DNA from: Marinilabilia rubra
Lineage (GTDB): Bacteria > Bacteroidota > Bacteroidia > Bacteroidales > Marinilabiliaceae
Reading direction: 5' to 3'
Assembly (NCBI RefSeq): GCF_003121985.1
Contig: NZ_QEWP01000003.1
Span: 186,001-250,000, forward strand
DNA: 64,000 bases
Part shown: in pieces, positions 1 to 64,000 of the stretch
Position numbering within the stretch: position 1 is the first letter of the stretch
Layout of the letters: every line of letters starts with the position of its first letter
Notes under the pieces: model-generated
Database searches by the model: none
Told to the model about the DNA's origin: nothing
What the model saw: the letters and a program-made list of their open reading frames with translations, nothing else
Program-made: the position numbers and the translations under genes

Positions 1-387
1 AATTCGCCCTGAAAAGCCCGAGTATTTGGCATATATACGCTTACGTCTTAAATGAGTCGTTTCCAGGCAACCAATAAAAAGGCCACCTTCTGACATTTTA
101 AGATTGATTTCTTTCAAGAAGCCACATACCCGCTTTGCGTTGTTCAATTGCTCCAGATTGACAAAAAATGGAATCTGATGCCTGGGATGCATCCTTATAT
201 TTAAGGCATTTGAAGTAGAAGTAACAAGGGCACTTTTTTTATTTGCATCTCCAAATCGATCGATAAAACGGACTACCTCTTGTCCCAAATTTTCAGAAAC
301 AACGGCACGCACATTCCTCCCGGCATCCTTTTCCATGATGCAGGATTCACTTACAGAAACCGTTGATTGCTTATAAATTTGAAACAT
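1..387 (-). CDS. Sugar-transferase-like protein, N-terminal part (cut by window edge)
   Basis: An open frame of 129 codons runs without a stop from an ATG at 385-387 to the left edge. The start has a good Shine-Dalgarno-like GGAGGA just upstream and lies 14 bp after the stop of the epimerase gene, so the two are probably co-transcribed. The protein contains RNVRAVV, an LVTSTSNALN stretch and GGLFIGCLET followed by basic residues. From memory this matches the N-terminal domain that precedes the membrane glycosyl-phosphotransferase part in a group of Bacteroidota sugar transferases for exopolysaccharide assembly. The catalytic part lies outside the window, so the assignment rests on the N-terminal domain and on the epimerase and ATP-grasp neighbours. 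Confidence 0.6.
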   Translation of the reverse strand, partial: MFQIYKQSTVSVSESCIMEKDAGRNVRAVVSENLGQEVVRFIDRFGDANKKSALVTSTSNALNIRMHPRHQIPFFVNLEQLNNAKRVCGFLKEINLKMSEGGLFIGCLETTHLRRKRIYAKYSGFSGRI

Positions 388-401
388 AAAGAATCCTCCG
401 A

Positions 402-1397
402 CTATTTTTTGTCAATTCCCTCTTCCAATCTCCACAGAACCAATTCCTCCAATCCCTCTTCCAGGGTGTATTCAGCAGAAAAATCCAATAACTCTGAAGA
501 TTTTCGGGTATCTCCAATTCTGTTTTTCACCAGCTGCCGGCTGTCATCATCAGAATAAGGCCTGAACTCAACCTGAAGATCAGATTCTTTTAGCTTAAGA
601 ATTGTATCGCACAACTCAGCCACAGAAGTCTGAACACCTGTTCCCACATTGAAAAATTCATCCGACGTCTCGGCTACCAGAGCCAACACATTGGCGCGTG
701 CAACATCACGAACATAAACAAAATCATAGGCCTGGGTACCATCTCCGTTTATCACAGGCGCCTCACCAGCTGCAATTTTATTGAGCATAATGGGTACCAC
801 TCCCGAATAAACCGCATTTTGGTCCTGCCGGGGTCCAAACACATTCATGTACCTCAACCCGACATAATTCAATCCGAAACGATCGTAAAAAGCCCGGCAC
901 ATAGCTTCGCCCGATATTTTTGTAGCACCATAAAAGTTACGGTTGTTAAAGGGATGGTCTTCCCCCATAGGAACACTAACTGCGTCTCCGTATACAGAAG
1001 CTGAAGAAGAATAAACCAATCTTTTAACGCTATGCCTGGCACAAGCCTCCAAAACATTGAATGTACCTGCTATATTCACATCAAAAGCTGTGCGGGGGAA
1101 ATCGCGGCAATGCAATAACCACATGGCTGCCAGATGAACCACATAATCTGTACCTTCTACCGCACGATCAAGAATATCCAAATCACGGATATCTCCACCA
1201 AATTCAAAAATCCGACAACGGGAGTCCCGCAAACTTTTACCGATATTATCTTCACTGCTCCGTACAAAATTGTCGTATACCACTACTTCTTCCACCGGAT
1301 ACTTCAACAACTCTTCGACAACGAAGCTACCGATGAATCCGCCACCGCCGATTACCAGCACTTTTTTTCCGGTTAGTTTCTGGTTTATATTTATCAT
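402..1397 (-). CDS. NAD-dependent nucleotide-sugar epimerase/dehydratase
   Basis: The 331-residue product is a full-length extended short-chain dehydrogenase. An N-terminal GGGGFIGS gives the Rossmann NAD-binding glycine motif. SSSASVYG is followed by the catalytic YGATK (Tyr-x-x-x-Lys) near residue 156. GLRYMNVFGPRQ is typical of the UDP-glucose/GlcNAc 4-epimerase group. No signal peptide is seen, so it is cytosolic. It probably interconverts or dehydrates a nucleotide sugar for surface polysaccharide or LPS. Exact substrate cannot be read from the sequence. The gene sits just upstream of a sugar-transferase-like gene in the same direction. Confidence 0.9.
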   Translation of the reverse strand: MININQKLTGKKVLVIGGGGFIGSFVVEELLKYPVEEVVVYDNFVRSSEDNIGKSLRDSRCRIFEFGGDIRDLDILDRAVEGTDYVVHLAAMWLLHCRDFPRTAFDVNIAGTFNVLEACARHSVKRLVYSSSASVYGDAVSVPMGEDHPFNNRNFYGATKISGEAMCRAFYDRFGLNYVGLRYMNVFGPRQDQNAVYSGVVPIMLNKIAAGEAPVINGDGTQAYDFVYVRDVARANVLALVAETSDEFFNVGTGVQTSVAELCDTILKLKESDLQVEFRPYSDDDSRQLVKNRIGDTRKSSELLDFSAEYTLEEGLEELVLWRLEEGIDKK

Positions 1398-1495
1398 TTA
1401 TATCAGATAGTTAGTGTTTAGTTATAGTTGATAGTGATTAGTGTAAATCACCATTTTTAATGAAAAAACCAGGAAAATCACTTACGATTATTATA

Positions 1496-2773
1496 CTAAT
1501 ATTTCCCATTAAATAAATTTACAAATCCCGGCAGTGGATCGTCCAGATCATCAATGCCATTTACAAAATCAAAGGACAAGGGGGCCATAAAATCCCGAAA
1601 GGTCATTTCACCCTTCTGCATTTTTCTGACTCCTGCTGCCAAGTCGCCCCAGGCCAGCCACCATCCGGGGCCGTAAATTTGTTTCAACTCTGCCACGGCA
1701 GGTTTTTTCATAGCATCCAGTAAAGCCAGATAATTAAAGTTTATACCACAATGGGTAGCCAGCGACTGGGTTTTATAAAGTCGGCTATTGAGCTCAAGTA
1801 ATATCAGTTGCTGCCTTTTACTGTCGTATATAAACTCCAGCTCACAACTTCCGTGATATTTAAGATACTTCAGAAATGTTCTGGCCGCATCAACCCCATC
1901 GGGACATGGCTCGCTGACTGATAAAGCTGTGCTTCCAAACTCCCTGGTGGAACGCACCCTCCGGGAGGTAAAAAAAGCCTCAGCAGCACCCCCTTCACGA
2001 CAAAAAGCACCAACGCTGAACATATTCTCACTGCCATTATCCGAAATTTTCTCCTGAATGAGTATTTCGGAACCAGCTCCCAATTGTTCTTTTATTTTTA
2101 ACAGTTGTTCCCATGATTCAGCCTCAAAGGCTTGCTTGCCTGTTTCACGAAAGACTTTTTTACCACGTCTTTCCTTTACCAGGATAGGATAAGGAAGATC
2201 TATTGAAGATTTAAAAAACGCATCATCGCCCAACCAGGTGCGGGGCATAATTATTCCTGCCTCTGCAGCCTTTTGATATTGAAAGTATTTATCTTGTAGC
2301 TCCCATTGCAACTCATAGTCCTGATTAATGGCAAAAACAGTTGCCAGCTTTTCCAGACCAAAATGAACCATTGAATCCAATAGCCATTCGGAATCTCCAA
2401 CTGTCAATATTGGGACTTTCCCGTTTTCACGAATTATCTGCCCGGCTTTCAACACGAATGCCCAGTATTCCCCGGGCTCATCAATGTAATTGGGAGAAAC
2501 AACCGGAATAGAAAATCTGGAATAAAACGCCAATGCTTTGGGATTGGGATCCAGCACCACTGTCATAAAGCCTTCTTTACCATGTCCGCGAACAGTGGCC
2601 AACTGGTTCGCAAAAGCACCATCGGTAAGCAATGGCACATATTTCTGCCGAAGGCCTCCGACGATTTCTTTTAACCGCTCACCATGAATTGGCTCCATGT
2701 TCCTGTAATCTGCCTGCATTTGGTTAATTTCCCTGGACAAGGACTGAAAAAAAGGATATGGCGATGTTAGCAT
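1496..2773 (-). CDS. ATP-grasp domain protein
   Basis: The product has 425 residues and no signal peptide. An N-terminal pre-ATP-grasp region (VTV-like turn around TVVLDPNPKALAF, then VGDSEWLLD) is followed by an ATP-grasp fold: DKYFQYQKAAEAGIIMPRTW, then PYPILVKERRGKK, an acidic strand EILIQEKIS, and LILLELNSRLYKTQS as the metal-binding part. ATP-grasp enzymes couple ATP hydrolysis to ligation of a carboxylate with an amine or similar nucleophile. Here the neighbours suggest modification of a surface polysaccharide, for example with an amino acid, but that is inference. It lies 98 bp upstream of the epimerase gene and is probably in the same operon. Confidence 0.75.
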   Translation of the reverse strand: MLTSPYPFFQSLSREINQMQADYRNMEPIHGERLKEIVGGLRQKYVPLLTDGAFANQLATVRGHGKEGFMTVVLDPNPKALAFYSRFSIPVVSPNYIDEPGEYWAFVLKAGQIIRENGKVPILTVGDSEWLLDSMVHFGLEKLATVFAINQDYELQWELQDKYFQYQKAAEAGIIMPRTWLGDDAFFKSSIDLPYPILVKERRGKKVFRETGKQAFEAESWEQLLKIKEQLGAGSEILIQEKISDNGSENMFSVGAFCREGGAAEAFFTSRRVRSTREFGSTALSVSEPCPDGVDAARTFLKYLKYHGSCELEFIYDSKRQQLILLELNSRLYKTQSLATHCGINFNYLALLDAMKKPAVAELKQIYGPGWWLAWGDLAAGVRKMQKGEMTFRDFMAPLSFDFVNGIDDLDDPLPGFVNLFNGKY

Positions 2774-3153
2774 AAACGTTCAAATTGAATTCTAATTCAC
2801 CAGTAAAATACGCAGCTCTGCCGGCTTTATCAAATACAATTTGGCAAACAACAAAGGAACTGGTATTAAGAGGTAAGAAAAGAGGATGAAGGAAGTAGAC
2901 AGTAGTTGGTAATTGAACCATATCAGAACTATAAGCGTTCGGAGTGGATGTTTTGTTGATCATCCTTCATTTAATCAGAGTTGGCTATTAATTTGATTTC
3001 CGGGAGAGATTGGGCACGACACCTGCGGGGGACGTTGTCACTAAAGAAATAAGAGTAAAAGACAAAAATAAAATCAAAGGAAACATAAAACTAAAAAGGA
3101 AACCATTTGTCTAATTAATAAATATATTTGTATTTTAATAATGAACTTGGATT
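2774..3153. other. Intergenic region, divergent genes
   Basis: This is the 380-bp space between the divergently transcribed ATP-grasp gene and the AT-rich cassette. A short imperfect inverted pair (GATGAAGGA near 2886 and TCATCCTTCAT near 2959) is present but weak. Base composition falls sharply towards A+T after about 3060. A TAnnTTTG box at 3123-3130 may serve the cassette. No RNA gene or convincing coding frame was seen. Confidence 0.5.
3123..3130 (+). promoter_or_regulatory. Possible -7 box of the three-gene cassette
   Basis: TATATTTG matches the Bacteroidota -7 consensus TAnnTTTG and lies 23 bp before the ATG at 3154. A -33 TTTG at the expected 19-21 nt is not present (the nearest TTTG is only 13 nt upstream), so this is a partial match in an AT-rich context. 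Confidence 0.3.
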
Positions 3154-3885
3154 ATGAGTAAATTACCGAAAGCACCTTTATTGGAGGTGATTTTTGAAAT
3201 AAAATGGGACATTACAAGCAAAACAGACATCGTTGATTTCCAATATTTACACGGTGATTTATATTCAAACCTAAAATCAAAATACTCTCATCGGGAAAAT
3301 TTATTGCCCCCTGAAGTCCCATTAGACATAATAAAAGGGAGCCCTGTTTTTAGGTTTAGAGAAAAGCAAGGAAGTTATCCTCTGGTCCAAGTAGGCCCTG
3401 GATTAATTTCCTTAAACACAATTGACGATAAATATTTTTGGAACCAATTCAGAGATGAATCAAACAAGATCCTGAACATATTAAATGATATTTATCCGAA
3501 ATATTCGAATTTTAATTTATCTCCGGCATTAACGTATCTTGACTTCTTTAATTATGATAAAAGTAGAGAAACTCCTTTGGATTTTATAAATTCCAATTTT
3601 CAATTAAGTTTGAATGATGATTTTATGAAAGACACTGATTCAAAAATGCATGATGTTAATTTCACATTTAACTATGAGGTTGAGCAAAAGATTGTTTCTT
3701 TAAATTTAAGAAATGGTAAAATTAATAATGATAAGAACGGGATAGTTTTACAAACCAAAGTTATTGGCAAAAAAGAAAAATATGACGCACAGAAGTTAAA
3801 AGAATGGTTAGAGAGTGCTCACAACTTAAGCAGTAATATGTTTAAATCATTAACTGCTGGCAAATTATACGAATCTTTTAAATAA
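3154..3885 (+). CDS. TIGR04255 family protein of unknown function
   Basis: The 243-residue soluble protein starts with LPKAPLLEVIFEIKWD, the signature opening of the sporadically distributed TIGR04255 family (about 250 residues). FRFREKQGSYPLVQVGPGL and later ALTYLDFF also fit that family. No signal peptide, membrane segment or catalytic motif is evident, and no function is established that I know of. It is the first gene of a tight three-gene cassette (gaps of 6 and 10 bp) that is clearly more A+T-rich than the genes on either side. This suggests acquisition by transfer. Confidence 0.85.
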   Translation: MSKLPKAPLLEVIFEIKWDITSKTDIVDFQYLHGDLYSNLKSKYSHRENLLPPEVPLDIIKGSPVFRFREKQGSYPLVQVGPGLISLNTIDDKYFWNQFRDESNKILNILNDIYPKYSNFNLSPALTYLDFFNYDKSRETPLDFINSNFQLSLNDDFMKDTDSKMHDVNFTFNYEVEQKIVSLNLRNGKINNDKNGIVLQTKVIGKKEKYDAQKLKEWLESAHNLSSNMFKSLTAGKLYESFK

Positions 3886-3891
3886 AAAACT

Positions 3892-4227
3892 ATGCTTTTT
3901 CTAATTCCTCCAACGATAGATATTGACAACACTGCAACACTAGTTAATCAAGAAGTGTTTTCTGAGCAAAGCATGACAAGTACATGTCTAAATAAAACAT
4001 ATTTCCCTATGCCAGAGGCTTTTGATTTATCTATCTGGAAAAAGGAGAATGTATTTTCTACTAATTTAAGTTTAGACAATTTGGAGGAGCAAAACAATTC
4101 AACATGGGAAGAAGATTCCCTTAGTGAATTTGATTTGGTTGCAAATGCTCGTTTTAGTAAAACAATTAAAGTAAATAGTAGAATTAAGTCTGTGACAAAA
4201 TATAAGCCTAATATAATTATAGATTAA
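3892..4227 (+). CDS. Hypothetical protein, middle gene of cassette
   Basis: A 111-residue acidic, asparagine- and serine-rich protein that I do not recognise. It begins 6 bp after the stop of the TIGR04255 gene and ends 10 bp before the next start, so it is probably translated from the same mRNA. The first 20 residues are mildly hydrophobic (MLFLIPPTIDIDNTATL) but there is no convincing signal peptide. The rest looks partly disordered, with a basic C-terminus (SRIKSVTKYKPN). The tight spacing and matching base composition support a real gene, possibly a small partner or adaptor of its neighbours; that role is inference. Confidence 0.65.
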   Translation: MLFLIPPTIDIDNTATLVNQEVFSEQSMTSTCLNKTYFPMPEAFDLSIWKKENVFSTNLSLDNLEEQNNSTWEEDSLSEFDLVANARFSKTIKVNSRIKSVTKYKPNIIID

Positions 4228-4237
4228 GAGAATTGGC

Positions 4238-4774
4238 ATGGTATTTACTTGGTATAGTGAAATTAATAATTCAGATGAAATTGAACAAGGAGACATGATT
4301 CCTGACTGTCCGATTGTAATACCTCCATCTAAAATAAATGTGGGGGATGAGCCTGAAATTGAAATAAAACTAATTGATTCAATAATTTTATCGCAATCAT
4401 GTGATCTGGCAAATAATAAAATTCAGATAGTACTTGTTTGCCCTTATTTTTCATTGAAAACTTTTATTGAAAGTTTACCGGAAAATGAGCAAAGCAAAAA
4501 GGCCATAAAAAGAAATATTGAGAACTTAAGGAAAGGTTTTCTCCCTGGTTATCATCTTTTAAATAAATCTGAGGAAAATAATATCGAAGATTATATTGTT
4601 ATTGACTTTCGCAATGTTTATGGAATTCAGATTGAAAGTTTAAGAGAATTAGCAAAGAATCTTGAGTCTCGTCAAAGATTACTACCTCCCTACCGAGAAC
4701 ATTTGTCTCAAGCATTTGCTCGTTATTTTATGAGAGTTGGTCTCCCTCAGGATATCATAGTGGACGGTTATTAA
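4238..4774 (+). CDS. Conserved hypothetical protein with SQSCDL and PPYREHLSQAFARYFMRVGLP motifs
   Basis: The 178-residue cytosolic protein carries IILSQSCDLANNKI near residue 50 and, near the C-terminus, RLLPPYREHLSQAFARYFMR followed by VGLP. I recall both motifs from a recurring uncharacterised family found in scattered bacteria, without any assigned activity. The conserved Cys-Asp pair and the arginine-rich C-terminal helix are the most likely functional parts. It is the last gene of the three-gene AT-rich cassette and faces metK across a shared hairpin. Function unknown. Confidence 0.75.
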   Translation: MVFTWYSEINNSDEIEQGDMIPDCPIVIPPSKINVGDEPEIEIKLIDSIILSQSCDLANNKIQIVLVCPYFSLKTFIESLPENEQSKKAIKRNIENLRKGFLPGYHLLNKSEENNIEDYIVIDFRNVYGIQIESLRELAKNLESRQRLLPPYREHLSQAFARYFMRVGLPQDIIVDGY

Positions 4775-4817
4775 ACTATTCAACAGAATAACGCACAGAA
4801 TAAAAAAACAGTGCTCT

Positions 4818-4856
4818 AAAAAAAAGGACTACCCCCATTTTAACTGGCAATAGTCC
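4818..4856 (-). terminator. Rho-independent terminator of metK
   Basis: On the minus strand GGGACTA and TAGTCC pair around an interior of about 19 nt and are followed by eight T residues (4818-4825 on the plus strand read as A). It lies 30 bp after the metK stop codon. On the plus strand the same hairpin is followed by only CTTTT, so it may weakly terminate the cassette as well. Confidence 0.65.
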
Positions 4857-4885
4857 CTTTTGATGGTATTTCTATTCGTTACAGC

Positions 4886-6136
4886 TTACAGTCCAAACGC
4901 TTCTTTAATTTTATCCACGTAATCAAGTTTCTCCCAGGTAAAGAATTCCACTTCTTTTTCAACTTCCTGACCGTTTTCAATAAAGGTCACTTTTTCCACA
5001 TAAGGGTCACGTCCCATGTGGCCGTAAGCAGCAGTTGGTGTAAAGATAGGATTCTTTAAACCGAGGCGACGGATTATTTTACCGGGTCGCATATCAAAGA
5101 GTTCATTGATCTTTTTAGCAATATCGCCATCCTTCATATCCACATGAGAGGTTCCGTTGGTGTTAATGTAGAGACCGACAGGGTCAGCTACACCTATTGC
5201 ATAAGCCACCTGAACTTCAACCTCATCGGCCAAACCGGCAGCCACCATATTTTTGGCAATGTGGCGTGCAGCGTAAGCAGCTGAACGGTCAACTTTGGTA
5301 GCGTCTTTCCCGGAAAAGGCTCCTCCACCGTGGGCTCCTTTACCACCGTAGGTATCCACAATAATCTTTCGGCCGGTAAGTCCTGTATCACCATGAGGCC
5401 CTCCAATTACAAAACGACCGGTAGGGTTGACATGGAGTTTATAATTCTTGAAAAGATCCTTAACTTCATCTTTCAATTTAGCTTTTAATCGTGGAATCAG
5501 AATATTGTCAACATCCTTTTCGATAACATCATGCATCACCTTATCATCCTTGTCAAAAGGATCGTGCTGTGTGGAGATAACAATGGTGTTGACATGTACC
5601 GGGTTGTTATCGTCGTCGTATTCGATGGTAACCTGAGACTTGGAATCGGGACGCAGATAGGTCATCTCTTTTCCTTCACGACGGATTTCGGCCAGTTCCT
5701 GAAGCAAGAAATGTGAAAGATAAAGAGGAAGCGGCATAAAATTCTCAGTATCGCGGCAGGCATAACCAAACATCATACCCTGGTCTCCGGCTCCCTGAGA
5801 ATCTTCTCCATCACGATCCACCCCCATATTAATATCATCGCTCTGCTCATGCAAAGCAGAAATTACGCCGCAGGATCCGGAGTCAAACATATAATCGGCC
5901 TGGGTATAACCAATACGCTTAATGGTATCACGTGCCACTTTCTGAACCGGTACATAACCCGATGTACGAATCTCCCCGCTAACAACCACCAAACCGGTAG
6001 TTACCAATGTTTCGCAAGCTACTTTTGAGTTGGCATCCTGACGAAGTAATTCGTCCAGAACTGCATCTGATATCTGATCGGCCACCTTGTCGGGATGCCC
6101 CTCTGACACAGATTCTGAAGTAAATAAATATCCCAT
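4886..6136 (-). CDS. metK: S-adenosylmethionine synthetase
   Basis: The product makes S-adenosylmethionine from methionine and ATP, the main methyl donor of the cell. The ATG at 6134-6136 gives 416 residues starting [20 protein letters not shown], the expected N-terminus, with the catalytic GHPDK loop. An in-frame TTG further upstream (6199) would add 21 residues not found in the family and is rejected. The other signature motifs are present: [12 protein letters not shown], the P-loop-like [18 protein letters not shown], and [18 protein letters not shown]. Housekeeping gene, unrelated to the glycan genes around it. Confidence 0.98.
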
Positions 6137-6566
6137 AATATTACAATTCAATAATTCGCTACCACGGAAAACAACCGGGAGACGAAAAAGATTAAACAAA
6201 TAAGAACGGATGGAATATTAATTGGCAGGCTAAAACCGCATTTTAGCATTGTTTTATAGTGGTTGCAAGCAGCCAAATCCATCCACTTCGATCTCGCAAA
6301 TATAAAGGTTATTTAGAATTATTCAAAAAAGAAACACTTGTTTTTTACTTCGTTAATAAACTTAAGGGTTTTCTAAATTCTAATTACACACATTTCGAAA
6401 AAGCCCCAAACACAGGCAGGATAAAACATCCAAAAAGCAGTGATCATATTGTTTTGCCGATTATCTTTACCAGAGATTTCTAAGAACTTTTCTTTATTTA
6501 AGTATCGATTTTTTTTAAAAGGCAGCCCGGCTTTTTATTGTTTTTAAACATTTAAATTACAAATCT
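6137..6566. other. metK / sugar-kinase divergent intergenic region
   Basis: A 430-bp gap between divergent genes. A perfect 7-bp stem (GCTAAAA / TTTTAGC, 6229-6247) lies about 93 bp upstream of the metK start and could be part of its leader; no SAM riboswitch was recognised. No good TTTG/TAnnTTTG promoter pair could be assigned to either side. A 74-codon frame at 6259-6483 has no protein-like features and is not called. Confidence 0.45.
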
Positions 6567-7658
6567 ATGTCAAAAGAAATTCAAAACATTATTGACCAAT
6601 TCCAGACCAAAGGAAGCATCGAATCGGTAAAGCCATTTGGGCAAGGGCTTATCAACACAACTTACAAAGTGACCACAAGTGATAAAGACACCCCCAATTA
6701 TCTGTTGCAAATTATTAATCATCAAATTTTCCGGAATGTGCCGGAACTGACCCGAAACATAAAGCGGGTAACTTCTCACATACGCAAAAAACTTGAAGAA
6801 AAAGGGGTAACGGACATTAACAGAAAAGTGCTCACTCCAATAGAGACCCGGAATGGCGAGGGTTACTATAAAGACAATGAAGGAAAATACTGGCGCATGT
6901 TTCTTTTCATCGATGGTGCCCGTTCATACGATCAGTTAACCAATCGTCAACAAGCAATAGCAGGCGGGAAGGCTTTCGGGCAATTTCAGAATATGGTATC
7001 AGACTTACCCGGCGATCCGTTATTTCCTGTGATTCCCGGTTTCCACAATACTGAAATGCGCATCAATAATTTCATTGAAAGAGTTAAAGCAGATCCCGCT
7101 GGCCGGCTGAAAGAGGTTACTCCTGAGGTTGATTTCCTGATGGAAAGGGCTGATGAGTACAAAAAAATCGTTCAAATGGGCCGTGATGGAGTTCTTCCCG
7201 AGCGCATTGTTCATCAGGATACCAAATTCAACAATGTGCTGCTGGACGAGAATGATGATGTATTGTGTGTCATCGACCTGGATACGGTTATGCCGGGATA
7301 CGTTTGTTACGATATTGGCGATGCCATACGAAACGGTGCCAATACCGGAAAAGAAGATGATCCAAATCTTGATAATGTCACCATCAACATGGACTTATAC
7401 GAAGGCTTTATTGAAGGCTTTCTAAAGGAGACCAAAGAGATATTAACACCGGCAGAAAAAGACACGCTCGCCTTTGGAGCCAAATTATTGACTTACGAAC
7501 AGGCTGTCCGTTTCCTGGACGATTACATCGACGGTGACAACTACTACAAAACGGAATATCCCGATCACAACCGGGTACGTGCCAGAGCCCAAATCAAGCT
7601 ATTACAGAGCATGGAGCAAAACTGGGACAAAATGCAAAGGATTGTAGATGAACAATAA
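6567..7658 (+). CDS. Aminoglycoside-phosphotransferase-fold sugar kinase, N-acetylhexosamine 1-kinase-like
   Basis: The 363-residue cytosolic kinase has the catalytic motif VHQDTKFNNVLLD (His-x-Asp near residues 216-218) followed by VIDLDTVMPGYVCYDIGD with the metal-binding Asp. This pattern is typical of the APH-fold kinases related to N-acetylhexosamine 1-kinase (NahK), which make GlcNAc- or GalNAc-1-phosphate from sugars released from host glycans. Close Bacteroides relatives have been annotated as mucin desulfatase, which the kinase motifs contradict. No GH112 phosphorylase or uridylyltransferase is seen in the window, so the pathway partner is elsewhere. It probably forms an operon with the CBM9-like gene 31 bp downstream. 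Substrate is inferred, not shown. Confidence 0.75.
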   Translation: MSKEIQNIIDQFQTKGSIESVKPFGQGLINTTYKVTTSDKDTPNYLLQIINHQIFRNVPELTRNIKRVTSHIRKKLEEKGVTDINRKVLTPIETRNGEGYYKDNEGKYWRMFLFIDGARSYDQLTNRQQAIAGGKAFGQFQNMVSDLPGDPLFPVIPGFHNTEMRINNFIERVKADPAGRLKEVTPEVDFLMERADEYKKIVQMGRDGVLPERIVHQDTKFNNVLLDENDDVLCVIDLDTVMPGYVCYDIGDAIRNGANTGKEDDPNLDNVTINMDLYEGFIEGFLKETKEILTPAEKDTLAFGAKLLTYEQAVRFLDDYIDGDNYYKTEYPDHNRVRARAQIKLLQSMEQNWDKMQRIVDEQ

Positions 7659-7689
7659 TCGACAATTTCTTTAACAGAAATCAATCATC

Positions 7690-8337
7690 ATGAAGAAATT
7701 AACCATTGCAAAATTAGATATTCCCTCTCCTTCATTGGAGAGGGTTTCAGACTTTCTGGATCAGGAAGGAACAAAAACCAGCATTGAAACCGTTAACTGG
7801 AACGAATTCCCTTACCAACCGGATGTTACCTTCGCCATGGGATACGATGAAACCCATATTTTCCTAAAGTTCTATGTAAAAGAACAGTACATCAGGGCTA
7901 TGGAAACCCAACCCAATGGGAATGTATGGGAAGACAGTTGCTGCGAGTTCTTTTGTGCTTTCGACGAAAAGGGATACTACAACCTTGAAACCAATTGCAT
8001 TGGCACACAGCTGTTAGGCTTTGGTCCCAGCAAGGAGTCGCGCGAAAGATTCTCCGCAGAAGTCATTCATTCCATTGAAAAGACATCTACTTTAGGCCGC
8101 GAAACCTTCGAACCTCAAAGGGGTAATTTTGATTACCAGTTAACCATGATCATTCCTGCCAGCGCCTATCGCGAACATCCCAATCTCACTTTCACGAAAG
8201 GCATGACTTTCAAAGCCAATTTCTATAAATGTGGTGATAAAACCCCCGAGCCACATTTCGTTTCGTGGAATCCCATAGAAATTGAACAACCTAATTTTCA
8301 CCGACCCGACTTTTTTGGTGAGGTTGAGTTGGGGTGA
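7690..8337 (+). CDS. Carbohydrate-binding family 9-like (DOMON-like) protein
   Basis: A 215-residue protein lacking a signal peptide, with the beta-sandwich pattern of CBM9-like domains: NWNEFPYQPDVTFAMGYDE, IFLKFYVKE, then VWEDSCCEFFCAFD and a late strand GMTFKANFYKCGDKTPEPHF ending in SWNPI. Such stand-alone proteins are common beside sugar-catabolic genes in Bacteroidota; CBM9 domains bind sugar reducing ends in enzymes, but for this cytosolic version ligand and role are not established. It follows the kinase gene by 31 bp and ends at a strong bidirectional terminator. Confidence 0.75.
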   Translation: MKKLTIAKLDIPSPSLERVSDFLDQEGTKTSIETVNWNEFPYQPDVTFAMGYDETHIFLKFYVKEQYIRAMETQPNGNVWEDSCCEFFCAFDEKGYYNLETNCIGTQLLGFGPSKESRERFSAEVIHSIEKTSTLGRETFEPQRGNFDYQLTMIIPASAYREHPNLTFTKGMTFKANFYKCGDKTPEPHFVSWNPIEIEQPNFHRPDFFGEVELG

Positions 8338-8435
8338 GAAGTTATAGTGGATAGTTATAGTGAATAGTTGATGTCAACACCAACAACCAACCACAACTTA
8401 ATATAAACAAACTGAAGGAAGTAAAACATTGTTAG

Positions 8436-8468
8436 AAAAAGCCCGGGGCGGCTGGCTCCGGGCTTTTT
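8436..8468. terminator. Bidirectional rho-independent terminator
   Basis: AAAAAGCCCGG pairs perfectly with CCGGGCTTTTT around an 11-nt loop. The T tract on both strands would end transcription of the CBM9-like gene (plus) and of the GH2 gene of PUL 1 (minus), which converge here. Confidence 0.85.
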
Positions 8469-8475
8469 GTATAAC

Positions 8476-11646
<3,171 letters not shown>

Positions 11647-11723
11647 TTAAAACTTACTATCAACATCTTAAACCTCAACAAACCTCCACTAACGCTAAAA
11701 TGGCCGAACCAAAATGATTAATT

Positions 11724-14036
11724 TCACTCCACAAAAACTTCATCAAAAGCAATTCGCCCGGGTTTGTGTTCCAACACGTGACCATCTGGCATAATCCCGG
11801 TAGCCCCAAGCTTTATCTTCAAAAACCGTCCATCTGTTTCATTAAAGTTAAACCAAAGGACATGGTGTTTTATGCCTTCCGAGATACGCTCTCTAAAGGC
11901 GAGTTCTCTGCTGGCAACTTCTTGGTATATATTCCCATTTTTACTGACAAAAATGGTGGCCGACGATGGCAAATGAACAGAACGTCCATAATTATTGAGA
12001 AAGCTTAGTCCTACTTTTTTAAAAGATTGTATTTGTTCCAAATCAATTACAAATTCTCCTCCGCAATCATACAAATCAACATACTCACCATCGGTCATTT
12101 TTTCACTGCCCAACAGCCCATTGGTTATCACATTTGAGTTGGGCTCAGATGAAACCACTTTATGACCTGTGGCCTTGTTAAACCGTGGATTCAATCTCAA
12201 TACCCTGCCTTTTAGCTTTCCATTTTGAAAAGTAGCTGCAGACACCACCTGTCCTTCCCGGATGGTAAATGGCCCCTGATATAACTGCGATTCCCCGGTA
12301 GGCCTTGCATGCCCAATATTATATCGAATCTCTACATCCGGTCTGATGCAGCTTAGCTCCACTTTAAGATCACCATCTTGAGGGCTGACTGTGTGATAAA
12401 GGTTAAACATCGAATATTTAGAATATCCAATTCCCTTCTTCTCATAAATCCCGGTTAAATGATCCAGACGAGTCAGAAAACCTTTCCAGTCTTTTGCATC
12501 CTCTGGGCTCCAGGCAATTTCTGAGAAAGCTGCTAATCGAGGAAAAACCAGATACTGGGCTTCCTCAGGACTTGAGACAAATTCACTCCACAAACAGGCC
12601 TGAATTCCTTTTAGGTACTGATATTGGGCTCCGGTCATCTCACCAGAAGGTTCATATTCATAAACATCCCTGAGTGTATTGTCTCCAAAATATGTAAACG
12701 GCTCAAACCACTGAGGCCCCTGATAGCGGATAAAATAAAGCGCTCTGGCCGGGGTCATAATAAAAGGGTGCCCCTGATCTGCAGCTTTAAGGGCATGCTC
12801 CCCCATTCCTCTCCAGCCAAAGATGGTAGCTCCTTCAGGTATTTCCCCGTTGGTAAGCTCATCCCAGCCCATCACTTTCTTCCCGTTCTGACGAATGTAA
12901 TTGCTCATTTTATTGACAAACCAAGCCTGAAGTTCTTCTTCATCATGCAACCCTTCTTCTTTAATTGTGGCCTGACAGCGCGGACATTTCTCCCAATTGT
13001 CTTTCCAGGCCTCATCTCCGCCAATATGAATATATTCTGAGGGAAACATTTCGATCACCTCATCAATGACATCCTCAAGGAAAGTAAAAACAGAATCATT
13101 TCCGGCACAGTATATCACTGAACTTTGGGAACCGCCAATACCCGGTAATACATTAACCGGTTCTTCAACCACAGGACAAGTCAGATGCGGCAATGCAGCA
13201 AGCGAAGAAATAGTATGTGCGGGCATCTCAATTTCAGGAACAACCTCAATCTGCCTGTGCGCCGCATAACTCACAATTTCTTTAATATCTTCCTGCGAAT
13301 AGAAGCCCCCAACTGTTTTCGGTTCCCCTTCAACGGGGTTTTGACGTGCCGAAAAATAATTATAGCGGTCTGCACGCCAGGCACCTATATCCGTTAATTC
13401 GGGATACTTTTTTATCTCCAGCCTCCAACCGTTATCATCCACCAGGTGCAGATGCAGATAGTTTATTTTGTGCAAGGCAAGATAATCTATAATATCAAGG
13501 AGATCTTCCTTAGGCATAAAATAACGTGATACATCAAGCATAAAACCACGATATTCAAACCTGGGGGTGTCCTCTATCTTCAAACAAGGCACCTGCCAGT
13601 TAACATCAGAAATCAGTTGATGAGAGAAAATATCTGAAGGCAAAAGTTGCATGAGCGTTGTAATGCCATAATAAAATCCTGATTCACCGGAAGCCTCCAG
13701 AATGATGCTTTCTTTATTTATCGACAAGTTATAGGCTTCGGCAGGCAAAGCTTTGTTGCTTTTAAACACAACCTTATTTCCCAATCCGGCCTGGACGGAA
13801 TCAGGAATGAATTGAAAATTAGCGGCAATGCGAAAACGATTCAACAAAGGCAACAAAATCTCTTTCTGACTTTCCGATTCAACAACCCATTTTGTATCAG
13901 AATTAAATTCAAAAACACCTTTGCCACTCCTTACATATGCTGGATTTGGCACTACACTAATATCAATTGGGTTGGGTTGTGCTAATAAAGAATACCCCAA
14001 CAAAAAGAGAGTCAGAAAATACTTCAGCTTAATCAT
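11724..14036 (-). CDS. GH20 beta-N-acetylhexosaminidase
   Basis: A 770-residue exported enzyme (signal MIKLKYFLTLFLLGYSLLAQ). An N-terminal GH20b domain is followed by a TIM barrel with LHLHLVDDNGWRLEIKKYPE, the H-x-GGDE site HIGGDEAW (Asp-Glu about residues 341-342, the substrate-assisted catalytic pair) and MGWDEL. After the barrel come an Fn3-like chitobiase C-terminal segment (DVEIRYNIGHARPTGESQLY) and an F5/8-type beta-sandwich at the end. It releases non-reducing GlcNAc or GalNAc. Within PUL 1 it would alternate with the GH2 enzyme on LacNAc-type chains. It lies after a terminator-like hairpin that separates it from the sulfatase gene. Confidence 0.92.
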   Translation of the reverse strand: MIKLKYFLTLFLLGYSLLAQPNPIDISVVPNPAYVRSGKGVFEFNSDTKWVVESESQKEILLPLLNRFRIAANFQFIPDSVQAGLGNKVVFKSNKALPAEAYNLSINKESIILEASGESGFYYGITTLMQLLPSDIFSHQLISDVNWQVPCLKIEDTPRFEYRGFMLDVSRYFMPKEDLLDIIDYLALHKINYLHLHLVDDNGWRLEIKKYPELTDIGAWRADRYNYFSARQNPVEGEPKTVGGFYSQEDIKEIVSYAAHRQIEVVPEIEMPAHTISSLAALPHLTCPVVEEPVNVLPGIGGSQSSVIYCAGNDSVFTFLEDVIDEVIEMFPSEYIHIGGDEAWKDNWEKCPRCQATIKEEGLHDEEELQAWFVNKMSNYIRQNGKKVMGWDELTNGEIPEGATIFGWRGMGEHALKAADQGHPFIMTPARALYFIRYQGPQWFEPFTYFGDNTLRDVYEYEPSGEMTGAQYQYLKGIQACLWSEFVSSPEEAQYLVFPRLAAFSEIAWSPEDAKDWKGFLTRLDHLTGIYEKKGIGYSKYSMFNLYHTVSPQDGDLKVELSCIRPDVEIRYNIGHARPTGESQLYQGPFTIREGQVVSAATFQNGKLKGRVLRLNPRFNKATGHKVVSSEPNSNVITNGLLGSEKMTDGEYVDLYDCGGEFVIDLEQIQSFKKVGLSFLNNYGRSVHLPSSATIFVSKNGNIYQEVASRELAFRERISEGIKHHVLWFNFNETDGRFLKIKLGATGIMPDGHVLEHKPGRIAFDEVFVE

Positions 14037-14068
14037 ATATAAAAAATATATCAGAGAATAATATTCTT

Positions 14069-14108
14069 AAAAAACCGGACCAGAGACACTTTTGTGCCTC
14101 AGGCCCGG
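14069..14108 (-). terminator. Intra-operon terminator or attenuator between sulfatase and GH20
   Basis: On the minus strand CCGGGCC and GGTCCGG, then GAGGCAC and GTGTCTC, form a long nearly perfect stem (two internal mismatches) with an AAAA loop, followed directly by six T residues. It lies 16 bp after the sulfatase stop codon and 33 bp before the GH20 start, inside a co-directional cluster, so it may reduce rather than block expression of GH20 and GH2. Confidence 0.6.
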
Positions 14109-14124
14109 AACCAGTCAAAAAAAA

Positions 14125-15705
14125 TCAGTCAAATTTATTCCGAACCGGATCATCATAGTGTATTTGTAATTTTCGCAATTCCTGCTTCATGCTATCAATC
14201 CGACTCTGATATTGAGGTTCGTCTATAAGGTTTCGCATTTCATAGGGATCAGACTTTAGATCGTAGAACTCCCAATTATTGATGTCAAAATAAAAATGAA
14301 TCAACTTGTAACGCTCCCCCCTGATTCCATAATGTCGCTTTACCATATGTTCTGCCGGAAACTCCTGATAATGATAATAGATTCCTTTTCTCCAGTTGTC
14401 AGGTTCATTTCCTTTTAGCCATGGCAGGTAGGATTTTCCCTGGATATCCCGGGGAATATTTGCATGAGCAATCTCCAGAAAAGTAGGGGCATGATCAATG
14501 TTTTGCACCATTGCTTCAACACGTCCTCTGAAATCACTAAACTTCTCGGGAATTCTTACGATTAATGGAGTTGATAAGGACTCCTCGTACATGAACCTTT
14601 TATCAAACCAACCGTGTTCTCCCATGTAAAAGCCCTGATCAGAAGTATAAACAATCAACGTATTCTCCAGTAGCCCCTCTTTTTTAAGATAATCCATCAA
14701 TACCCCAATATTATCGTCAACCGACTTTATGGTTTTGAGGTAATCTTTCAGGTATCTTTGAAATTTCCATTGAGCAAGTTCTTTGGGCGAGCGTTCCTGA
14801 CTGTTAAAATCATTTATTATGCCGGCATAAAAACTGTCCCACTCCTCCTTTTGCTCAGGCGTCATACGCCCATATTGACCTAAAGAATCCCCTGTGTCAT
14901 ACATTGACAAAAGCCGGCTGTCCTGAGATCCATCATAGACTTTCAAATCGTATAATAAATCCATATCATGAGGGCTTGAAATTCTCATTTCTGCTTCTTT
15001 GGCAGCTTTCCGGCCTTCGTAATTATCAAAAAAGGTTTGGGGCAATTCAAAAACACTGTCTTCGTAAGCACTCAAATCAGACAATTTGGGCATCCAGTTG
15101 CGATGAGGCGCTTTATGATGAAGAAAAAGACAAAAGGGTTTTTCTTTGCTATGCGTTTCCAACCAATCAATACTTGTTTGGGTAATGATATCTGTCACAT
15201 AGCCTGGTTTCCTCTCAACTCCCGAATCGGTAATAAAATCAGGATTGTAATAGTCGCCCTGTCCGGGTAGGATTTCCCAATAATCGAACCCGGTTGGCAA
15301 GCTCTCCAAATGCCATTTTCCGATCATGGCGGTTTGATAACCGGCTTTCTGCAAAAGTTTAGGAACCGTCCGCTGTGTGCCGTCAAAATGATCGGAGTTT
15401 GTTACCTTCCCATTTTTGTGACTGTGCTTTCCTGTAAGCATTGACGCCCGGCTTGGGGCACAGATCGAATTGGTCACAAAACTGTTAGAAAAGATAACAC
15501 CTTCACTTGCCAACCGGTCAATATTCGGAGTGTTGGCATAGGTCGAATCAATAGTACTAATCATCTTTACGGCATGATCGTCCGTCATAATATAAATGAT
15601 ATTCAACCGATCATCCTCAAAAGGTTCGTTGGCAGAGCATCCCCCCAGAATCACAAAAAAAACAACAGCCAGAGTAGCACCAGACAAATATTTCAAAAAA
15701 TTCAT
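14125..15705 (-). CDS. S1 sulfatase, probably GlcNAc-6-O-sulfatase type (S1_11-like)
   Basis: A 526-residue lipoprotein (VILGGC, Cys23) of the formylglycine sulfatase family. ICAPSRASMLTGK holds the maturation motif C-x-P-S-R with Cys82, and TDDHA and GKWHL supply further active-site residues. The run SNSFVTNSICAPSRASMLTG, FDGTQRTVPKLL and FDYWEILPGQGDYYNPDFI resemble, from memory, subfamily S1_11 enzymes such as Bacteroides GlcNAc-6-sulfatases. That would suit a PUL acting on 6-sulfated LacNAc (keratan-sulfate- or mucin-like). It needs an anaerobic sulfatase-maturating enzyme, not found in the window. It follows SusD by 18 bp. Confidence 0.88.
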   Translation of the reverse strand: MNFLKYLSGATLAVVFFVILGGCSANEPFEDDRLNIIYIMTDDHAVKMISTIDSTYANTPNIDRLASEGVIFSNSFVTNSICAPSRASMLTGKHSHKNGKVTNSDHFDGTQRTVPKLLQKAGYQTAMIGKWHLESLPTGFDYWEILPGQGDYYNPDFITDSGVERKPGYVTDIITQTSIDWLETHSKEKPFCLFLHHKAPHRNWMPKLSDLSAYEDSVFELPQTFFDNYEGRKAAKEAEMRISSPHDMDLLYDLKVYDGSQDSRLLSMYDTGDSLGQYGRMTPEQKEEWDSFYAGIINDFNSQERSPKELAQWKFQRYLKDYLKTIKSVDDNIGVLMDYLKKEGLLENTLIVYTSDQGFYMGEHGWFDKRFMYEESLSTPLIVRIPEKFSDFRGRVEAMVQNIDHAPTFLEIAHANIPRDIQGKSYLPWLKGNEPDNWRKGIYYHYQEFPAEHMVKRHYGIRGERYKLIHFYFDINNWEFYDLKSDPYEMRNLIDEPQYQSRIDSMKQELRKLQIHYDDPVRNKFD

Positions 15706-15723
15706 ATCAAAATTCTTTCGGTG

Positions 15724-17646
15724 TTAATTCAAATCAACGGAATAGTCTGCTGTGCCGGCTATTTTGGAAGGCCAACCCGGATTCTGATAAATGGTGGAGT
15801 TCGAAACGTCACCACCTCCCGAGGTCATAATTATCTCACTTACGGGGATTGGTTCCAGATAATGTGCAACCGGAAATGTATATCCGTTGTAAGCTTCGGA
15901 AGAAGGGTTTAGCTTCAATGGCTGAACATAATCCCCCATGCCACTCTGAGATACAACATTGGGGCCAATATCCCTCGAGTCATAATACTGGTAAAAGGTT
16001 TCCCATAAATTGATTCCCTCAATATTACAATTGACCATATGATCCAGGGCACGCCAACGCTTAAGATCGTCATAGCGCATACCCTCAGCCACAAATTCAC
16101 ATCTCCTTTCACGGCGAATATTGTACAAGGTGGGGTCCACATACTGGCCAGCAGATTTTGTAGCCAGGTCATGTTCCATGGTCAGATCAGTTCCTGATAT
16201 CGTAGTCTGATAATCCGTGTCAATACCTGCCCGTTCTCTCAAGGCGCGCCAATAGAGGTCACAATTACCATCTAAAGTTCCGTGTCTTTCATAGTAAGCT
16301 TCCAGGTAAATCAGATAGGCTTCGGCAGCTCTGAATACAGGAACATCGGTAGTCCCGGCTCCGGCCTCATCTTGTCCTTCCTCGTTACTCATCCATTTCT
16401 TTATTTCATACCCTGTAGCAGTTCCCTGGTTTCCAACAATATAAATTGTAGGCAGATAATTAACAATGGTATCTTTAACCAACTCTCCTTCAAACATCTT
16501 TTCCTCAACGATGAAACCTGCATCTTTCACAGATGAGACCAATCTTTCATCCCGGTTTTGTAAGGCATAGTGCACCATTTCATCCCCTTTATAAAGCTCT
16601 TCTGAGTCCGCATAAATGGGCATTCCATTGGTCAACAGAAAAGTCTCAACAAAAGACCGGGTCAAACCAGTTCCTGCTCCTGTTCTTGACAAGTAATGCG
16701 TCGCGCTGTGAGAAGAAACGCCTTCATCATAATAACGCGCCAATATCACCTCAGGAATATCCTCAATTCCTGTTATTCTATTAAACATTTCCGGATAATT
16801 ACTGTATAGAGGACGTGACTGTGCTACTTCCTGGGCAGCTTCATAAGCCTGTTCAAAAAACCAGTTGTACTCAGCCTCAACAGACCCTGCGACATACTCA
16901 AAATCAGGATAAACATCCTTTCCTGGCCATTTTTCATCTCCCGGGACCATTGCTGTACCCTGATGATATTTTAGCCAGGTTGCTTCAAAAAGTGCTACGC
17001 GACCTTTCATTAATAATGCTGCATCTTTGGATAATCGCCCAGTTTCCGGGGCATCAGTCAACATCAGACTGGCAGCTTTGTCTAGGTCACTTAGGATAAA
17101 GCGGGCGACCTCATTGCGAGGTGTTCGTTTACTGGCTTTTACCAATGCTTCAAAATCATCGGGCAATGTTTCCTGGATTACAGGCACATCGCCAATATTG
17201 GATAATAACCGGAAATAATCGTAAGCCCTGAAAAAATATGCTTCTCCGATATAGTGATCAATTAGAATTTCAGAGCCGGCAATCTGACCAGCATCTTTTT
17301 TCTCCTCTACCTTTCCAAGAAAATAATTTATATCTCGAATGACATCAAATTTCCACTCCGAATTCCTCAATAACGGGGTTTGCTTATCACCGGGATAAAA
17401 ATTCTCATTAGGTGTGTGTGATGCTTGATTATCACTATTATTATCAACCACATAAACACCTCCATGCCAGGAACTCATCCCCGGAAAAAGTCGGTAAAAT
17501 GAGTTATTAAACATCGCAAGGTCCCCGACGTCATTAAAGTAAACCTCATCGGATCCAAAATCCATAGGTTCCCGCTCCAAAAAGTCCTCACAGCCATAAG
17601 CCAGTGGGATAAGAATCAGTGCTATGATATATTTTAATCTGTTCAT
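15724..17646 (-). CDS. susD: SusD/RagB-family glycan-binding lipoprotein (PUL 1)
   Basis: A 640-residue surface lipoprotein with lipobox LAYGC and the typical SusD start CEDFLEREP. An N-terminal TPR-rich SusD-like part (GEAYFFRAYDYFRLLSNIGDVPV) and a C-terminal RagB part (RRERRCEFVAEGMRYDDLKRW) are both evident. It caps the paired SusC and delivers oligosaccharide to it. It lies 107 bp downstream of the susC gene. Length is at the upper end of the family's usual range, with inserted loops that may set the ligand. Confidence 0.95.
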   Translation of the reverse strand: MNRLKYIIALILIPLAYGCEDFLEREPMDFGSDEVYFNDVGDLAMFNNSFYRLFPGMSSWHGGVYVVDNNSDNQASHTPNENFYPGDKQTPLLRNSEWKFDVIRDINYFLGKVEEKKDAGQIAGSEILIDHYIGEAYFFRAYDYFRLLSNIGDVPVIQETLPDDFEALVKASKRTPRNEVARFILSDLDKAASLMLTDAPETGRLSKDAALLMKGRVALFEATWLKYHQGTAMVPGDEKWPGKDVYPDFEYVAGSVEAEYNWFFEQAYEAAQEVAQSRPLYSNYPEMFNRITGIEDIPEVILARYYDEGVSSHSATHYLSRTGAGTGLTRSFVETFLLTNGMPIYADSEELYKGDEMVHYALQNRDERLVSSVKDAGFIVEEKMFEGELVKDTIVNYLPTIYIVGNQGTATGYEIKKWMSNEEGQDEAGAGTTDVPVFRAAEAYLIYLEAYYERHGTLDGNCDLYWRALRERAGIDTDYQTTISGTDLTMEHDLATKSAGQYVDPTLYNIRRERRCEFVAEGMRYDDLKRWRALDHMVNCNIEGINLWETFYQYYDSRDIGPNVVSQSGMGDYVQPLKLNPSSEAYNGYTFPVAHYLEPIPVSEIIMTSGGGDVSNSTIYQNPGWPSKIAGTADYSVDLN

Positions 17647-17753
17647 TGCAATAATTTTAATATTTTAACCTTCTCTCTTAATAAATTTCCTCCGGGTTCT
17701 TTTTCCAAAAAGAGAGAGTCAATCTTCAAAAGTTTTCACCCAGGAAATATTGT

Positions 17754-20700
17754 TTAAAAAGTCACAGACAATCCTACCGAATAAGTTGAATACATCGGAT
17801 AGGCTTTCCCGGGTCCATAAGCAGATCCACCAACGGCTTCGGGATCCACAATCATTAAATCGGTCCAGGTCAGCAAGTTTTCTCCTGAAAAATAAATTCT
17901 TGCTTTATCCACATATTGAGAAAGAAAGTTTTTCTCAGGCAGACTGAACCCGATCTGAACATTTTTAAGTCGCAGATAAGAAGCATCTTGTAAATAATAA
18001 TCATTTATGTGGCGGTTATTACCTGATGTCCGCAACCTTGCGTAATAGGGATCCAGGTTAGCTCCAAGCGGGTCACCGGCAGGACGGAAATAATCTAAGT
18101 GCTCTTTAAAGAGAGATCTTTGCCAGGGAGCCGCAACCCCAAAGAAGGTAGCACTGTTTTCAAAAAAGACATCCCGTTTTCCTACACCTTGCAGAAATAC
18201 CGCAAAATCAAGGAACTTATATTTCCCGCTTACCCGGGTGCTGTACATATATCTCGGGGTATTGTTACCTATCACCTCCCGGTCACCAGGATCATATATT
18301 GAATTTCCACCCAGGTTTACACTTCCGGAGCCATCCAGATCTTTGTACATAAAATCACCGGCTCCCCAGTTGGAGCCAAGACTTGACTGGGAGTAATTAT
18401 CTAACCAGTTGCTCATTTCCAGATCAGATTTGGCTATGTCCTCAACACGGTAACCCCATATATCACCTAACTTCTTTCCTTTAAAAAATCCATCAATGGC
18501 CCCATCCGGACTATCATATTTGGTTACCTCACTCTGATAGTCACTCAATGACATGGTTATACTATAACTAAAATCGGTTCCAATACGGTCTCTGTAAGTC
18601 AGTTCCATTTCCCACCCCTCAGTTTCCAGTTCTGCATTATTGGTTTTTGGAGGAGTAGCACCGTAAATATTAGGAAGAGATTCTGCTGGTCCCACCATAT
18701 CTTTGGTTACCCGCTTATACCAGTCGAAAGATCCCCTCATACGGTTTCCCCAAAAACTAAAATCAACTCCAACTCCGGTATTTTCAATCTTCTCCCAGGT
18801 AAGAGCCGTTGTGAATGGAGCAGGTGCAGGCAACATAGTAGAATTATCACCCCCAATGATAATGCCACTTACAGAGGGGTTCATCACCTGATAATAGGGG
18901 TAAAAACTTGTGGTATTCTGATTTCCCAAAACACCATAAGAAGCTCTGAACTTAAACATCTCAAACCCTCTCATAGCAATAGTCTCAAAGAATGGTTCTT
19001 CGGCAATATTCCATCCCATGGAGAAGGATGGAAAAGTTCCCCATCTTTGATCCTCAGGGAAACGGGATGCACCATCAGCCCTGAAGTTTAATTCAGCCAT
19101 GTACTTATTAGCATAAACATAATTCAGTCTGGAGAAAATACCCAGATTGGACCACTCCCCCTTTTTCTCAGACATCAAAGGATTGGTTCCCGAAGAAGAG
19201 GGCAGAAATGGTTTTTCATCGATCAGAATGTCGTCAGACGAAACCCTTGTTTTTTCGGTATAAAAATATTCAGACTGAACCCCGGCCAAAACTTTGAAAA
19301 AGTGGTCACCTGATTCCAACTCATAGTCGGTTCTGAAATTGCTACTTAAATAGTTGATATAGCCATTTGCTTTTTCATAATAATTAGTTCCCGCGGGAGG
19401 TTGCCGTCTGAAGGTTCCATTTGAACGAACTTCGGTACGATCAATCACTCCTTCCAACACCTGAAAATACTCCTGAGAACCATCAGGCAAGGTCTGACTT
19501 AACTTCTTAAATTGCCGGGATTCTCTTGGATTTTCCAAGCGGCTGCCAATTTCAGCATAAATTTTCCAATCAGTGACCGGCTCAAAGGTTAGCTTTGCCT
19601 GGTTGTAAACAATCTGATTATCTAGGACATTACGCCCTCCGTTCGTCAAAGCGGGGATTAATGATCCCGGACTGTATTCCCCATTAGGTAAATAAAGGGG
19701 AGTCAATGGAGCACGGCGTCCGAGATTATGAAAAAACAGGGCATTTAATGCCGAGGGCTTATCATTTTCAGTATTCACCAAACGGGTATTCCAGTTTAAT
19801 GTCAACTTTTCAAGAAGGGTCAGGTTTACTTTTCCATTCACAGATAACCGCCTGAAATAGTCATCAGCATAGGTAAACATCCCGTTTTCCTTCAAATAAT
19901 TGGCAGAAAAATAATACGAAATGTTTTCTTTTCCTCCTGAAAGGCTCAGGTTGTGTTCCTGAGAAGTAACCACATCTTTAAGGTGAATATCGTACCAGTT
20001 GGTGTTGCCATAAGCCTGTTGTCCGGATAACCAAATATTCTGTGTGGGATGCGGCTCTGTAGCATAATCAAGCTCTCCGTTCTGATACGCCAGAATTTTG
20101 CTTAACTGAGCCTGTCCGAACTGTGCACTTTGTCCTGAATTAATAAACGCATCATTGATCATGAGTGCATATGTGTATGAATCTACCGGATCGGGTACAT
20201 TTATCGGACTTTCAAAGCGCACATTGGAAGAGTAGTTTAGTTCTTCCTTTTTATCCCCGCTTTTGGTGGTAATAAGAATAACTCCGAAGGGTGCCCGGGA
20301 ACCATAAATGGCGGCCGAAGCTGCATCTTTAAGGACTGATATACTTTCAATATCATTGGGGTTTACAGATGAAAGACTACCTTCCATCCCATCGATTAAA
20401 ACCAGCGGACTGGAACTTGATCCTTCATCAATGGTTCCCAAGCCGCGAATATTTATATTCATTTCCTGACCGGGAGCTCCACCCATATCATTGGTAATAT
20501 TAAGACCGGCAATAACCCCCTGCAATCCATCAGCAACATTGGTTATAGGTCTGGATTCGAGAGCCTCTGTATCAATGGTATTTACAGCTCCGGTAGCATT
20601 GGCTCTTTTTTGGGTTCCAAAACCCACTACTACCACCTCATCCAGGCTCATGGTATTATCCATGTTAATCTCGAAAGAACGCTGATCTCCTACACGAATC

Positions 20701-20945
20701 TCTTTGGGTTCATACCCCACAAATGAAATCCTTAAAACACTTTCAGATCCCGGCACGCTTAAGGCAAATCGACCATCCATATCGGTAATGGTTCCCTGAC
20801 TGGTTCCTTTTATAGCAACGGTGGCACCCGGCATGGTTGTCCCGGTTTCATCTTTTACCACCCCTGATACATCAATGCTTTGAGAATAGACCTGAATATT
20901 CAGGAGAAATAAAAGCACAATTGATATTAATAGACTATTTCTCAT
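17754..20945 (-). CDS. susC: SusC/RagA TonB-dependent outer-membrane transporter (PUL 1)
   Basis: A 1063-residue protein with signal peptide (ends VYSQS), a carboxypeptidase-D-like N-terminal extension (VSGVVKDETGTTMPGATVAI), TonB box region LDEVVVVGFGTQKRA, a plug domain (LQGVIAGLNI; SISVLKDAASAAIYGSRAPF) and a 22-strand barrel ending in a C-terminal Phe (GLSVTF). It imports oligosaccharides with SusD. No N-terminal STN domain is present, so sigma/anti-sigma signalling is not expected; control by the upstream hybrid two-component system is more likely. Confidence 0.96.
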   Translation of the reverse strand: MRNSLLISIVLLFLLNIQVYSQSIDVSGVVKDETGTTMPGATVAIKGTSQGTITDMDGRFALSVPGSESVLRISFVGYEPKEIRVGDQRSFEINMDNTMSLDEVVVVGFGTQKRANATGAVNTIDTEALESRPITNVADGLQGVIAGLNITNDMGGAPGQEMNINIRGLGTIDEGSSSSPLVLIDGMEGSLSSVNPNDIESISVLKDAASAAIYGSRAPFGVILITTKSGDKKEELNYSSNVRFESPINVPDPVDSYTYALMINDAFINSGQSAQFGQAQLSKILAYQNGELDYATEPHPTQNIWLSGQQAYGNTNWYDIHLKDVVTSQEHNLSLSGGKENISYYFSANYLKENGMFTYADDYFRRLSVNGKVNLTLLEKLTLNWNTRLVNTENDKPSALNALFFHNLGRRAPLTPLYLPNGEYSPGSLIPALTNGGRNVLDNQIVYNQAKLTFEPVTDWKIYAEIGSRLENPRESRQFKKLSQTLPDGSQEYFQVLEGVIDRTEVRSNGTFRRQPPAGTNYYEKANGYINYLSSNFRTDYELESGDHFFKVLAGVQSEYFYTEKTRVSSDDILIDEKPFLPSSSGTNPLMSEKKGEWSNLGIFSRLNYVYANKYMAELNFRADGASRFPEDQRWGTFPSFSMGWNIAEEPFFETIAMRGFEMFKFRASYGVLGNQNTTSFYPYYQVMNPSVSGIIIGGDNSTMLPAPAPFTTALTWEKIENTGVGVDFSFWGNRMRGSFDWYKRVTKDMVGPAESLPNIYGATPPKTNNAELETEGWEMELTYRDRIGTDFSYSITMSLSDYQSEVTKYDSPDGAIDGFFKGKKLGDIWGYRVEDIAKSDLEMSNWLDNYSQSSLGSNWGAGDFMYKDLDGSGSVNLGGNSIYDPGDREVIGNNTPRYMYSTRVSGKYKFLDFAVFLQGVGKRDVFFENSATFFGVAAPWQRSLFKEHLDYFRPAGDPLGANLDPYYARLRTSGNNRHINDYYLQDASYLRLKNVQIGFSLPEKNFLSQYVDKARIYFSGENLLTWTDLMIVDPEAVGGSAYGPGKAYPMYSTYSVGLSVTF

Positions 20946-20978
20946 TATTCCTGGTTTCTGTTTTTTTAATGGTATTAC

Positions 20979-21587
20979 TTATTCTTCCTTCATTCCTTCC
21001 TGCTCAAATGTCAACCGGAACATCACCGTACTATCCTGAGTGGTGATGTACTGAGTAACCGGCTTTCTTCCGACCGGAACAAACATATCAGCATACTCGG
21101 GAGGAAACCCATAGGTTCTGGAACCAACATCATATTCGATTACAGCATCACCAATTCCCGAGACTTTTGAATTTCTTATCCAATCCTGGTTGGGGGGAAA
21201 AGGGATTACGGGAGCATTCCACCTGGCATTCGATTTAATTTCTAAGTAAAGCCGATTTTTATAAGCGGGAAGCGATATGGTTGGAATTTTATACAACCGG
21301 GCTGTCTTTCCTTCATAAAAGATCGTATCCACTAGCACATCTTCTATCGAGCCATCTTCAGCCAACAATGTATCCCGCTCCAGATAATAATAGATATATG
21401 TTGTATCTTCAGGCTCCGGCATTTGAAAATCATAGTCCTTTCCTCCCACAGAATCGGTAATGTTTATTATTTCAAACATCGATTCCAGAGATGGATTCCC
21501 AAATGTATCGGGCACCTCATCTTCACATCCTGTTACAGCCAGGATAACAATCAGGGACATCCATGCCCCCCAGCCTATGCGTTTCAT
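20979..21587 (-). CDS. Small PUL lipoprotein, possible surface glycan-binding protein
   Basis: A 202-residue lipoprotein (lipobox VTGC, then EDEVPDTFGNPSL). A segment around IKSNARWNAPVIPFPPNQDW and the following VSGIGDAVIEYDV resembles BACON-type beta-sandwich repeats that occur in Bacteroidota glycan-degrading proteins; this similarity is only by pattern. It sits between the GH18 gene and susC (33 bp before susC), where surface glycan-binding proteins often occur. No catalytic motif is seen. Function is otherwise unknown. Confidence 0.65.
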   Translation of the reverse strand: MKRIGWGAWMSLIVILAVTGCEDEVPDTFGNPSLESMFEIINITDSVGGKDYDFQMPEPEDTTYIYYYLERDTLLAEDGSIEDVLVDTIFYEGKTARLYKIPTISLPAYKNRLYLEIKSNARWNAPVIPFPPNQDWIRNSKVSGIGDAVIEYDVGSRTYGFPPEYADMFVPVGRKPVTQYITTQDSTVMFRLTFEQEGMKEE

Positions 21588-21598
21588 AAAAACTTTCT

Positions 21599-24115
21599 TT
21601 AATGAATTATTACTTTTGATGTATAACTTTCTCCCTTCTCAGAATCCGCTTGGAGATAATAGATTCCGGGGGTTAAATCCCGGACATTCAATTCATTCAG
21701 GGGCTGATTAAAAACCTTCACCAGCCGGCCTTCTGAATTAAAAAACCGGACGGTAGAAAGTGAAAATGAAGACGGGATAGAAATATGAACCGTATCTTTG
21801 GCAGGGTTTGGAAAAACCTTTACAGATCCGGTGGGAACAGGCGTATTGTTTATAGAAGTGGGGAAAACATCCACCTGTGTTACCAAGGTATCAACATTAC
21901 TATTGAGAGCATAGCTGGCAGCTTTAACCAGGCTGAAGGGATGAGATGTTTTCACATCATTCCCCATATCCCAATACATAATACCACCAAGGTCATAATC
22001 CTGAATAAACTCGCAGCGATCAATAACCTGATTGTAACCGGTAATGTATCTCCGGTAGCCATTCCCATCGATGGCACTATTCATTTCAGGAGTGTATCCG
22101 TTTTCGAGCAGATCATTCCGGACACCAATCGGGGGCACACTCAGGCGCTCATCTGTATTGACATCATAGGCTACCGAGGTCGTTGTTGCATAGGATAAAA
22201 CGATCTTCTCTGTCGGATAACCATGATTCACAAATCTGTTATATCCATCTACATATGTATCCCATTGAAAAACCGTTTTACTGGGACCATAAATTTGGAA
22301 CGGGAAATAATCCACATGCTCCATGTATTGCAAAGGCAGGGAATAAGAAACATAATGTGGCGTTACGGTCAATATTTTATCCGCAGGCAGCGCTGCTTCA
22401 ACTTCCTGAATTACTTTTCCGTAATTATCCCAACAGGTGCCACTGTAACACCATTCAAAGTCCAGATCAACACCGTCAAAAACCTGCGAAACATCGGCAA
22501 GCGTGGAGGCAAACTGAGTTCGAAAAGCAGGATCTGCAAAACGACTTTCCCATCCGTCAAAACTATGAACAGCTCCACGTATCATAAATCCACGGTGCCC
22601 TTCATAATGTTGCCTCATCAGATCGATAAAATGGAGGTTGGAATATAAGTCATGTCCGACATTAGCCGGGTCATCATAACTGTAATAGGCATCAGTAGTT
22701 CGAAGCGTTACAGCTTCAACCTTCTCGGTGGTCGAGGGCATTGGGGTATGTATCATCGCCGCAGCCATTTGCGCCGATGACCGGAAGTCCTTCCAGATGA
22801 CCGTCTCATCTAACTTGGCATTGAGATTTTCTCCTATATATGCAGTGGTATTTTCAAGACCCGTCAACTGATAATCGTGAACATCCACATCAGGATTAAC
22901 AGCATAGGTAGTTTCTCCGTTAAAAGAGGTCTGAAAAACCTGGTAGTTAGTAGTAGAATAGGCGGCAATACCCAAATGGATCCATTCCTTTAGTTTCATA
23001 TTGAATGGTCGGATATACTCCACTCCATTCACGCGAATAATTATTGTATTGCGTTCAACATCCCCAAGCCTGATGGAGAATCCCTGATCAATGGATTTCT
23101 CCTTCCTGAAAATGAATGCTCCTTCTGTCCACTCTTCCAAATATATCCAGGTAGAAAAGGAATAACGGTCACTGGGATTAAGTACCTCGGTTCCTATTTC
23201 CATGCCTGCTCCTGCGCCATTCAATGAGAGAACACCGGTATGCCCGAGATATTCATCCATATAACCGGCCTTATTAACAGTTCCCTGGCTGTAAGGATGG
23301 GGAAGCGATGCTGTTCCGTCGGGAGTTACCGATATGTCTAACAATATGAGATCATTGGCAAGAAGGTATTTATCCGCATCAATCTGCCTGTCGGCCCAGC
23401 GTGAAAAATTGGAATAAGCAACGGATTTACGATATTTAAAATCAGGGTTGTCAGTAACCTCTTCTCTTTCAGTATAAATGCCAGAAAAAACACCATGATG
23501 GTGGAACTTGTAATCAACAATATTATCGCACTGATTCTGGTCAAACTTATAATAAACCAAAAGTTGACCCCAATTGGGATGATGTTTATTGACGGTATTG
23601 CGCCAAAGATGAAAAAAGGGATTTTCAACAGCTACTGTCCAAATTCGGAATTCATCAATTCTTCCTGAAAAACCATTATTCCCTAATACAAAATCGGAGT
23701 TGCTTTGAGGTATGACAAAATCATTTACCAAAGAGGTTACCAACTCATTATTAATATATATATCAATATTTCCTGCATTATTTACAAGAGTAACCTGACT
23801 CCATTGATTAGCATCTAAAGAATTGGAGGAAACATTTAATTGCTGATTCCCGGCAGTAAAAACAATCTCATTAAGAGTCCCCAGTTCAGCAGCAAATTTT
23901 TCACTGTCGGCTCCCCTTGAAAAAACAGAGGCTCCACTGGTCCATTCTGAAGGATTAACCCAGAACTGAAGTGTATAGCTACTCTGTTCATTAATTTCCG
24001 GTATACCATAAAAATTGGCAGTCCCCTCAGCCTGCAGCTTTAAAGCATAATTATTAACCTGAGCAAAAGCTAAAGCAGGCATTAAAAAAAACAGACTCAT
24101 CAAAATCCGCACCAT
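21599..24115 (-). CDS. GH18 endo-acting glycosidase with two LamG domains and T9SS tail
   Basis: An 838-residue secreted protein. I choose the ATG at 24113-24115, which gives a clean signal peptide (MVRILMSLFFLMPALAFAQ); a GTG 51 bp upstream is less likely. Two LamG/concanavalin-like segments come first (SSYTLQFWVNPSEWTSGASV and RYSFSTWIYLEEWTEGAFIF), then a GH18 barrel with the DxxDxDxE motif as FDGVDLDFEW (about residue 550). The end, VKVFPNPAKDTVHISIP onward to SKVIIH, is a type IX secretion sorting tail. GH18 members include chitinases and endo-beta-N-acetylglucosaminidases; beside SusCD, GH20, GH2 and sulfatase an endo-GlcNAcase role is more likely than chitinase, as inference. It would cut the polymer at the cell surface. 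Confidence 0.88.
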   Translation of the reverse strand: MVRILMSLFFLMPALAFAQVNNYALKLQAEGTANFYGIPEINEQSSYTLQFWVNPSEWTSGASVFSRGADSEKFAAELGTLNEIVFTAGNQQLNVSSNSLDANQWSQVTLVNNAGNIDIYINNELVTSLVNDFVIPQSNSDFVLGNNGFSGRIDEFRIWTVAVENPFFHLWRNTVNKHHPNWGQLLVYYKFDQNQCDNIVDYKFHHHGVFSGIYTEREEVTDNPDFKYRKSVAYSNFSRWADRQIDADKYLLANDLILLDISVTPDGTASLPHPYSQGTVNKAGYMDEYLGHTGVLSLNGAGAGMEIGTEVLNPSDRYSFSTWIYLEEWTEGAFIFRKEKSIDQGFSIRLGDVERNTIIIRVNGVEYIRPFNMKLKEWIHLGIAAYSTTNYQVFQTSFNGETTYAVNPDVDVHDYQLTGLENTTAYIGENLNAKLDETVIWKDFRSSAQMAAAMIHTPMPSTTEKVEAVTLRTTDAYYSYDDPANVGHDLYSNLHFIDLMRQHYEGHRGFMIRGAVHSFDGWESRFADPAFRTQFASTLADVSQVFDGVDLDFEWCYSGTCWDNYGKVIQEVEAALPADKILTVTPHYVSYSLPLQYMEHVDYFPFQIYGPSKTVFQWDTYVDGYNRFVNHGYPTEKIVLSYATTTSVAYDVNTDERLSVPPIGVRNDLLENGYTPEMNSAIDGNGYRRYITGYNQVIDRCEFIQDYDLGGIMYWDMGNDVKTSHPFSLVKAASYALNSNVDTLVTQVDVFPTSINNTPVPTGSVKVFPNPAKDTVHISIPSSFSLSTVRFFNSEGRLVKVFNQPLNELNVRDLTPGIYYLQADSEKGESYTSKVIIH

Positions 24116-24190
24116 ATTCAAAAATTTTTTGGTTAAAAAAAGCGCACCCGGGAAGCTAAAATTCACAGATGCGCTAATTACAACAGATGT

Positions 24191-25306
24191 TTATTGGACC
24201 ACTACTTTTTGAGTTTCAGTTCCTGCTTTTACGATATACATGCCGTTTGGAAGAGAAAATGAAAGAGATGGCACATGGGCAGTCGCCATTTCAACGATGC
24301 TTCCGGTCATGGAATAAATCGTCACTTCTGAACCAACCTTAACATTCTCCAAAGTAAGACGCCCCTGAGCTGAATAAGCTGTAAAAGAATTCTCAGACTC
24401 AACAGGATTAACGGAAGTGGCTACAGGGTCAGCTGCCAGCGTAAGTTCCTCAGTTTCCATAGGCTCGCCTGTTGGATTAGCGGTCATAGTTATCTCTTTG
24501 ATCATGAGCGTTGTATTGTTGGCATTTCCTCCAAATCTAAGGGTAAATCTTAATGGAGTCCCAGGTTCTTCAGGTGCTACAAAATCATACTCGCAGGCAA
24601 TCCATTTATCCGGAGCATATGTACTAACAGGTTCAAAGGTTATTGGATCCAAAGTTGTTTCAGTAAAGTCACCACTTTTGAATTCAACGGTAGCATCGAG
24701 TGTACCACTTTCATCCTGCTTGTGATTATTGGTGTAAGTATAACCTAAAATATCAAACAACTTATTAGTGGTACTTATTTCATTTTGATGAATATGGAAA
24801 ACGATTCTCAGCCTAACCGTTGCCAGTTCTTCCGCTGTTGCTTCGTCATTTCCCAGATCAATCTGCTCAGCCACACTCGTTGTAAGATCTTTGTCTGTAT
24901 AAATACTCATATTCCACCATCCCAACCAAAAGCCGGGGTCTCCTGGAGTACCATATTCATATTCGGAGCCATTTCCTTTCATCATCAATACTTTTCCAAC
25001 ATCTCCCCCCATATCATAAATTTGAAAGAACGAGTTGAGGATGGCTCCCTGACCTCCATCTGTAAATTCTGTTGAATTAAGCATATTGGGATTACCAACT
25101 GAGATAAACCCATTATTCCAGTGATCAATCACATCAGGATCAGATGCAGGAGGATTTGCACCTGCTACCTGCTTGTCTAAAGAGAAAGCGCCCAAAGGCT
25201 GGGCAGAAAAATCATACCTCGATGGTGTGATGTCGGTTTGGGCATTGGTTAAACCGGGGAATAAAATCATTCCCGAAAGCAATAAGGTTGTAAAAATCCT
25301 TTTCAT
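24191..25306 (-). CDS. Secreted protein of unknown function with T9SS tail
   Basis: A 371-residue exported protein from the ATG at 25304-25306 (signal MKRIFTTLLLSGMILFPGLT then NAQ). An upstream in-frame start at 25369 would add a long non-signal leader and is rejected. The body is beta-rich with LRFTLRFGGNANNTTLMIKE, suggesting a jelly-roll carbohydrate-binding fold, but no family was recognised and no catalytic motif is clear. The last 75 residues (LTLENVKVGSEVTIYSMTGS to QKVVVQ) are a type IX secretion sorting domain. It is the first gene of PUL 1, ahead of GH18; an accessory glycan-binding role is inference. Confidence 0.7.
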   Translation of the reverse strand: MKRIFTTLLLSGMILFPGLTNAQTDITPSRYDFSAQPLGAFSLDKQVAGANPPASDPDVIDHWNNGFISVGNPNMLNSTEFTDGGQGAILNSFFQIYDMGGDVGKVLMMKGNGSEYEYGTPGDPGFWLGWWNMSIYTDKDLTTSVAEQIDLGNDEATAEELATVRLRIVFHIHQNEISTTNKLFDILGYTYTNNHKQDESGTLDATVEFKSGDFTETTLDPITFEPVSTYAPDKWIACEYDFVAPEEPGTPLRFTLRFGGNANNTTLMIKEITMTANPTGEPMETEELTLAADPVATSVNPVESENSFTAYSAQGRLTLENVKVGSEVTIYSMTGSIVEMATAHVPSLSFSLPNGMYIVKAGTETQKVVVQ

Positions 25307-25939
25307 AGTACTTAAATTTTTAATTAAACATAAAAGAGGGTAAGCATCGGCTCCCTTTTTCATTTTCAAAATTGGGGTACTATGAATTCATATTTTTTCA
25401 CAATTGAATGTTTTATTTTTGAAATCATTCAATTTACTGTCAAGCAATACAAATGGGAACGTCCTTATTTAAATCTCAAACAAAATTTAAAAAACATCAG
25501 ACAAAATCGAAAAAACGTAGGATAGCAATAAATTATTTTTATAACTTTTTTTGAGAACAGACTTGTGGATTACTCAATAACAATCAATATCAATTGAAGA
25601 ATGAGTTCCAGCTCCTCTTTTTACCGCAAAAATCCTTTAAATCAGTTTGCAAAAAAAACGTCACAAACCCCCGATAAAAAGAGGGCTTTTTATATTGATG
25701 CTTCGGGAGCGAAGCCCGAAAATACGCAGTCCTGATCCTTCGGGATGAGTAATTTTCGGGCAAGCGTAACGCGGTAACTGGGACTTTATGGACACGCACT
25801 AATTAACGAGAGAAAATATTAAAATGGCAGCGATCATCTGAAAATTCTAATAAGAAACTCCTTTAATTAACCTTGAAATTAAATTTCTTAGCAGAAATTC
25901 ATCAAAATTAAAATCAGAAATATCATTCAGTTAATTAAT
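25307..25939. other. Regulatory gap between the two-component regulator and PUL 1
   Basis: This 633-bp region must hold the PUL 1 promoter and probably the binding site of the hybrid two-component regulator. On the minus strand CAATTTTG about 60 bp before the 25306 start is a 5/6 match to TAnnTTTG, without a well-spaced TTTG. The stretch 25380-25560 is strongly A+T-rich. The part at 25700-25761 forms nested hairpins (listed separately). A 69-codon frame over the hairpins is not protein-like. Confidence 0.45.
25700..25761. repeat. Nested palindromic element
   Basis: GCTTC/GAAGC (25700-25715) is followed by GCCCGAAAAT (25714-25723) pairing with ATTTTCGGGC (25752-25761). Inside that lies a tight ATCC-TTCG-GGAT hairpin (25735-25746). 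There is no T tract, so it is more like a REP-type palindrome than a terminator. GATGCTTCGGGA also recurs in near-identical form (GATGCTTCGGGAT) near 40832. Confidence 0.5.
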
Positions 25940-28900
25940 TCACTTTTTATGCTCTTGCCGGTATTTTTTAGGGGTAGTTCCGGTTATTTGCTTAAAAAGA
26001 GTACTGAAATAACCTTGAGCGGAAAATCCTGTTTTGAAGGCAACATCCCCAATGGGCCAATCAGATTCTTTCAGGAGTGTGCAGGCATATTTTATCCTGC
26101 AATTATTTATATAAGTATTCACACCTATTCCTAAAATTGCTTTTGTTTTGGAATAAAGCGTAGCACGGCTCATTGCCAGCTTATCAACCAGCAACTCAAC
26201 ATCTAATTCGGGATTACTCATCTCTTCCTCAAGAATAGCATTTAAACGCCTCATAAACTCCTCGTCGGCATTGCTAAAAGTAAGATCATCCATCCCAGAC
26301 AGGCTCCGACCTTCTTTATATTTCTTCTTAATTTGCTGACGATTTACAATTAGATTCCTTATCACTGAAAGTAATAAATCAAATCGAACAGGTTTGCCAA
26401 GATATTGATCTGCCCCCAGTTTATAACCTTTAACGGAGTCATTCTCATTATTTCGCGCCGTAAGCAGGACGACAGGAATATGACTGATATCAATATCAGA
26501 TTTAATGGATTTACAAAGTTCCCATCCATCCATTTCAGGCATCATTACATCGCTTACAACAAGATCCGGGTTATGATCCCGAATCACAATAAGAGCTTCT
26601 TTGCCATTCTTAGCCGTTAAGACCTTTTTAAAATAATCATTTAATGAACCTTTCAGGAATTTCAACAGTTCAGGATCATCTTCAACCAACAAAATTACCA
26701 TTTCACCCAAATCACGGATTATTTCGTCATCATTCTCATCACCTGTTGTATCATTCACCTCAAAAGACTTTTCGGCCTTTCCAGATTGGAGAGGTTCGGC
26801 GCAACTCATTTCTGCTGATATTTTAGCATTTAATGGCAAGTCGAAATAAAAAACAGCGCCATGCGACTCACGGTTTCGAACCTGCAGAGTTCCCCCGTGA
26901 AGCTCTATAAGCATCCTGCTAAAAGCCAGACCTATTCCCGTTCCTCCCTGTTTTTGGTTGACCATATAAAATCTCTCAAAAACTTTTGATAACGCTTCTT
27001 CAGGAATACCTGGCCCATCATCGGCAATGGAAATCCGCACTTTGTTTTCTTCGACAGCCTCAGTGATTATCTCAATAATTGAAGTTGTTGGAGCATGTTT
27101 AATAACATTAATCAACAAATTGTAAATTACCTTCCGGATTTTATCCTGATCAAAAGGAACATAAGTGATTTTTTCATCCAACCGGAATATAAGAGAAGCA
27201 TTTATTTCTTTAAAATTCTCACCAAACCCATCAACAGTCTCTTTGAGCCATTTATTCAAATGGATTTTTTGCAATTTCAGCTTAACCGAAGACTCCTCTA
27301 TCTGCCTGAATTCAAGCAATTGATCAATTAACTCACGCACATAATTGACATGTCTGAACATAAGTTGCAACAAATCCGTCCTTTCAGCATCCGAATTTAC
27401 GCGTCCCTGCAATAGTCTTTCCAAAGGACCATAAACTAAACTGACTGGTGTTCGTAGCTCATGAGAAATATTAACCAAAAATTTAACCCTTTGCTCATTC
27501 AGTTGATTCTCTTTTTGAGCAATTTCAATCTGCATTTTATTATGGGCACGTCGATAAATGGAATACCGGACCAAAAAAAGAAGTCCGAATGTAAAAACAC
27601 CCAAAATCATTAAAAACCACCAACTCAACCACCAGGGAGGCAAAACCCGGATGACCATAAGTTCACGCATTTCGCCCCAACTTCCGTCCGATGCTTTGGA
27701 TGTCACTTTTAAAGAATAATTACCGGAAGGCAAATTGGATAAATCAAGGTTCATATCCGAAGTTTCTACGGCATTTTCTGAAAACCCATCAATTGAATAT
27801 CGAATGTATTTTTTATTAAAAAAATCACTTGAATTGACGAAGAAACGAATCTTAAAAGACTTAAAACTATTAGGCAGGACAATCTCCCCGGCTTTTTGAA
27901 AGTTTTCATAATCCTTTTCATCGGCTAAATGTCCATCTATAAGAATACTAATAATCCGCGGGAAAGATGGCTCCCTGGCAACGATCTGATATTCATGATC
28001 AATGCGAACGAAACCGGCAACTCCTCCCAGATACACATCTCCCTTTCTTGAGCGAAGCGTAGCCTTAGGCAAATATTCATTGGGGGAAACACCATCGGAG
28101 AGTCCGTAATTTTTAAAAACACTATCCGGTTTGTAGTAACTAAATAAACTACCTCCTGCTCCAAACCAGATTCTGCCTTTTTTATCTGCTACCAGACTTG
28201 TCACTCTACGGAAAAGACCTGATTCAAACTTTTGTATTTCCCCTTCCAGTTTTTTTTGGAAAAGACCATCTGTAGTTCCAATCCAGATTTCTTTATCAAA
28301 ATCAACACAGGCAGAAAGAATATTTCCCCCATCCAAGTCATTTTTACTAACTAATACTTCCAGAGATTCAGAGAGCGTGTGGAAGATATAAAGATGTTCA
28401 TTTCCGTAAATTATCCAGCGTTCAGAATCTATTTCGCCCCCTTTCTTCAGTTCGCCTTCTGCACTTCCCATACCCGGGAGAGTAAGTTCTTTTATTCTGT
28501 TTTCGAGGGGATAATAGGCATAAATACCATTTTCAAAAATAAAAACTTTTCGAGAACTATGCCGATAAAGCCCCACACCTATCTTCCCTTTCCCCGGCAA
28601 ATTACCATTACCATCAAAATCAGGCTTTACCGAAGAAAAGGATGATGATTTCTTATCAAAAATCACCAATCCCACACTATAATAGTTTAGTAGAAAACGA
28701 GATTTATCAATGGGAGTAATGGCATTTACTTTTTTCTTAAAAGAACCGGGATAATGAGTGAACTGACTGGTTTCAGGATCAAAGGCATTCAATCCGCCCC
28801 CATCTGTGCCAAACCAAATAATCCCCTCATGGTCCTCAACCAAACTCAACATCGTTGGATTACTCATTCCATAGTTTGAATTTGGAATACTTTCACTGTG

Positions 28901-29899
28901 AAAAAATATGCTGCTAAGCTTAAGCCCAAACAGTCCGCCCTTCAGGGTTCCTATCCAAACATTGGAAAACTCATCTTCATAAATGGTTGAAACAGTATTC
29001 AACTGATTCAATGAACGGTCATACGGAACGGTCTCCACATGTTCAATCTCTTCGTTTTCGGGGGATAGAGTCATTACACCTCCACCATCTGTGCCAAACC
29101 AGATCTTTTCATTTACTTCCTGAATGGAGAGCACCGAATTCAACCGATTTCCACTGTCATCTTCAACATAATGAGCCAGCTGTTTTCCTTTCCAGTTATA
29201 TTTCAAAACACCATTTGAGTAAGTACCCAACCACAAATTCCTGTAACTGTCAAAACAGGCATCCATAATCTCCCTTTCTTGACAAAATCCGGCCTTTTTA
29301 ATTTGTCCTGTATTCAAATCACAAACAAAAAGACCATGCCATCGGGAAGCAATTAACACGCTTTCTCCATGCCAGGGAAGTATTTTATACATCAACGGCA
29401 GTCCTTTTCTTTCTCCTTTAAAGCGAATTCTTGAAAATTGGCGACTCTGAATATTATATATGGCAAAATGATCTCCGGCACCAAAAACAATGCGGCTTCC
29501 TAACGACAAATAATTACTATAAATACCTGCATTGCCTTCGGGTTGAGGATTCACTCTTTCAAAGGCATCCTTACGTGGTAGATATCTTGCCAATCCCTCA
29601 TTTGTTCCTACCCAAATTTGACCCTCCAAATCCTGAGTTACGAAATGAATAAAATCTCCCGGCAGGCTTTCCGGATCTTCGGGATCATGAAAATAAGTTT
29701 TCATTTGACTGCCATCGTATCGGTTTAAGCCTTCCCTTGTCCCGATCCACAGCAACCCTATTTTATCCCTCAATACACTGCCAACACTGGTTTGAGATAA
29801 ACCCTGAAAAACGGATATTTGCTCATACGAATAACTGATTTGTCCTAACGTTGTTAAAGACCAAAAAAGCAAAAAACAGCATCCCAAAAATCGTATCAT
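25940..29899 (-). CDS. Hybrid two-component system sensor histidine kinase/response regulator (HTCS)
   Basis: A 1319-residue one-protein signalling system. After a signal sequence come two seven-bladed propellers of Reg_prop repeats (many IWFGTDGGG-type motifs), a Y_Y_Y domain, one membrane helix (WWFLMILGVFTFGLLFLV, about residue 760), HisKA with phospho-acceptor His in NISHELRTP (about 814), an HATPase with DDGPGIPEE and GGTGIGLA, a receiver with Asp in DLVVSDVMMPEMDG (about 1115) and a C-terminal AraC helix-turn-helix. The periplasmic propeller senses oligosaccharide and the AraC part activates a PUL. Orientation and position directly upstream of PUL 1 make that its likely target. It starts 74 bp after the GntR gene ends. 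Confidence 0.96.
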   Translation of the reverse strand: MIRFLGCCFLLFWSLTTLGQISYSYEQISVFQGLSQTSVGSVLRDKIGLLWIGTREGLNRYDGSQMKTYFHDPEDPESLPGDFIHFVTQDLEGQIWVGTNEGLARYLPRKDAFERVNPQPEGNAGIYSNYLSLGSRIVFGAGDHFAIYNIQSRQFSRIRFKGERKGLPLMYKILPWHGESVLIASRWHGLFVCDLNTGQIKKAGFCQEREIMDACFDSYRNLWLGTYSNGVLKYNWKGKQLAHYVEDDSGNRLNSVLSIQEVNEKIWFGTDGGGVMTLSPENEEIEHVETVPYDRSLNQLNTVSTIYEDEFSNVWIGTLKGGLFGLKLSSIFFHSESIPNSNYGMSNPTMLSLVEDHEGIIWFGTDGGGLNAFDPETSQFTHYPGSFKKKVNAITPIDKSRFLLNYYSVGLVIFDKKSSSFSSVKPDFDGNGNLPGKGKIGVGLYRHSSRKVFIFENGIYAYYPLENRIKELTLPGMGSAEGELKKGGEIDSERWIIYGNEHLYIFHTLSESLEVLVSKNDLDGGNILSACVDFDKEIWIGTTDGLFQKKLEGEIQKFESGLFRRVTSLVADKKGRIWFGAGGSLFSYYKPDSVFKNYGLSDGVSPNEYLPKATLRSRKGDVYLGGVAGFVRIDHEYQIVAREPSFPRIISILIDGHLADEKDYENFQKAGEIVLPNSFKSFKIRFFVNSSDFFNKKYIRYSIDGFSENAVETSDMNLDLSNLPSGNYSLKVTSKASDGSWGEMRELMVIRVLPPWWLSWWFLMILGVFTFGLLFLVRYSIYRRAHNKMQIEIAQKENQLNEQRVKFLVNISHELRTPVSLVYGPLERLLQGRVNSDAERTDLLQLMFRHVNYVRELIDQLLEFRQIEESSVKLKLQKIHLNKWLKETVDGFGENFKEINASLIFRLDEKITYVPFDQDKIRKVIYNLLINVIKHAPTTSIIEIITEAVEENKVRISIADDGPGIPEEALSKVFERFYMVNQKQGGTGIGLAFSRMLIELHGGTLQVRNRESHGAVFYFDLPLNAKISAEMSCAEPLQSGKAEKSFEVNDTTGDENDDEIIRDLGEMVILLVEDDPELLKFLKGSLNDYFKKVLTAKNGKEALIVIRDHNPDLVVSDVMMPEMDGWELCKSIKSDIDISHIPVVLLTARNNENDSVKGYKLGADQYLGKPVRFDLLLSVIRNLIVNRQQIKKKYKEGRSLSGMDDLTFSNADEEFMRRLNAILEEEMSNPELDVELLVDKLAMSRATLYSKTKAILGIGVNTYINNCRIKYACTLLKESDWPIGDVAFKTGFSAQGYFSTLFKQITGTTPKKYRQEHKK

Positions 29900-29973
29900 A
29901 TCTTTTTTATCAAAAATCCACCTACTAAACCTGCCGGGAAAGAGCGCCTCTCACATAACCTTAGAATTCATCC

Positions 29974-30678
29974 TCACTCTCCAAACATCCTCTGGAAATG
30001 ATTCTCAAGATGCTTTCTCATGCCTTCCCGGAATGACTCTGCGGTACCCCGTTTCAACAAATCAACCAGTTCACGATGGGAAACATAACTCCGCTTTTTT
30101 ATTGGCCTCTCTATCAATTTTGAATCATATACATAACTAAAAACGGGCAACAACAGATTCTGAAAATTCATCATAGTCTGGTTGCCGGTCATCTTATAGA
30201 GTTTTCCATGAAATTTCACCTCGTGGTCAACCTCAAAAAGGATTCCTTCACTGGATTCCGGCTCATTGGCTACAATTTCTGAAAGCTCCTTCACATCTTC
30301 ATCTGTCTTCCGCTGGAAAATTAAATCGGCCATGCCAATCTCAAGCACCAGGCGCATTTCAAAAATGTCGCGAAGAGTGGTCTGATCCATCACCCCGGGA
30401 ATCATTGCTTTTTTAAAGGTTTCTAACAAATCGGGGCTTTTTATTATAGCCCCTCTGTGCTTAACAGACTCTATCAGCCCGATGGTTTTCAATCTTGTAA
30501 GTGACTCTCTCACAACCGTTCGACTCACTCCCAGCGCTTCTACCAGTTCAATTTCTTTCGGAATTTTATCTCCGGGTTTTAACTCTTTCCTGATCAACAG
30601 GTTTATCAGGGTCATCTCCACTTTGTCGACCAAACTGCGTGTATCGATCGTAGCAAGCTCATTTTTAAAGTCTTCCAT
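29974..30678 (-). CDS. GntR-family (FadR/FCD subfamily) transcriptional regulator
   Basis: A 234-residue regulator with an N-terminal winged helix (KPGDKIPKEIELVEALGVSR then TVVRESLTRLKTIGLIE, about residues 35-75) and an all-helical FCD ligand domain holding the likely metal/ligand residues in VDHEVKFHGKLY and YVSHRELVDLL. FCD regulators often bind sugar acids; NanR (sialic acid) and UxuR belong here. It is divergent from the PUL 2 susC, and a 15-bp perfect inverted repeat of the size expected for a GntR dimer sits in between, with a second copy at 55156-55170. The inferred role is repression of PUL 2 and the GH2 operon, released by a sialic-acid- or uronate-derived ligand. Confidence 0.93.
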   Translation of the reverse strand: MEDFKNELATIDTRSLVDKVEMTLINLLIRKELKPGDKIPKEIELVEALGVSRTVVRESLTRLKTIGLIESVKHRGAIIKSPDLLETFKKAMIPGVMDQTTLRDIFEMRLVLEIGMADLIFQRKTDEDVKELSEIVANEPESSEGILFEVDHEVKFHGKLYKMTGNQTMMNFQNLLLPVFSYVYDSKLIERPIKKRSYVSHRELVDLLKRGTAESFREGMRKHLENHFQRMFGE

Positions 30679-30729
30679 GCCTTTTTATGTAATACTTAAG
30701 AAATTTTCTCTACAAATTTTTAAAAAATA

Positions 30730-30762
30730 TTTGGAATTAACACCATAAATTAAATACTTTTG
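30730..30762 (+). promoter_or_regulatory. Promoter of the PUL 2 susC
   Basis: TTTG at 30730-30733 and TACTTTTG at 30755-30762, separated by 21 nt, match the Bacteroidota -33/-7 consensus (TTTG, 19-21 nt, TAnnTTTG) exactly. The start of transcription should fall about 7 nt later, at the left edge of the 15-bp operator-like repeat, leaving a leader of about 30 nt before the susC ATG at 30799. Confidence 0.8.
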
Positions 30763-30769
30763 ACAATTC

Positions 30770-30784
30770 TTATGTATGACATAA
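30770..30784 (+). promoter_or_regulatory. Putative GntR operator, copy 1
   Basis: TTATGTATGACATAA is a perfect 6-3-6 inverted repeat (TTATGT, ATG, ACATAA) located 8 nt after the -7 box of susC and 92 bp from the start codon of the divergent GntR gene. Size and symmetry suit a GntR/FCD dimer site, and the position at the transcription start would block initiation. A 14/15 identical copy lies at 55156-55170. Confidence 0.7.
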
Positions 30785-30798
30785 TAAAAAGGAAGTCT

Positions 30799-33700
30799 AT
30801 GAAAACATTTAAATTGAGACTAAGATTTGTCTACTGTCTCTCGCTGTTACTGCTGACAGCAGGGACATTAAACGCGCAAACCAGCATTAGTGGGACAGTG
30901 CGCGACAGTGAAACCGGAGAAACCCTCCCCGGTGCAACGGTTACAGTAAAAGGAACAACTACCGGAACCATTACCGATATGGAGGGGAGTTATGAAATCT
31001 CCGCCGCGGAAGGAGAGGTACTCGTATTTTCTTTTATCGGATACCTCACCAAAGAGATTACGGTTACCGGCCAAACCAGCCTTGATGTTCAGCTGGTACC
31101 GGAAGTCAGAAAACTTGACGAAGTAGTGGTAGTGGGTTATGGCACCCAGACCAGAAGTCAGATGACCACCTCTGTTTCGAAACTGGATACCAAAGTTTTG
31201 GAAAGTGCTCCACGGTCCAATGCTGCAACGGCACTGCAGGGTACAGTTGCAGGCTTGAAAGTTACACAAAACACCGGTCAACCTGGGTCTACCCCAAGCA
31301 TTACACTTCGCGGTGGAACGAGCTTTAGTGGAGGTGGTACTCCTTTGGTTCTAATTGATGGAGTCCCCGGATCATTCTATGCGCTTAACCCGGACGACAT
31401 TGAGTCGATGGAAGTATTGAAAGATGCAGCCTCAACGGCCATTTACGGAGCACGTGCGGCCAACGGCGTTATTCTGGTGACCACTAAAAAAGGAAAAGCC
31501 GGTAAAACCAACATTACTTTTCGTTCTAAACTGACCACCAACGAACGACGTGAAGACCCTATGGAATACCTGAACGCAGCTGAGTATGTAAAGTATAACA
31601 GATTGGGGGTTAAACAGGCTCAGGATGTAATGGGGTATCCATGGCTGAACCAGTTCCTGACCGGAGCACATGCTGCAGGTACCGGAAACAACACCACAAA
31701 TTCCATCTATACAACCATGATTTTATCTGATGAGAACCGATATCTATTGGATTACGAAGGTTGGCAAACGATGGAGGACCCTGTAAATCCGGGAACCATG
31801 CTCATTTTTCAGGAAAACCAGATGAATGAATTGATCTATCAGGATAGTTATTCACAGGACTACAGTGTGTCGATAGACGGAGGTAACGACCAGGGCACTT
31901 ACTACCTGGGCCTTGGATACCTGGATGACAAAGGATTGGTAATAGGCAGTGGATTCAAGCGCTATTCAGGAAGTTTCAACGGATCCTATAAAATAACCGA
32001 CAATCTGAAGATTAGTTCCAATATCATTTATGCACATTCCAATCTGGATCGGCCTTACGACAGCGACTACAACCTATTCCAAAGGACGTCCGGTCTGGCG
32101 CCTACTTCGAGAATCTACAACAATAATCCTGATGGAAGTCTGTCTGAAGAATACCAGCCCGGAACCTATCTCGGGTTCGGAAACCCGCTCTATTACAAGG
32201 ATAAATTTATCAGAACGAACCTGGAACAACGGTTAACGGCCTCTGTTCAGGCAGACTATACATTCCTGACAAATTTTAAACTAACTCTCAGGGGAAGTCA
32301 TTTCACCATCAACAACTCCAATGAAGCTTTCAATAAAGCTTACATGAATTCAGGTCGCCTAAACACAGACCGAACAGCGTCTGCATCTCATCAAAGAACG
32401 CTCAGAAATCAATTCACCGGGATGTTGAAGTACACAAATACCTTTGGTGAAAACCATAACATGAGTGCTTTGCTTGGAACCGAATACTTTAAAGAAAATG
32501 CTTTCAGTTTCAGTGCTGCCACCCGCCTCTCCCCTACCGATTTGATATACACCATGAATGTGGGATCAGAAGCTTCGGGAACACCTTCATCCTATAAAAC
32601 GGGATATGAAATAAGCTCCGTTTTTGGACAGGTGAATTATGACTATGACTACAAATACCTGTTTGGATTTACCTTCCGGAGAGATGGCACCTCACGCCTG
32701 GGCAATAATAAATATGATTTCTTCCCGGGAGTATCCGTTGGTTGGAACATCCACAATGAAGAATTCTATAGTGATTCAAAAGTTTCGGAATATGTGAGCA
32801 AGATCAAACCCCGATTGAGCTATGGTGTAAATGGTAACATCGAAGTGCTTTCCAATTTTGGTGTCTTTGGAACTTATGCTTCAACATCGGTTTACGATAC
32901 ACAATCAGGATATGTTAACAACCAATTACCCCTTCTTGATCTGAAGTGGGAACGCTCAACAACCTTCAATGTTGGGTTGGACCTGGGATTATTCAGCGAC
33001 CGCCTGACATTGATCGGAGACTATTTCGTAAGAGATGTAAAAGACAAACTGGCCGGTTTGACCTTGCCGCTTTGGACAGGTTTCTCATCCATCACCACCA
33101 ACAACGGAACTTTGCGCAACAAAGGTCTGGAGCTTCAGGTGAACGGAGACATCATCAAAAACAATGACTGGAACTGGAATATGGGGCTTACCTATTACTC
33201 CGTGCGTAACTACGCCCATAAATTACCTGAAAATGGTGTAGAGAAAAACCGTCAGGGAGGTACAGAAATATATGACCCTGCCACAGGCGAATCTAAGTAT
33301 GTTGGTGGATTACAGGAAGGTGAAAGAGTAGGCTATGATGTGATCACTGCATATGTTTTTGACGGCGTTTACAAAACACAGGCCGACATTGATGAACATG
33401 CTGATCGAACAGTAGAGTTTGCCACCAAACCTGACACACGTTTCCTGGGAGACACCCGATGGAAAGACCTGAACGGAGATAATGTTATCAATAACCTGGA
33501 CCGGGTAGTTATTGGAAGAACCACACCCGATTTTGTCGGCGGCATTACATCTGATCTCTCTTACAAAAACTTCAATCTTTTCGTGAAAACCGACTTTGCT
33601 GTTGGGCACCACCTCATAAATGGCCGCCGTGTAAAAGGTATTTCTCAGACCCAGGGAAACCAGAACGGACCAGCTGAAATAGCTGACACCTGGAGCCCTG

Positions 33701-34038
33701 AAAATCCGGACTCCAACATTCCGATTTTCACATTGGTTGACCGGCAGAGAAACCACCTTGCAGCCGGCGGTGACCAGGGATCTATCAGCAGCAGTAGCTC
33801 ACGTATGTGGGAAAAAGGAGATTATTTTGCGCTTCGTGAAGTAACCCTTAGCTACAACCTCGACGGGCAAATCGTTAATGACTTTTTCCAAAACATCAGG
33901 ATTTATGTAACCGGTGCCAATCTCAAATACTTCAACAGTTTTTCAGGTAGTAGTCCGGAAGAAGCAGGGAATGGAATGGACATGGGACGATTCCCACTGC
34001 CTCGTACTTACACTCTGGGTATTAACGCAACTTTCTAA
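30799..34038 (+). CDS. susC: SusC/RagA TonB-dependent outer-membrane transporter (PUL 2)
   Basis: The ATG at 30799 has GGAAG just upstream and gives 1079 residues with a signal peptide ending LNAQT. An in-frame TTG at 30760 overlaps the -7 promoter box and is not used. Domains: N-terminal carboxypeptidase-D-like extension (ISGTVRDSETGETLPGATVT), TonB box region LDEVVVVGYGTQTR, plug (LQGTVAGLKV, SMEVLKDAASTAIYGARAAN), barrel ending INATF. It takes up oligosaccharide together with the SusD encoded 18 bp downstream. The genes that follow (sialidase, GH20, sialate lyase) suggest sialylated glycans as substrate. Confidence 0.96.
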   Translation: MKTFKLRLRFVYCLSLLLLTAGTLNAQTSISGTVRDSETGETLPGATVTVKGTTTGTITDMEGSYEISAAEGEVLVFSFIGYLTKEITVTGQTSLDVQLVPEVRKLDEVVVVGYGTQTRSQMTTSVSKLDTKVLESAPRSNAATALQGTVAGLKVTQNTGQPGSTPSITLRGGTSFSGGGTPLVLIDGVPGSFYALNPDDIESMEVLKDAASTAIYGARAANGVILVTTKKGKAGKTNITFRSKLTTNERREDPMEYLNAAEYVKYNRLGVKQAQDVMGYPWLNQFLTGAHAAGTGNNTTNSIYTTMILSDENRYLLDYEGWQTMEDPVNPGTMLIFQENQMNELIYQDSYSQDYSVSIDGGNDQGTYYLGLGYLDDKGLVIGSGFKRYSGSFNGSYKITDNLKISSNIIYAHSNLDRPYDSDYNLFQRTSGLAPTSRIYNNNPDGSLSEEYQPGTYLGFGNPLYYKDKFIRTNLEQRLTASVQADYTFLTNFKLTLRGSHFTINNSNEAFNKAYMNSGRLNTDRTASASHQRTLRNQFTGMLKYTNTFGENHNMSALLGTEYFKENAFSFSAATRLSPTDLIYTMNVGSEASGTPSSYKTGYEISSVFGQVNYDYDYKYLFGFTFRRDGTSRLGNNKYDFFPGVSVGWNIHNEEFYSDSKVSEYVSKIKPRLSYGVNGNIEVLSNFGVFGTYASTSVYDTQSGYVNNQLPLLDLKWERSTTFNVGLDLGLFSDRLTLIGDYFVRDVKDKLAGLTLPLWTGFSSITTNNGTLRNKGLELQVNGDIIKNNDWNWNMGLTYYSVRNYAHKLPENGVEKNRQGGTEIYDPATGESKYVGGLQEGERVGYDVITAYVFDGVYKTQADIDEHADRTVEFATKPDTRFLGDTRWKDLNGDNVINNLDRVVIGRTTPDFVGGITSDLSYKNFNLFVKTDFAVGHHLINGRRVKGISQTQGNQNGPAEIADTWSPENPDSNIPIFTLVDRQRNHLAAGGDQGSISSSSSRMWEKGDYFALREVTLSYNLDGQIVNDFFQNIRIYVTGANLKYFNSFSGSSPEEAGNGMDMGRFPLPRTYTLGINATF

Positions 34039-34056
34039 CAAAAAAACCAATTAGAA

Positions 34057-35553
34057 ATGAAGAAATTAAAATATATAGCAATATTCATTGCAGCCATGGT
34101 CATCAGTTCATGCGAGCTGGACATGCAGCCTGAAAGCGACCTCACCTACAATGGTTTCTGGGATTCAGAAGAAGCAGCAAGAGCTGCCCACGTAGGAATC
34201 TATTCAAGTTACCGGAACTATGCCTACACGTTTTGGCAAATGGGTGAACTCCGTTCAGATATATGGGGTGGAAATACGATAGAATCGCCATTTGGAATTG
34301 ACCTCATTCAAAATAACATCAGCTCAACAATGGTGTACTTTGGTAATTGGGCCAATTTCTATGGACTTTTGCATTATATTAATGATTTTATCAAAAATGC
34401 GCCCAATGTTCCGTTTCAATATGAGGAAGACAAAAACCACATGCTTGGTCAGGTATATGGGCTACGGGCCCAGGTGTACTACACCATGTTAAAAGCATGG
34501 GGAGAAGTACCTGTTTCAACAGAGCCTCTTTTGGAAGTTAATCTGGAAGAGCTCAAAAAACCACGTGCACCCAAAGCAGAAGTCATGGTTCAGATCAAAA
34601 GTGACATTGAGAAATCACTCGAATACTTTGGAGATGACAACAGCATGTGGCAAGCTAAAAATGTTTATTGGTCAAAGGCTGCCACATTAGCTCTAAAAGG
34701 AGATGTTTATATCTGGTCAGGAAAAGTATTGGGAGGCGGAAACGCTGATTTTACTGAAGCAAAAAACGCTCTTCAACAAATTTCCGGCTTTAACCTGGTC
34801 GATTATCAGGCACTCTGGGGGCAAGACAACGAATTTAACAATGAATTCATTTTTGCCTTCGATTACCAGCAGGATCAGGCAGGAAACTTTTACAATTCCT
34901 TTACGGGACGTGCTGTTGATTTTGCCGGACTATACACAGAAACCGGAGCCCCGGCAGGAGAAATTGTGGTTAACGGAGCCAGCCGTTTTGGTCCTTCCGA
35001 CAAGACCCTCCTTTTGCTAAACGATCAGCAGGATCAAAGGAATAACACCTTTGTTCGATTATATGACGATGGAGAAAACCATATCCCATTTGAGCCGGAA
35101 GAGCAAAGTTACAAAGGATCGCTACTCAACAAGTTTTTAGGAATTATTGGTGATGATGGCTCCAGAAAGAACTATAACAACATACCAATGTACCGTTACG
35201 CTGATGTACTTCTTTTACTCGCCGAAGCTAAAAACAACCTGGGAGAAGATCCCTCTGACGAGATCAACCAGGTAAGGGCAAGAGCTTATGGTGAGAACTA
35301 TGATGCCAATGTTCACGGATATATAAATGGCACCCAAAGCCAAAACAGAATCGCCATTCTGGATGAACGATACAAAGAGTTTATCGGTGAAGGCAAAAGA
35401 TGGTGGGATCTTGTGAGGGCTGGTGAAGGCATTGTATTTGATGAAATCGCCTTCCTCGATGCTTCCGAAGCTTATAAAATTTACTATTCCATTTCCGAAA
35501 GTATGCTTGCGAATGATCCGGAGCTGGAGCAAACAGAAGGCTATGGCCAATAA
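34057..35553 (+). CDS. susD: SusD/RagB-family glycan-binding lipoprotein (PUL 2)
   Basis: A 498-residue lipoprotein (lipobox ISSC, then ELDMQPESDLTYNGFW). TPR-like helices around YGLRAQVYYTMLKAWGEVPV and the C-terminal RagB signature ILDERYKEFIGEGKRWWDLV are clear, and YADVLLLLAEAKN is also typical. It is the surface lid of the SusC encoded 18 bp upstream. A strong 16-bp hairpin follows 27 bp after the stop codon, before the sialidase gene. Confidence 0.95.
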   Translation: MKKLKYIAIFIAAMVISSCELDMQPESDLTYNGFWDSEEAARAAHVGIYSSYRNYAYTFWQMGELRSDIWGGNTIESPFGIDLIQNNISSTMVYFGNWANFYGLLHYINDFIKNAPNVPFQYEEDKNHMLGQVYGLRAQVYYTMLKAWGEVPVSTEPLLEVNLEELKKPRAPKAEVMVQIKSDIEKSLEYFGDDNSMWQAKNVYWSKAATLALKGDVYIWSGKVLGGGNADFTEAKNALQQISGFNLVDYQALWGQDNEFNNEFIFAFDYQQDQAGNFYNSFTGRAVDFAGLYTETGAPAGEIVVNGASRFGPSDKTLLLLNDQQDQRNNTFVRLYDDGENHIPFEPEEQSYKGSLLNKFLGIIGDDGSRKNYNNIPMYRYADVLLLLAEAKNNLGEDPSDEINQVRARAYGENYDANVHGYINGTQSQNRIAILDERYKEFIGEGKRWWDLVRAGEGIVFDEIAFLDASEAYKIYYSISESMLANDPELEQTEGYGQ

Positions 35554-35579
35554 CACCTGAATTTTCATTAAATTTAACC

Positions 35580-35617
35580 ATACAGGTCGGCTCTCAAACA
35601 TGAGAGCTGACCTGTAT
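35580..35617 (+). other. Strong hairpin between susD and the sialidase gene
   Basis: ATACAGGTCGGCTCTC (35580-35595) pairs with GAGAGCTGACCTGTAT (35602-35617) through 16 pairs including one G-U, with a 6-nt loop. No T run follows, so it is not a canonical terminator. It may protect the susCD mRNA 3' end or lower expression of the enzymes downstream, as inferred for other sus-like operons with abundant SusCD. Confidence 0.6.
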
Positions 35618-35655
35618 TACTCATTAATAAAATACTTTCACCAAAACGAAATGCC

Positions 35656-37275
35656 ATGTTTAAAAATTTGATAGCTGCAAGCCTTTTCCTTTTGAGCGGA
35701 TGCAATTCCAAAGATGCAACTTACGAATCAGTACCTAAAGGTGTTAACAACATACAGGTACAAACCCGGAATATCCCTTTGGTGGAAGAAAAAGCTACCA
35801 ATAACCTGGTCAACATTACCATTATTCCTGATGCAGGAACCACAAAAGCGATCTCTACAGTTGAATTTCACTTTGATCAGGATCTTTCAGAAATCCTGGA
35901 AATGGCTTCCATTTCAAGAAGCACCCCAAATACTGACCAACCAGTCGAAATAGCCACGACTGAAACATTCAGTCCGGAAAAACTCAGAATTTCAATTCCT
36001 AACCTTTCCATCAAGGACACAACTACTCTTCACCTAAACCTCAAAGTATCCAATGCAATAGATCTTTCTTCAACCATTACTCTTGAGGAAATAAAAGTCA
36101 CTTTCGATAACAAAGAGAATTACCAGGAAAAAATAAATGCCACCTTCCGCCCGGCCATTGAGGTACGTGCGGCCGGACAAGACAATTGCGACACTTACCG
36201 CATTCCGGGAATGGTAACCACCAACGAAGGTACTCTGATTGCCGTTTACGACAATCGCTATACCCGAAGCAAAGACCTTCAGGAACACATCGATGTGGGC
36301 ATGAGCCGCAGCACGGATGGCGGCGAAACCTGGGAGCCTATGCAAGTAATAATGGATCGGGGCGAATGGGGCGGAAAACCCGAATACCTCAATGGCGTTG
36401 GCGACCCGGCAGTGTTGTACGATCCCAACACCCATACCATTTGGGTGGCAGCACTGTGGATGCATGGATTTGACCGCGATCAAATGGGCTGGTGGGTGTC
36501 GCAACCAGGCATGGAACCATCTCAAACGGGACAATTTTTATTGGTGAAAAGCACCGATGACGGCCAAACCTGGTCGGAGCCTATCAACATTACCCGGCAA
36601 ATTAAAAATCCCGACTGGCAGTTATTGCTTCAGGGCCCCGGGCGAGGCATCACCATGAGTGATGGCACACTGGTATTCCCCGCTCAGTTTAAAGCTGATA
36701 TTGGCAAAAAAGCCATGGACGGGGGACCGTTCACCAGCCATTCAACGATCATTTTCAGTAAAGATGAAGGAAAAACCTGGCAAATAGGCACCGGTGCTAA
36801 ACCCAATACTACTGAGGCTCAGGTGGTGGAGTTAAGTGATGGCTCCCTGATGCTGAACATGCGGGACGACCGCAACCGTAAAATCAAAGATGAAACCAAC
36901 GGACGTGCTGTAGCCGTTACCAATGACCTTGGGCAAACATGGACCCAACACCCAACCTCCAACTCTGCATTGATAGAACCTAATTGCATGGCCAGCATTA
37001 TTGGTGACGATATTCCAGTCGACGGACACCAACAAAAAGTCCTGTTCTTTTCCAACCCCGCCAACAAATACAAAAGAGTGGATATGACCATAAAGGCAAG
37101 TCTGGATGAAGGAAAGAGCTGGCCTAAAGAAAACCAGGTTTTACTGAATGAGCAACAAGGCTTCGGCTATTCATGTATGACCATGATTGATGACCAACAT
37201 GTAGGCATCTTGTATGAGGGAGTCAAAAACCTTTATTTTCAAAAGATTCCTGTGGATGAGATTCTAAATCCATAA
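35656..37275 (+). CDS. nanH: GH33 exo-sialidase lipoprotein
   Basis: A 539-residue lipoprotein (LLSGC, Cys16). An N-terminal beta-sandwich of about 160 residues precedes the six-bladed propeller. CDTYRIPGM holds the RIP arginine (about residue 183) and there are five Asp boxes of the SxDxGxTW type (STDGGETW, STDDGQTW, SKDEGKTW, TNDLGQTW, SLDEGKSW). EGVKNLYF near the end holds the conserved Glu-Gly strand. It removes terminal sialic acid from glycans; linkage preference cannot be seen. It lies directly after SusCD and before GH20, NanA and the mutarotase-symporter, forming a complete sialic-acid route. Confidence 0.95.
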   Translation: MFKNLIAASLFLLSGCNSKDATYESVPKGVNNIQVQTRNIPLVEEKATNNLVNITIIPDAGTTKAISTVEFHFDQDLSEILEMASISRSTPNTDQPVEIATTETFSPEKLRISIPNLSIKDTTTLHLNLKVSNAIDLSSTITLEEIKVTFDNKENYQEKINATFRPAIEVRAAGQDNCDTYRIPGMVTTNEGTLIAVYDNRYTRSKDLQEHIDVGMSRSTDGGETWEPMQVIMDRGEWGGKPEYLNGVGDPAVLYDPNTHTIWVAALWMHGFDRDQMGWWVSQPGMEPSQTGQFLLVKSTDDGQTWSEPINITRQIKNPDWQLLLQGPGRGITMSDGTLVFPAQFKADIGKKAMDGGPFTSHSTIIFSKDEGKTWQIGTGAKPNTTEAQVVELSDGSLMLNMRDDRNRKIKDETNGRAVAVTNDLGQTWTQHPTSNSALIEPNCMASIIGDDIPVDGHQQKVLFFSNPANKYKRVDMTIKASLDEGKSWPKENQVLLNEQQGFGYSCMTMIDDQHVGILYEGVKNLYFQKIPVDEILNP

Positions 37276-37344
37276 TCTCAACGTTTAAGCTTTTCATAAA
37301 AACGATTGAATTTCGCAATCATGCACGTAAGACTTCAGGCTCCA

Positions 37345-39381
37345 ATGAAAAAGACATCTCAAATAAAGTGGGGGTTAATTTTACTCCTGATACTGGGATT
37401 TACCATCACGACGACAGCACAAAAAGAAAACGTCCCACATCTTCTGCCCATGCCACAACAAGTTGAATGGCATTCGGGAAATTGTCCGGCATCTTTCCGC
37501 TCGGTTTCAGGAGATGATGAAACGGGCCTGGTGGTGGAATGGTTGGATGCCATTGGACTGAAACAGAAAGAGGCTTCTCCTGTCACCATCCTTATTAACA
37601 AGGTTGGTGACATTAGAGAGGCCACCGTAAACAAGAATGAAGCCTACCGGCTCAACATCCAGGATAATTCAATAACCATTGATGCTGTAACAAATCAAGG
37701 CATCTACCGCGCCATTCAAACGCTGCGTCAACTTATCGTCTCTGATCATCAGCAACCTGTAATAAAAGCATCTACTATAACCGACTGGCCTGCGTTCCGC
37801 ATCAGAGGTTTTATGCACGACACCGGCAGAGGTTTTATCCCTTTTGATGAGCTGAAAAAACAAATTGAACTTTTGGCCCGCTTCAAGATCAATGTATTTC
37901 ACTGGCACCTGACCGAAGATATTGGCTGGCGTCTGGAAAGCAAGGTATTTCCTCAACTTACCGACAGCTCTAACTTTGAAAGATTACCCGGAAAATACTA
38001 CACCATTGACCAGGCCCGGGAACTGGTCGATTTCTGTAAAAAACACCACGTTCTGTTAATTCCGGAAATAGACATGCCCGGCCATAGTGCTGCCTTTACA
38101 CGTGCCATTGGGCATGACATGCAGTCTGAAAAAGGGATGGAAAAGCTCAAGGTGCTGATGGATGAAATCTGCGAGGTATTTGCCGAATTACCATACATTC
38201 ACATTGGTACCGACGAGGTACGCTTCACCAATCCGGACTTTGTTCCTGAAATGGTCAGCTACATCCGAGACAAAGGGAAAAAAGTAATCAGTTGGAATCC
38301 CGGATGGCATTACCAATCTGACGAAATTGACATGATTCAGATGTGGAGTTCACGGGGAGAGCTACTGCCCGGTACCCCTGCCATCGATTCCCGACTACAT
38401 TACATCAACCATTTTGACTCTTTTGCCGACATAGTCGCCCTTTACCACAGCAATGTCGCCGGGGTAAAAGAAGGAACCCCTGATGTGGCCGGAGCAATTA
38501 TTGCGCTTTGGAACGACAGACATGTGGAATCAACAGAAGACATTCTTTCTCAAAACGGGTTTTATCCTTCCATGCTCACACTTGCAGAATCAACATGGAA
38601 AGGCGGAAGGGAAAAATACTTTTACGAACGTGGCACCTTGATAAAGCCTGATGAGAAAACTGATTATCCGTCGTTTACCAACTTTGAAACCCGGATGCTT
38701 CATTTTAAGCAAGAGGCATTTGCAGCCGAGCCTTTCGCTTACGTCAAACAATCCAATGTAAAATGGCGGATAACCGAGCCATTCCCCAACGGAGGCGATC
38801 TTACAAAAACTTTCCCGCCAGAGAAGAAAATCAAAAAAAAATACCGTTGGAAAAAAGACATTTACGAAACCTCCCTTGCAACAGGTGCAGGCATTTACCT
38901 GAGACATGTCTGGGGAACACTGGTCCCTTCTTTTTATGAAAATCCGCAACCCAATCATACCGCCTATGCCTATACCTGGATTTACTCACCGGAACAACAG
39001 GAAGCCGGGTTACATTTGCGGTTTCAGAACTACAGCCGCTCAGAGAAAGACATTCCCCCACCACAGGGCAAATGGGATTTCAACGAGAGCAAAGCCTGGC
39101 TGAATGGCAACGAAATATCTCCACCCAACTGGGAGAACCAACACCGGGAAAGAACGTCAGAAATCTCCCTGCGCAACGAGAACTGGGAGGGTAACGCTCC
39201 CATCCCGGTCACTCTGCAAAAAGGCTGGAATAAATTATTGCTAAAATTGCCTGTAGGCGAATTTACCTCCGATGAGGTAAGACTGGTAAAGTGGATGTTC
39301 AATGCTGTACTTGTTACCCCTGACGGAGGTGAAGCATTGGAGGGCATCATTTATTCTCCGGACAAAAAACTGAAACGTTGA
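37345..39381 (+). CDS. GH20 beta-N-acetylhexosaminidase (PUL 2)
   Basis: I choose the ATG at 37345 (signal MKKTSQIKWGLILLLILGFT then ITTTAQ); in-frame TTG (37306) and ATG (37321) starts lie upstream. The 678-residue enzyme has a GH20b domain, then FRIRGFMHDTGRGFIP, INVFHWHLTEDIGWRLESK and the catalytic pair in HIGTDEVRF (Asp290-Glu291). The usual GG before DE is GT here. The barrel is followed by about 200 residues with LHLRFQNYSRSEKD and NKLLLKLPVGEF, a beta-sandwich of unknown role. It would release HexNAc after desialylation. It follows the sialidase gene with a 69-bp gap. Confidence 0.9.
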   Translation: MKKTSQIKWGLILLLILGFTITTTAQKENVPHLLPMPQQVEWHSGNCPASFRSVSGDDETGLVVEWLDAIGLKQKEASPVTILINKVGDIREATVNKNEAYRLNIQDNSITIDAVTNQGIYRAIQTLRQLIVSDHQQPVIKASTITDWPAFRIRGFMHDTGRGFIPFDELKKQIELLARFKINVFHWHLTEDIGWRLESKVFPQLTDSSNFERLPGKYYTIDQARELVDFCKKHHVLLIPEIDMPGHSAAFTRAIGHDMQSEKGMEKLKVLMDEICEVFAELPYIHIGTDEVRFTNPDFVPEMVSYIRDKGKKVISWNPGWHYQSDEIDMIQMWSSRGELLPGTPAIDSRLHYINHFDSFADIVALYHSNVAGVKEGTPDVAGAIIALWNDRHVESTEDILSQNGFYPSMLTLAESTWKGGREKYFYERGTLIKPDEKTDYPSFTNFETRMLHFKQEAFAAEPFAYVKQSNVKWRITEPFPNGGDLTKTFPPEKKIKKKYRWKKDIYETSLATGAGIYLRHVWGTLVPSFYENPQPNHTAYAYTWIYSPEQQEAGLHLRFQNYSRSEKDIPPPQGKWDFNESKAWLNGNEISPPNWENQHRERTSEISLRNENWEGNAPIPVTLQKGWNKLLLKLPVGEFTSDEVRLVKWMFNAVLVTPDGGEALEGIIYSPDKKLKR

Positions 39382-39525
39382 GGCATAAACGCATCCCTTT
39401 TCAAAAGGCAATATTGTAAATGAGAACGGAATACCCGTATCCACCTTTAAACTCGTAATCCAATGTAAAGACAACATTAACCAGAAGAATTAAAATATTT
39501 TAGAAACTGATATAACAGAACCGAT

Positions 39526-40470
39526 ATGAATCCAAAGAAATTTGAAGGCCTGGTGGCAGCACCTTTTACACCCATGCACCCTGACGGTGAATTGAATCTT
39601 GAATTAATTGAAGACTACTACACCTTACTCAAAAACAACCAAATTTCCGGAGCTTTCATCAACGGGAGCACTGGCGAGGGCGTTTCAACAACCATGGCCG
39701 AAAAAAAGGCCGTTACCAAAGCCTGGGCAGAACAGGCTGCAAAAAGTCCGGGTGTTCGCATCATCAATCTGGTGGGTGGTACCTGTCTCAAAGATTGTAT
39801 TGAGTTGGCCCAGTTCTCACAGGAGCAAAAAGTGGATGCCATTGCCGTTCTGGCACCTTTCTATTTTAAGCCGCCATCGGTCATACAATTGGCTGAATTT
39901 ATTGCCGGTATAGCCAAAGAGGTTCCGGAAATGCCTGTCTACTTCTACCATATCCCTGTTCTTACAGGCGTTAACTTTCCAATGAAAGAACTCCTGACAG
40001 AGATGGATGAGAAAGTCCCGAACTTTGCAGGCATCAAATACACACATGTGGATTTCATGGACTTCTTAAGCTGCCTGAATCACCGCAACGGCCATTACGA
40101 TTTGCTGTGGGGCCGTGATGAAAACTTCCTGGCAGCTTTGTCTCTCGGCGCCAAAGGAGGCGTTGGAAGCACCTACAATTATGCCGCACCACTTTATCAT
40201 GCTCTTATCGGCAAGTTTCAGGAGGGGAATCTTCAAAAGGCCGGAGAACTTCAACAGAAAGCCATCCATATGATTGAGCTGCTGGGCAAATACGGAGGTA
40301 TTGCCACAGGCAAGGCTTATATGAAATACATTGGATTGAATTGCGGAGAATTCAGACCCCCGGTTGCCAATATGAGTGACGCCGATTTCCGGAAATTCAC
40401 CCTAGAAGTAAAATCGCTGCAAATGGAAGAACTCTTTTCTAAAAGCAGCCCATTAGCAACCTCTAAATAG
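39526..40470 (+). CDS. nanA: N-acetylneuraminate lyase
   Basis: A 314-residue cytosolic aldolase of the DapA/NanA class I family that splits Neu5Ac to ManNAc and pyruvate. FINGSTGEG is the carboxylate-binding loop, YFYHIPVLTG carries the catalytic Tyr (about residue 140), and FAGIKYTH carries the Schiff-base Lys (about 171). The HIP tripeptide and the sialidase, mutarotase and epimerase neighbours favour sialate lyase over dihydrodipicolinate synthase. GRDENFLAALSLGAKGGVGS is also typical of NanA. Confidence 0.94.
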   Translation: MNPKKFEGLVAAPFTPMHPDGELNLELIEDYYTLLKNNQISGAFINGSTGEGVSTTMAEKKAVTKAWAEQAAKSPGVRIINLVGGTCLKDCIELAQFSQEQKVDAIAVLAPFYFKPPSVIQLAEFIAGIAKEVPEMPVYFYHIPVLTGVNFPMKELLTEMDEKVPNFAGIKYTHVDFMDFLSCLNHRNGHYDLLWGRDENFLAALSLGAKGGVGSTYNYAAPLYHALIGKFQEGNLQKAGELQQKAIHMIELLGKYGGIATGKAYMKYIGLNCGEFRPPVANMSDADFRKFTLEVKSLQMEELFSKSSPLATSK

Positions 40471-41033
40471 AAGTTACTAAAAAGTGCTTATTGAATACAT
40501 CAATGAGCAACGGCAAAAAGTATAAGAATATTATATAATCTAACCTAACAGCCTTGAAACCAAAAAATTTTAATGTTTTGTCTAAAAGAATGATTCCAAA
40601 AGGCTACAAATATTAGTATTCAAATGGTGCGCTGGCCAGTCCGTTTTCCGGGCCGGCGGCTTGCGAAAAGTCAAAATGGGGGACTTTTAAGGCCTTGCGC
40701 AAGGGCCGGAATTTTTGACTTTTGCGGGGTGATAGGTTTAAACGGACTAGACTTTTTTCGTTTTGGGGCAATGCCAAAAAGAACATTGAAGAAAAAGAGG
40801 CTATTGACCTTTACAACAGATCGTTAGTCTCGATGCTTCGGGATAGATATCAGATTTAAGATAAATCTTATAATAATGAAAACCTGCACATTAACACAAA
40901 ATCCTTTTAAAACACAAACAACTGAATCACTGAATATTGCAAAAACTTTAAGGACTATTGACCTTTACAGAAGGCCCTAAATATTATCTTGAATATCTAG
41001 TCCCGAAATAGCGTTACACAAAAAGCTCAAATT
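40471..41033 (+). other. Repeat-rich gap between nanA and the mutarotase-symporter
   Basis: A 563-bp region in an otherwise tightly packed operon. It contains a concentric palindrome (40638-40748), a smaller TTTTGG/CCAAAA hairpin (40761-40779) and a 15-bp direct repeat CTATTGACCTTTACA at 40801 and 40955. No -33/-7 promoter was recognised before the 41034 start. An apparent 67-codon frame here lies over the palindrome and is not called. Confidence 0.5.
40638..40748. repeat. Concentric triple palindrome, REP/MITE-like
   Basis: Three nested inverted pairs share nearly one centre: AGTCCGTTT (40638-40646) with AAACGGACT (40740-40748); AAAAGTCAAAA (40666-40676) with TTTTGACTTTT (40713-40723); and the 12-bp perfect palindrome CCTTGCGCAAGG (40693-40704). 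The 111-bp stretch is richer in G+C than its flanks. It looks like a non-coding mobile or structural repeat. Confidence 0.6.
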
Positions 41034-43667
41034 ATGACCATAAAAAAAATATCAATAATTCTCCTGATCCTCCTGTCCGCTCTCCTGCCGGTTAATTCAC
41101 AAAATGTGAACATTACCAGGCAAGAGAACATCGGTGCTCTGAATCTTAAGAATCATACACCTCTGGAAGAAGGCTTATCCGGATATTTCGGCGGCATTCA
41201 CAACAACCGGCTCATCATTGCCGGGGGTAGTAATTTTGCCAATGGAAAGCCCTGGGAAAACGGAGAAAAGCAGATCTACAACCACATAATTACCGGTACT
41301 GTTTCTGAGAATTCGGTCGACTGGCAGATAAGCCCGACAAAGCTACCGGCTAAGTTGACCGATGGCGCCTCTGTCACTACTCCTGAAGGCGTTGTTTGTT
41401 CGGGCGGTACCGGACCGGAAGGAATTTCTGATAAAGCATTCCTGCTGAATTTCTCTCAGAATGAGATCACCATCCAAAATCTGCCATCGTTGCCTTTTCC
41501 GGTTAAAGGCCATGATATGGCATTAATTGGCAACACGGTGTACCTCACAGGAGGCGAAGCTCCCCATGGTCCTTCACGGAATACACTTTCACTGAACCTC
41601 ACCAACAAATCAGAAGGCTGGCTACAATTGGCAGACATGCCGGAAGCTATTACAGGAATGGTTTTGGAGGCACAAAGCAACGGCAAAGAAACAGCGTTAT
41701 TTGCCATTGGGGGGAGATTAAGAATGCCTGAAGATTCGGTCACTTCTTTCAAGAACTCAGTATTGGTCTACTCTCCCACTCACAATACGTGGACTGAAAA
41801 AGGGAAAATCCGTCCCAAAGGATTTGAACACCCTCTAAATCTTGCCGTGGCTGCAGGAGCACCCGCCGGAGCCTCGCACATCATTGTAGTGGGAGGCGAT
41901 CCCGGCACTCAGTACAACAAAATAGAAGAAGCCATCAACAAAATGGCTCAAAACCCTGATGCTAAAATTCAAAGAGACAGTCTTTGGATCAACCATCCGG
42001 GTTTCAACAGCCACATTCTGGTTTACAATACCATTACCGACAAATGGTTTGCCACTGATCAATGGGAAGGTCCGGCACCAGTCATGGCCAAAATGATTCC
42101 CTGGAACAACCGCTACATCATACCCATGGGTGAGGTAAGTCCCGGCATCCGCACCGCGGAAATCAAGTCGCTGGAAATCGCTTCCGATCCGGTGTTTGGT
42201 TGGATCAACTATCTGGTTTTAGGTCTCTATTTTGCAGGCATGCTTTACCTGGGATTCTATTTCGTAAAGAAAGACGGGGATGTGGATGACTACTTCAAAG
42301 CAGGAGGCCGGATTCCCTGGTGGGCTGCAGGCATAAGTATTTTTGCCACAACGCTGAGTGCCATCACATTTATTTCCATTCCGGCCAAAGCCTATGCTAC
42401 CGACTGGCACATGCTGGTATTTCAGTTTTGCATTATTCTGATTGCTCCGTTTGTCATCCGTTATTTTCTGCCATTTTTCAGGCGTTTCAATTTGTCAACG
42501 GCCTATCAGTATCTGGAACTGCGCTTCAACAGCACATTGAAATGGCTGGCCTCTGCCCTTTTCATTCTGTTCATGGTGACAAGAATTGCGGTAGTGCTTT
42601 ATCTTCCCTCACTGGCCCTCAATGCTGTCACTGGATTTGATATCTACCTGTCCATCATTTTGATGGGGGTTGTAACAATCATCTACTGCACTTCAGGCGG
42701 TATTGAAGCCGTTGTATGGGGAGATGTTATTCAGGGTATAATTCTGATGGGAGGAGCAGTTGTGGCTTTCATATTTATGATCACCGGCATAGACGGAGGC
42801 ATCTCGGGTTTTACCGAAATTGTCATCAGTCATGAAAAAATGCACATCTTCGATTTCAGTCTGGACATCTCAAAGCCTGTCTTTTGGGTTGTATTGATTG
42901 GCGGCCTGGCCAACACTCTCATTCTTTATACCAGTGACCAATCCGTTGTCCAACGCTACATGACCACCAAAGATGAGAAATCCACAGGCAGAAGTATCTG
43001 GCTCAACGGGATCATCAGCATCCCTGTTTCTATTACCTTTTTTCTTTTGGGAACAGGACTTTTTGCCTTCTATTACTCCAATCCGGAGAAACTGGCTGCT
43101 ACGAATCCCAATATTGACTCGGTATTTCCACAATTCATTGTTGGAGAGTTGCCAGCTGGTATGGCAGGCTTGCTGATCTCAGCGATCTTTGCTGCAGCGA
43201 TGTCTACCCTTTCCTCCAATATCAACTCTGTGGCGTCGGTATTTACATCCGACTTTTACATGTCTATTGCTAAAAAAGCCACCCAGAAGAAGAATATGAT
43301 GGTAGCCAGAGTTTCCAGCATTGTGATCGGAATTCTGGGGATAGGCATGGCCCTGGTACTGGCCACCTGGAGCATAGAGTCATTGTGGGATCAGTTTAAT
43401 ACCTTTCTGGGCTTGCTCACAAGCGGAATTGGCGCCCTGTTCCTGATGGGTATTTTTTCCAAACGAATATCACCCCGGGCAGCACTTGGTGGTTTAATAG
43501 GAGGCTTGGTCACAACGTTATTGGTAAAACAAATGACCGATGTGTCATTCCTTCTCTATGGAGCCATTGGACTCTTGGCAAGTCTGGCCATTGCATTTTT
43601 GTTGAGCTTTATATTCCCAAATAAAAAAGACATTAACCGGCTGACGTATCATACACTGATAAAATAG
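41034..43667 (+). CDS. Sialic-acid mutarotase (cyclically permuted Kelch) fused to sodium:solute symporter
   Basis: An 877-residue two-part protein. After a signal sequence (ends PVNSQ) residues 30-380 form a Kelch propeller (GGIHNNRLIIAGGSNFANGK; DMALIGNTVYLTGGEAPHGP; ALFAIGGRLRMPED) of the NanM-like, cyclically permuted mutarotase type. From about residue 388 a sodium:solute symporter begins (NYLVLGLYFAGMLYLGFYFV, DDYFKAGGRIPWWAAGISIF, then ATTLSAITF, and SGGIEAVVWGDVIQGII) with about 13 membrane helices. The propeller would be periplasmic and convert released alpha-Neu5Ac to the beta anomer at the transporter mouth. Context between nanA and the epimerase supports Neu5Ac as substrate. Both parts are full length and in frame, with no sign of frameshift. 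Confidence 0.92.
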   Translation: MTIKKISIILLILLSALLPVNSQNVNITRQENIGALNLKNHTPLEEGLSGYFGGIHNNRLIIAGGSNFANGKPWENGEKQIYNHIITGTVSENSVDWQISPTKLPAKLTDGASVTTPEGVVCSGGTGPEGISDKAFLLNFSQNEITIQNLPSLPFPVKGHDMALIGNTVYLTGGEAPHGPSRNTLSLNLTNKSEGWLQLADMPEAITGMVLEAQSNGKETALFAIGGRLRMPEDSVTSFKNSVLVYSPTHNTWTEKGKIRPKGFEHPLNLAVAAGAPAGASHIIVVGGDPGTQYNKIEEAINKMAQNPDAKIQRDSLWINHPGFNSHILVYNTITDKWFATDQWEGPAPVMAKMIPWNNRYIIPMGEVSPGIRTAEIKSLEIASDPVFGWINYLVLGLYFAGMLYLGFYFVKKDGDVDDYFKAGGRIPWWAAGISIFATTLSAITFISIPAKAYATDWHMLVFQFCIILIAPFVIRYFLPFFRRFNLSTAYQYLELRFNSTLKWLASALFILFMVTRIAVVLYLPSLALNAVTGFDIYLSIILMGVVTIIYCTSGGIEAVVWGDVIQGIILMGGAVVAFIFMITGIDGGISGFTEIVISHEKMHIFDFSLDISKPVFWVVLIGGLANTLILYTSDQSVVQRYMTTKDEKSTGRSIWLNGIISIPVSITFFLLGTGLFAFYYSNPEKLAATNPNIDSVFPQFIVGELPAGMAGLLISAIFAAAMSTLSSNINSVASVFTSDFYMSIAKKATQKKNMMVARVSSIVIGILGIGMALVLATWSIESLWDQFNTFLGLLTSGIGALFLMGIFSKRISPRAALGGLIGGLVTTLLVKQMTDVSFLLYGAIGLLASLAIAFLLSFIFPNKKDINRLTYHTLIK

Positions 43668-43724
43668 GATCAATAAACGTGACAAATAAACCACATAAGG
43701 TACAGAAGATTTTAATCATCGCTA

Positions 43725-43743
43725 GTCCCGCATTCATCGGGAC
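43725..43743. repeat. Small perfect hairpin GTCCCG/CGGGAC
   Basis: GTCCCG (43725-43730) pairs with CGGGAC (43738-43743) over a 7-nt loop, 57 bp after the symporter stop. No T run follows. It may be part of the same intergenic repeat cluster as the element at 43798-43883. Confidence 0.35.
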
Positions 43744-43797
43744 GAAACTTATCAGGGCACTTCGAATAAATTGGAAAAGATAATCCCCTGGTTATTT

Positions 43798-43883
43798 GCC
43801 CTTTCAGGGCGAAACTGACCCCATAGTGATTCCTTCCCCCCAAGGCGTTGCCATTGGGCTAGTCTCAAGTGCCCTTACAGGGC
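43798..43883. repeat. Three-hairpin intergenic repeat (GCCCTTTCAGGGC type)
   Basis: Two near-identical palindromes, GCCCTTTCAGGGC (43798-43810) and GCCCTTACAGGGC (43871-43883), flank CCCAAGGCGTTGCCATTGGGC (43839-43859), which also folds on itself. From memory the same arrangement (a GCCCTTTCAGGGC-like end, a CCCAGGGCGTTGCCCTGGGC-like middle, and a second end) is dispersed in many Bacteroidota genomes. It lies 60 bp before the epimerase gene. Confidence 0.65.
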
Positions 43884-43943
43884 GGATTCTTCTGATTTAT
43901 GAAAATAATAAAAGAAATCAGTTACAACCAAAACCGTTAAAAA

Positions 43944-45104
43944 ATGGATTTTAAACAATTAAGCAAACAATATAAAAACGAGTTGTTAGAGAATGTCGTT
44001 CCCTTTTGGTTAAGCCAATCTCAGGATCATGAATTTGGGGGCTATTTCACCTGTCTCGACCGGGAAGGGAAAGTCTATGACACCGACAAATTCATCTGGC
44101 TTCAGGCACGGGAAGTATGGCTTTTTTCAATGCTTTACAACAAAGTGGAGCAGAAAAAAGAGTGGCTTGAGTGTGCCCGTCAGGGAGGAGAATTCCTAAA
44201 AGAATACGGACACGACGGAAATTACAACTGGTATTTCAGCTTTACCCGCGAAGGTCAACCACTTATTCAGCCCTACAACATCTTTTCGTACACTTTTGCT
44301 GCCATGGCCTTTGCCCAACTGGGTCTGGCCACCGGTAATGATGAGTATTCGGCCATTGCCAAACACACCTACGACCGTATAATTGAGAAACAGGACAATC
44401 CCAAAGGTCGATACAACAAGGCAGTTCCTGGAACACGAGAGCTCAAAAACTTTGCACTGCCCATGATCATGTGCAACCTCAACCTTGAGATGGAGCATAT
44501 TCTGGGTCATGAATATGTGGAGCAATCGGGCACCAAACTCATCAATGAGGTAATGAATACTTTTTACAGGCCTGAACTGGGGCTTATAGTAGAAAATGTC
44601 AATGCAGATGGCAGCTTCTCAGACACCTTTGACGGACGGCTGCTCAATCCGGGACATGCCATAGAGGCCATGTGGTTTATCATGGATCTGGCTGAAAGAA
44701 TGAACAAAAAAGACATTATTCAGAAGGCTCATCAAATCACGCTTCAAACTCTCGAGCAAGGGTGGGATAAGGAACATGGCGGTATCTTCTACTTTATGGA
44801 TGCAAAAAACCACCCTCCCCAGCAGTTGGAATGGGACCAAAAACTCTGGTGGGTGCATCTGGAAACGCTCATCTCACTGCTGAAGAGTTACCGTCTGACA
44901 GGTTCACAGGAAAGTCTGGATTGGTTTGAGAAAGTCCACCAATACACCTGGACGCATTTTAAAGATGCCCAATTCCCGGAGTGGTTTGGCTACCTCAACC
45001 GTCAGGGAGAAGTTTCCCTGAACCTGAAAGGAGGAAAATGGAAAGGATGCTTTCATGTGCCAAGGGGGTTATATCAATGTTGGAAGGAGTTGGAAAAGTT
45101 TTAG
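43944..45104 (+). CDS. nanE: AGE-family N-acylglucosamine 2-epimerase
   Basis: A 386-residue cytosolic alpha/alpha-barrel protein of the renin-binding-protein type. FGGYFTCLDREGKVYDTDKF, WLQAREVWLFSML, LLNPGHAIEAMWF and LWWVHLE contain the conserved Arg and His residues of the active site. It converts ManNAc, the product of NanA, to GlcNAc. In Bacteroidota this AGE-type enzyme replaces the enteric ManNAc-6-phosphate route. It closes PUL 2, with a rho-independent terminator 35 bp downstream. Confidence 0.92.
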   Translation: MDFKQLSKQYKNELLENVVPFWLSQSQDHEFGGYFTCLDREGKVYDTDKFIWLQAREVWLFSMLYNKVEQKKEWLECARQGGEFLKEYGHDGNYNWYFSFTREGQPLIQPYNIFSYTFAAMAFAQLGLATGNDEYSAIAKHTYDRIIEKQDNPKGRYNKAVPGTRELKNFALPMIMCNLNLEMEHILGHEYVEQSGTKLINEVMNTFYRPELGLIVENVNADGSFSDTFDGRLLNPGHAIEAMWFIMDLAERMNKKDIIQKAHQITLQTLEQGWDKEHGGIFYFMDAKNHPPQQLEWDQKLWWVHLETLISLLKSYRLTGSQESLDWFEKVHQYTWTHFKDAQFPEWFGYLNRQGEVSLNLKGGKWKGCFHVPRGLYQCWKELEKF

Positions 45105-45138
45105 AAATATAAAAACCGCACTATAGGTTTACCTTTGC

Positions 45139-45177
45139 CGGGGGCTTTGGTTCAAAACATCAAAAGCCCCCTTTTTT
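45139..45177 (+). terminator. Rho-independent terminator after the AGE epimerase
   Basis: GGGGGCTTTG pairs with CAAAAGCCCCC (one bulge) around a short loop and is followed by six T residues. It lies 35 bp after the epimerase stop and ends the plus-strand PUL 2 transcript ahead of the convergent GH110 gene. Confidence 0.85.
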
Positions 45178-45420
45178 CTTCCCCTAAACTTTAGTAATGA
45201 CAGGACAAGTAATTCAAAATCCCGCCAGCTGAGGGCAATCATCAATATTAAAGCACCATTGATCACGTTTTCTGAACACTCCCCACTTTTCAGTATGCTC
45301 CCCTCCCCGTCATACCTGATTCGTAACAGCTCCGTACCAGGGTCGCGTCTGATTTGTTTTCCAGACACAACAAACCCATTCTAAAGTCTGCTTAAATTCA
45401 ATTATAATCGAATTTAATTA

Positions 45421-45459
45421 GACTTTAATACGACTTTACTATGACTTTAAATTGACTTT
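45421..45459 (+). repeat. Four GACTTT units at exact 11-bp spacing
   Basis: GACTTT starts at 45421, 45432, 45443 and 45454, each followed by a short variable AT-rich spacer, giving an 11-bp period close to one helical turn. This lies between two convergent genes, so a promoter role is not obvious. Confidence 0.55.
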
Positions 45460-45527
45460 GTAGTGAGGGTGCCACGACTCTGTCACGAATCAGGTACGAA
45501 CCAGGTTTGGATAATTTAGAGTCAAAG

Positions 45528-47387
45528 CTACTCATTGCCCGTCAGGCGAAGCGCTTCTTCTCCTGACAACTCTACCCGGATATCTTCTTCAGGATTGAGC
45601 CCCTCTTCAAACTCATTACCTTCAATAAGGACATTATTGACTTTCTCGAAAAAGAACAGGTGTTCATTCCAGTGAAAAGGCTCAAAGTCGTTGTTATAGG
45701 TAATGGTGTTGTTCCTAAACTCCAGTCCATCGGTAGATTTGGCATACAACACGGGCCTGTCAAACATTTCAAAAGTGTTATTTTCTATGACAATGCCAGA
45801 GTGAAAGAACTTTTCCTGATCCTTAAGATTGGGAATTTCAGGATAAATAGAAATTACCGCATTCGTAAACTGATAATTGGCAGTGAGAGAATTTACAAAT
45901 CTGTTGTTCCTGATTACAACTTCAGTGCAGGCCCCGGTCTCGTACCAACCATTGCAATCGCCACAAAGCAAAATGGCTGTACCATGTGTATGGTCAAAAA
46001 GATTGTTTTCGCACACGACCTTTTTGGGCGTACTGAATAAAGTGCCCCTTGCCCGGTTATTACGTATCGTATTATCGGAAAACACGACCTCCGGAGTCCA
46101 GGTAAGATTCTCAACCCCAAATTCACCTTCTCCGGAAATCTCCCGGGGTAAAACATCATTAAATTCTATCTCAAATTTTTTGGCTCCAAAATAAGTAGGG
46201 CGATCAAGGGCCTTAATTGCTTTAATAGTATTTATATGGTGGGCCACCAACTCCATCTTTTCGGATTCCACAAACTGAACGCTGTCACCCGGCTCTCCCC
46301 ATTTAAAACCCCAGGCCTGGGGATGCATATAACGGACATGCAGCTTTTTATCTCCCAATCTCTTTAATACCTTTAAATATGTACCGTGTACATTTATCGC
46401 ATCATCTGCCATGCCTTCATAAAGTCCGTTTTTTGAAACGATGGTTCCTTTGCATGCTGAAAAATGAGTGGCATCGGCCTGAGTCGTGAAATATCTCGGA
46501 TCATCTTCTCCTTTCAGACAAACATTAAACCCATCCAGTGTGATGTTTTCACTCATCTGTGCCAGCAGCCCCATCCCTTCTGCGTAATGGACCGTCACAT
46601 TTTCAAGAACACTGTTTTTACTCTCATTCAGAAATATTCCCGGTGTAGGACGCTCATAGGTGCGCAATACAAATCTTTCTCCGGGAGTTGTATATTTTAC
46701 TTGTCCCCATCCCTTTAACATAAAAGTATCAGGAGCTAGTTCCGTCACCGATTCTGGATTAAAGCTTACGTCTCCACGCATATAAGTCAATCGCTTGTCC
46801 TCTCTGAAAGCCATCGAAGTGAATGGATGATATTCATAGCCTTCTCCCAGCACCACTAGCTTATGGTTATCCACCCGGTAATTTCCTCCGGGATAAATAG
46901 AAGCCTTAATCTCATCATTCTCCTGATTTACCTCCAGTATCTCGAGCTGTCTTAATGCTGGTATTTCAAAGTCAACTGAAAAGTTCCTCAACGTAATGTT
47001 TTCGCAATCCGATAAAGCAAAAGGAATCATCCTCCCGTGAAAGACAAATGCAGAGCCCTGCCCGTCAATTGTCACATTCTTTAGATCTTCCAGAGCAAAG
47101 GCAACTTTTTTGGGGTTCACCTGGTCATGGTTAGAAATATAATATTCCCGAACAAAGGCACTGTCTACATAAAAATCATATCTTTCTTCAGAAAACGTAA
47201 TGGTGACCCTCTCTTCACTATTTTTGGTCTTAAGGTAATCGATAAGCTTCCTGACAGCAACTGAGGCATTTCCATTTTGTTCCGAATGGTTGTAGAACTT
47301 ATCAAAAGAGATGGTTGACTGTTTTTGACGACAACCTGATCCAGCTGCAGCAAACAGGAGGACAAAAAGAAGATGAATTGCTTTCAT
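45528..47387 (-). CDS. GH110 alpha-1,3-galactosidase-like lipoprotein
   Basis: A 619-residue lipoprotein (GSGC) with a right-handed parallel beta-helix. TTQADATHFSACKGTIVSKN and then GMADDAINVHGTYLKVL (about residues 325-335, with a paired Asp) match the GlaA/GlaB signature of GH110 as I recall it. The later NNRARGTLFSTPKKV and FVNSLTANYQFTNAVISIYP fit too. GH110 enzymes remove alpha-1,3-linked galactose from blood-group B and related linear structures. It is transcribed opposite to the surrounding operons and convergent with PUL 2, with its own -7 box, so it is probably a single-gene unit serving the same glycan. Confidence 0.88.
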   Translation of the reverse strand: MKAIHLLFVLLFAAAGSGCRQKQSTISFDKFYNHSEQNGNASVAVRKLIDYLKTKNSEERVTITFSEERYDFYVDSAFVREYYISNHDQVNPKKVAFALEDLKNVTIDGQGSAFVFHGRMIPFALSDCENITLRNFSVDFEIPALRQLEILEVNQENDEIKASIYPGGNYRVDNHKLVVLGEGYEYHPFTSMAFREDKRLTYMRGDVSFNPESVTELAPDTFMLKGWGQVKYTTPGERFVLRTYERPTPGIFLNESKNSVLENVTVHYAEGMGLLAQMSENITLDGFNVCLKGEDDPRYFTTQADATHFSACKGTIVSKNGLYEGMADDAINVHGTYLKVLKRLGDKKLHVRYMHPQAWGFKWGEPGDSVQFVESEKMELVAHHINTIKAIKALDRPTYFGAKKFEIEFNDVLPREISGEGEFGVENLTWTPEVVFSDNTIRNNRARGTLFSTPKKVVCENNLFDHTHGTAILLCGDCNGWYETGACTEVVIRNNRFVNSLTANYQFTNAVISIYPEIPNLKDQEKFFHSGIVIENNTFEMFDRPVLYAKSTDGLEFRNNTITYNNDFEPFHWNEHLFFFEKVNNVLIEGNEFEEGLNPEEDIRVELSGEEALRLTGNE

Positions 47388-47769
47388 GAATTTTTCACTT
47401 TATCAAATAAGACTTCCATGAATTTAAAGTCAAAGATACTAATAAAAACAGATCAACTCTAATAAAAACAACAGAAATAAAAGATAATTGACTTACCCGG
47501 CTCCAGCCAGGTTTTCTAACGCGTGTGAGAGGCTCACCAACTCATAATATCCCGCCTATCAAGAAGATGCATTACTTCAAATGAGCCATAGAGGTCTGAT
47601 GGATTTTCAGGTTTATGGTTATTATAAACCGCACCCCACTCTTTTCCCATTTTTTAATAAAAGTCCTGTGTCTTTAAATATTTTTTTGTAATTTTATTCT
47701 CTAAACAAGAGCATTTCTCTTTCTGGCTGTTTTGATTGAGAAACCACCTTTAATGAATAAACACTGACA
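47388..47769. other. Divergent promoter region of GH110 and sulfatase
   Basis: A 382-bp gap. The minus-strand -7 box at 47431-47438 is the only clear signal. The plus side before 47770 is T-rich (around 47680-47700) but lacks an exact TAnnTTTG. No repeat, RNA gene or operator-like palindrome matching the GntR site was found. Confidence 0.45.
47431..47438 (-). promoter_or_regulatory. Possible -7 box of the GH110 gene
   Basis: On the minus strand this reads TATCTTTG, an exact TAnnTTTG match, 44 bp upstream of the GH110 start codon. No TTTG is seen at the expected -33 spacing, so the assignment is tentative. Confidence 0.4.
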
Positions 47770-49230
47770 ATGCAATACGTCAAAATACTGTATGCTGCTG
47801 TTTTGTTCTTAACCGCTTGGTCCTGCTCAGGACAAACGGCCCAACAACCCAATATCGTTTTTATAAGTGTGGACGACTTACGTCCTCAGCTTGGTTGTTA
47901 TGGTTTTGATTACATGAATACACCGAACCTGGATAAATTGGCCAGCCAAAGCACAGTGTTTAAAAACCATTTCACACAGGTCCCTACTTGCGGTGCCTCA
48001 CGTTACTCAATGCTAACGGGGAAATACCCCACGCACCCGTCAGAGCTCCGAAACAATGTCATCGTTGAAAAGATAACCAATCAAAAAAGCTCAAATCAGC
48101 CTGAAACATTCATACATTTACTTAAGAAAAATGGCTACTACACCTCGGGTATTGGCAAAATAAGTCACAGTGCAGACGGATATGTATATGGCTACAATGA
48201 ACCCGTTTCCAAACAACGTGAATTACCTCTGAGCTGGGACACTTTGCAGTTTGACACAGGCCCCTGGGAAACAGGTTGGGACGCATTCTTTGCCTATTCA
48301 GGCGGTCAAAGCAGAACCACCTTGCAAAAGAAAGTAAAACCATACGAAATGGCTTCTGTTCCTGATTCGGGATATCCGGACGGATTAACGGCCAATTTAT
48401 CCATCAAAGAACTAACCCGGTTAAAAAAACTCAACAGGCCCTTTTTTCTGGGTGTCGGATTTCTTAAGCCTCACCTGCCTTTTAATGCCCCATCCCAATA
48501 TTGGAATTTATATCAAAAAAATAACATCCCCCTATCTCCCAACCCAGAAGCACCGGAAAATGTGAATTCAACAGCCTTAACCAATAGTGGTGAATTCAAC
48601 AATGGCTACCAAAAGGCGGAAGAACATCCCTCTGCGGAACATCCGGTAAGCAAAGAATATGCCCGAAGGTTAAGACACGCCTATTTTGCAGCCATAAGTT
48701 ACATCGATGCTCAAATAGGTAAAGTCATCAGCGAACTGGATCGTTTAAACCTAACAGAAAACACTATAATTATAGTATGGGGAGATCATGGCTGGCATTT
48801 GGGGGATCACTCAATCTGGGGGAAGCACACGCTTTTCGAAAGAGCATTGAAAAGTGCGCTGATCATTAAAATGCCGGGAACCAGTAAGTCAGGAAAAATT
48901 GCAGACGGACTGGTTGAAAGCATTGATATATATCCAACCCTCTGCGAACTTTGTAATATTAATCCTCCAGAGGATCTGGATGGAAGTAGTCTGGTACCGC
49001 TGTTAAACGGAAGCACTGCTAAAGAGAAAAAAGCAGCTTTAGGATTTTGGCACAACGGATATACTGTTCGCAACGAAAATTTCCGGTTAATGTATTTCCC
49101 AAAGGAAAAAGAAAATGAATTTGCATTGTTTAATCACCAAAATGATCCCTATGAGACTACCAACATTGCAGATTCTCATCCCGAAATCGTTCAGGAAATG
49201 AAGCTCCTACTTAAACCTTTCAATGAATGA
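47770..49230 (+). CDS. S1 sulfatase, iduronate-2-sulfatase-like, with CGASR motif
   Basis: A 486-residue lipoprotein (TAWSC, Cys19). The maturation motif reads C-G-A-S-R (Cys74) rather than C-x-P-S-R; sulfatase-maturating enzymes accept Pro or Ala at this site, so formylglycine can still form. IVFISVDDLRPQLGCYG and later VWGDHGWHLGDHSIWGKHTL resemble the iduronate-2-sulfatase-like subfamily (S1_7) from memory. It faces away from GH110 and precedes the BNR-4/sulfatase/GH88 genes across a MITE-like element. The natural substrate is not evident. Confidence 0.87.
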   Translation: MQYVKILYAAVLFLTAWSCSGQTAQQPNIVFISVDDLRPQLGCYGFDYMNTPNLDKLASQSTVFKNHFTQVPTCGASRYSMLTGKYPTHPSELRNNVIVEKITNQKSSNQPETFIHLLKKNGYYTSGIGKISHSADGYVYGYNEPVSKQRELPLSWDTLQFDTGPWETGWDAFFAYSGGQSRTTLQKKVKPYEMASVPDSGYPDGLTANLSIKELTRLKKLNRPFFLGVGFLKPHLPFNAPSQYWNLYQKNNIPLSPNPEAPENVNSTALTNSGEFNNGYQKAEEHPSAEHPVSKEYARRLRHAYFAAISYIDAQIGKVISELDRLNLTENTIIIVWGDHGWHLGDHSIWGKHTLFERALKSALIIKMPGTSKSGKIADGLVESIDIYPTLCELCNINPPEDLDGSSLVPLLNGSTAKEKKAALGFWHNGYTVRNENFRLMYFPKEKENEFALFNHQNDPYETTNIADSHPEIVQEMKLLLKPFNE

Positions 49231-49306
49231 GGAAGGCAAACACATAAAGACACAAAAGATTGTTAACCGGAAACCCTCAATAATTAAAGAAAGCCTTTCC
49301 CCATAA

Positions 49307-49544
49307 TTAGAGCCTGCTGAAAAACGCAAATAATATTGAATACTAATTCATTACAGCAATAAAAAATCATTCAGATGCAAGGCTTTTTGACGCAACATAC
49401 AAAAAACCTTGCACTTAAGACAGAAAAATTTGCTAGTCAAAACGACAAAATTTACTTCACCGACAAAATCTCGAAGTATTCCAATACATCTTCGATTTGT
49501 CGGCTTGTAAATTATGCCCTTTTGACTTTTTCAGCGGGCCCTAA
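49307..49544. mobile_element. MITE-like element with about 20-bp terminal inverted repeats
   Basis: The left end TTAGAGCCTGCTGAAAAACG (49307-49326) and the right end (49525-49544; GCGGGCCCTAA at the edge) are near-perfect inverted copies. Inside are two further hairpins: GCAAGGCTTTTTG with CAAAAAACCTTGC (49377-49412) and CGACAAAATCTCGAAG with CTTCGATTTGTCG (49461-49502). There is no coding capacity. It fills most of the 368-bp gap between the sulfatase and the BNR-4 gene; the remainder shows nothing recognisable. A clear target-site duplication could not be defined. Confidence 0.65.
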
Positions 49545-49598
49545 GTAAAAACTCAAACACAAAGCAAGAATAATTCGTAGTCATATAAATCATCCCCA

Positions 49599-50891
49599 AT
49601 GAAGTCACTGTCATTAAAAAGTACAATACTCTTATTCGTTCTGCTAATCACTTCTGTAATTCAAGGGCAGATAGCCTCCAATGATTACAAGACATACACA
49701 AAAGACGGAGCCTGGTGCTGGTTCTCGGATCCCAGAGCAATATATTTCGAAAACAACTTCAAACGCAGTTACATCGGGTCAGTGACTTCAGATGGAGATA
49801 TCAAAATTGGATATTTCGATCATGAATCTGGAAATACTTTTGAAAAGATAATTTATCCGGATTTTCAGATTGACGACCATGTGAACCCCTCTCTTTTGTT
49901 CCTGCCTGATGGCCGCTTAATGGCATTTTTTACCGGTCATAACGGAGGGTTTTATTATGCCAAAACCAAAGAGCCTGAGAACATTTCAGAATGGGAGAAG
50001 ATTACCAAACTAGATCTGGGCGATCGTTTGTGTTACACCAATCCTGTGATGCTTTCAGGCGAAGACAACCGCATTTATGTGTTCTCCCGCAGTGGCTTCG
50101 ACTGGAAACCGTCTTTCATCTACTCGGATGATTTCGGAAAAACCTGGAGCAAGTCTCAAAGCTTTGTCAATAAACCGGAGGCTAACATTGACAATCGTCC
50201 CTACACCAAAGTCCTTAGCGATGGTAAAAACCGGATCTGGTTCGCCATTACTGACGGGCATCCCAGAGACGAGCCCCTCAACTCCATTTATGTTTTCTAT
50301 TATGAAAAAGGAAAGTATTATAAACCTGATGGTAGTCTGATAGGGAAAATGACCGATATGCCATTTGACCAAACCAGGATTGCCAAAGCCTACGATGGAG
50401 CGGAAACAAGAGTTCGCTCATGGATCTGGGATATTGCACTAGATGAAAAAGGCAAACCAGTTATTGTTTACACACGCTTGAAAGAAGAAACCCAACACCG
50501 TTATTTTTATGCCCGGTGGGACGGACAGAAATGGCTGCATTCTTTTGTAGCCGAAGCAGGCAAAGATTTCCCCAGGGCTGAAAGAACCAAGTCGCAACGA
50601 AATCCCGAACCTCATTACTCAGGAGGCATCATCATCGACCACGAAAACACCGATGTGGTCTATTATTCAGCCCCCGTGGGAGATACGTTCGAAATATTCA
50701 GGGCCACACTCAGTGAAGGTGAATGGGCCAAAACTCAGGTGACCCAAAATTCCCGGCGGGATAATGTAAGACCATTTGTCGTCCGCAATTCTCCTGAAAA
50801 TGTAACTCCCCGCCTGCTGTGGATGTCCAATATTTTCTATCAGCATTACACCAATTATTTCTCCCGGATAAAAATGAATATCAAAAAATAA
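49599..50891 (+). CDS. Secreted BNR-4 family beta-propeller protein, possible polysaccharide lyase or hydrolase
   Basis: A 430-residue exported protein (signal ends VIQGQ). KDGAWCWFSDPRAIYFEN, IDDHVNPSLLFLPDGRLMAF and HYSGGIIIDHENTDVVYYS are hallmarks of the BNR_4 seven-bladed propeller group. Related folds include PL24/PL25 ulvan lyases and the GH145 family, so a catalytic role on uronic-acid-containing glycan is possible. It starts a tight cluster: the next sulfatase is 10 bp downstream, then GH88 and a PHP protein. No lyase of a better-known fold is present to feed the GH88 enzyme, which makes this protein the best candidate. Exact activity is not established. Confidence 0.75.
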   Translation: MKSLSLKSTILLFVLLITSVIQGQIASNDYKTYTKDGAWCWFSDPRAIYFENNFKRSYIGSVTSDGDIKIGYFDHESGNTFEKIIYPDFQIDDHVNPSLLFLPDGRLMAFFTGHNGGFYYAKTKEPENISEWEKITKLDLGDRLCYTNPVMLSGEDNRIYVFSRSGFDWKPSFIYSDDFGKTWSKSQSFVNKPEANIDNRPYTKVLSDGKNRIWFAITDGHPRDEPLNSIYVFYYEKGKYYKPDGSLIGKMTDMPFDQTRIAKAYDGAETRVRSWIWDIALDEKGKPVIVYTRLKEETQHRYFYARWDGQKWLHSFVAEAGKDFPRAERTKSQRNPEPHYSGGIIIDHENTDVVYYSAPVGDTFEIFRATLSEGEWAKTQVTQNSRRDNVRPFVVRNSPENVTPRLLWMSNIFYQHYTNYFSRIKMNIKK

Positions 50892-50901
50892 ATCATCCGC
50901 T

Positions 50902-52407
50902 ATGAAAGTTATAAACCTCATCTGCTCCGTCCTTGTGATATTCATGCTCACCACCGGATGCTCTAATAAAAAAAGCGACAATAAAACGCCCAATATTGTA
51001 GTAATTCTAGCCGATGATCTGGGCTACGGAGACATCAAAGCATATAATTCTGAATCCCAAATCCCCACACCTAATCTCGACAGACTGGCCAAAGAAGGCC
51101 TTTCATTTACAGATGCTCATACCAACTCGGCCGTCTGCACCCCTACCCGGTATGGCTTACTTACAGGACGGTATGCTTTTCGCACACGTCTGAAGAGTGG
51201 GGTGTTGGTTGGACATGATCCGGCCCTGATTGCACCAGACAGAACCACCATCGGCTCACTCTTGCAGAAAGCAGGTTACACTACAGCCTGTGTTGGTAAG
51301 TGGCACCTGGGACTTGACTGGGCCAAAAAAGATTCGACTCAGCCACTATGGCATGGCGGTAATGCCTGGGACATGCAAAACACCAGCAATGTGGATTACG
51401 CTGCCAGAGTGGGAGGAGGACCTGCCGACCGGGGATTTGACTATTCCTTCATCATTCCGGCATCCCTCGACATTGCGCCATATACTTACATTGAGGATGG
51501 TTATGTTACGGCCCCTGTTAATGACCATGTTCCATTTTATAAAGACACCACAGCCAGGGGCATATGGTATCGCCATGGTGACGTGGCAGAAGATTTCGAT
51601 CACAAGACTGTTTTACAAACCATAACCCAAAACGCTGTTGATTTTATCAATCAGAAAGCCCGGGAAGATAAACCTTTTATGATTTACCTGCCATTTACGT
51701 CTCCACACACCCCATGGTTTCCTTCAGAAAAATATAAGGGAATCTCTGAAGCCGGTGTATACGGAGATTTTGTGGCCATGACAGACGGCATGGTGGGTAA
51801 GGTTATGAAAGCTTTAGACCAAAAAGGCATCACGAAAAACACTTTGGTGATATTCACTTCGGATAATGGTTCTCACTGGCTGGATACCGACATAAAAAAA
51901 TTCAGTCACAGAGCCAATGACGCCTTTAAAGGTATGAAATCGGATGTATGGGAAGGGGGCCACCGTGTGCCATTTATTGTGCGCTGGCCTGAGCAGGTAA
52001 AAGGGGGAAGAACTTCCCCAACTGTGATTTGTACCACAGACCTGCTGGCTACCCTTGCCGAAATAACCAATCAAAAGCTGGACGCCGGAGAGGGGGAAGA
52101 CAGTTTTTCGTTCTTATCTGCCCTAAAAGGTGAGGAACCCAAACCCGTTGAAGAACGCACCATCATTCACCATTCGGTCAACGGAACCTTTGCCATTCGT
52201 TCAGGAAAATGGAAGTACATTGATGCCAAGGGATCGGGAGGCTGGTCTTTACCCGAGAAGCAGGTTCCGGGAGATGCCCCGGCAGCCCAACTCTACGATA
52301 TGAGTAAGGATTCGCTGGAACAGAATAATCTAATTGCTGAAGAACCTGAAGTTGCTGCCAGGATGAAAAAGATTTTGGAGGAATATAAAACTGAAGCAAG
52401 GGAATAA
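50902..52407 (+). CDS. S1 sulfatase (CTPTR motif)
   Basis: A 501-residue lipoprotein (LTTGC, Cys20) with maturation motif C-T-P-T-R (Cys79) in NSAVCTPTRYGLLTGRYAFR, ILADDLGYGD with metal-binding Asp, GKWHLGLDW, and FTSDNGSHW. The run TRLKSGVLVGHDPALI is, from memory, typical of the subfamily that contains Gal/GalNAc-6-sulfatases (S1_15), but the position-specific assignment is tentative. Its start is 10 bp after the BNR-4 stop, and GH88 follows 54 bp later, so these act on the same sulfated, uronic-acid-containing glycan by context. Confidence 0.9.
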   Translation: MKVINLICSVLVIFMLTTGCSNKKSDNKTPNIVVILADDLGYGDIKAYNSESQIPTPNLDRLAKEGLSFTDAHTNSAVCTPTRYGLLTGRYAFRTRLKSGVLVGHDPALIAPDRTTIGSLLQKAGYTTACVGKWHLGLDWAKKDSTQPLWHGGNAWDMQNTSNVDYAARVGGGPADRGFDYSFIIPASLDIAPYTYIEDGYVTAPVNDHVPFYKDTTARGIWYRHGDVAEDFDHKTVLQTITQNAVDFINQKAREDKPFMIYLPFTSPHTPWFPSEKYKGISEAGVYGDFVAMTDGMVGKVMKALDQKGITKNTLVIFTSDNGSHWLDTDIKKFSHRANDAFKGMKSDVWEGGHRVPFIVRWPEQVKGGRTSPTVICTTDLLATLAEITNQKLDAGEGEDSFSFLSALKGEEPKPVEERTIIHHSVNGTFAIRSGKWKYIDAKGSGGWSLPEKQVPGDAPAAQLYDMSKDSLEQNNLIAEEPEVAARMKKILEEYKTEARE

Positions 52408-52461
52408 ATTAATCAGTTAAAAAATCAGCAAAAATCAAATCATTTCAAAAGTTTATCAGTC

Positions 52462-53691
52462 ATGAAATTAATCAGTAAAACATTTGCTCTTGCCTTATTT
52501 ACAGGCTTATTAAGTTGCCATCAGGCACCACAGCAAGAACCAATGGAACAGGTCATCAAAAGGTCTATGAAGGTTGCCCAACAGCAATCCCGCGCAATGG
52601 CTGAATCACTGCTTGAAAGAGATCAACATTTACCTCGTACAATAAACAGGGAAACAGGGGAACTCATAACATCCGATTCCCGTTGGTGGACCAGTGGTTT
52701 TTTCCCCGGAACGCTTTGGTACGTCTATGAATATACCAACAATGATTCCATCAAAGAACTTGCTGAAGTATACACTCAACGCGTTGAACGTGAAAAGTTC
52801 ACCACCAACAACCACGATGTTGGCTTTATGCTTTATTGCAGCTTTGGAAATGGATTGAGATTAACCAACTATGACCAATATCCGGAAGTCCTGATCACAG
52901 GCAGTAAATCCCTTTCCACCAGATTCGACGAGAATGTTGGTTTAATCCGCTCCTGGGATTTCAACAAAGAACAATGGCAGTACCCGGTAATCATTGATAA
53001 TATGATGAATCTGGAACTGCTGATGTGGACCTTCAAACATACCGGGGATTCGACTTTTTACAATATTGCTGTTTCTCACGCCGACAAAACACTAAAAAAC
53101 CATTTCAGAAACGATTTCAGCAGCTATCATGTAGTTTCTTATGATACCCTTACAGGCCACCCCCATATTAAAATGACCCACCAGGGCGCCAGTGACTCCT
53201 CGCTATGGGCCAGAGGCCAGGCATGGGGCCTCTATGGTTTCACCATGATGTACCGGGAGACAGGGAAAGAACGCTATTTAGAGCAGGCGCAGAACATCGC
53301 CGATCTGTTAATCAACCACCCCAACCTGCCTGAGGATAAAATTCCTTACTGGGACTTTTCTGCTCCCAACATCCCCGATGAGCCAAGGGATGCTTCTGCA
53401 GCAGCAGTAATGGCCTCTTCACTCATTGAATTAAGTCAGTTCTCCAATAAACCTGCCGCAACCCAATATCTGGATGTAGCAGAAAAGCAGTTACGCACAC
53501 TTGCGTCACCCAAATATTTGGCAGAACCCGGCACCAATGGAAATTTTATTCTAAAACACAGCGTTGGTTCAAAACCTCACAATTCAGAAGTCGATGTACC
53601 TCTCACCTATGCAGATTACTATTTTCTGGAAGCCTTGCTGAGGTTCAGGGAGTTGCTCCAGATGGGCAATGCACAGACAAAACAGAAGTAA
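52462..53691 (+). CDS. GH88 unsaturated glucuronyl hydrolase
   Basis: A 409-residue lipoprotein (LLSC) with an alpha/alpha-barrel. The two catalytic-type aspartates are visible: Asp119 in TTNNHDVGFM and Asp179 in IIDNMMNLELLMW. SDSRWWTSGFFPGTLWYVYE and ASDSSLWARGQAWGLYGF complete the family pattern. GH88 hydrolyses 4,5-unsaturated uronic acid from oligosaccharides made by polysaccharide lyases acting on glycosaminoglycan-like chains. Its presence implies that a lyase acts upstream. Length fits the family. The PHP gene starts 34 bp downstream. Confidence 0.94.
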   Translation: MKLISKTFALALFTGLLSCHQAPQQEPMEQVIKRSMKVAQQQSRAMAESLLERDQHLPRTINRETGELITSDSRWWTSGFFPGTLWYVYEYTNNDSIKELAEVYTQRVEREKFTTNNHDVGFMLYCSFGNGLRLTNYDQYPEVLITGSKSLSTRFDENVGLIRSWDFNKEQWQYPVIIDNMMNLELLMWTFKHTGDSTFYNIAVSHADKTLKNHFRNDFSSYHVVSYDTLTGHPHIKMTHQGASDSSLWARGQAWGLYGFTMMYRETGKERYLEQAQNIADLLINHPNLPEDKIPYWDFSAPNIPDEPRDASAAAVMASSLIELSQFSNKPAATQYLDVAEKQLRTLASPKYLAEPGTNGNFILKHSVGSKPHNSEVDVPLTYADYYFLEALLRFRELLQMGNAQTKQK

Positions 53692-53725
53692 ATATCAGTA
53701 TCATCTCAATAAAAACTATTTTCTC

Positions 53726-54811
53726 ATGAAAAAAACTGCTTTGTTTACAATATTCTGGACACTTTTAATAGGACCGGCAATTGCACAAGATCTCAATAAT
53801 ACTCCTATCCCAGGGATAGATAAAGAATCATTCCGGAAAGAAATTCAACTGCCTGACATTCCGGGATACAAAACTCTAAAGTGTGATTTTCACATCCATA
53901 CAGTTTTCTCCGATGGACTTGTATGGCCAACCGTTAGGATTACCGAAGCCTGGGAAGAGGGTTTGGATGCCATTGCCATAACCGATCACCTGGAATACAA
54001 ACCCCATGGCAAATATGTAAAAGGAGATCATAACTCCTCCTATGAAATTGCACGACCATTGGCAGAGGCAAAAGATCTCATTCTCGTCCGGGGAGGAGAA
54101 ATCACCCGTGGCATGCCTCCGGGCCATCTTAATGGATTGTTTTTAGAAGATGTCAATGCTTTGGATAAAGAGGATCCTTTTGACGCCATACGTGAAGTCG
54201 ATCGCCAGGGCGGTTTTATCCAATGGAACCATCCGGGATGGAAAGCGCAGCAACCTGACACTTGTATATGGATGGAGATGCATCAGCAGCTTTTTGAAGA
54301 GGGTTTGATTCATGGAGTTGAAGTGTTTAATCATACCGAGTGGTATCCCGTTGCGCTGGATTGGTGCCTGAATAAAAACCTGGCGGTGATGGGCAACTCA
54401 GACATTCATAAAGTTACTGCCCATCAATACCATTTGAATGATTCTCACCGCCCCATGACTTTGGTATTTGCCAAAGAAAGAACAAAGGAATCTCTCAAAG
54501 AAGCCATGTTTGCAAACCGCACGGTGGCATGGTTTGATGGGAAAATGGCAGGTCCCGAAAAGCTGCTAAAGGCTTTATTTAAAGCTTCTTTAGACATTCA
54601 GCAATTTAAAGACAGCAACAAACTTAAGATCAAAAACATTGCCGATATGCCCTTTGAATTATCAGCCGGTTCTCAATTTAACTTTACCATCCCTGCTTTG
54701 GGCGAAGTGTACATTACGGTTCCGGATAAAATTGAAAAGGTTAATATCCGCAACCTCTACACGCAATCGACTCAATGTTTGACAATAGACCTGAAAGAAC
54801 TGACCAGGTAG
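53726..54811 (+). CDS. Exported PHP-domain phosphoesterase (Sb-PDE-like)
   Basis: The ATG at 53726 yields 361 residues with signal MKKTALFTIFWTLLIGPAIA; an ATG at 53669 inside the GH88 gene is less likely. PHP metal motifs are complete: CDFHIHTVFSDG, ITDHLEYKPHG, GGEITRG, QWNHPGW and GNSDIHK. It resembles the group named Sb-PDE family phosphodiesterases in databases. A PHP enzyme placed in the periplasm within a sulfatase/GH88 cluster could remove a phosphodiester substituent from the glycan, but no activity can be shown from sequence. It ends the operon; a perfect 16-bp hairpin lies 75 bp downstream. Confidence 0.85.
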   Translation: MKKTALFTIFWTLLIGPAIAQDLNNTPIPGIDKESFRKEIQLPDIPGYKTLKCDFHIHTVFSDGLVWPTVRITEAWEEGLDAIAITDHLEYKPHGKYVKGDHNSSYEIARPLAEAKDLILVRGGEITRGMPPGHLNGLFLEDVNALDKEDPFDAIREVDRQGGFIQWNHPGWKAQQPDTCIWMEMHQQLFEEGLIHGVEVFNHTEWYPVALDWCLNKNLAVMGNSDIHKVTAHQYHLNDSHRPMTLVFAKERTKESLKEAMFANRTVAWFDGKMAGPEKLLKALFKASLDIQQFKDSNKLKIKNIADMPFELSAGSQFNFTIPALGEVYITVPDKIEKVNIRNLYTQSTQCLTIDLKELTR

Positions 54812-54885
54812 GGCTTGGTAAAGAACAACAATAAACATTAAGGCTAAATCAAATATGCATTGTTTTAGCCAGAAACTTCAAAAAA

Positions 54886-54924
54886 TGGCAACAGTTGTTT
54901 GCTTGAACCAAACAACTGTTGCCA
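54886..54924. other. Perfect 16-bp hairpin
   Basis: TGGCAACAGTTGTTTG (54886-54901) is exactly complementary to CAAACAACTGTTGCCA (54909-54924), with a 7-nt loop CTTGAAC. It lacks a T tract, so it is not a typical terminator; a factor-dependent terminator, mRNA-protecting element or REP is possible. Confidence 0.6.
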
Positions 54925-55119
54925 GCCCATCAACCCAAAAACTCAAGATCCATCATTCAATATATTCTATGACATTTCCATAAAAATTTCAGACACCTCT
55001 TCAAAAAAAATTTAAAGGTTAAAACTACCTTTGACCACAACTTTTACTATTTTTGTGTTTAAGTGAAATTATTTTCTTAAATTTTTGTTATTTCCTAATT
55101 CCTGTTTTGGGATCAACTA

Positions 55120-55150
55120 TTGGCATATTGGAAGAATTTTCGTTTATTTG
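55120..55150 (+). promoter_or_regulatory. Possible promoter of the GH2-sulfatase-fucosidase operon
   Basis: TTG at 55120-55122 and TTTATTTG at 55143-55150 (5/6 match to TAnnTTTG) are separated by 20 nt, and the operator-like repeat follows 6 nt later. This mirrors the susC promoter, where the repeat follows the -7 box by 8 nt. The match is weaker than at susC. Confidence 0.45.
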
Positions 55151-55155
55151 GCGTC

Positions 55156-55170
55156 TTATGTATGACATAT
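55156..55170 (+). promoter_or_regulatory. Putative GntR operator, copy 2
   Basis: TTATGTATGACATAT matches the susC-proximal inverted repeat (30770-30784) at 14 of 15 positions; with the preceding C the two share CTTATGTATGACATA exactly. It lies 101 bp upstream of the GH2 start, right after a -7-like box. Confidence 0.65.
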
Positions 55171-55247
55171 GGCCCCTTAAAAAGAGTTTCAGTTTGTTGG
55201 AACACTGCCAAGAGAGAGAAAAGAAGCCAATGCTGATAGTTTTTTAA

Positions 55248-58439
<3,192 letters not shown>

Positions 58440-58448
58440 CAAATTGCT

Positions 58449-58592
58449 AATAACGAGGCTGTCTCAATAGTAAGAAGCCTAAAAGCTTGTCATGTTGAGC
58501 GTAGTCGAAACATCTGTTTATCAAACAATCAGATTCTTCGACAAGCTCAGAATGACAACTTAATTTGGCCTTTTGAGACACCCTCGTTTATT
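58449..58592. mobile_element. MITE-like element with nested inverted repeats
   Basis: The ends (left AATAACGAGGCTGTCTCAA, right TTGAGACACCCTCGTTTATT) form an almost perfect inverted repeat of about 20 bp. Inside, 58488-58516 and 58530-58557 form a second one (TGTCAT, GTCGAA and TCTG on the left, complementary on the right). It has no coding capacity and lies 9 bp after the GH2 stop and 22 bp before the sulfatase start, inside the operon. Confidence 0.7.
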
Positions 58593-58614
58593 AAAGCATC
58601 GTAAAAAAGCTAAA

Positions 58615-60081
58615 ATGCCGGATCTTAACGAAATATTGACTCCCATCAAATCTTGCTTGCTATCAATGGCAATGGCAGGTCTGTTCTTTAATGCTTGTCA
58701 ACAGATAGATTCAAAAGATGACCTTCCCAACGTGGTCATTATTCATGCAGATGATTTGGGTTGGAAAGATCTGGGATATATGGGCAGCAACTTCTACGAG
58801 ACGCCTAACATTGACAAGCTGGCCTCTGAAGGTCTTATCTTCACTAATGCCTATGCAGCAGCTGCCAATTGTGCCCCAAGCAGGGCCTGCCTGATGACCG
58901 GACAAAACACGCCCAGACACGGAATTTACACCGTCACTCCCTCGGCCCGGGGTGATAAAAGAACCCGGAAACTAATTCCCGTTGCAAATACCGACAGCAT
59001 CAATCCCAATAATTTAACACTGGCTCATCTGTTTAAAAAGAGGAATTACCGGACATGCGCCATCGGCAAATGGCACCTGAGTTCAACACCTGAAAACAAT
59101 GGATTCGACATTAACATTGGCGGAGATATGAGGGGCAATCCCGGACATGACGGATATTTTGCCCCCTATAACATAGCCAACCTGTCACAAGGCCCCAGGG
59201 GAGAACATCTTACAGACAGGTTAACCTCTGAAGCTATGCAGTTTATCAGGCAAAACCCCAGTAAAAACTTTTTCCTCTATCTCTCATATTATTCGGTTCA
59301 CACCCCCATTCAAGGTAAGCCGGCCCTTGTTGAAAAATATAAAAAGAAAAAAGGATCTGAAGGACAAAATCATCCGGTTTATGCGGCAATGGTTGAAACA
59401 CTGGATACAAATGTGGGCAAATTATTGGATGAAATTGATCAACTGAAAACCAACAAAGAAACCATCATAATATTCATCTCCGACAACGGAGGGATTCGCA
59501 AAATATCTCATCAAACGCCTTTAAGAGCTGGCAAGGGATCTTACTATGAAGGAGGCATCCGGGTGCCCATGATTATAAAATGGGATGGAAAAATAAAACC
59601 GGGGAAAACGGATGTTCCGGTCGTCAACTATGATCTGTTCCCTACCATCCAAAATATTTTAGGAGTAACGGATGTGAATAAAAATCTGGATGGAGAAGAT
59701 CTGAGACCGGTTCTGGAAAATGAGTCACTCCCTAAAAGACCGTTAATATGGCATTTCCCGATCTACCTGCAGTCTTATGGCGGACTGAAAGACCAGTCCC
59801 GTGATCCACTGTTCCGTACCCGCCCGGGAAGTGTCATCCGCCTTGAAAAATGGAAGCTTCACAAGTATTATGAAGATAACCAAACAGAACTTTACAACCT
59901 AAAGCAGGATCCGGGAGAACAACACAATCTTGTCAGTGAACATTCAAACAAGACAACAGAACTGCTTCAATTATTGAATCAGCAACTGGAGGATTTAGAG
60001 GCTCCAATACCGCAACGCAAAAACCCACATTATGATGCGGAATATGAGGTAAGCCAAATTCAAAAAATAACACATAACTAA
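58615..60081 (+). CDS. S1 sulfatase (CAPSR motif)
   Basis: The ATG at 58615 gives 488 residues; an in-frame TTG at 58573 lies inside the end of the MITE-like element and is rejected. The N-terminus is an export signal with a lipobox-like FFNAC (Cys28). IHADDLGWKDLGYMGSNFYE carries the metal-binding Asp pair, NCAPSRACLMTGQ the maturation Cys86, and IGKWHLSS and FISDNGG other active-site elements. Subfamily is not assigned. It is co-directional with, and 12 bp from, the next sulfatase. Confidence 0.9.
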   Translation: MPDLNEILTPIKSCLLSMAMAGLFFNACQQIDSKDDLPNVVIIHADDLGWKDLGYMGSNFYETPNIDKLASEGLIFTNAYAAAANCAPSRACLMTGQNTPRHGIYTVTPSARGDKRTRKLIPVANTDSINPNNLTLAHLFKKRNYRTCAIGKWHLSSTPENNGFDINIGGDMRGNPGHDGYFAPYNIANLSQGPRGEHLTDRLTSEAMQFIRQNPSKNFFLYLSYYSVHTPIQGKPALVEKYKKKKGSEGQNHPVYAAMVETLDTNVGKLLDEIDQLKTNKETIIIFISDNGGIRKISHQTPLRAGKGSYYEGGIRVPMIIKWDGKIKPGKTDVPVVNYDLFPTIQNILGVTDVNKNLDGEDLRPVLENESLPKRPLIWHFPIYLQSYGGLKDQSRDPLFRTRPGSVIRLEKWKLHKYYEDNQTELYNLKQDPGEQHNLVSEHSNKTTELLQLLNQQLEDLEAPIPQRKNPHYDAEYEVSQIQKITHN

Positions 60082-60093
60082 ATCAAGAAATCT

Positions 60094-61656
60094 ATGAACC
60101 AATCATCTGCTCCGGGAGAATTCAGGATTTTATCTTTCCTTGCTTTGTGTTTTTTAAGCACATTCCTTTTTTCTGCATGCTCCAAAAAGGACCAACAACA
60201 GAATATCATATTGTTTTTAGTTGACGATATGGGCTGGCAGGATACTTCCGAACCTTTCTGGACTGATACCACTGAATTCAACAAAAGGTATCACACCCCC
60301 AATATGGAAAAACTGGCCGATCAGGGTATGAAGTTCACCAATGCTTATGCTTCGTCGGTGTGTTCGCCCACACGAGTCAGTTTAATGTCGGGAATGAATG
60401 CTGCCCGGCACCGGGTTACCAACTGGACCCTACGGCGAAACGCGAGCAACGACAGGCCACACCCAACGTTAAAGCTTCCAAAATGGAATGTCAACGGCAT
60501 GCAGCCAACAGACAGCATTGAAAATGCGGTTCATGTCACGCCACTTCCCCAAATTCTCAAAAATAACGGATATTACACCATTCATACCGGAAAAGCCCAT
60601 TTCGGCGCCATCGGAACTCCCGGGGCCGATCCTGAAAACCTCGGATTTGATGTCAACATTGCCGGACATGCCGCAGGAGCTCCAGGCTGTTTCCTGGGAG
60701 AAAAAAACTACAGTGCTGCCTGGCGCAATGGTGGAAACGCATGGGATGTCCCAGACCTTGAGGAATACCATGGAACGGACACTTATCTTACCGAAGCACT
60801 TACTCTCGAGGCCCTTGATGCTTTAAAGAACCCAGTTGAGGAAGGACAACCCTTTTTCTTGTATATGGCCCATTATGCAGTTCACGTGCCCATCGAAGCA
60901 GATAAAAGATTTATTCAAAAATATCTGGACATGGGATTGGACAAAACCGAGGCCGCATATGCTTCAATGATAGAAGGGATGGATAAAAGTCTGGGCGATC
61001 TTATGAAATTTGTTGAAGAAAAAGATTTGGCCGACAACACCATCATATTGTTTATGTCTGATAACGGCGGATTAAGTGCGCATGCCCGGGGAGGAGAACC
61101 TCATACGCACAATCGCCCTCTGGCCAGCGGCAAAGGATCGGCTTACGAAGGGGGCATCAGGGAACCCATGATGGTTAAGTGGCCCGGTGTCACTGAACCA
61201 TCTTCAATCTGTGATCAGTACGTCATCATTGAAGATTTCTTCCCCTCTATTCTACAGATGGCTGGTGTCAAAAATCCCGAAACGGTTCAACACGTCGATG
61301 GAGAAAGCTTTGTCCCGTTTCTCAAAGGTAAAAAGGCTGCCCGTGACACTACCAGAGAACTTATTTGGCATTACCCCAACCGCTGGGGCGGACATGGCCC
61401 CGGGATCGGTACTACCAGCACCATCCGAAAAGGCTACTGGAAGCTGATTTACTGGTACAAGGATCAATCTAAAGAGCTTTATAACCTCAAAAACGACATA
61501 GGGGAATACCATGATCTGAGTGAAAAAAACCCTCAAAAGGTGGGTGAGCTATCCAGGGCACTGGGAGAGTATCTCAGAAGCGTGGAAGCTCAGCGACCAC
61601 GATTCAAGGATAGCGGAGAGCTGGTCCCCTGGCCTGATGAAGTTGAGGCAAAGTAA
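60094..61656 (+). CDS. S1 sulfatase (CSPTR motif)
   Basis: A 520-residue lipoprotein (LFSAC, Cys29). ILFLVDDMGWQDTS gives the metal site, SSVCSPTRVSLMSGMNAARH the maturation motif C-S-P-T-R (Cys90), and FMSDNGGLSAH, GEPHTHNRPLASGKGSAYEG and REPMMVKWPG other conserved blocks. HRVTNWTLRRNAS recalls the S1_16 type that includes Gal/GalNAc-4-sulfatases, but this is a weak recollection. It starts 12 bp after the preceding sulfatase, so the two are translated from one mRNA and probably remove different sulfates of one glycan. Confidence 0.9.
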   Translation: MNQSSAPGEFRILSFLALCFLSTFLFSACSKKDQQQNIILFLVDDMGWQDTSEPFWTDTTEFNKRYHTPNMEKLADQGMKFTNAYASSVCSPTRVSLMSGMNAARHRVTNWTLRRNASNDRPHPTLKLPKWNVNGMQPTDSIENAVHVTPLPQILKNNGYYTIHTGKAHFGAIGTPGADPENLGFDVNIAGHAAGAPGCFLGEKNYSAAWRNGGNAWDVPDLEEYHGTDTYLTEALTLEALDALKNPVEEGQPFFLYMAHYAVHVPIEADKRFIQKYLDMGLDKTEAAYASMIEGMDKSLGDLMKFVEEKDLADNTIILFMSDNGGLSAHARGGEPHTHNRPLASGKGSAYEGGIREPMMVKWPGVTEPSSICDQYVIIEDFFPSILQMAGVKNPETVQHVDGESFVPFLKGKKAARDTTRELIWHYPNRWGGHGPGIGTTSTIRKGYWKLIYWYKDQSKELYNLKNDIGEYHDLSEKNPQKVGELSRALGEYLRSVEAQRPRFKDSGELVPWPDEVEAK

Positions 61657-61706
61657 AGGCCCTTTAATTATCCAATAGATCGTTAGATTTTTAGATTTAA
61701 GATTCC

Positions 61707-61726
61707 TGCCTGTCGGCAGACAGGCA
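61707..61726. repeat. Short perfect palindrome in the leader of GH29
   Basis: TGCCTGTC and GACAGGCA form an 8-bp perfect stem with a GGCA loop, 133 bp before the fucosidase start. The CCTGCCTGTCGGCAGACAGG core resembles short REP-like palindromes frequent in Bacteroidota intergenic DNA. No T tract follows. Confidence 0.5.
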
Positions 61727-61858
61727 AGACAAATCATAATCGACTAATAATATGAACATTAACTTAAAATTCCATTAATCTATAAACAATCAATTCAAAG
61801 ATTATTGCAAAAATTTAACGAACTATTATTATCAAAACTTATTTAAAACATAACCATA

Positions 61859-64000
61859 ATGATTGCCAGATTTTTATTTTCAGTCATCTTATTTCTGATA
61901 ATTTCAGGAAGTGCTTACTCCCAAAACACATTTGTCAAGCGAGTGGACTTCGAACCCGGTGAATCTTTAGAGAGTAAAATTCATAAGGCGGCCAGAGTTG
62001 TTCCAACCCAGGAACAATACGAATGGCAAAAACTCGAAATGACGGCTTTTATCCATTTCGGCATCAATACATTCACCGGCCGGGAATGGGGGGATGGCAC
62101 CGAATCGCCTGAGATATTCAACCCCACACAACTTGATGCCCGCCAGTGGGTAAAGAATCTTAAAGAGGCCGGAATGAAAATGGTCATCATTACGGCCAAA
62201 CATCACGACGGGTTTTGTCTGTGGCCGACCAAAACTACAGACCATTCAGTGGCTTCCTCCCCATGGAAAAAAGGCAAGGGCGATGTGGTTAAAGAACTCA
62301 GGGAAGCCTGCCACGAATTTGACATGAAGTTTGGTGTTTACCTCTCTCCCTGGGATAGGAATGCAGAATATTATGGCGACTCTCCGGCTTACAATGAGTT
62401 TTTCCTCAATCAGCTTACTGAGTTGCTAACCTGGTACGGCAAAGTAGACGAGGTCTGGTTTGACGGCGCCAACGGAGAAGGCCCCAATGGGAAAAAGCAG
62501 ATTTACGACTGGGATGCCTATTACAATAAAATCGAAGAGCTTCAGCCCAACGCAGTAGTGGCTGTTGTTGGTGAAGATGTGCGGTGGGTAGGCACCGAAA
62601 CCGGCTACGGACGTGAAACAGAGTGGAGTGTGACTGCCTTGGCACCCGGAGCACGACCCGAGATGACTAAAATCAAAGAAGAAAGGGGACTCAATGCCCA
62701 ATCGGAAGACCTGGGAAGTCGCGATGTAATTGAGAAAGCCGACCATTTGTTCTGGTATCCGGCTGAAGTGGATGTTTCCATTCGTCCGGGATGGTTTTAT
62801 CATGAAGAGGAGGACAACCGTGTGAAGTCTCTGGCCAAAATGGTGGATATCTATTTCAACTCGGTGGGATTAAACTCTGTATTGCTGCTCAATATCCCAC
62901 CCGATAAACGTGGACTTATTCACGAAAATGATGTGGCTCGCCTCAAAGAGCTAAAAAGCTACCTGGACAAAACCTTTTCTCGAAATCTAATGGCTGGAGC
63001 TGCCTTTTCACAGGCTATTCAGTCACAAACCGTCCCTGCAGACAATACTTTTGGTGCTGCCTGGAAGACCAACCAGATTCCCGCTACTGCTGAAGCTGAT
63101 TTAGTGGGGACAAAGACCTTCAATGTCATCCTGCTTCAGGAAGACATCACCAAAGGACAGCGTGTTGAAAAATTCAGAGTTGAGGCTTATATTAACAATC
63201 AGTGGAAATCAATAGCCTCATCCACCACTATCGGATATAAAAAGTTGCTTCGTATCCCCGAAACCAGTGCCTCAGGCGTTAGGTTAATCATTGAAGAGGC
63301 ACGTGACAATGCCATTATTTCCAATTTTGGATTATTCAAAGCACCTGAGATTCTTACCGACCCGGTGATCAGAAGAAACAAACACGGAGAGGTAACCATT
63401 GCAACGGAAACGTCTCATCCGGCAATCCGATACACTTTAAACAGCTCTGAACCCACAGCTTCCTCCATCGAATATAAAGGACCGTTCCTGCTTAAGGACG
63501 GCGGAACGGTAAAAGCGCGCTCTTTCATCAATAACTACGAAGAGGAAAGCGGGGTGGTAACCGAAGAATTTTTCATTAATAAATCGAAATGGAAAGTTAT
63601 TGACCAAAGCGATGAGTATGGCGGATACTCAGCAGACAAAGCCATCGATGGCAACACCGGAACCATGTGGCATACACCCTGGCAAGGCGATGTTACTTCG
63701 CATCCCCACTACATCTCGGTTGACATGGGTGAAAAACTAAAAATCAACGGGTTTTATTATGCACCACGCGCTGGTGAAAACAAAAGCGGGACAACAGCCA
63801 AATACTCTTTCTTCGTGAGCAAGAACGGCAATAAGTGGCACAAGGTGGTGGACCATGGTGAATTCTCCAATATTGCCAACAACCCCATCAAACAAAACGT
63901 GGAATTCATTAAGCCATACAAGGCTCGTTATTTCAAGTTTGTCAGCCATGAAGGAGCTTTTGCCGAAGACTGGATTTCAATGGGCGAGATAGGTGTAATG
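61859..64000 (+). CDS. GH29 alpha-L-fucosidase, 3' end cut by the window
   Basis: An open frame of 714 codons from the ATG at 61859 continues past the right edge. The signal peptide ends SAYSQ. The GH29 barrel shows FIHFGINTFTGREWGDG, MVIITAKHHDGFCLWPTK and VDEVWFDGANGEG with the expected nucleophile Asp202. The C-terminal side has an Fn3/chitobiase-like segment (IRYTLNSSEPTASS) and the start of an F5/8-type C domain (AIDGNTGTMWHTPWQGD) that often binds galactose-type sugars. It removes alpha-L-fucose. It follows the two sulfatase genes with a 202-bp spacer, so it may share their transcript. Confidence 0.94.
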   Translation, partial: MIARFLFSVILFLIISGSAYSQNTFVKRVDFEPGESLESKIHKAARVVPTQEQYEWQKLEMTAFIHFGINTFTGREWGDGTESPEIFNPTQLDARQWVKNLKEAGMKMVIITAKHHDGFCLWPTKTTDHSVASSPWKKGKGDVVKELREACHEFDMKFGVYLSPWDRNAEYYGDSPAYNEFFLNQLTELLTWYGKVDEVWFDGANGEGPNGKKQIYDWDAYYNKIEELQPNAVVAVVGEDVRWVGTETGYGRETEWSVTALAPGARPEMTKIKEERGLNAQSEDLGSRDVIEKADHLFWYPAEVDVSIRPGWFYHEEEDNRVKSLAKMVDIYFNSVGLNSVLLLNIPPDKRGLIHENDVARLKELKSYLDKTFSRNLMAGAAFSQAIQSQTVPADNTFGAAWKTNQIPATAEADLVGTKTFNVILLQEDITKGQRVEKFRVEAYINNQWKSIASSTTIGYKKLLRIPETSASGVRLIIEEARDNAIISNFGLFKAPEILTDPVIRRNKHGEVTIATETSHPAIRYTLNSSEPTASSIEYKGPFLLKDGGTVKARSFINNYEEESGVVTEEFFINKSKWKVIDQSDEYGGYSADKAIDGNTGTMWHTPWQGDVTSHPHYISVDMGEKLKINGFYYAPRAGENKSGTTAKYSFFVSKNGNKWHKVVDHGEFSNIANNPIKQNVEFIKPYKARYFKFVSHEGAFAEDWISMGEIGVM

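Follow-up and report, generated by a model that had tools for sequence, protein, structure and literature searches.

The 64-kb window (i.e. the whole stretch of 64,000 nucleotides analysed here) contains a gene for a GntR/FCD regulator, a sialic-acid (nan) operon on the opposite strand and a second operon of glycan-degradation genes (Table 1). The genes of operon 1 would form a single transcript, and the hybrid two-component gene is possibly co-transcribed with gntR. Operon 2 may extend past the window, where genes for a sulfatase, GH27, a GDSL esterase, GH2, a sulfatase, GH109 and GH2 follow on the same strand.

Table 1. Positions of genes, predicted promoter elements and predicted operators in the window
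Feature	Position	Strand	Details
Hybrid two-component regulator	25940-29899	-	Pfam; 74 nt 3' of gntR, same strand
GntR/FCD regulator, NanR-like, 234 aa	29974-30678	-	Pfam GntR 7.5e-17, FCD 1.5e-16
Weaker operator	30685-30699	.	TTATGTAATACTTAA; 6 nt 5' of gntR start codon; PWM 19.0
-7 box, nan operon promoter	30755-30762	+	TACTTTTG; positional peak across relatives
Operator 1	30770-30784	.	TTATGTATGACATAA, exact; at expected transcription start of nan operon
Operon 1	30799-45104	+	susC, susD, sialidase (BNR), GH20, NanA-like lyase, NanM-SSF transporter fusion, GlcNAc 2-epimerase; Pfam
-7-like box, operon 2	55143-55150	+	TTTATTTG; one mismatch to TAnnTTTG
Operator 2	55156-55170	.	TTATGTATGACATAT, 14/15 copy of TTATGTATGACATAA; PWM 20.1
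Operon 2	55272-64000	+	GH2 beta-galactosidase, two sulfatases, GH29 fucosidase; Pfam

The regulator combines an N-terminal GntR HTH with a C-terminal FCD domain, both above the curated Pfam cut-offs; no other domain passed these cut-offs and no ROK domain was detected. Among the 50 PDB matches listed, E. coli NanR (6on4_A) gave the best TM-score (0.63/0.67). Residues Arg109, His157, His201 and His223 are identical to those with which E. coli NanR binds carboxylate and zinc. Within the metal site the three His were invariant, and the Asp present in NanR and in 11/11 other FCD rows was replaced by an invariant Glu in 37/37 Bacteroidota rows. The Arg and His ligands do not single out Neu5Ac because they were common to all 11 non-Bacteroidota FCD rows compared, and the other Neu5Ac contacts of NanR (i.e. 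Asn165, Arg203, His214 and Asn215) were not conserved in the alignment with the regulator. A tree that drew on 36 of 80 loci (L176 was dropped for an in-frame stop within the matched stretch) placed the 37 Bacteroidota rows in a 100/100 clade and E. coli NanR outside it, with long-branch warnings. Orthology to E. coli NanR was not supported, given this placement and an identity of 25%. The best reading of these data is a predicted Bacteroidota-specific NanR-like repressor, unrelated to the ROK-type NanR of Bacteroides.

A preliminary description of this DNA had reported a palindrome between gntR and susC, with a second copy upstream of operon 2. Both were confirmed, operator 1 being exact, with arms TTATGT/ACATAA around a 3-nt spacer, and operator 2 matching at 14/15 positions. 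The identity said to span 15 bases is real and runs to 16 nt (i.e. TCTTATGTATGACATA). A whole-genome search for the motif had also been proposed. Across the 5.4-Mb genome, the operator consensus WTATGTMNKACATAW matched only at these two sites, which were likewise the only ones with at most one mismatch to TTATGTATGACATAA. Hits with two mismatches are, as a group, noise since their count was at the control level (23 vs 21 in all); loose matching, whether by allowing two mismatches or by leaving the N3 spacer free across the genome, yielded counts close to the control and was excluded from the evidence. Three sites in the window (30685, 30770 and 55156) scored at least 19, as compared to none in 9.6 Mb of third-order Markov simulation; the 30770 site belonged to the training set of the matrix and the other two lay outside it.

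Operator position was examined relative to promoter elements. A -33-like TTTG at 30730-30733 accompanies the -7 box of the nan operon. Of the earlier claim that both sites begin 6-8 nt after a -7-like box, the part concerning operator 1 (7 nt) holds and that concerning operator 2 (5 nt) is out by a little. Both same-genus relatives carry TATTTTTG at the position of the operon 2 box, and their operators lie 3 nt past this full -7 box. Boxes were counted at the 39 loci with a site scoring at least 16 among 44 Bacteroidota loci (from the best 80 of 580 relatives). A TAnnTTTG-like box ended 0-8 nt 5' of the operator in 31/39 of these named loci, with an end at 0 or 2 nt in 26/39; a control band at a distance of 10-18 nt gave 5/39. 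A predicted operator at or right after the -7 box, covering the expected start site, is in the position of a repressor, in line with the earlier view that the arrangement suits repression.

The motif was conserved together with the regulator. It was present 5' of gntR for 15/15 family orthologues (at least 57% identity) and near 0/4 remote homologues. In the second collection (i.e. the best 80 of 580 relatives, with 44 taken as Bacteroidota, including L163, titled only 'uncultured bacterium', and 36 not), a site 5' of gntR reached a PWM score of at least 16 in 39/44 Bacteroidota loci and was missing at this threshold in the other five; this count is not fully independent because L149 probably equals the G033 contig, whose site was in the training set. 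Sites were found near 0/36 non-Bacteroidota homologues (maximum score 3.6), and a reversed-matrix control on the 44 loci reached 10.9. An even phylum sample of 395 genomes gave 17 hits, of which 10 had the site, as did 8/11 with nan-type neighbours (control maximum 12.9); a site of at least 16 was missing in 7/17, three of them beside nan-type genes. The pairing of GntR with this operator, which the earlier description would have given up had the motif not been conserved 5' of orthologous operons, is borne out by these counts. The conserved element 5' of gntR is, by sequence, a palindromic GT-N3-AC (i.e. TTATGTnnnACATAA); its spacers vary (ATG, AGG, ATT, AAT, CAT, CCT) and its GT-N3-AC arms are constant. 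As the spacer changes while the arms stay, the pattern is that expected of selection on a GT-N3-AC site. A nan cluster without this GntR (G018) had no site of at least 14 up to the contig end; a second (G029) is a weak control, as its contig starts 476 nt before the first gene. The recurrent partner of the regulator is the nan operon, with gntR divergent from or adjoining nan genes, and a repressor of sialic-acid use very probably binds at the palindrome.

Counting the window itself, 3/3 gntR-carrying genomes of the genus have operator 2, and the two-operon regulon predicted earlier is consistent with its presence in both of the others. Their sites (L103:7417 and L105:5676) precede GH2 genes 68-69% identical to that of operon 2. 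Less similar GH2 genes (at most 50%) of genus g7, some on nan contigs, had no site, so membership of operon 2 is lineage-specific and its membership in a family-wide regulon was rejected. A chance match at 55156, with only operon 1 controlled, would fit the single mismatch and these site-less GH2 genes. It is highly improbable given that no site of at least 19 arose in the simulation, that the orthologous GH2 is preceded by a site in 2/2 other same-genus gntR genomes, and that the relatives' sites differ in spacer and follow a full -7 box.

Other explanations concern the protein and its ligand. Ownership of the palindrome by another factor conserved with nan operons (e.g. the hybrid two-component system or a Crp-like protein) is very improbable: the hybrid gene adjoins gntR in the window but does so in only 3/15 family genomes, all of the same genus, and hence does not explain a motif found in 15/15, and the G018 cluster lacks both this GntR and the site. 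The hybrid system was rejected as owner on this distribution. That the GntR/FCD protein is an activator draws on the E. coli record, which terms NanR a dual regulator, and is improbable in view of operators that touch or follow the -7 box over the expected start site. A different ligand for the right regulator, i.e. ManNAc or GlcNAc, free or phosphorylated, or else a sugar acid (e.g. unsaturated glucuronate), is unlikely but carries more weight. FCD proteins bind varied acids, according to the account in PMC4494728, a GH88-like gene lies at 52462-53691, and the epimerase works downstream of NanA. Against this, no site of at least 14 precedes the GH88-like gene in the window, the genes found beside gntR orthologues were those for sialidase, NanA, NanM and epimerase (uronate genes were outside that search), and the invariant Arg would favour a carboxylate over ManNAc. 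Sialic acid is the likely ligand as judged from gene content; of the earlier alternatives 'sialic-acid- or uronate-responsive', the former gains from the recurrent nan partner and uronate was not supported.

Further strict sites were sought in other genomes. The 15 family genomes contained 22, of which 15 were at gntR/nan and six of the remaining seven preceded GH2 (4), GH29+GH95 (1) or susCD (1). Over whole genomes the strict motif barely outnumbered its reversed control (22 vs 19), so family support lies in location and not in number. In 37 genomes, with 22 of the 44 Bacteroidota loci representing the second collection, 22/28 further sites preceded GH2, GH29, GH20, sulfatase, M60 peptidase, susC or nan genes and 6/28 had no clear glycan gene. 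Sites of the latter kind were those of G022 C190 (inside an ORF), L279, L280, L289 and L292; the L288 site, about 310 nt from a GH16-lectin gene, was not counted as a hit. The reversed motif gave 30 sites in 23 genomes, of which 18 had loci and were inspected. The strict sites at G022 GH2 and L285 overlap the first codons of mechanically called ORFs, so the true starts are probably later. The chances are roughly even that, in a sporadic but widespread Bacteroidota FCD lineage, sialic acid is the master signal for taking sialylated mucin-type glycoproteins apart, wired in each genus to different glycan-stripping genes (i.e. GH2, GH29, GH95, GH20, sulfatase, a GDSL-GH20 fusion, an M60 mucinase-like peptidase or susCD). 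Environmental genomes with such wiring would include Pedobacter planticolens, Polaribacter sp. MSW5 and Flavihumibacter sp. ZG627.

Transcriptional repressors of sialic-acid use are reportedly also present in Bifidobacterium breve (a GntR-type nan repressor) and Corynebacterium glutamicum (NanR). As described for E. coli NanR in PMC8012715, the predicted repressor is of the FCD type and would have a multi-operon sialoregulon and an operator downstream of the polymerase site; its effector/zinc site likewise keeps the Arg and the three His. It differs in its low identity and separate clade, in its metal-site Glu, in a palindromic operator where that of E. coli NanR is given as (GGTATA)3 direct repeats, and in a predicted regulon that extends to fucosidase, galactosidase and sulfatase operons. 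The NanR proteins of Bacteroides (BT0433, PMC3878776; B. fragilis nanR, PMC3969230) share phylum and pathway, but BT0433 is described as ROK, another protein family. For the FadR subfamily, PMC4494728 gives a GT-N(2-3)-AC operator consensus with GT-N3-AC as typical spacing; that spacing, the A/T-rich flanks and double sites in divergent regions recur here, whereas the arms are ATGT/ACAT and not TKGT/ACMA, and the list in that study holds no Bacteroidetes FadR-subfamily factors. For many Bacteroidota from outside the gut, the present data offer an operator and a regulon through which control by sialic acid can be put to the test, whereas the described Bacteroides NanR is ROK. They suggest that an FCD regulator serves for sialic acid, its operator being palindromic and its metal site having Glu in place of Asp, that a single terminal sugar may act as the gate to entire glycan-degradation loci next to hybrid two-component sensors, and that these Bacteroidota take sialic acid as a cue to dismantle animal-type glycans.

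It is thus proposed, with good probability, that the GntR/FCD protein has the palindrome as its operator and represses both operons until sialic acid binds. A dimer would sit on the palindrome at the transcription start, just past the -7 box, and block RNA polymerase at operons for release, uptake and breakdown of sialic acid (operon 1) and for beta-galactosidase, sulfatases, fucosidase and further exoglycosidases (operon 2). Neu5Ac or a close product would enter the cell and bind the FCD domain at its metal site, whereupon the repressor would leave the DNA and both operons open together. The site at 30685-30699, absent from the preliminary description, is probably an autoregulation site of gntR, as predicted from its position; it would limit synthesis of GntR and possibly of the adjacent hybrid sensor. 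Same-genus counterparts occur at nearly equal distance (L065:3803, score 13.8; L066:16149, score 18.1). DNA looping between the two sites of the gntR-nan gap was considered and rejected: within the genus they are 83-86 nt apart vs 123-142 nt or more in named two-site loci, and with distances that differ among loci it is likelier that each gene is controlled independently.

The preliminary description placed a shared operator upstream of two operons, and both positions were confirmed in the sequence. Across the whole genome of Marinilabilia rubra (5.38 Mb, 59 contigs), these were the only sites with at most one mismatch to the motif and the only matches to WTATGTMNKACATAW, a degenerate consensus drawn from relatives. 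A position weight matrix was trained on one gntR-nan site from each of 15 family orthologues, including the operon 1 site and excluding both the operon 2 site and a weaker site 6 nt before the gntR start codon. All three scored 19.0 or more, whilst no chance site of >=19 arose in 9.6 Mb of simulated third-order Markov sequence.

Operator-like sites and genes of the window (matrix score or source in the last column)
Feature	Position	Content	Score or source
Hybrid two-component regulator	25940-29899	same strand as gntR	
Regulator gene (gntR)	29974-30678	GntR + FCD	Pfam
Weaker site	30685-30699		19.0
Operator, operon 1	30770-30784		22.5
Operon 1	30799-45104	susC, susD, sialidase, GH20, NanA-like lyase, NanM-epimerase/SSF-transporter fusion, GlcNAc 2-epimerase	Pfam
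NanM-SSF fusion	41034-43667	single 877-aa protein, NanM-type sialic-acid epimerase fused to sodium:solute symporter	
Operator, operon 2	55156-55170		20.1
Operon 2, in window	from 55272	GH2, two sulfatases, GH29 fucosidase	Pfam
Operon 2 side, putative members	past window, same strand	sulfatase, GH27, GDSL esterase, GH2, sulfatase, GH109, GH2	Pfam
Weak operator-like site, TTATTTAAAACATAA	61839-61853	5 nt upstream of GH29 fucosidase start codon	13.5

By gene content, operon 1 is a predicted sialic-acid operon, and the enzymes encoded by the two operons fit sulfated, fucosylated, sialylated mucin-type glycans as the target. The NanM-SSF fusion was near full-length in 14 of 71 family genomes; both parts are separate ORFs in G022.

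The preliminary description proposed searching for the motif near orthologues of the regulator, where it was indeed recovered. GntR homologues (E <= 1e-20) were present in 17 of 71 family genomes, 15 of which carried a close GntR (>=57% identity), and a site with at least 10/12 arm matches lay upstream of the close gntR in all 15. Four remote homologues (26-38%) in family genomes had no site near the gene. In the fetched stretches of the 14 family genomes other than that of the window, the divergent side of gntR always encoded at least one of sialidase, NanA, NanM-SSF or epimerase, with the site between gntR and these nan-type genes. Among the best 80 of 580 relatives in a collection of named genomes, 39 of 44 Bacteroidota loci had a site scoring >=16 no more than 400 nt ahead of the aligned start of gntR, as compared to a maximum of 10.9 with the reversed matrix on the 44; the top score for the 36 non-Bacteroidota homologues was 3.6. 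In an even sample of the phylum, 15 of 395 genomes (M. rubra among them) encoded a homologue at E <= 1e-55. Of 17 such homologues outside M. rubra, 10 had a site of >=16 (control maximum 12.9), namely 8 of the 11 whose fetched stretch includes neighbouring nan-type genes and 2/6 of the rest. These three sets of counts indicate that the pairing of regulator and site is widespread but sporadic, and some GntR homologues seem to use other sites.

NanM-SSF matches at E <= 1e-220 were obtained in 15/71 family genomes, 13 of which have a close GntR. The other two, each with a nan cluster and no close GntR, were scanned: in G018 no site of >=14 was present between the far side of the cluster and the end of the contig (27.8 kb; best score 10.9), and G029 had none (best 9.2) on a contig that begins 476 nt before the first gene of the cluster, such that the promoter may be off the contig.

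Of the 39 loci with a site among the best 80 of 580 relatives, 26 have a TAnnTTTG-like box (>=5/6 match) ending 0 or 2 nt upstream of the operator, and 31 have one ending 0-8 nt upstream, as compared to 5/39 for a control band 10-18 nt away. The gaps in the window are 7 nt (operon 1) and 5 nt (operon 2). From this spacing the operator covers the expected transcription start, which would be a repressor position, in agreement with the preliminary description. The genus conserves the weaker site next to the start codon of gntR, and 12 of the 44 Bacteroidota loci (best 80 of 580 relatives) have a further site of >=10 upstream of gntR, 10-35 nt from its aligned start; both observations fit autoregulation of gntR, which is probable. 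The earlier proposal of a two-operon regulon under a GntR repressor is well supported, with a NanR-like FCD protein as the predicted repressor. The hybrid sensor gene lies 74 nt downstream of gntR, an order kept in both same-genus relatives with gntR although sensor identity is only 44-45%, and its level may also be set by the sialic-acid repressor.

A structure model was predicted for the regulator (mean pLDDT 77, pTM 0.62). Among 50 PDB matches listed, its top TM-score was with sialic-acid-bound E. coli NanR (6on4_A); 6az6 was first by E-value among these 50, and 6az6 and 9jpj exceeded 6on4_A by sequence profile. Effector and zinc residues described for E. coli NanR include Arg128, Asp172, His176, His222 and His244 (PMC8012715). 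Counterparts of all but Asp172 are kept, whereas Asp172 is replaced by Glu in 37/37 Bacteroidota rows and is Asp in 11/11 others. As other Neu5Ac contacts are not conserved, the proposal of sialic acid as ligand rests mainly on gene content.

This kind of system is familiar. Bacteroides NanR is described in PMC3878776 as a ROK protein, unlike the GntR + FCD regulator here, and the word GntR is absent from PMC2693436, in which Bacteroidetes NanA is discussed. Among the open-licence PMC papers listed for GntR/NanR and sialic acid in Bacteroidetes, Bacteroides or flavobacteria, none described the regulator or motif in its title or abstract; the regulator lineage, operator and regulon scope appear undescribed within that literature.

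Raw counts of the strict motif were nearly equal to those of the reversed motif in the 15 family genomes (22 versus 19) and above them in 22 named genomes (36 versus 11). Eighteen of the 30 control sites were inspected: 14 were inside ORFs and four intergenic. Two of the intergenic four are followed by an ORF at no more than 350 nt, one encoding a Band_7 protein and the other having no Pfam match. The family sites comprised 15 at gntR/nan, four before GH2 genes (M. rubra, G036, G037 and G022), one before GH29 and GH95 fucosidases with a radical SAM/SPASM gene diverging from the same gap (G001), one ~300 nt upstream of susC/susD (G045) and one within an ORF (G022). In the named genomes, 15 were at gntR and 16 of the other 21 were upstream of glycan or nan-type genes, i.e. 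susC (4), NanA (3), sialidase (2), GH20 (2, one a GDSL-GH20 fusion), NanM-SSF, sulfatase, GH2, GH29-GH20 and M60 peptidase (1 each).

Counterparts of the operon 2 GH2 gene, 68-69% identical, lie 17 kb (G036) and 42 kb (G037) from the gntR of their genome. Both have an operator that differs in its spacer and follows TATTTTTG by 3 nt. Neither regulator nor close GH2 was found in the other two same-genus genomes, G038 and G039 (89% and 94% complete). Sites also accompany other GH2 genes in G022 and, in weaker form, in G034 and G001, a pattern suggesting that GH2 genes were recruited repeatedly and not inherited as a single operon.

Other sites were observed in relatives. A perfect operator with a nan-type promoter lies immediately upstream of an M60 (enhancin/mucinase-like) peptidase gene in Sphingobacteriia bacterium RIFOXYC2 (L286, 4613-4627). 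Another in Polaribacter sp. MSW5 (L292, 4366-4380) precedes epimerase, aminotransferase, nucleotidyltransferase and phosphotransferase genes, with no obvious glycan-degradation set. In G037, an extra site, TTTTGTCGTACATAA (L104, 258-272; score 16.5), is 76 nt upstream of a susC/susD pair located between that genome's nan operon and its operon 2. Both same-genus relatives have a weak operator-like site (L111, 10128; L112, 9758; score 14.9) centred 30 nt upstream of a 1162-aa SusC-like gene (Pfam on the L111 copy) located beyond the hybrid sensor.
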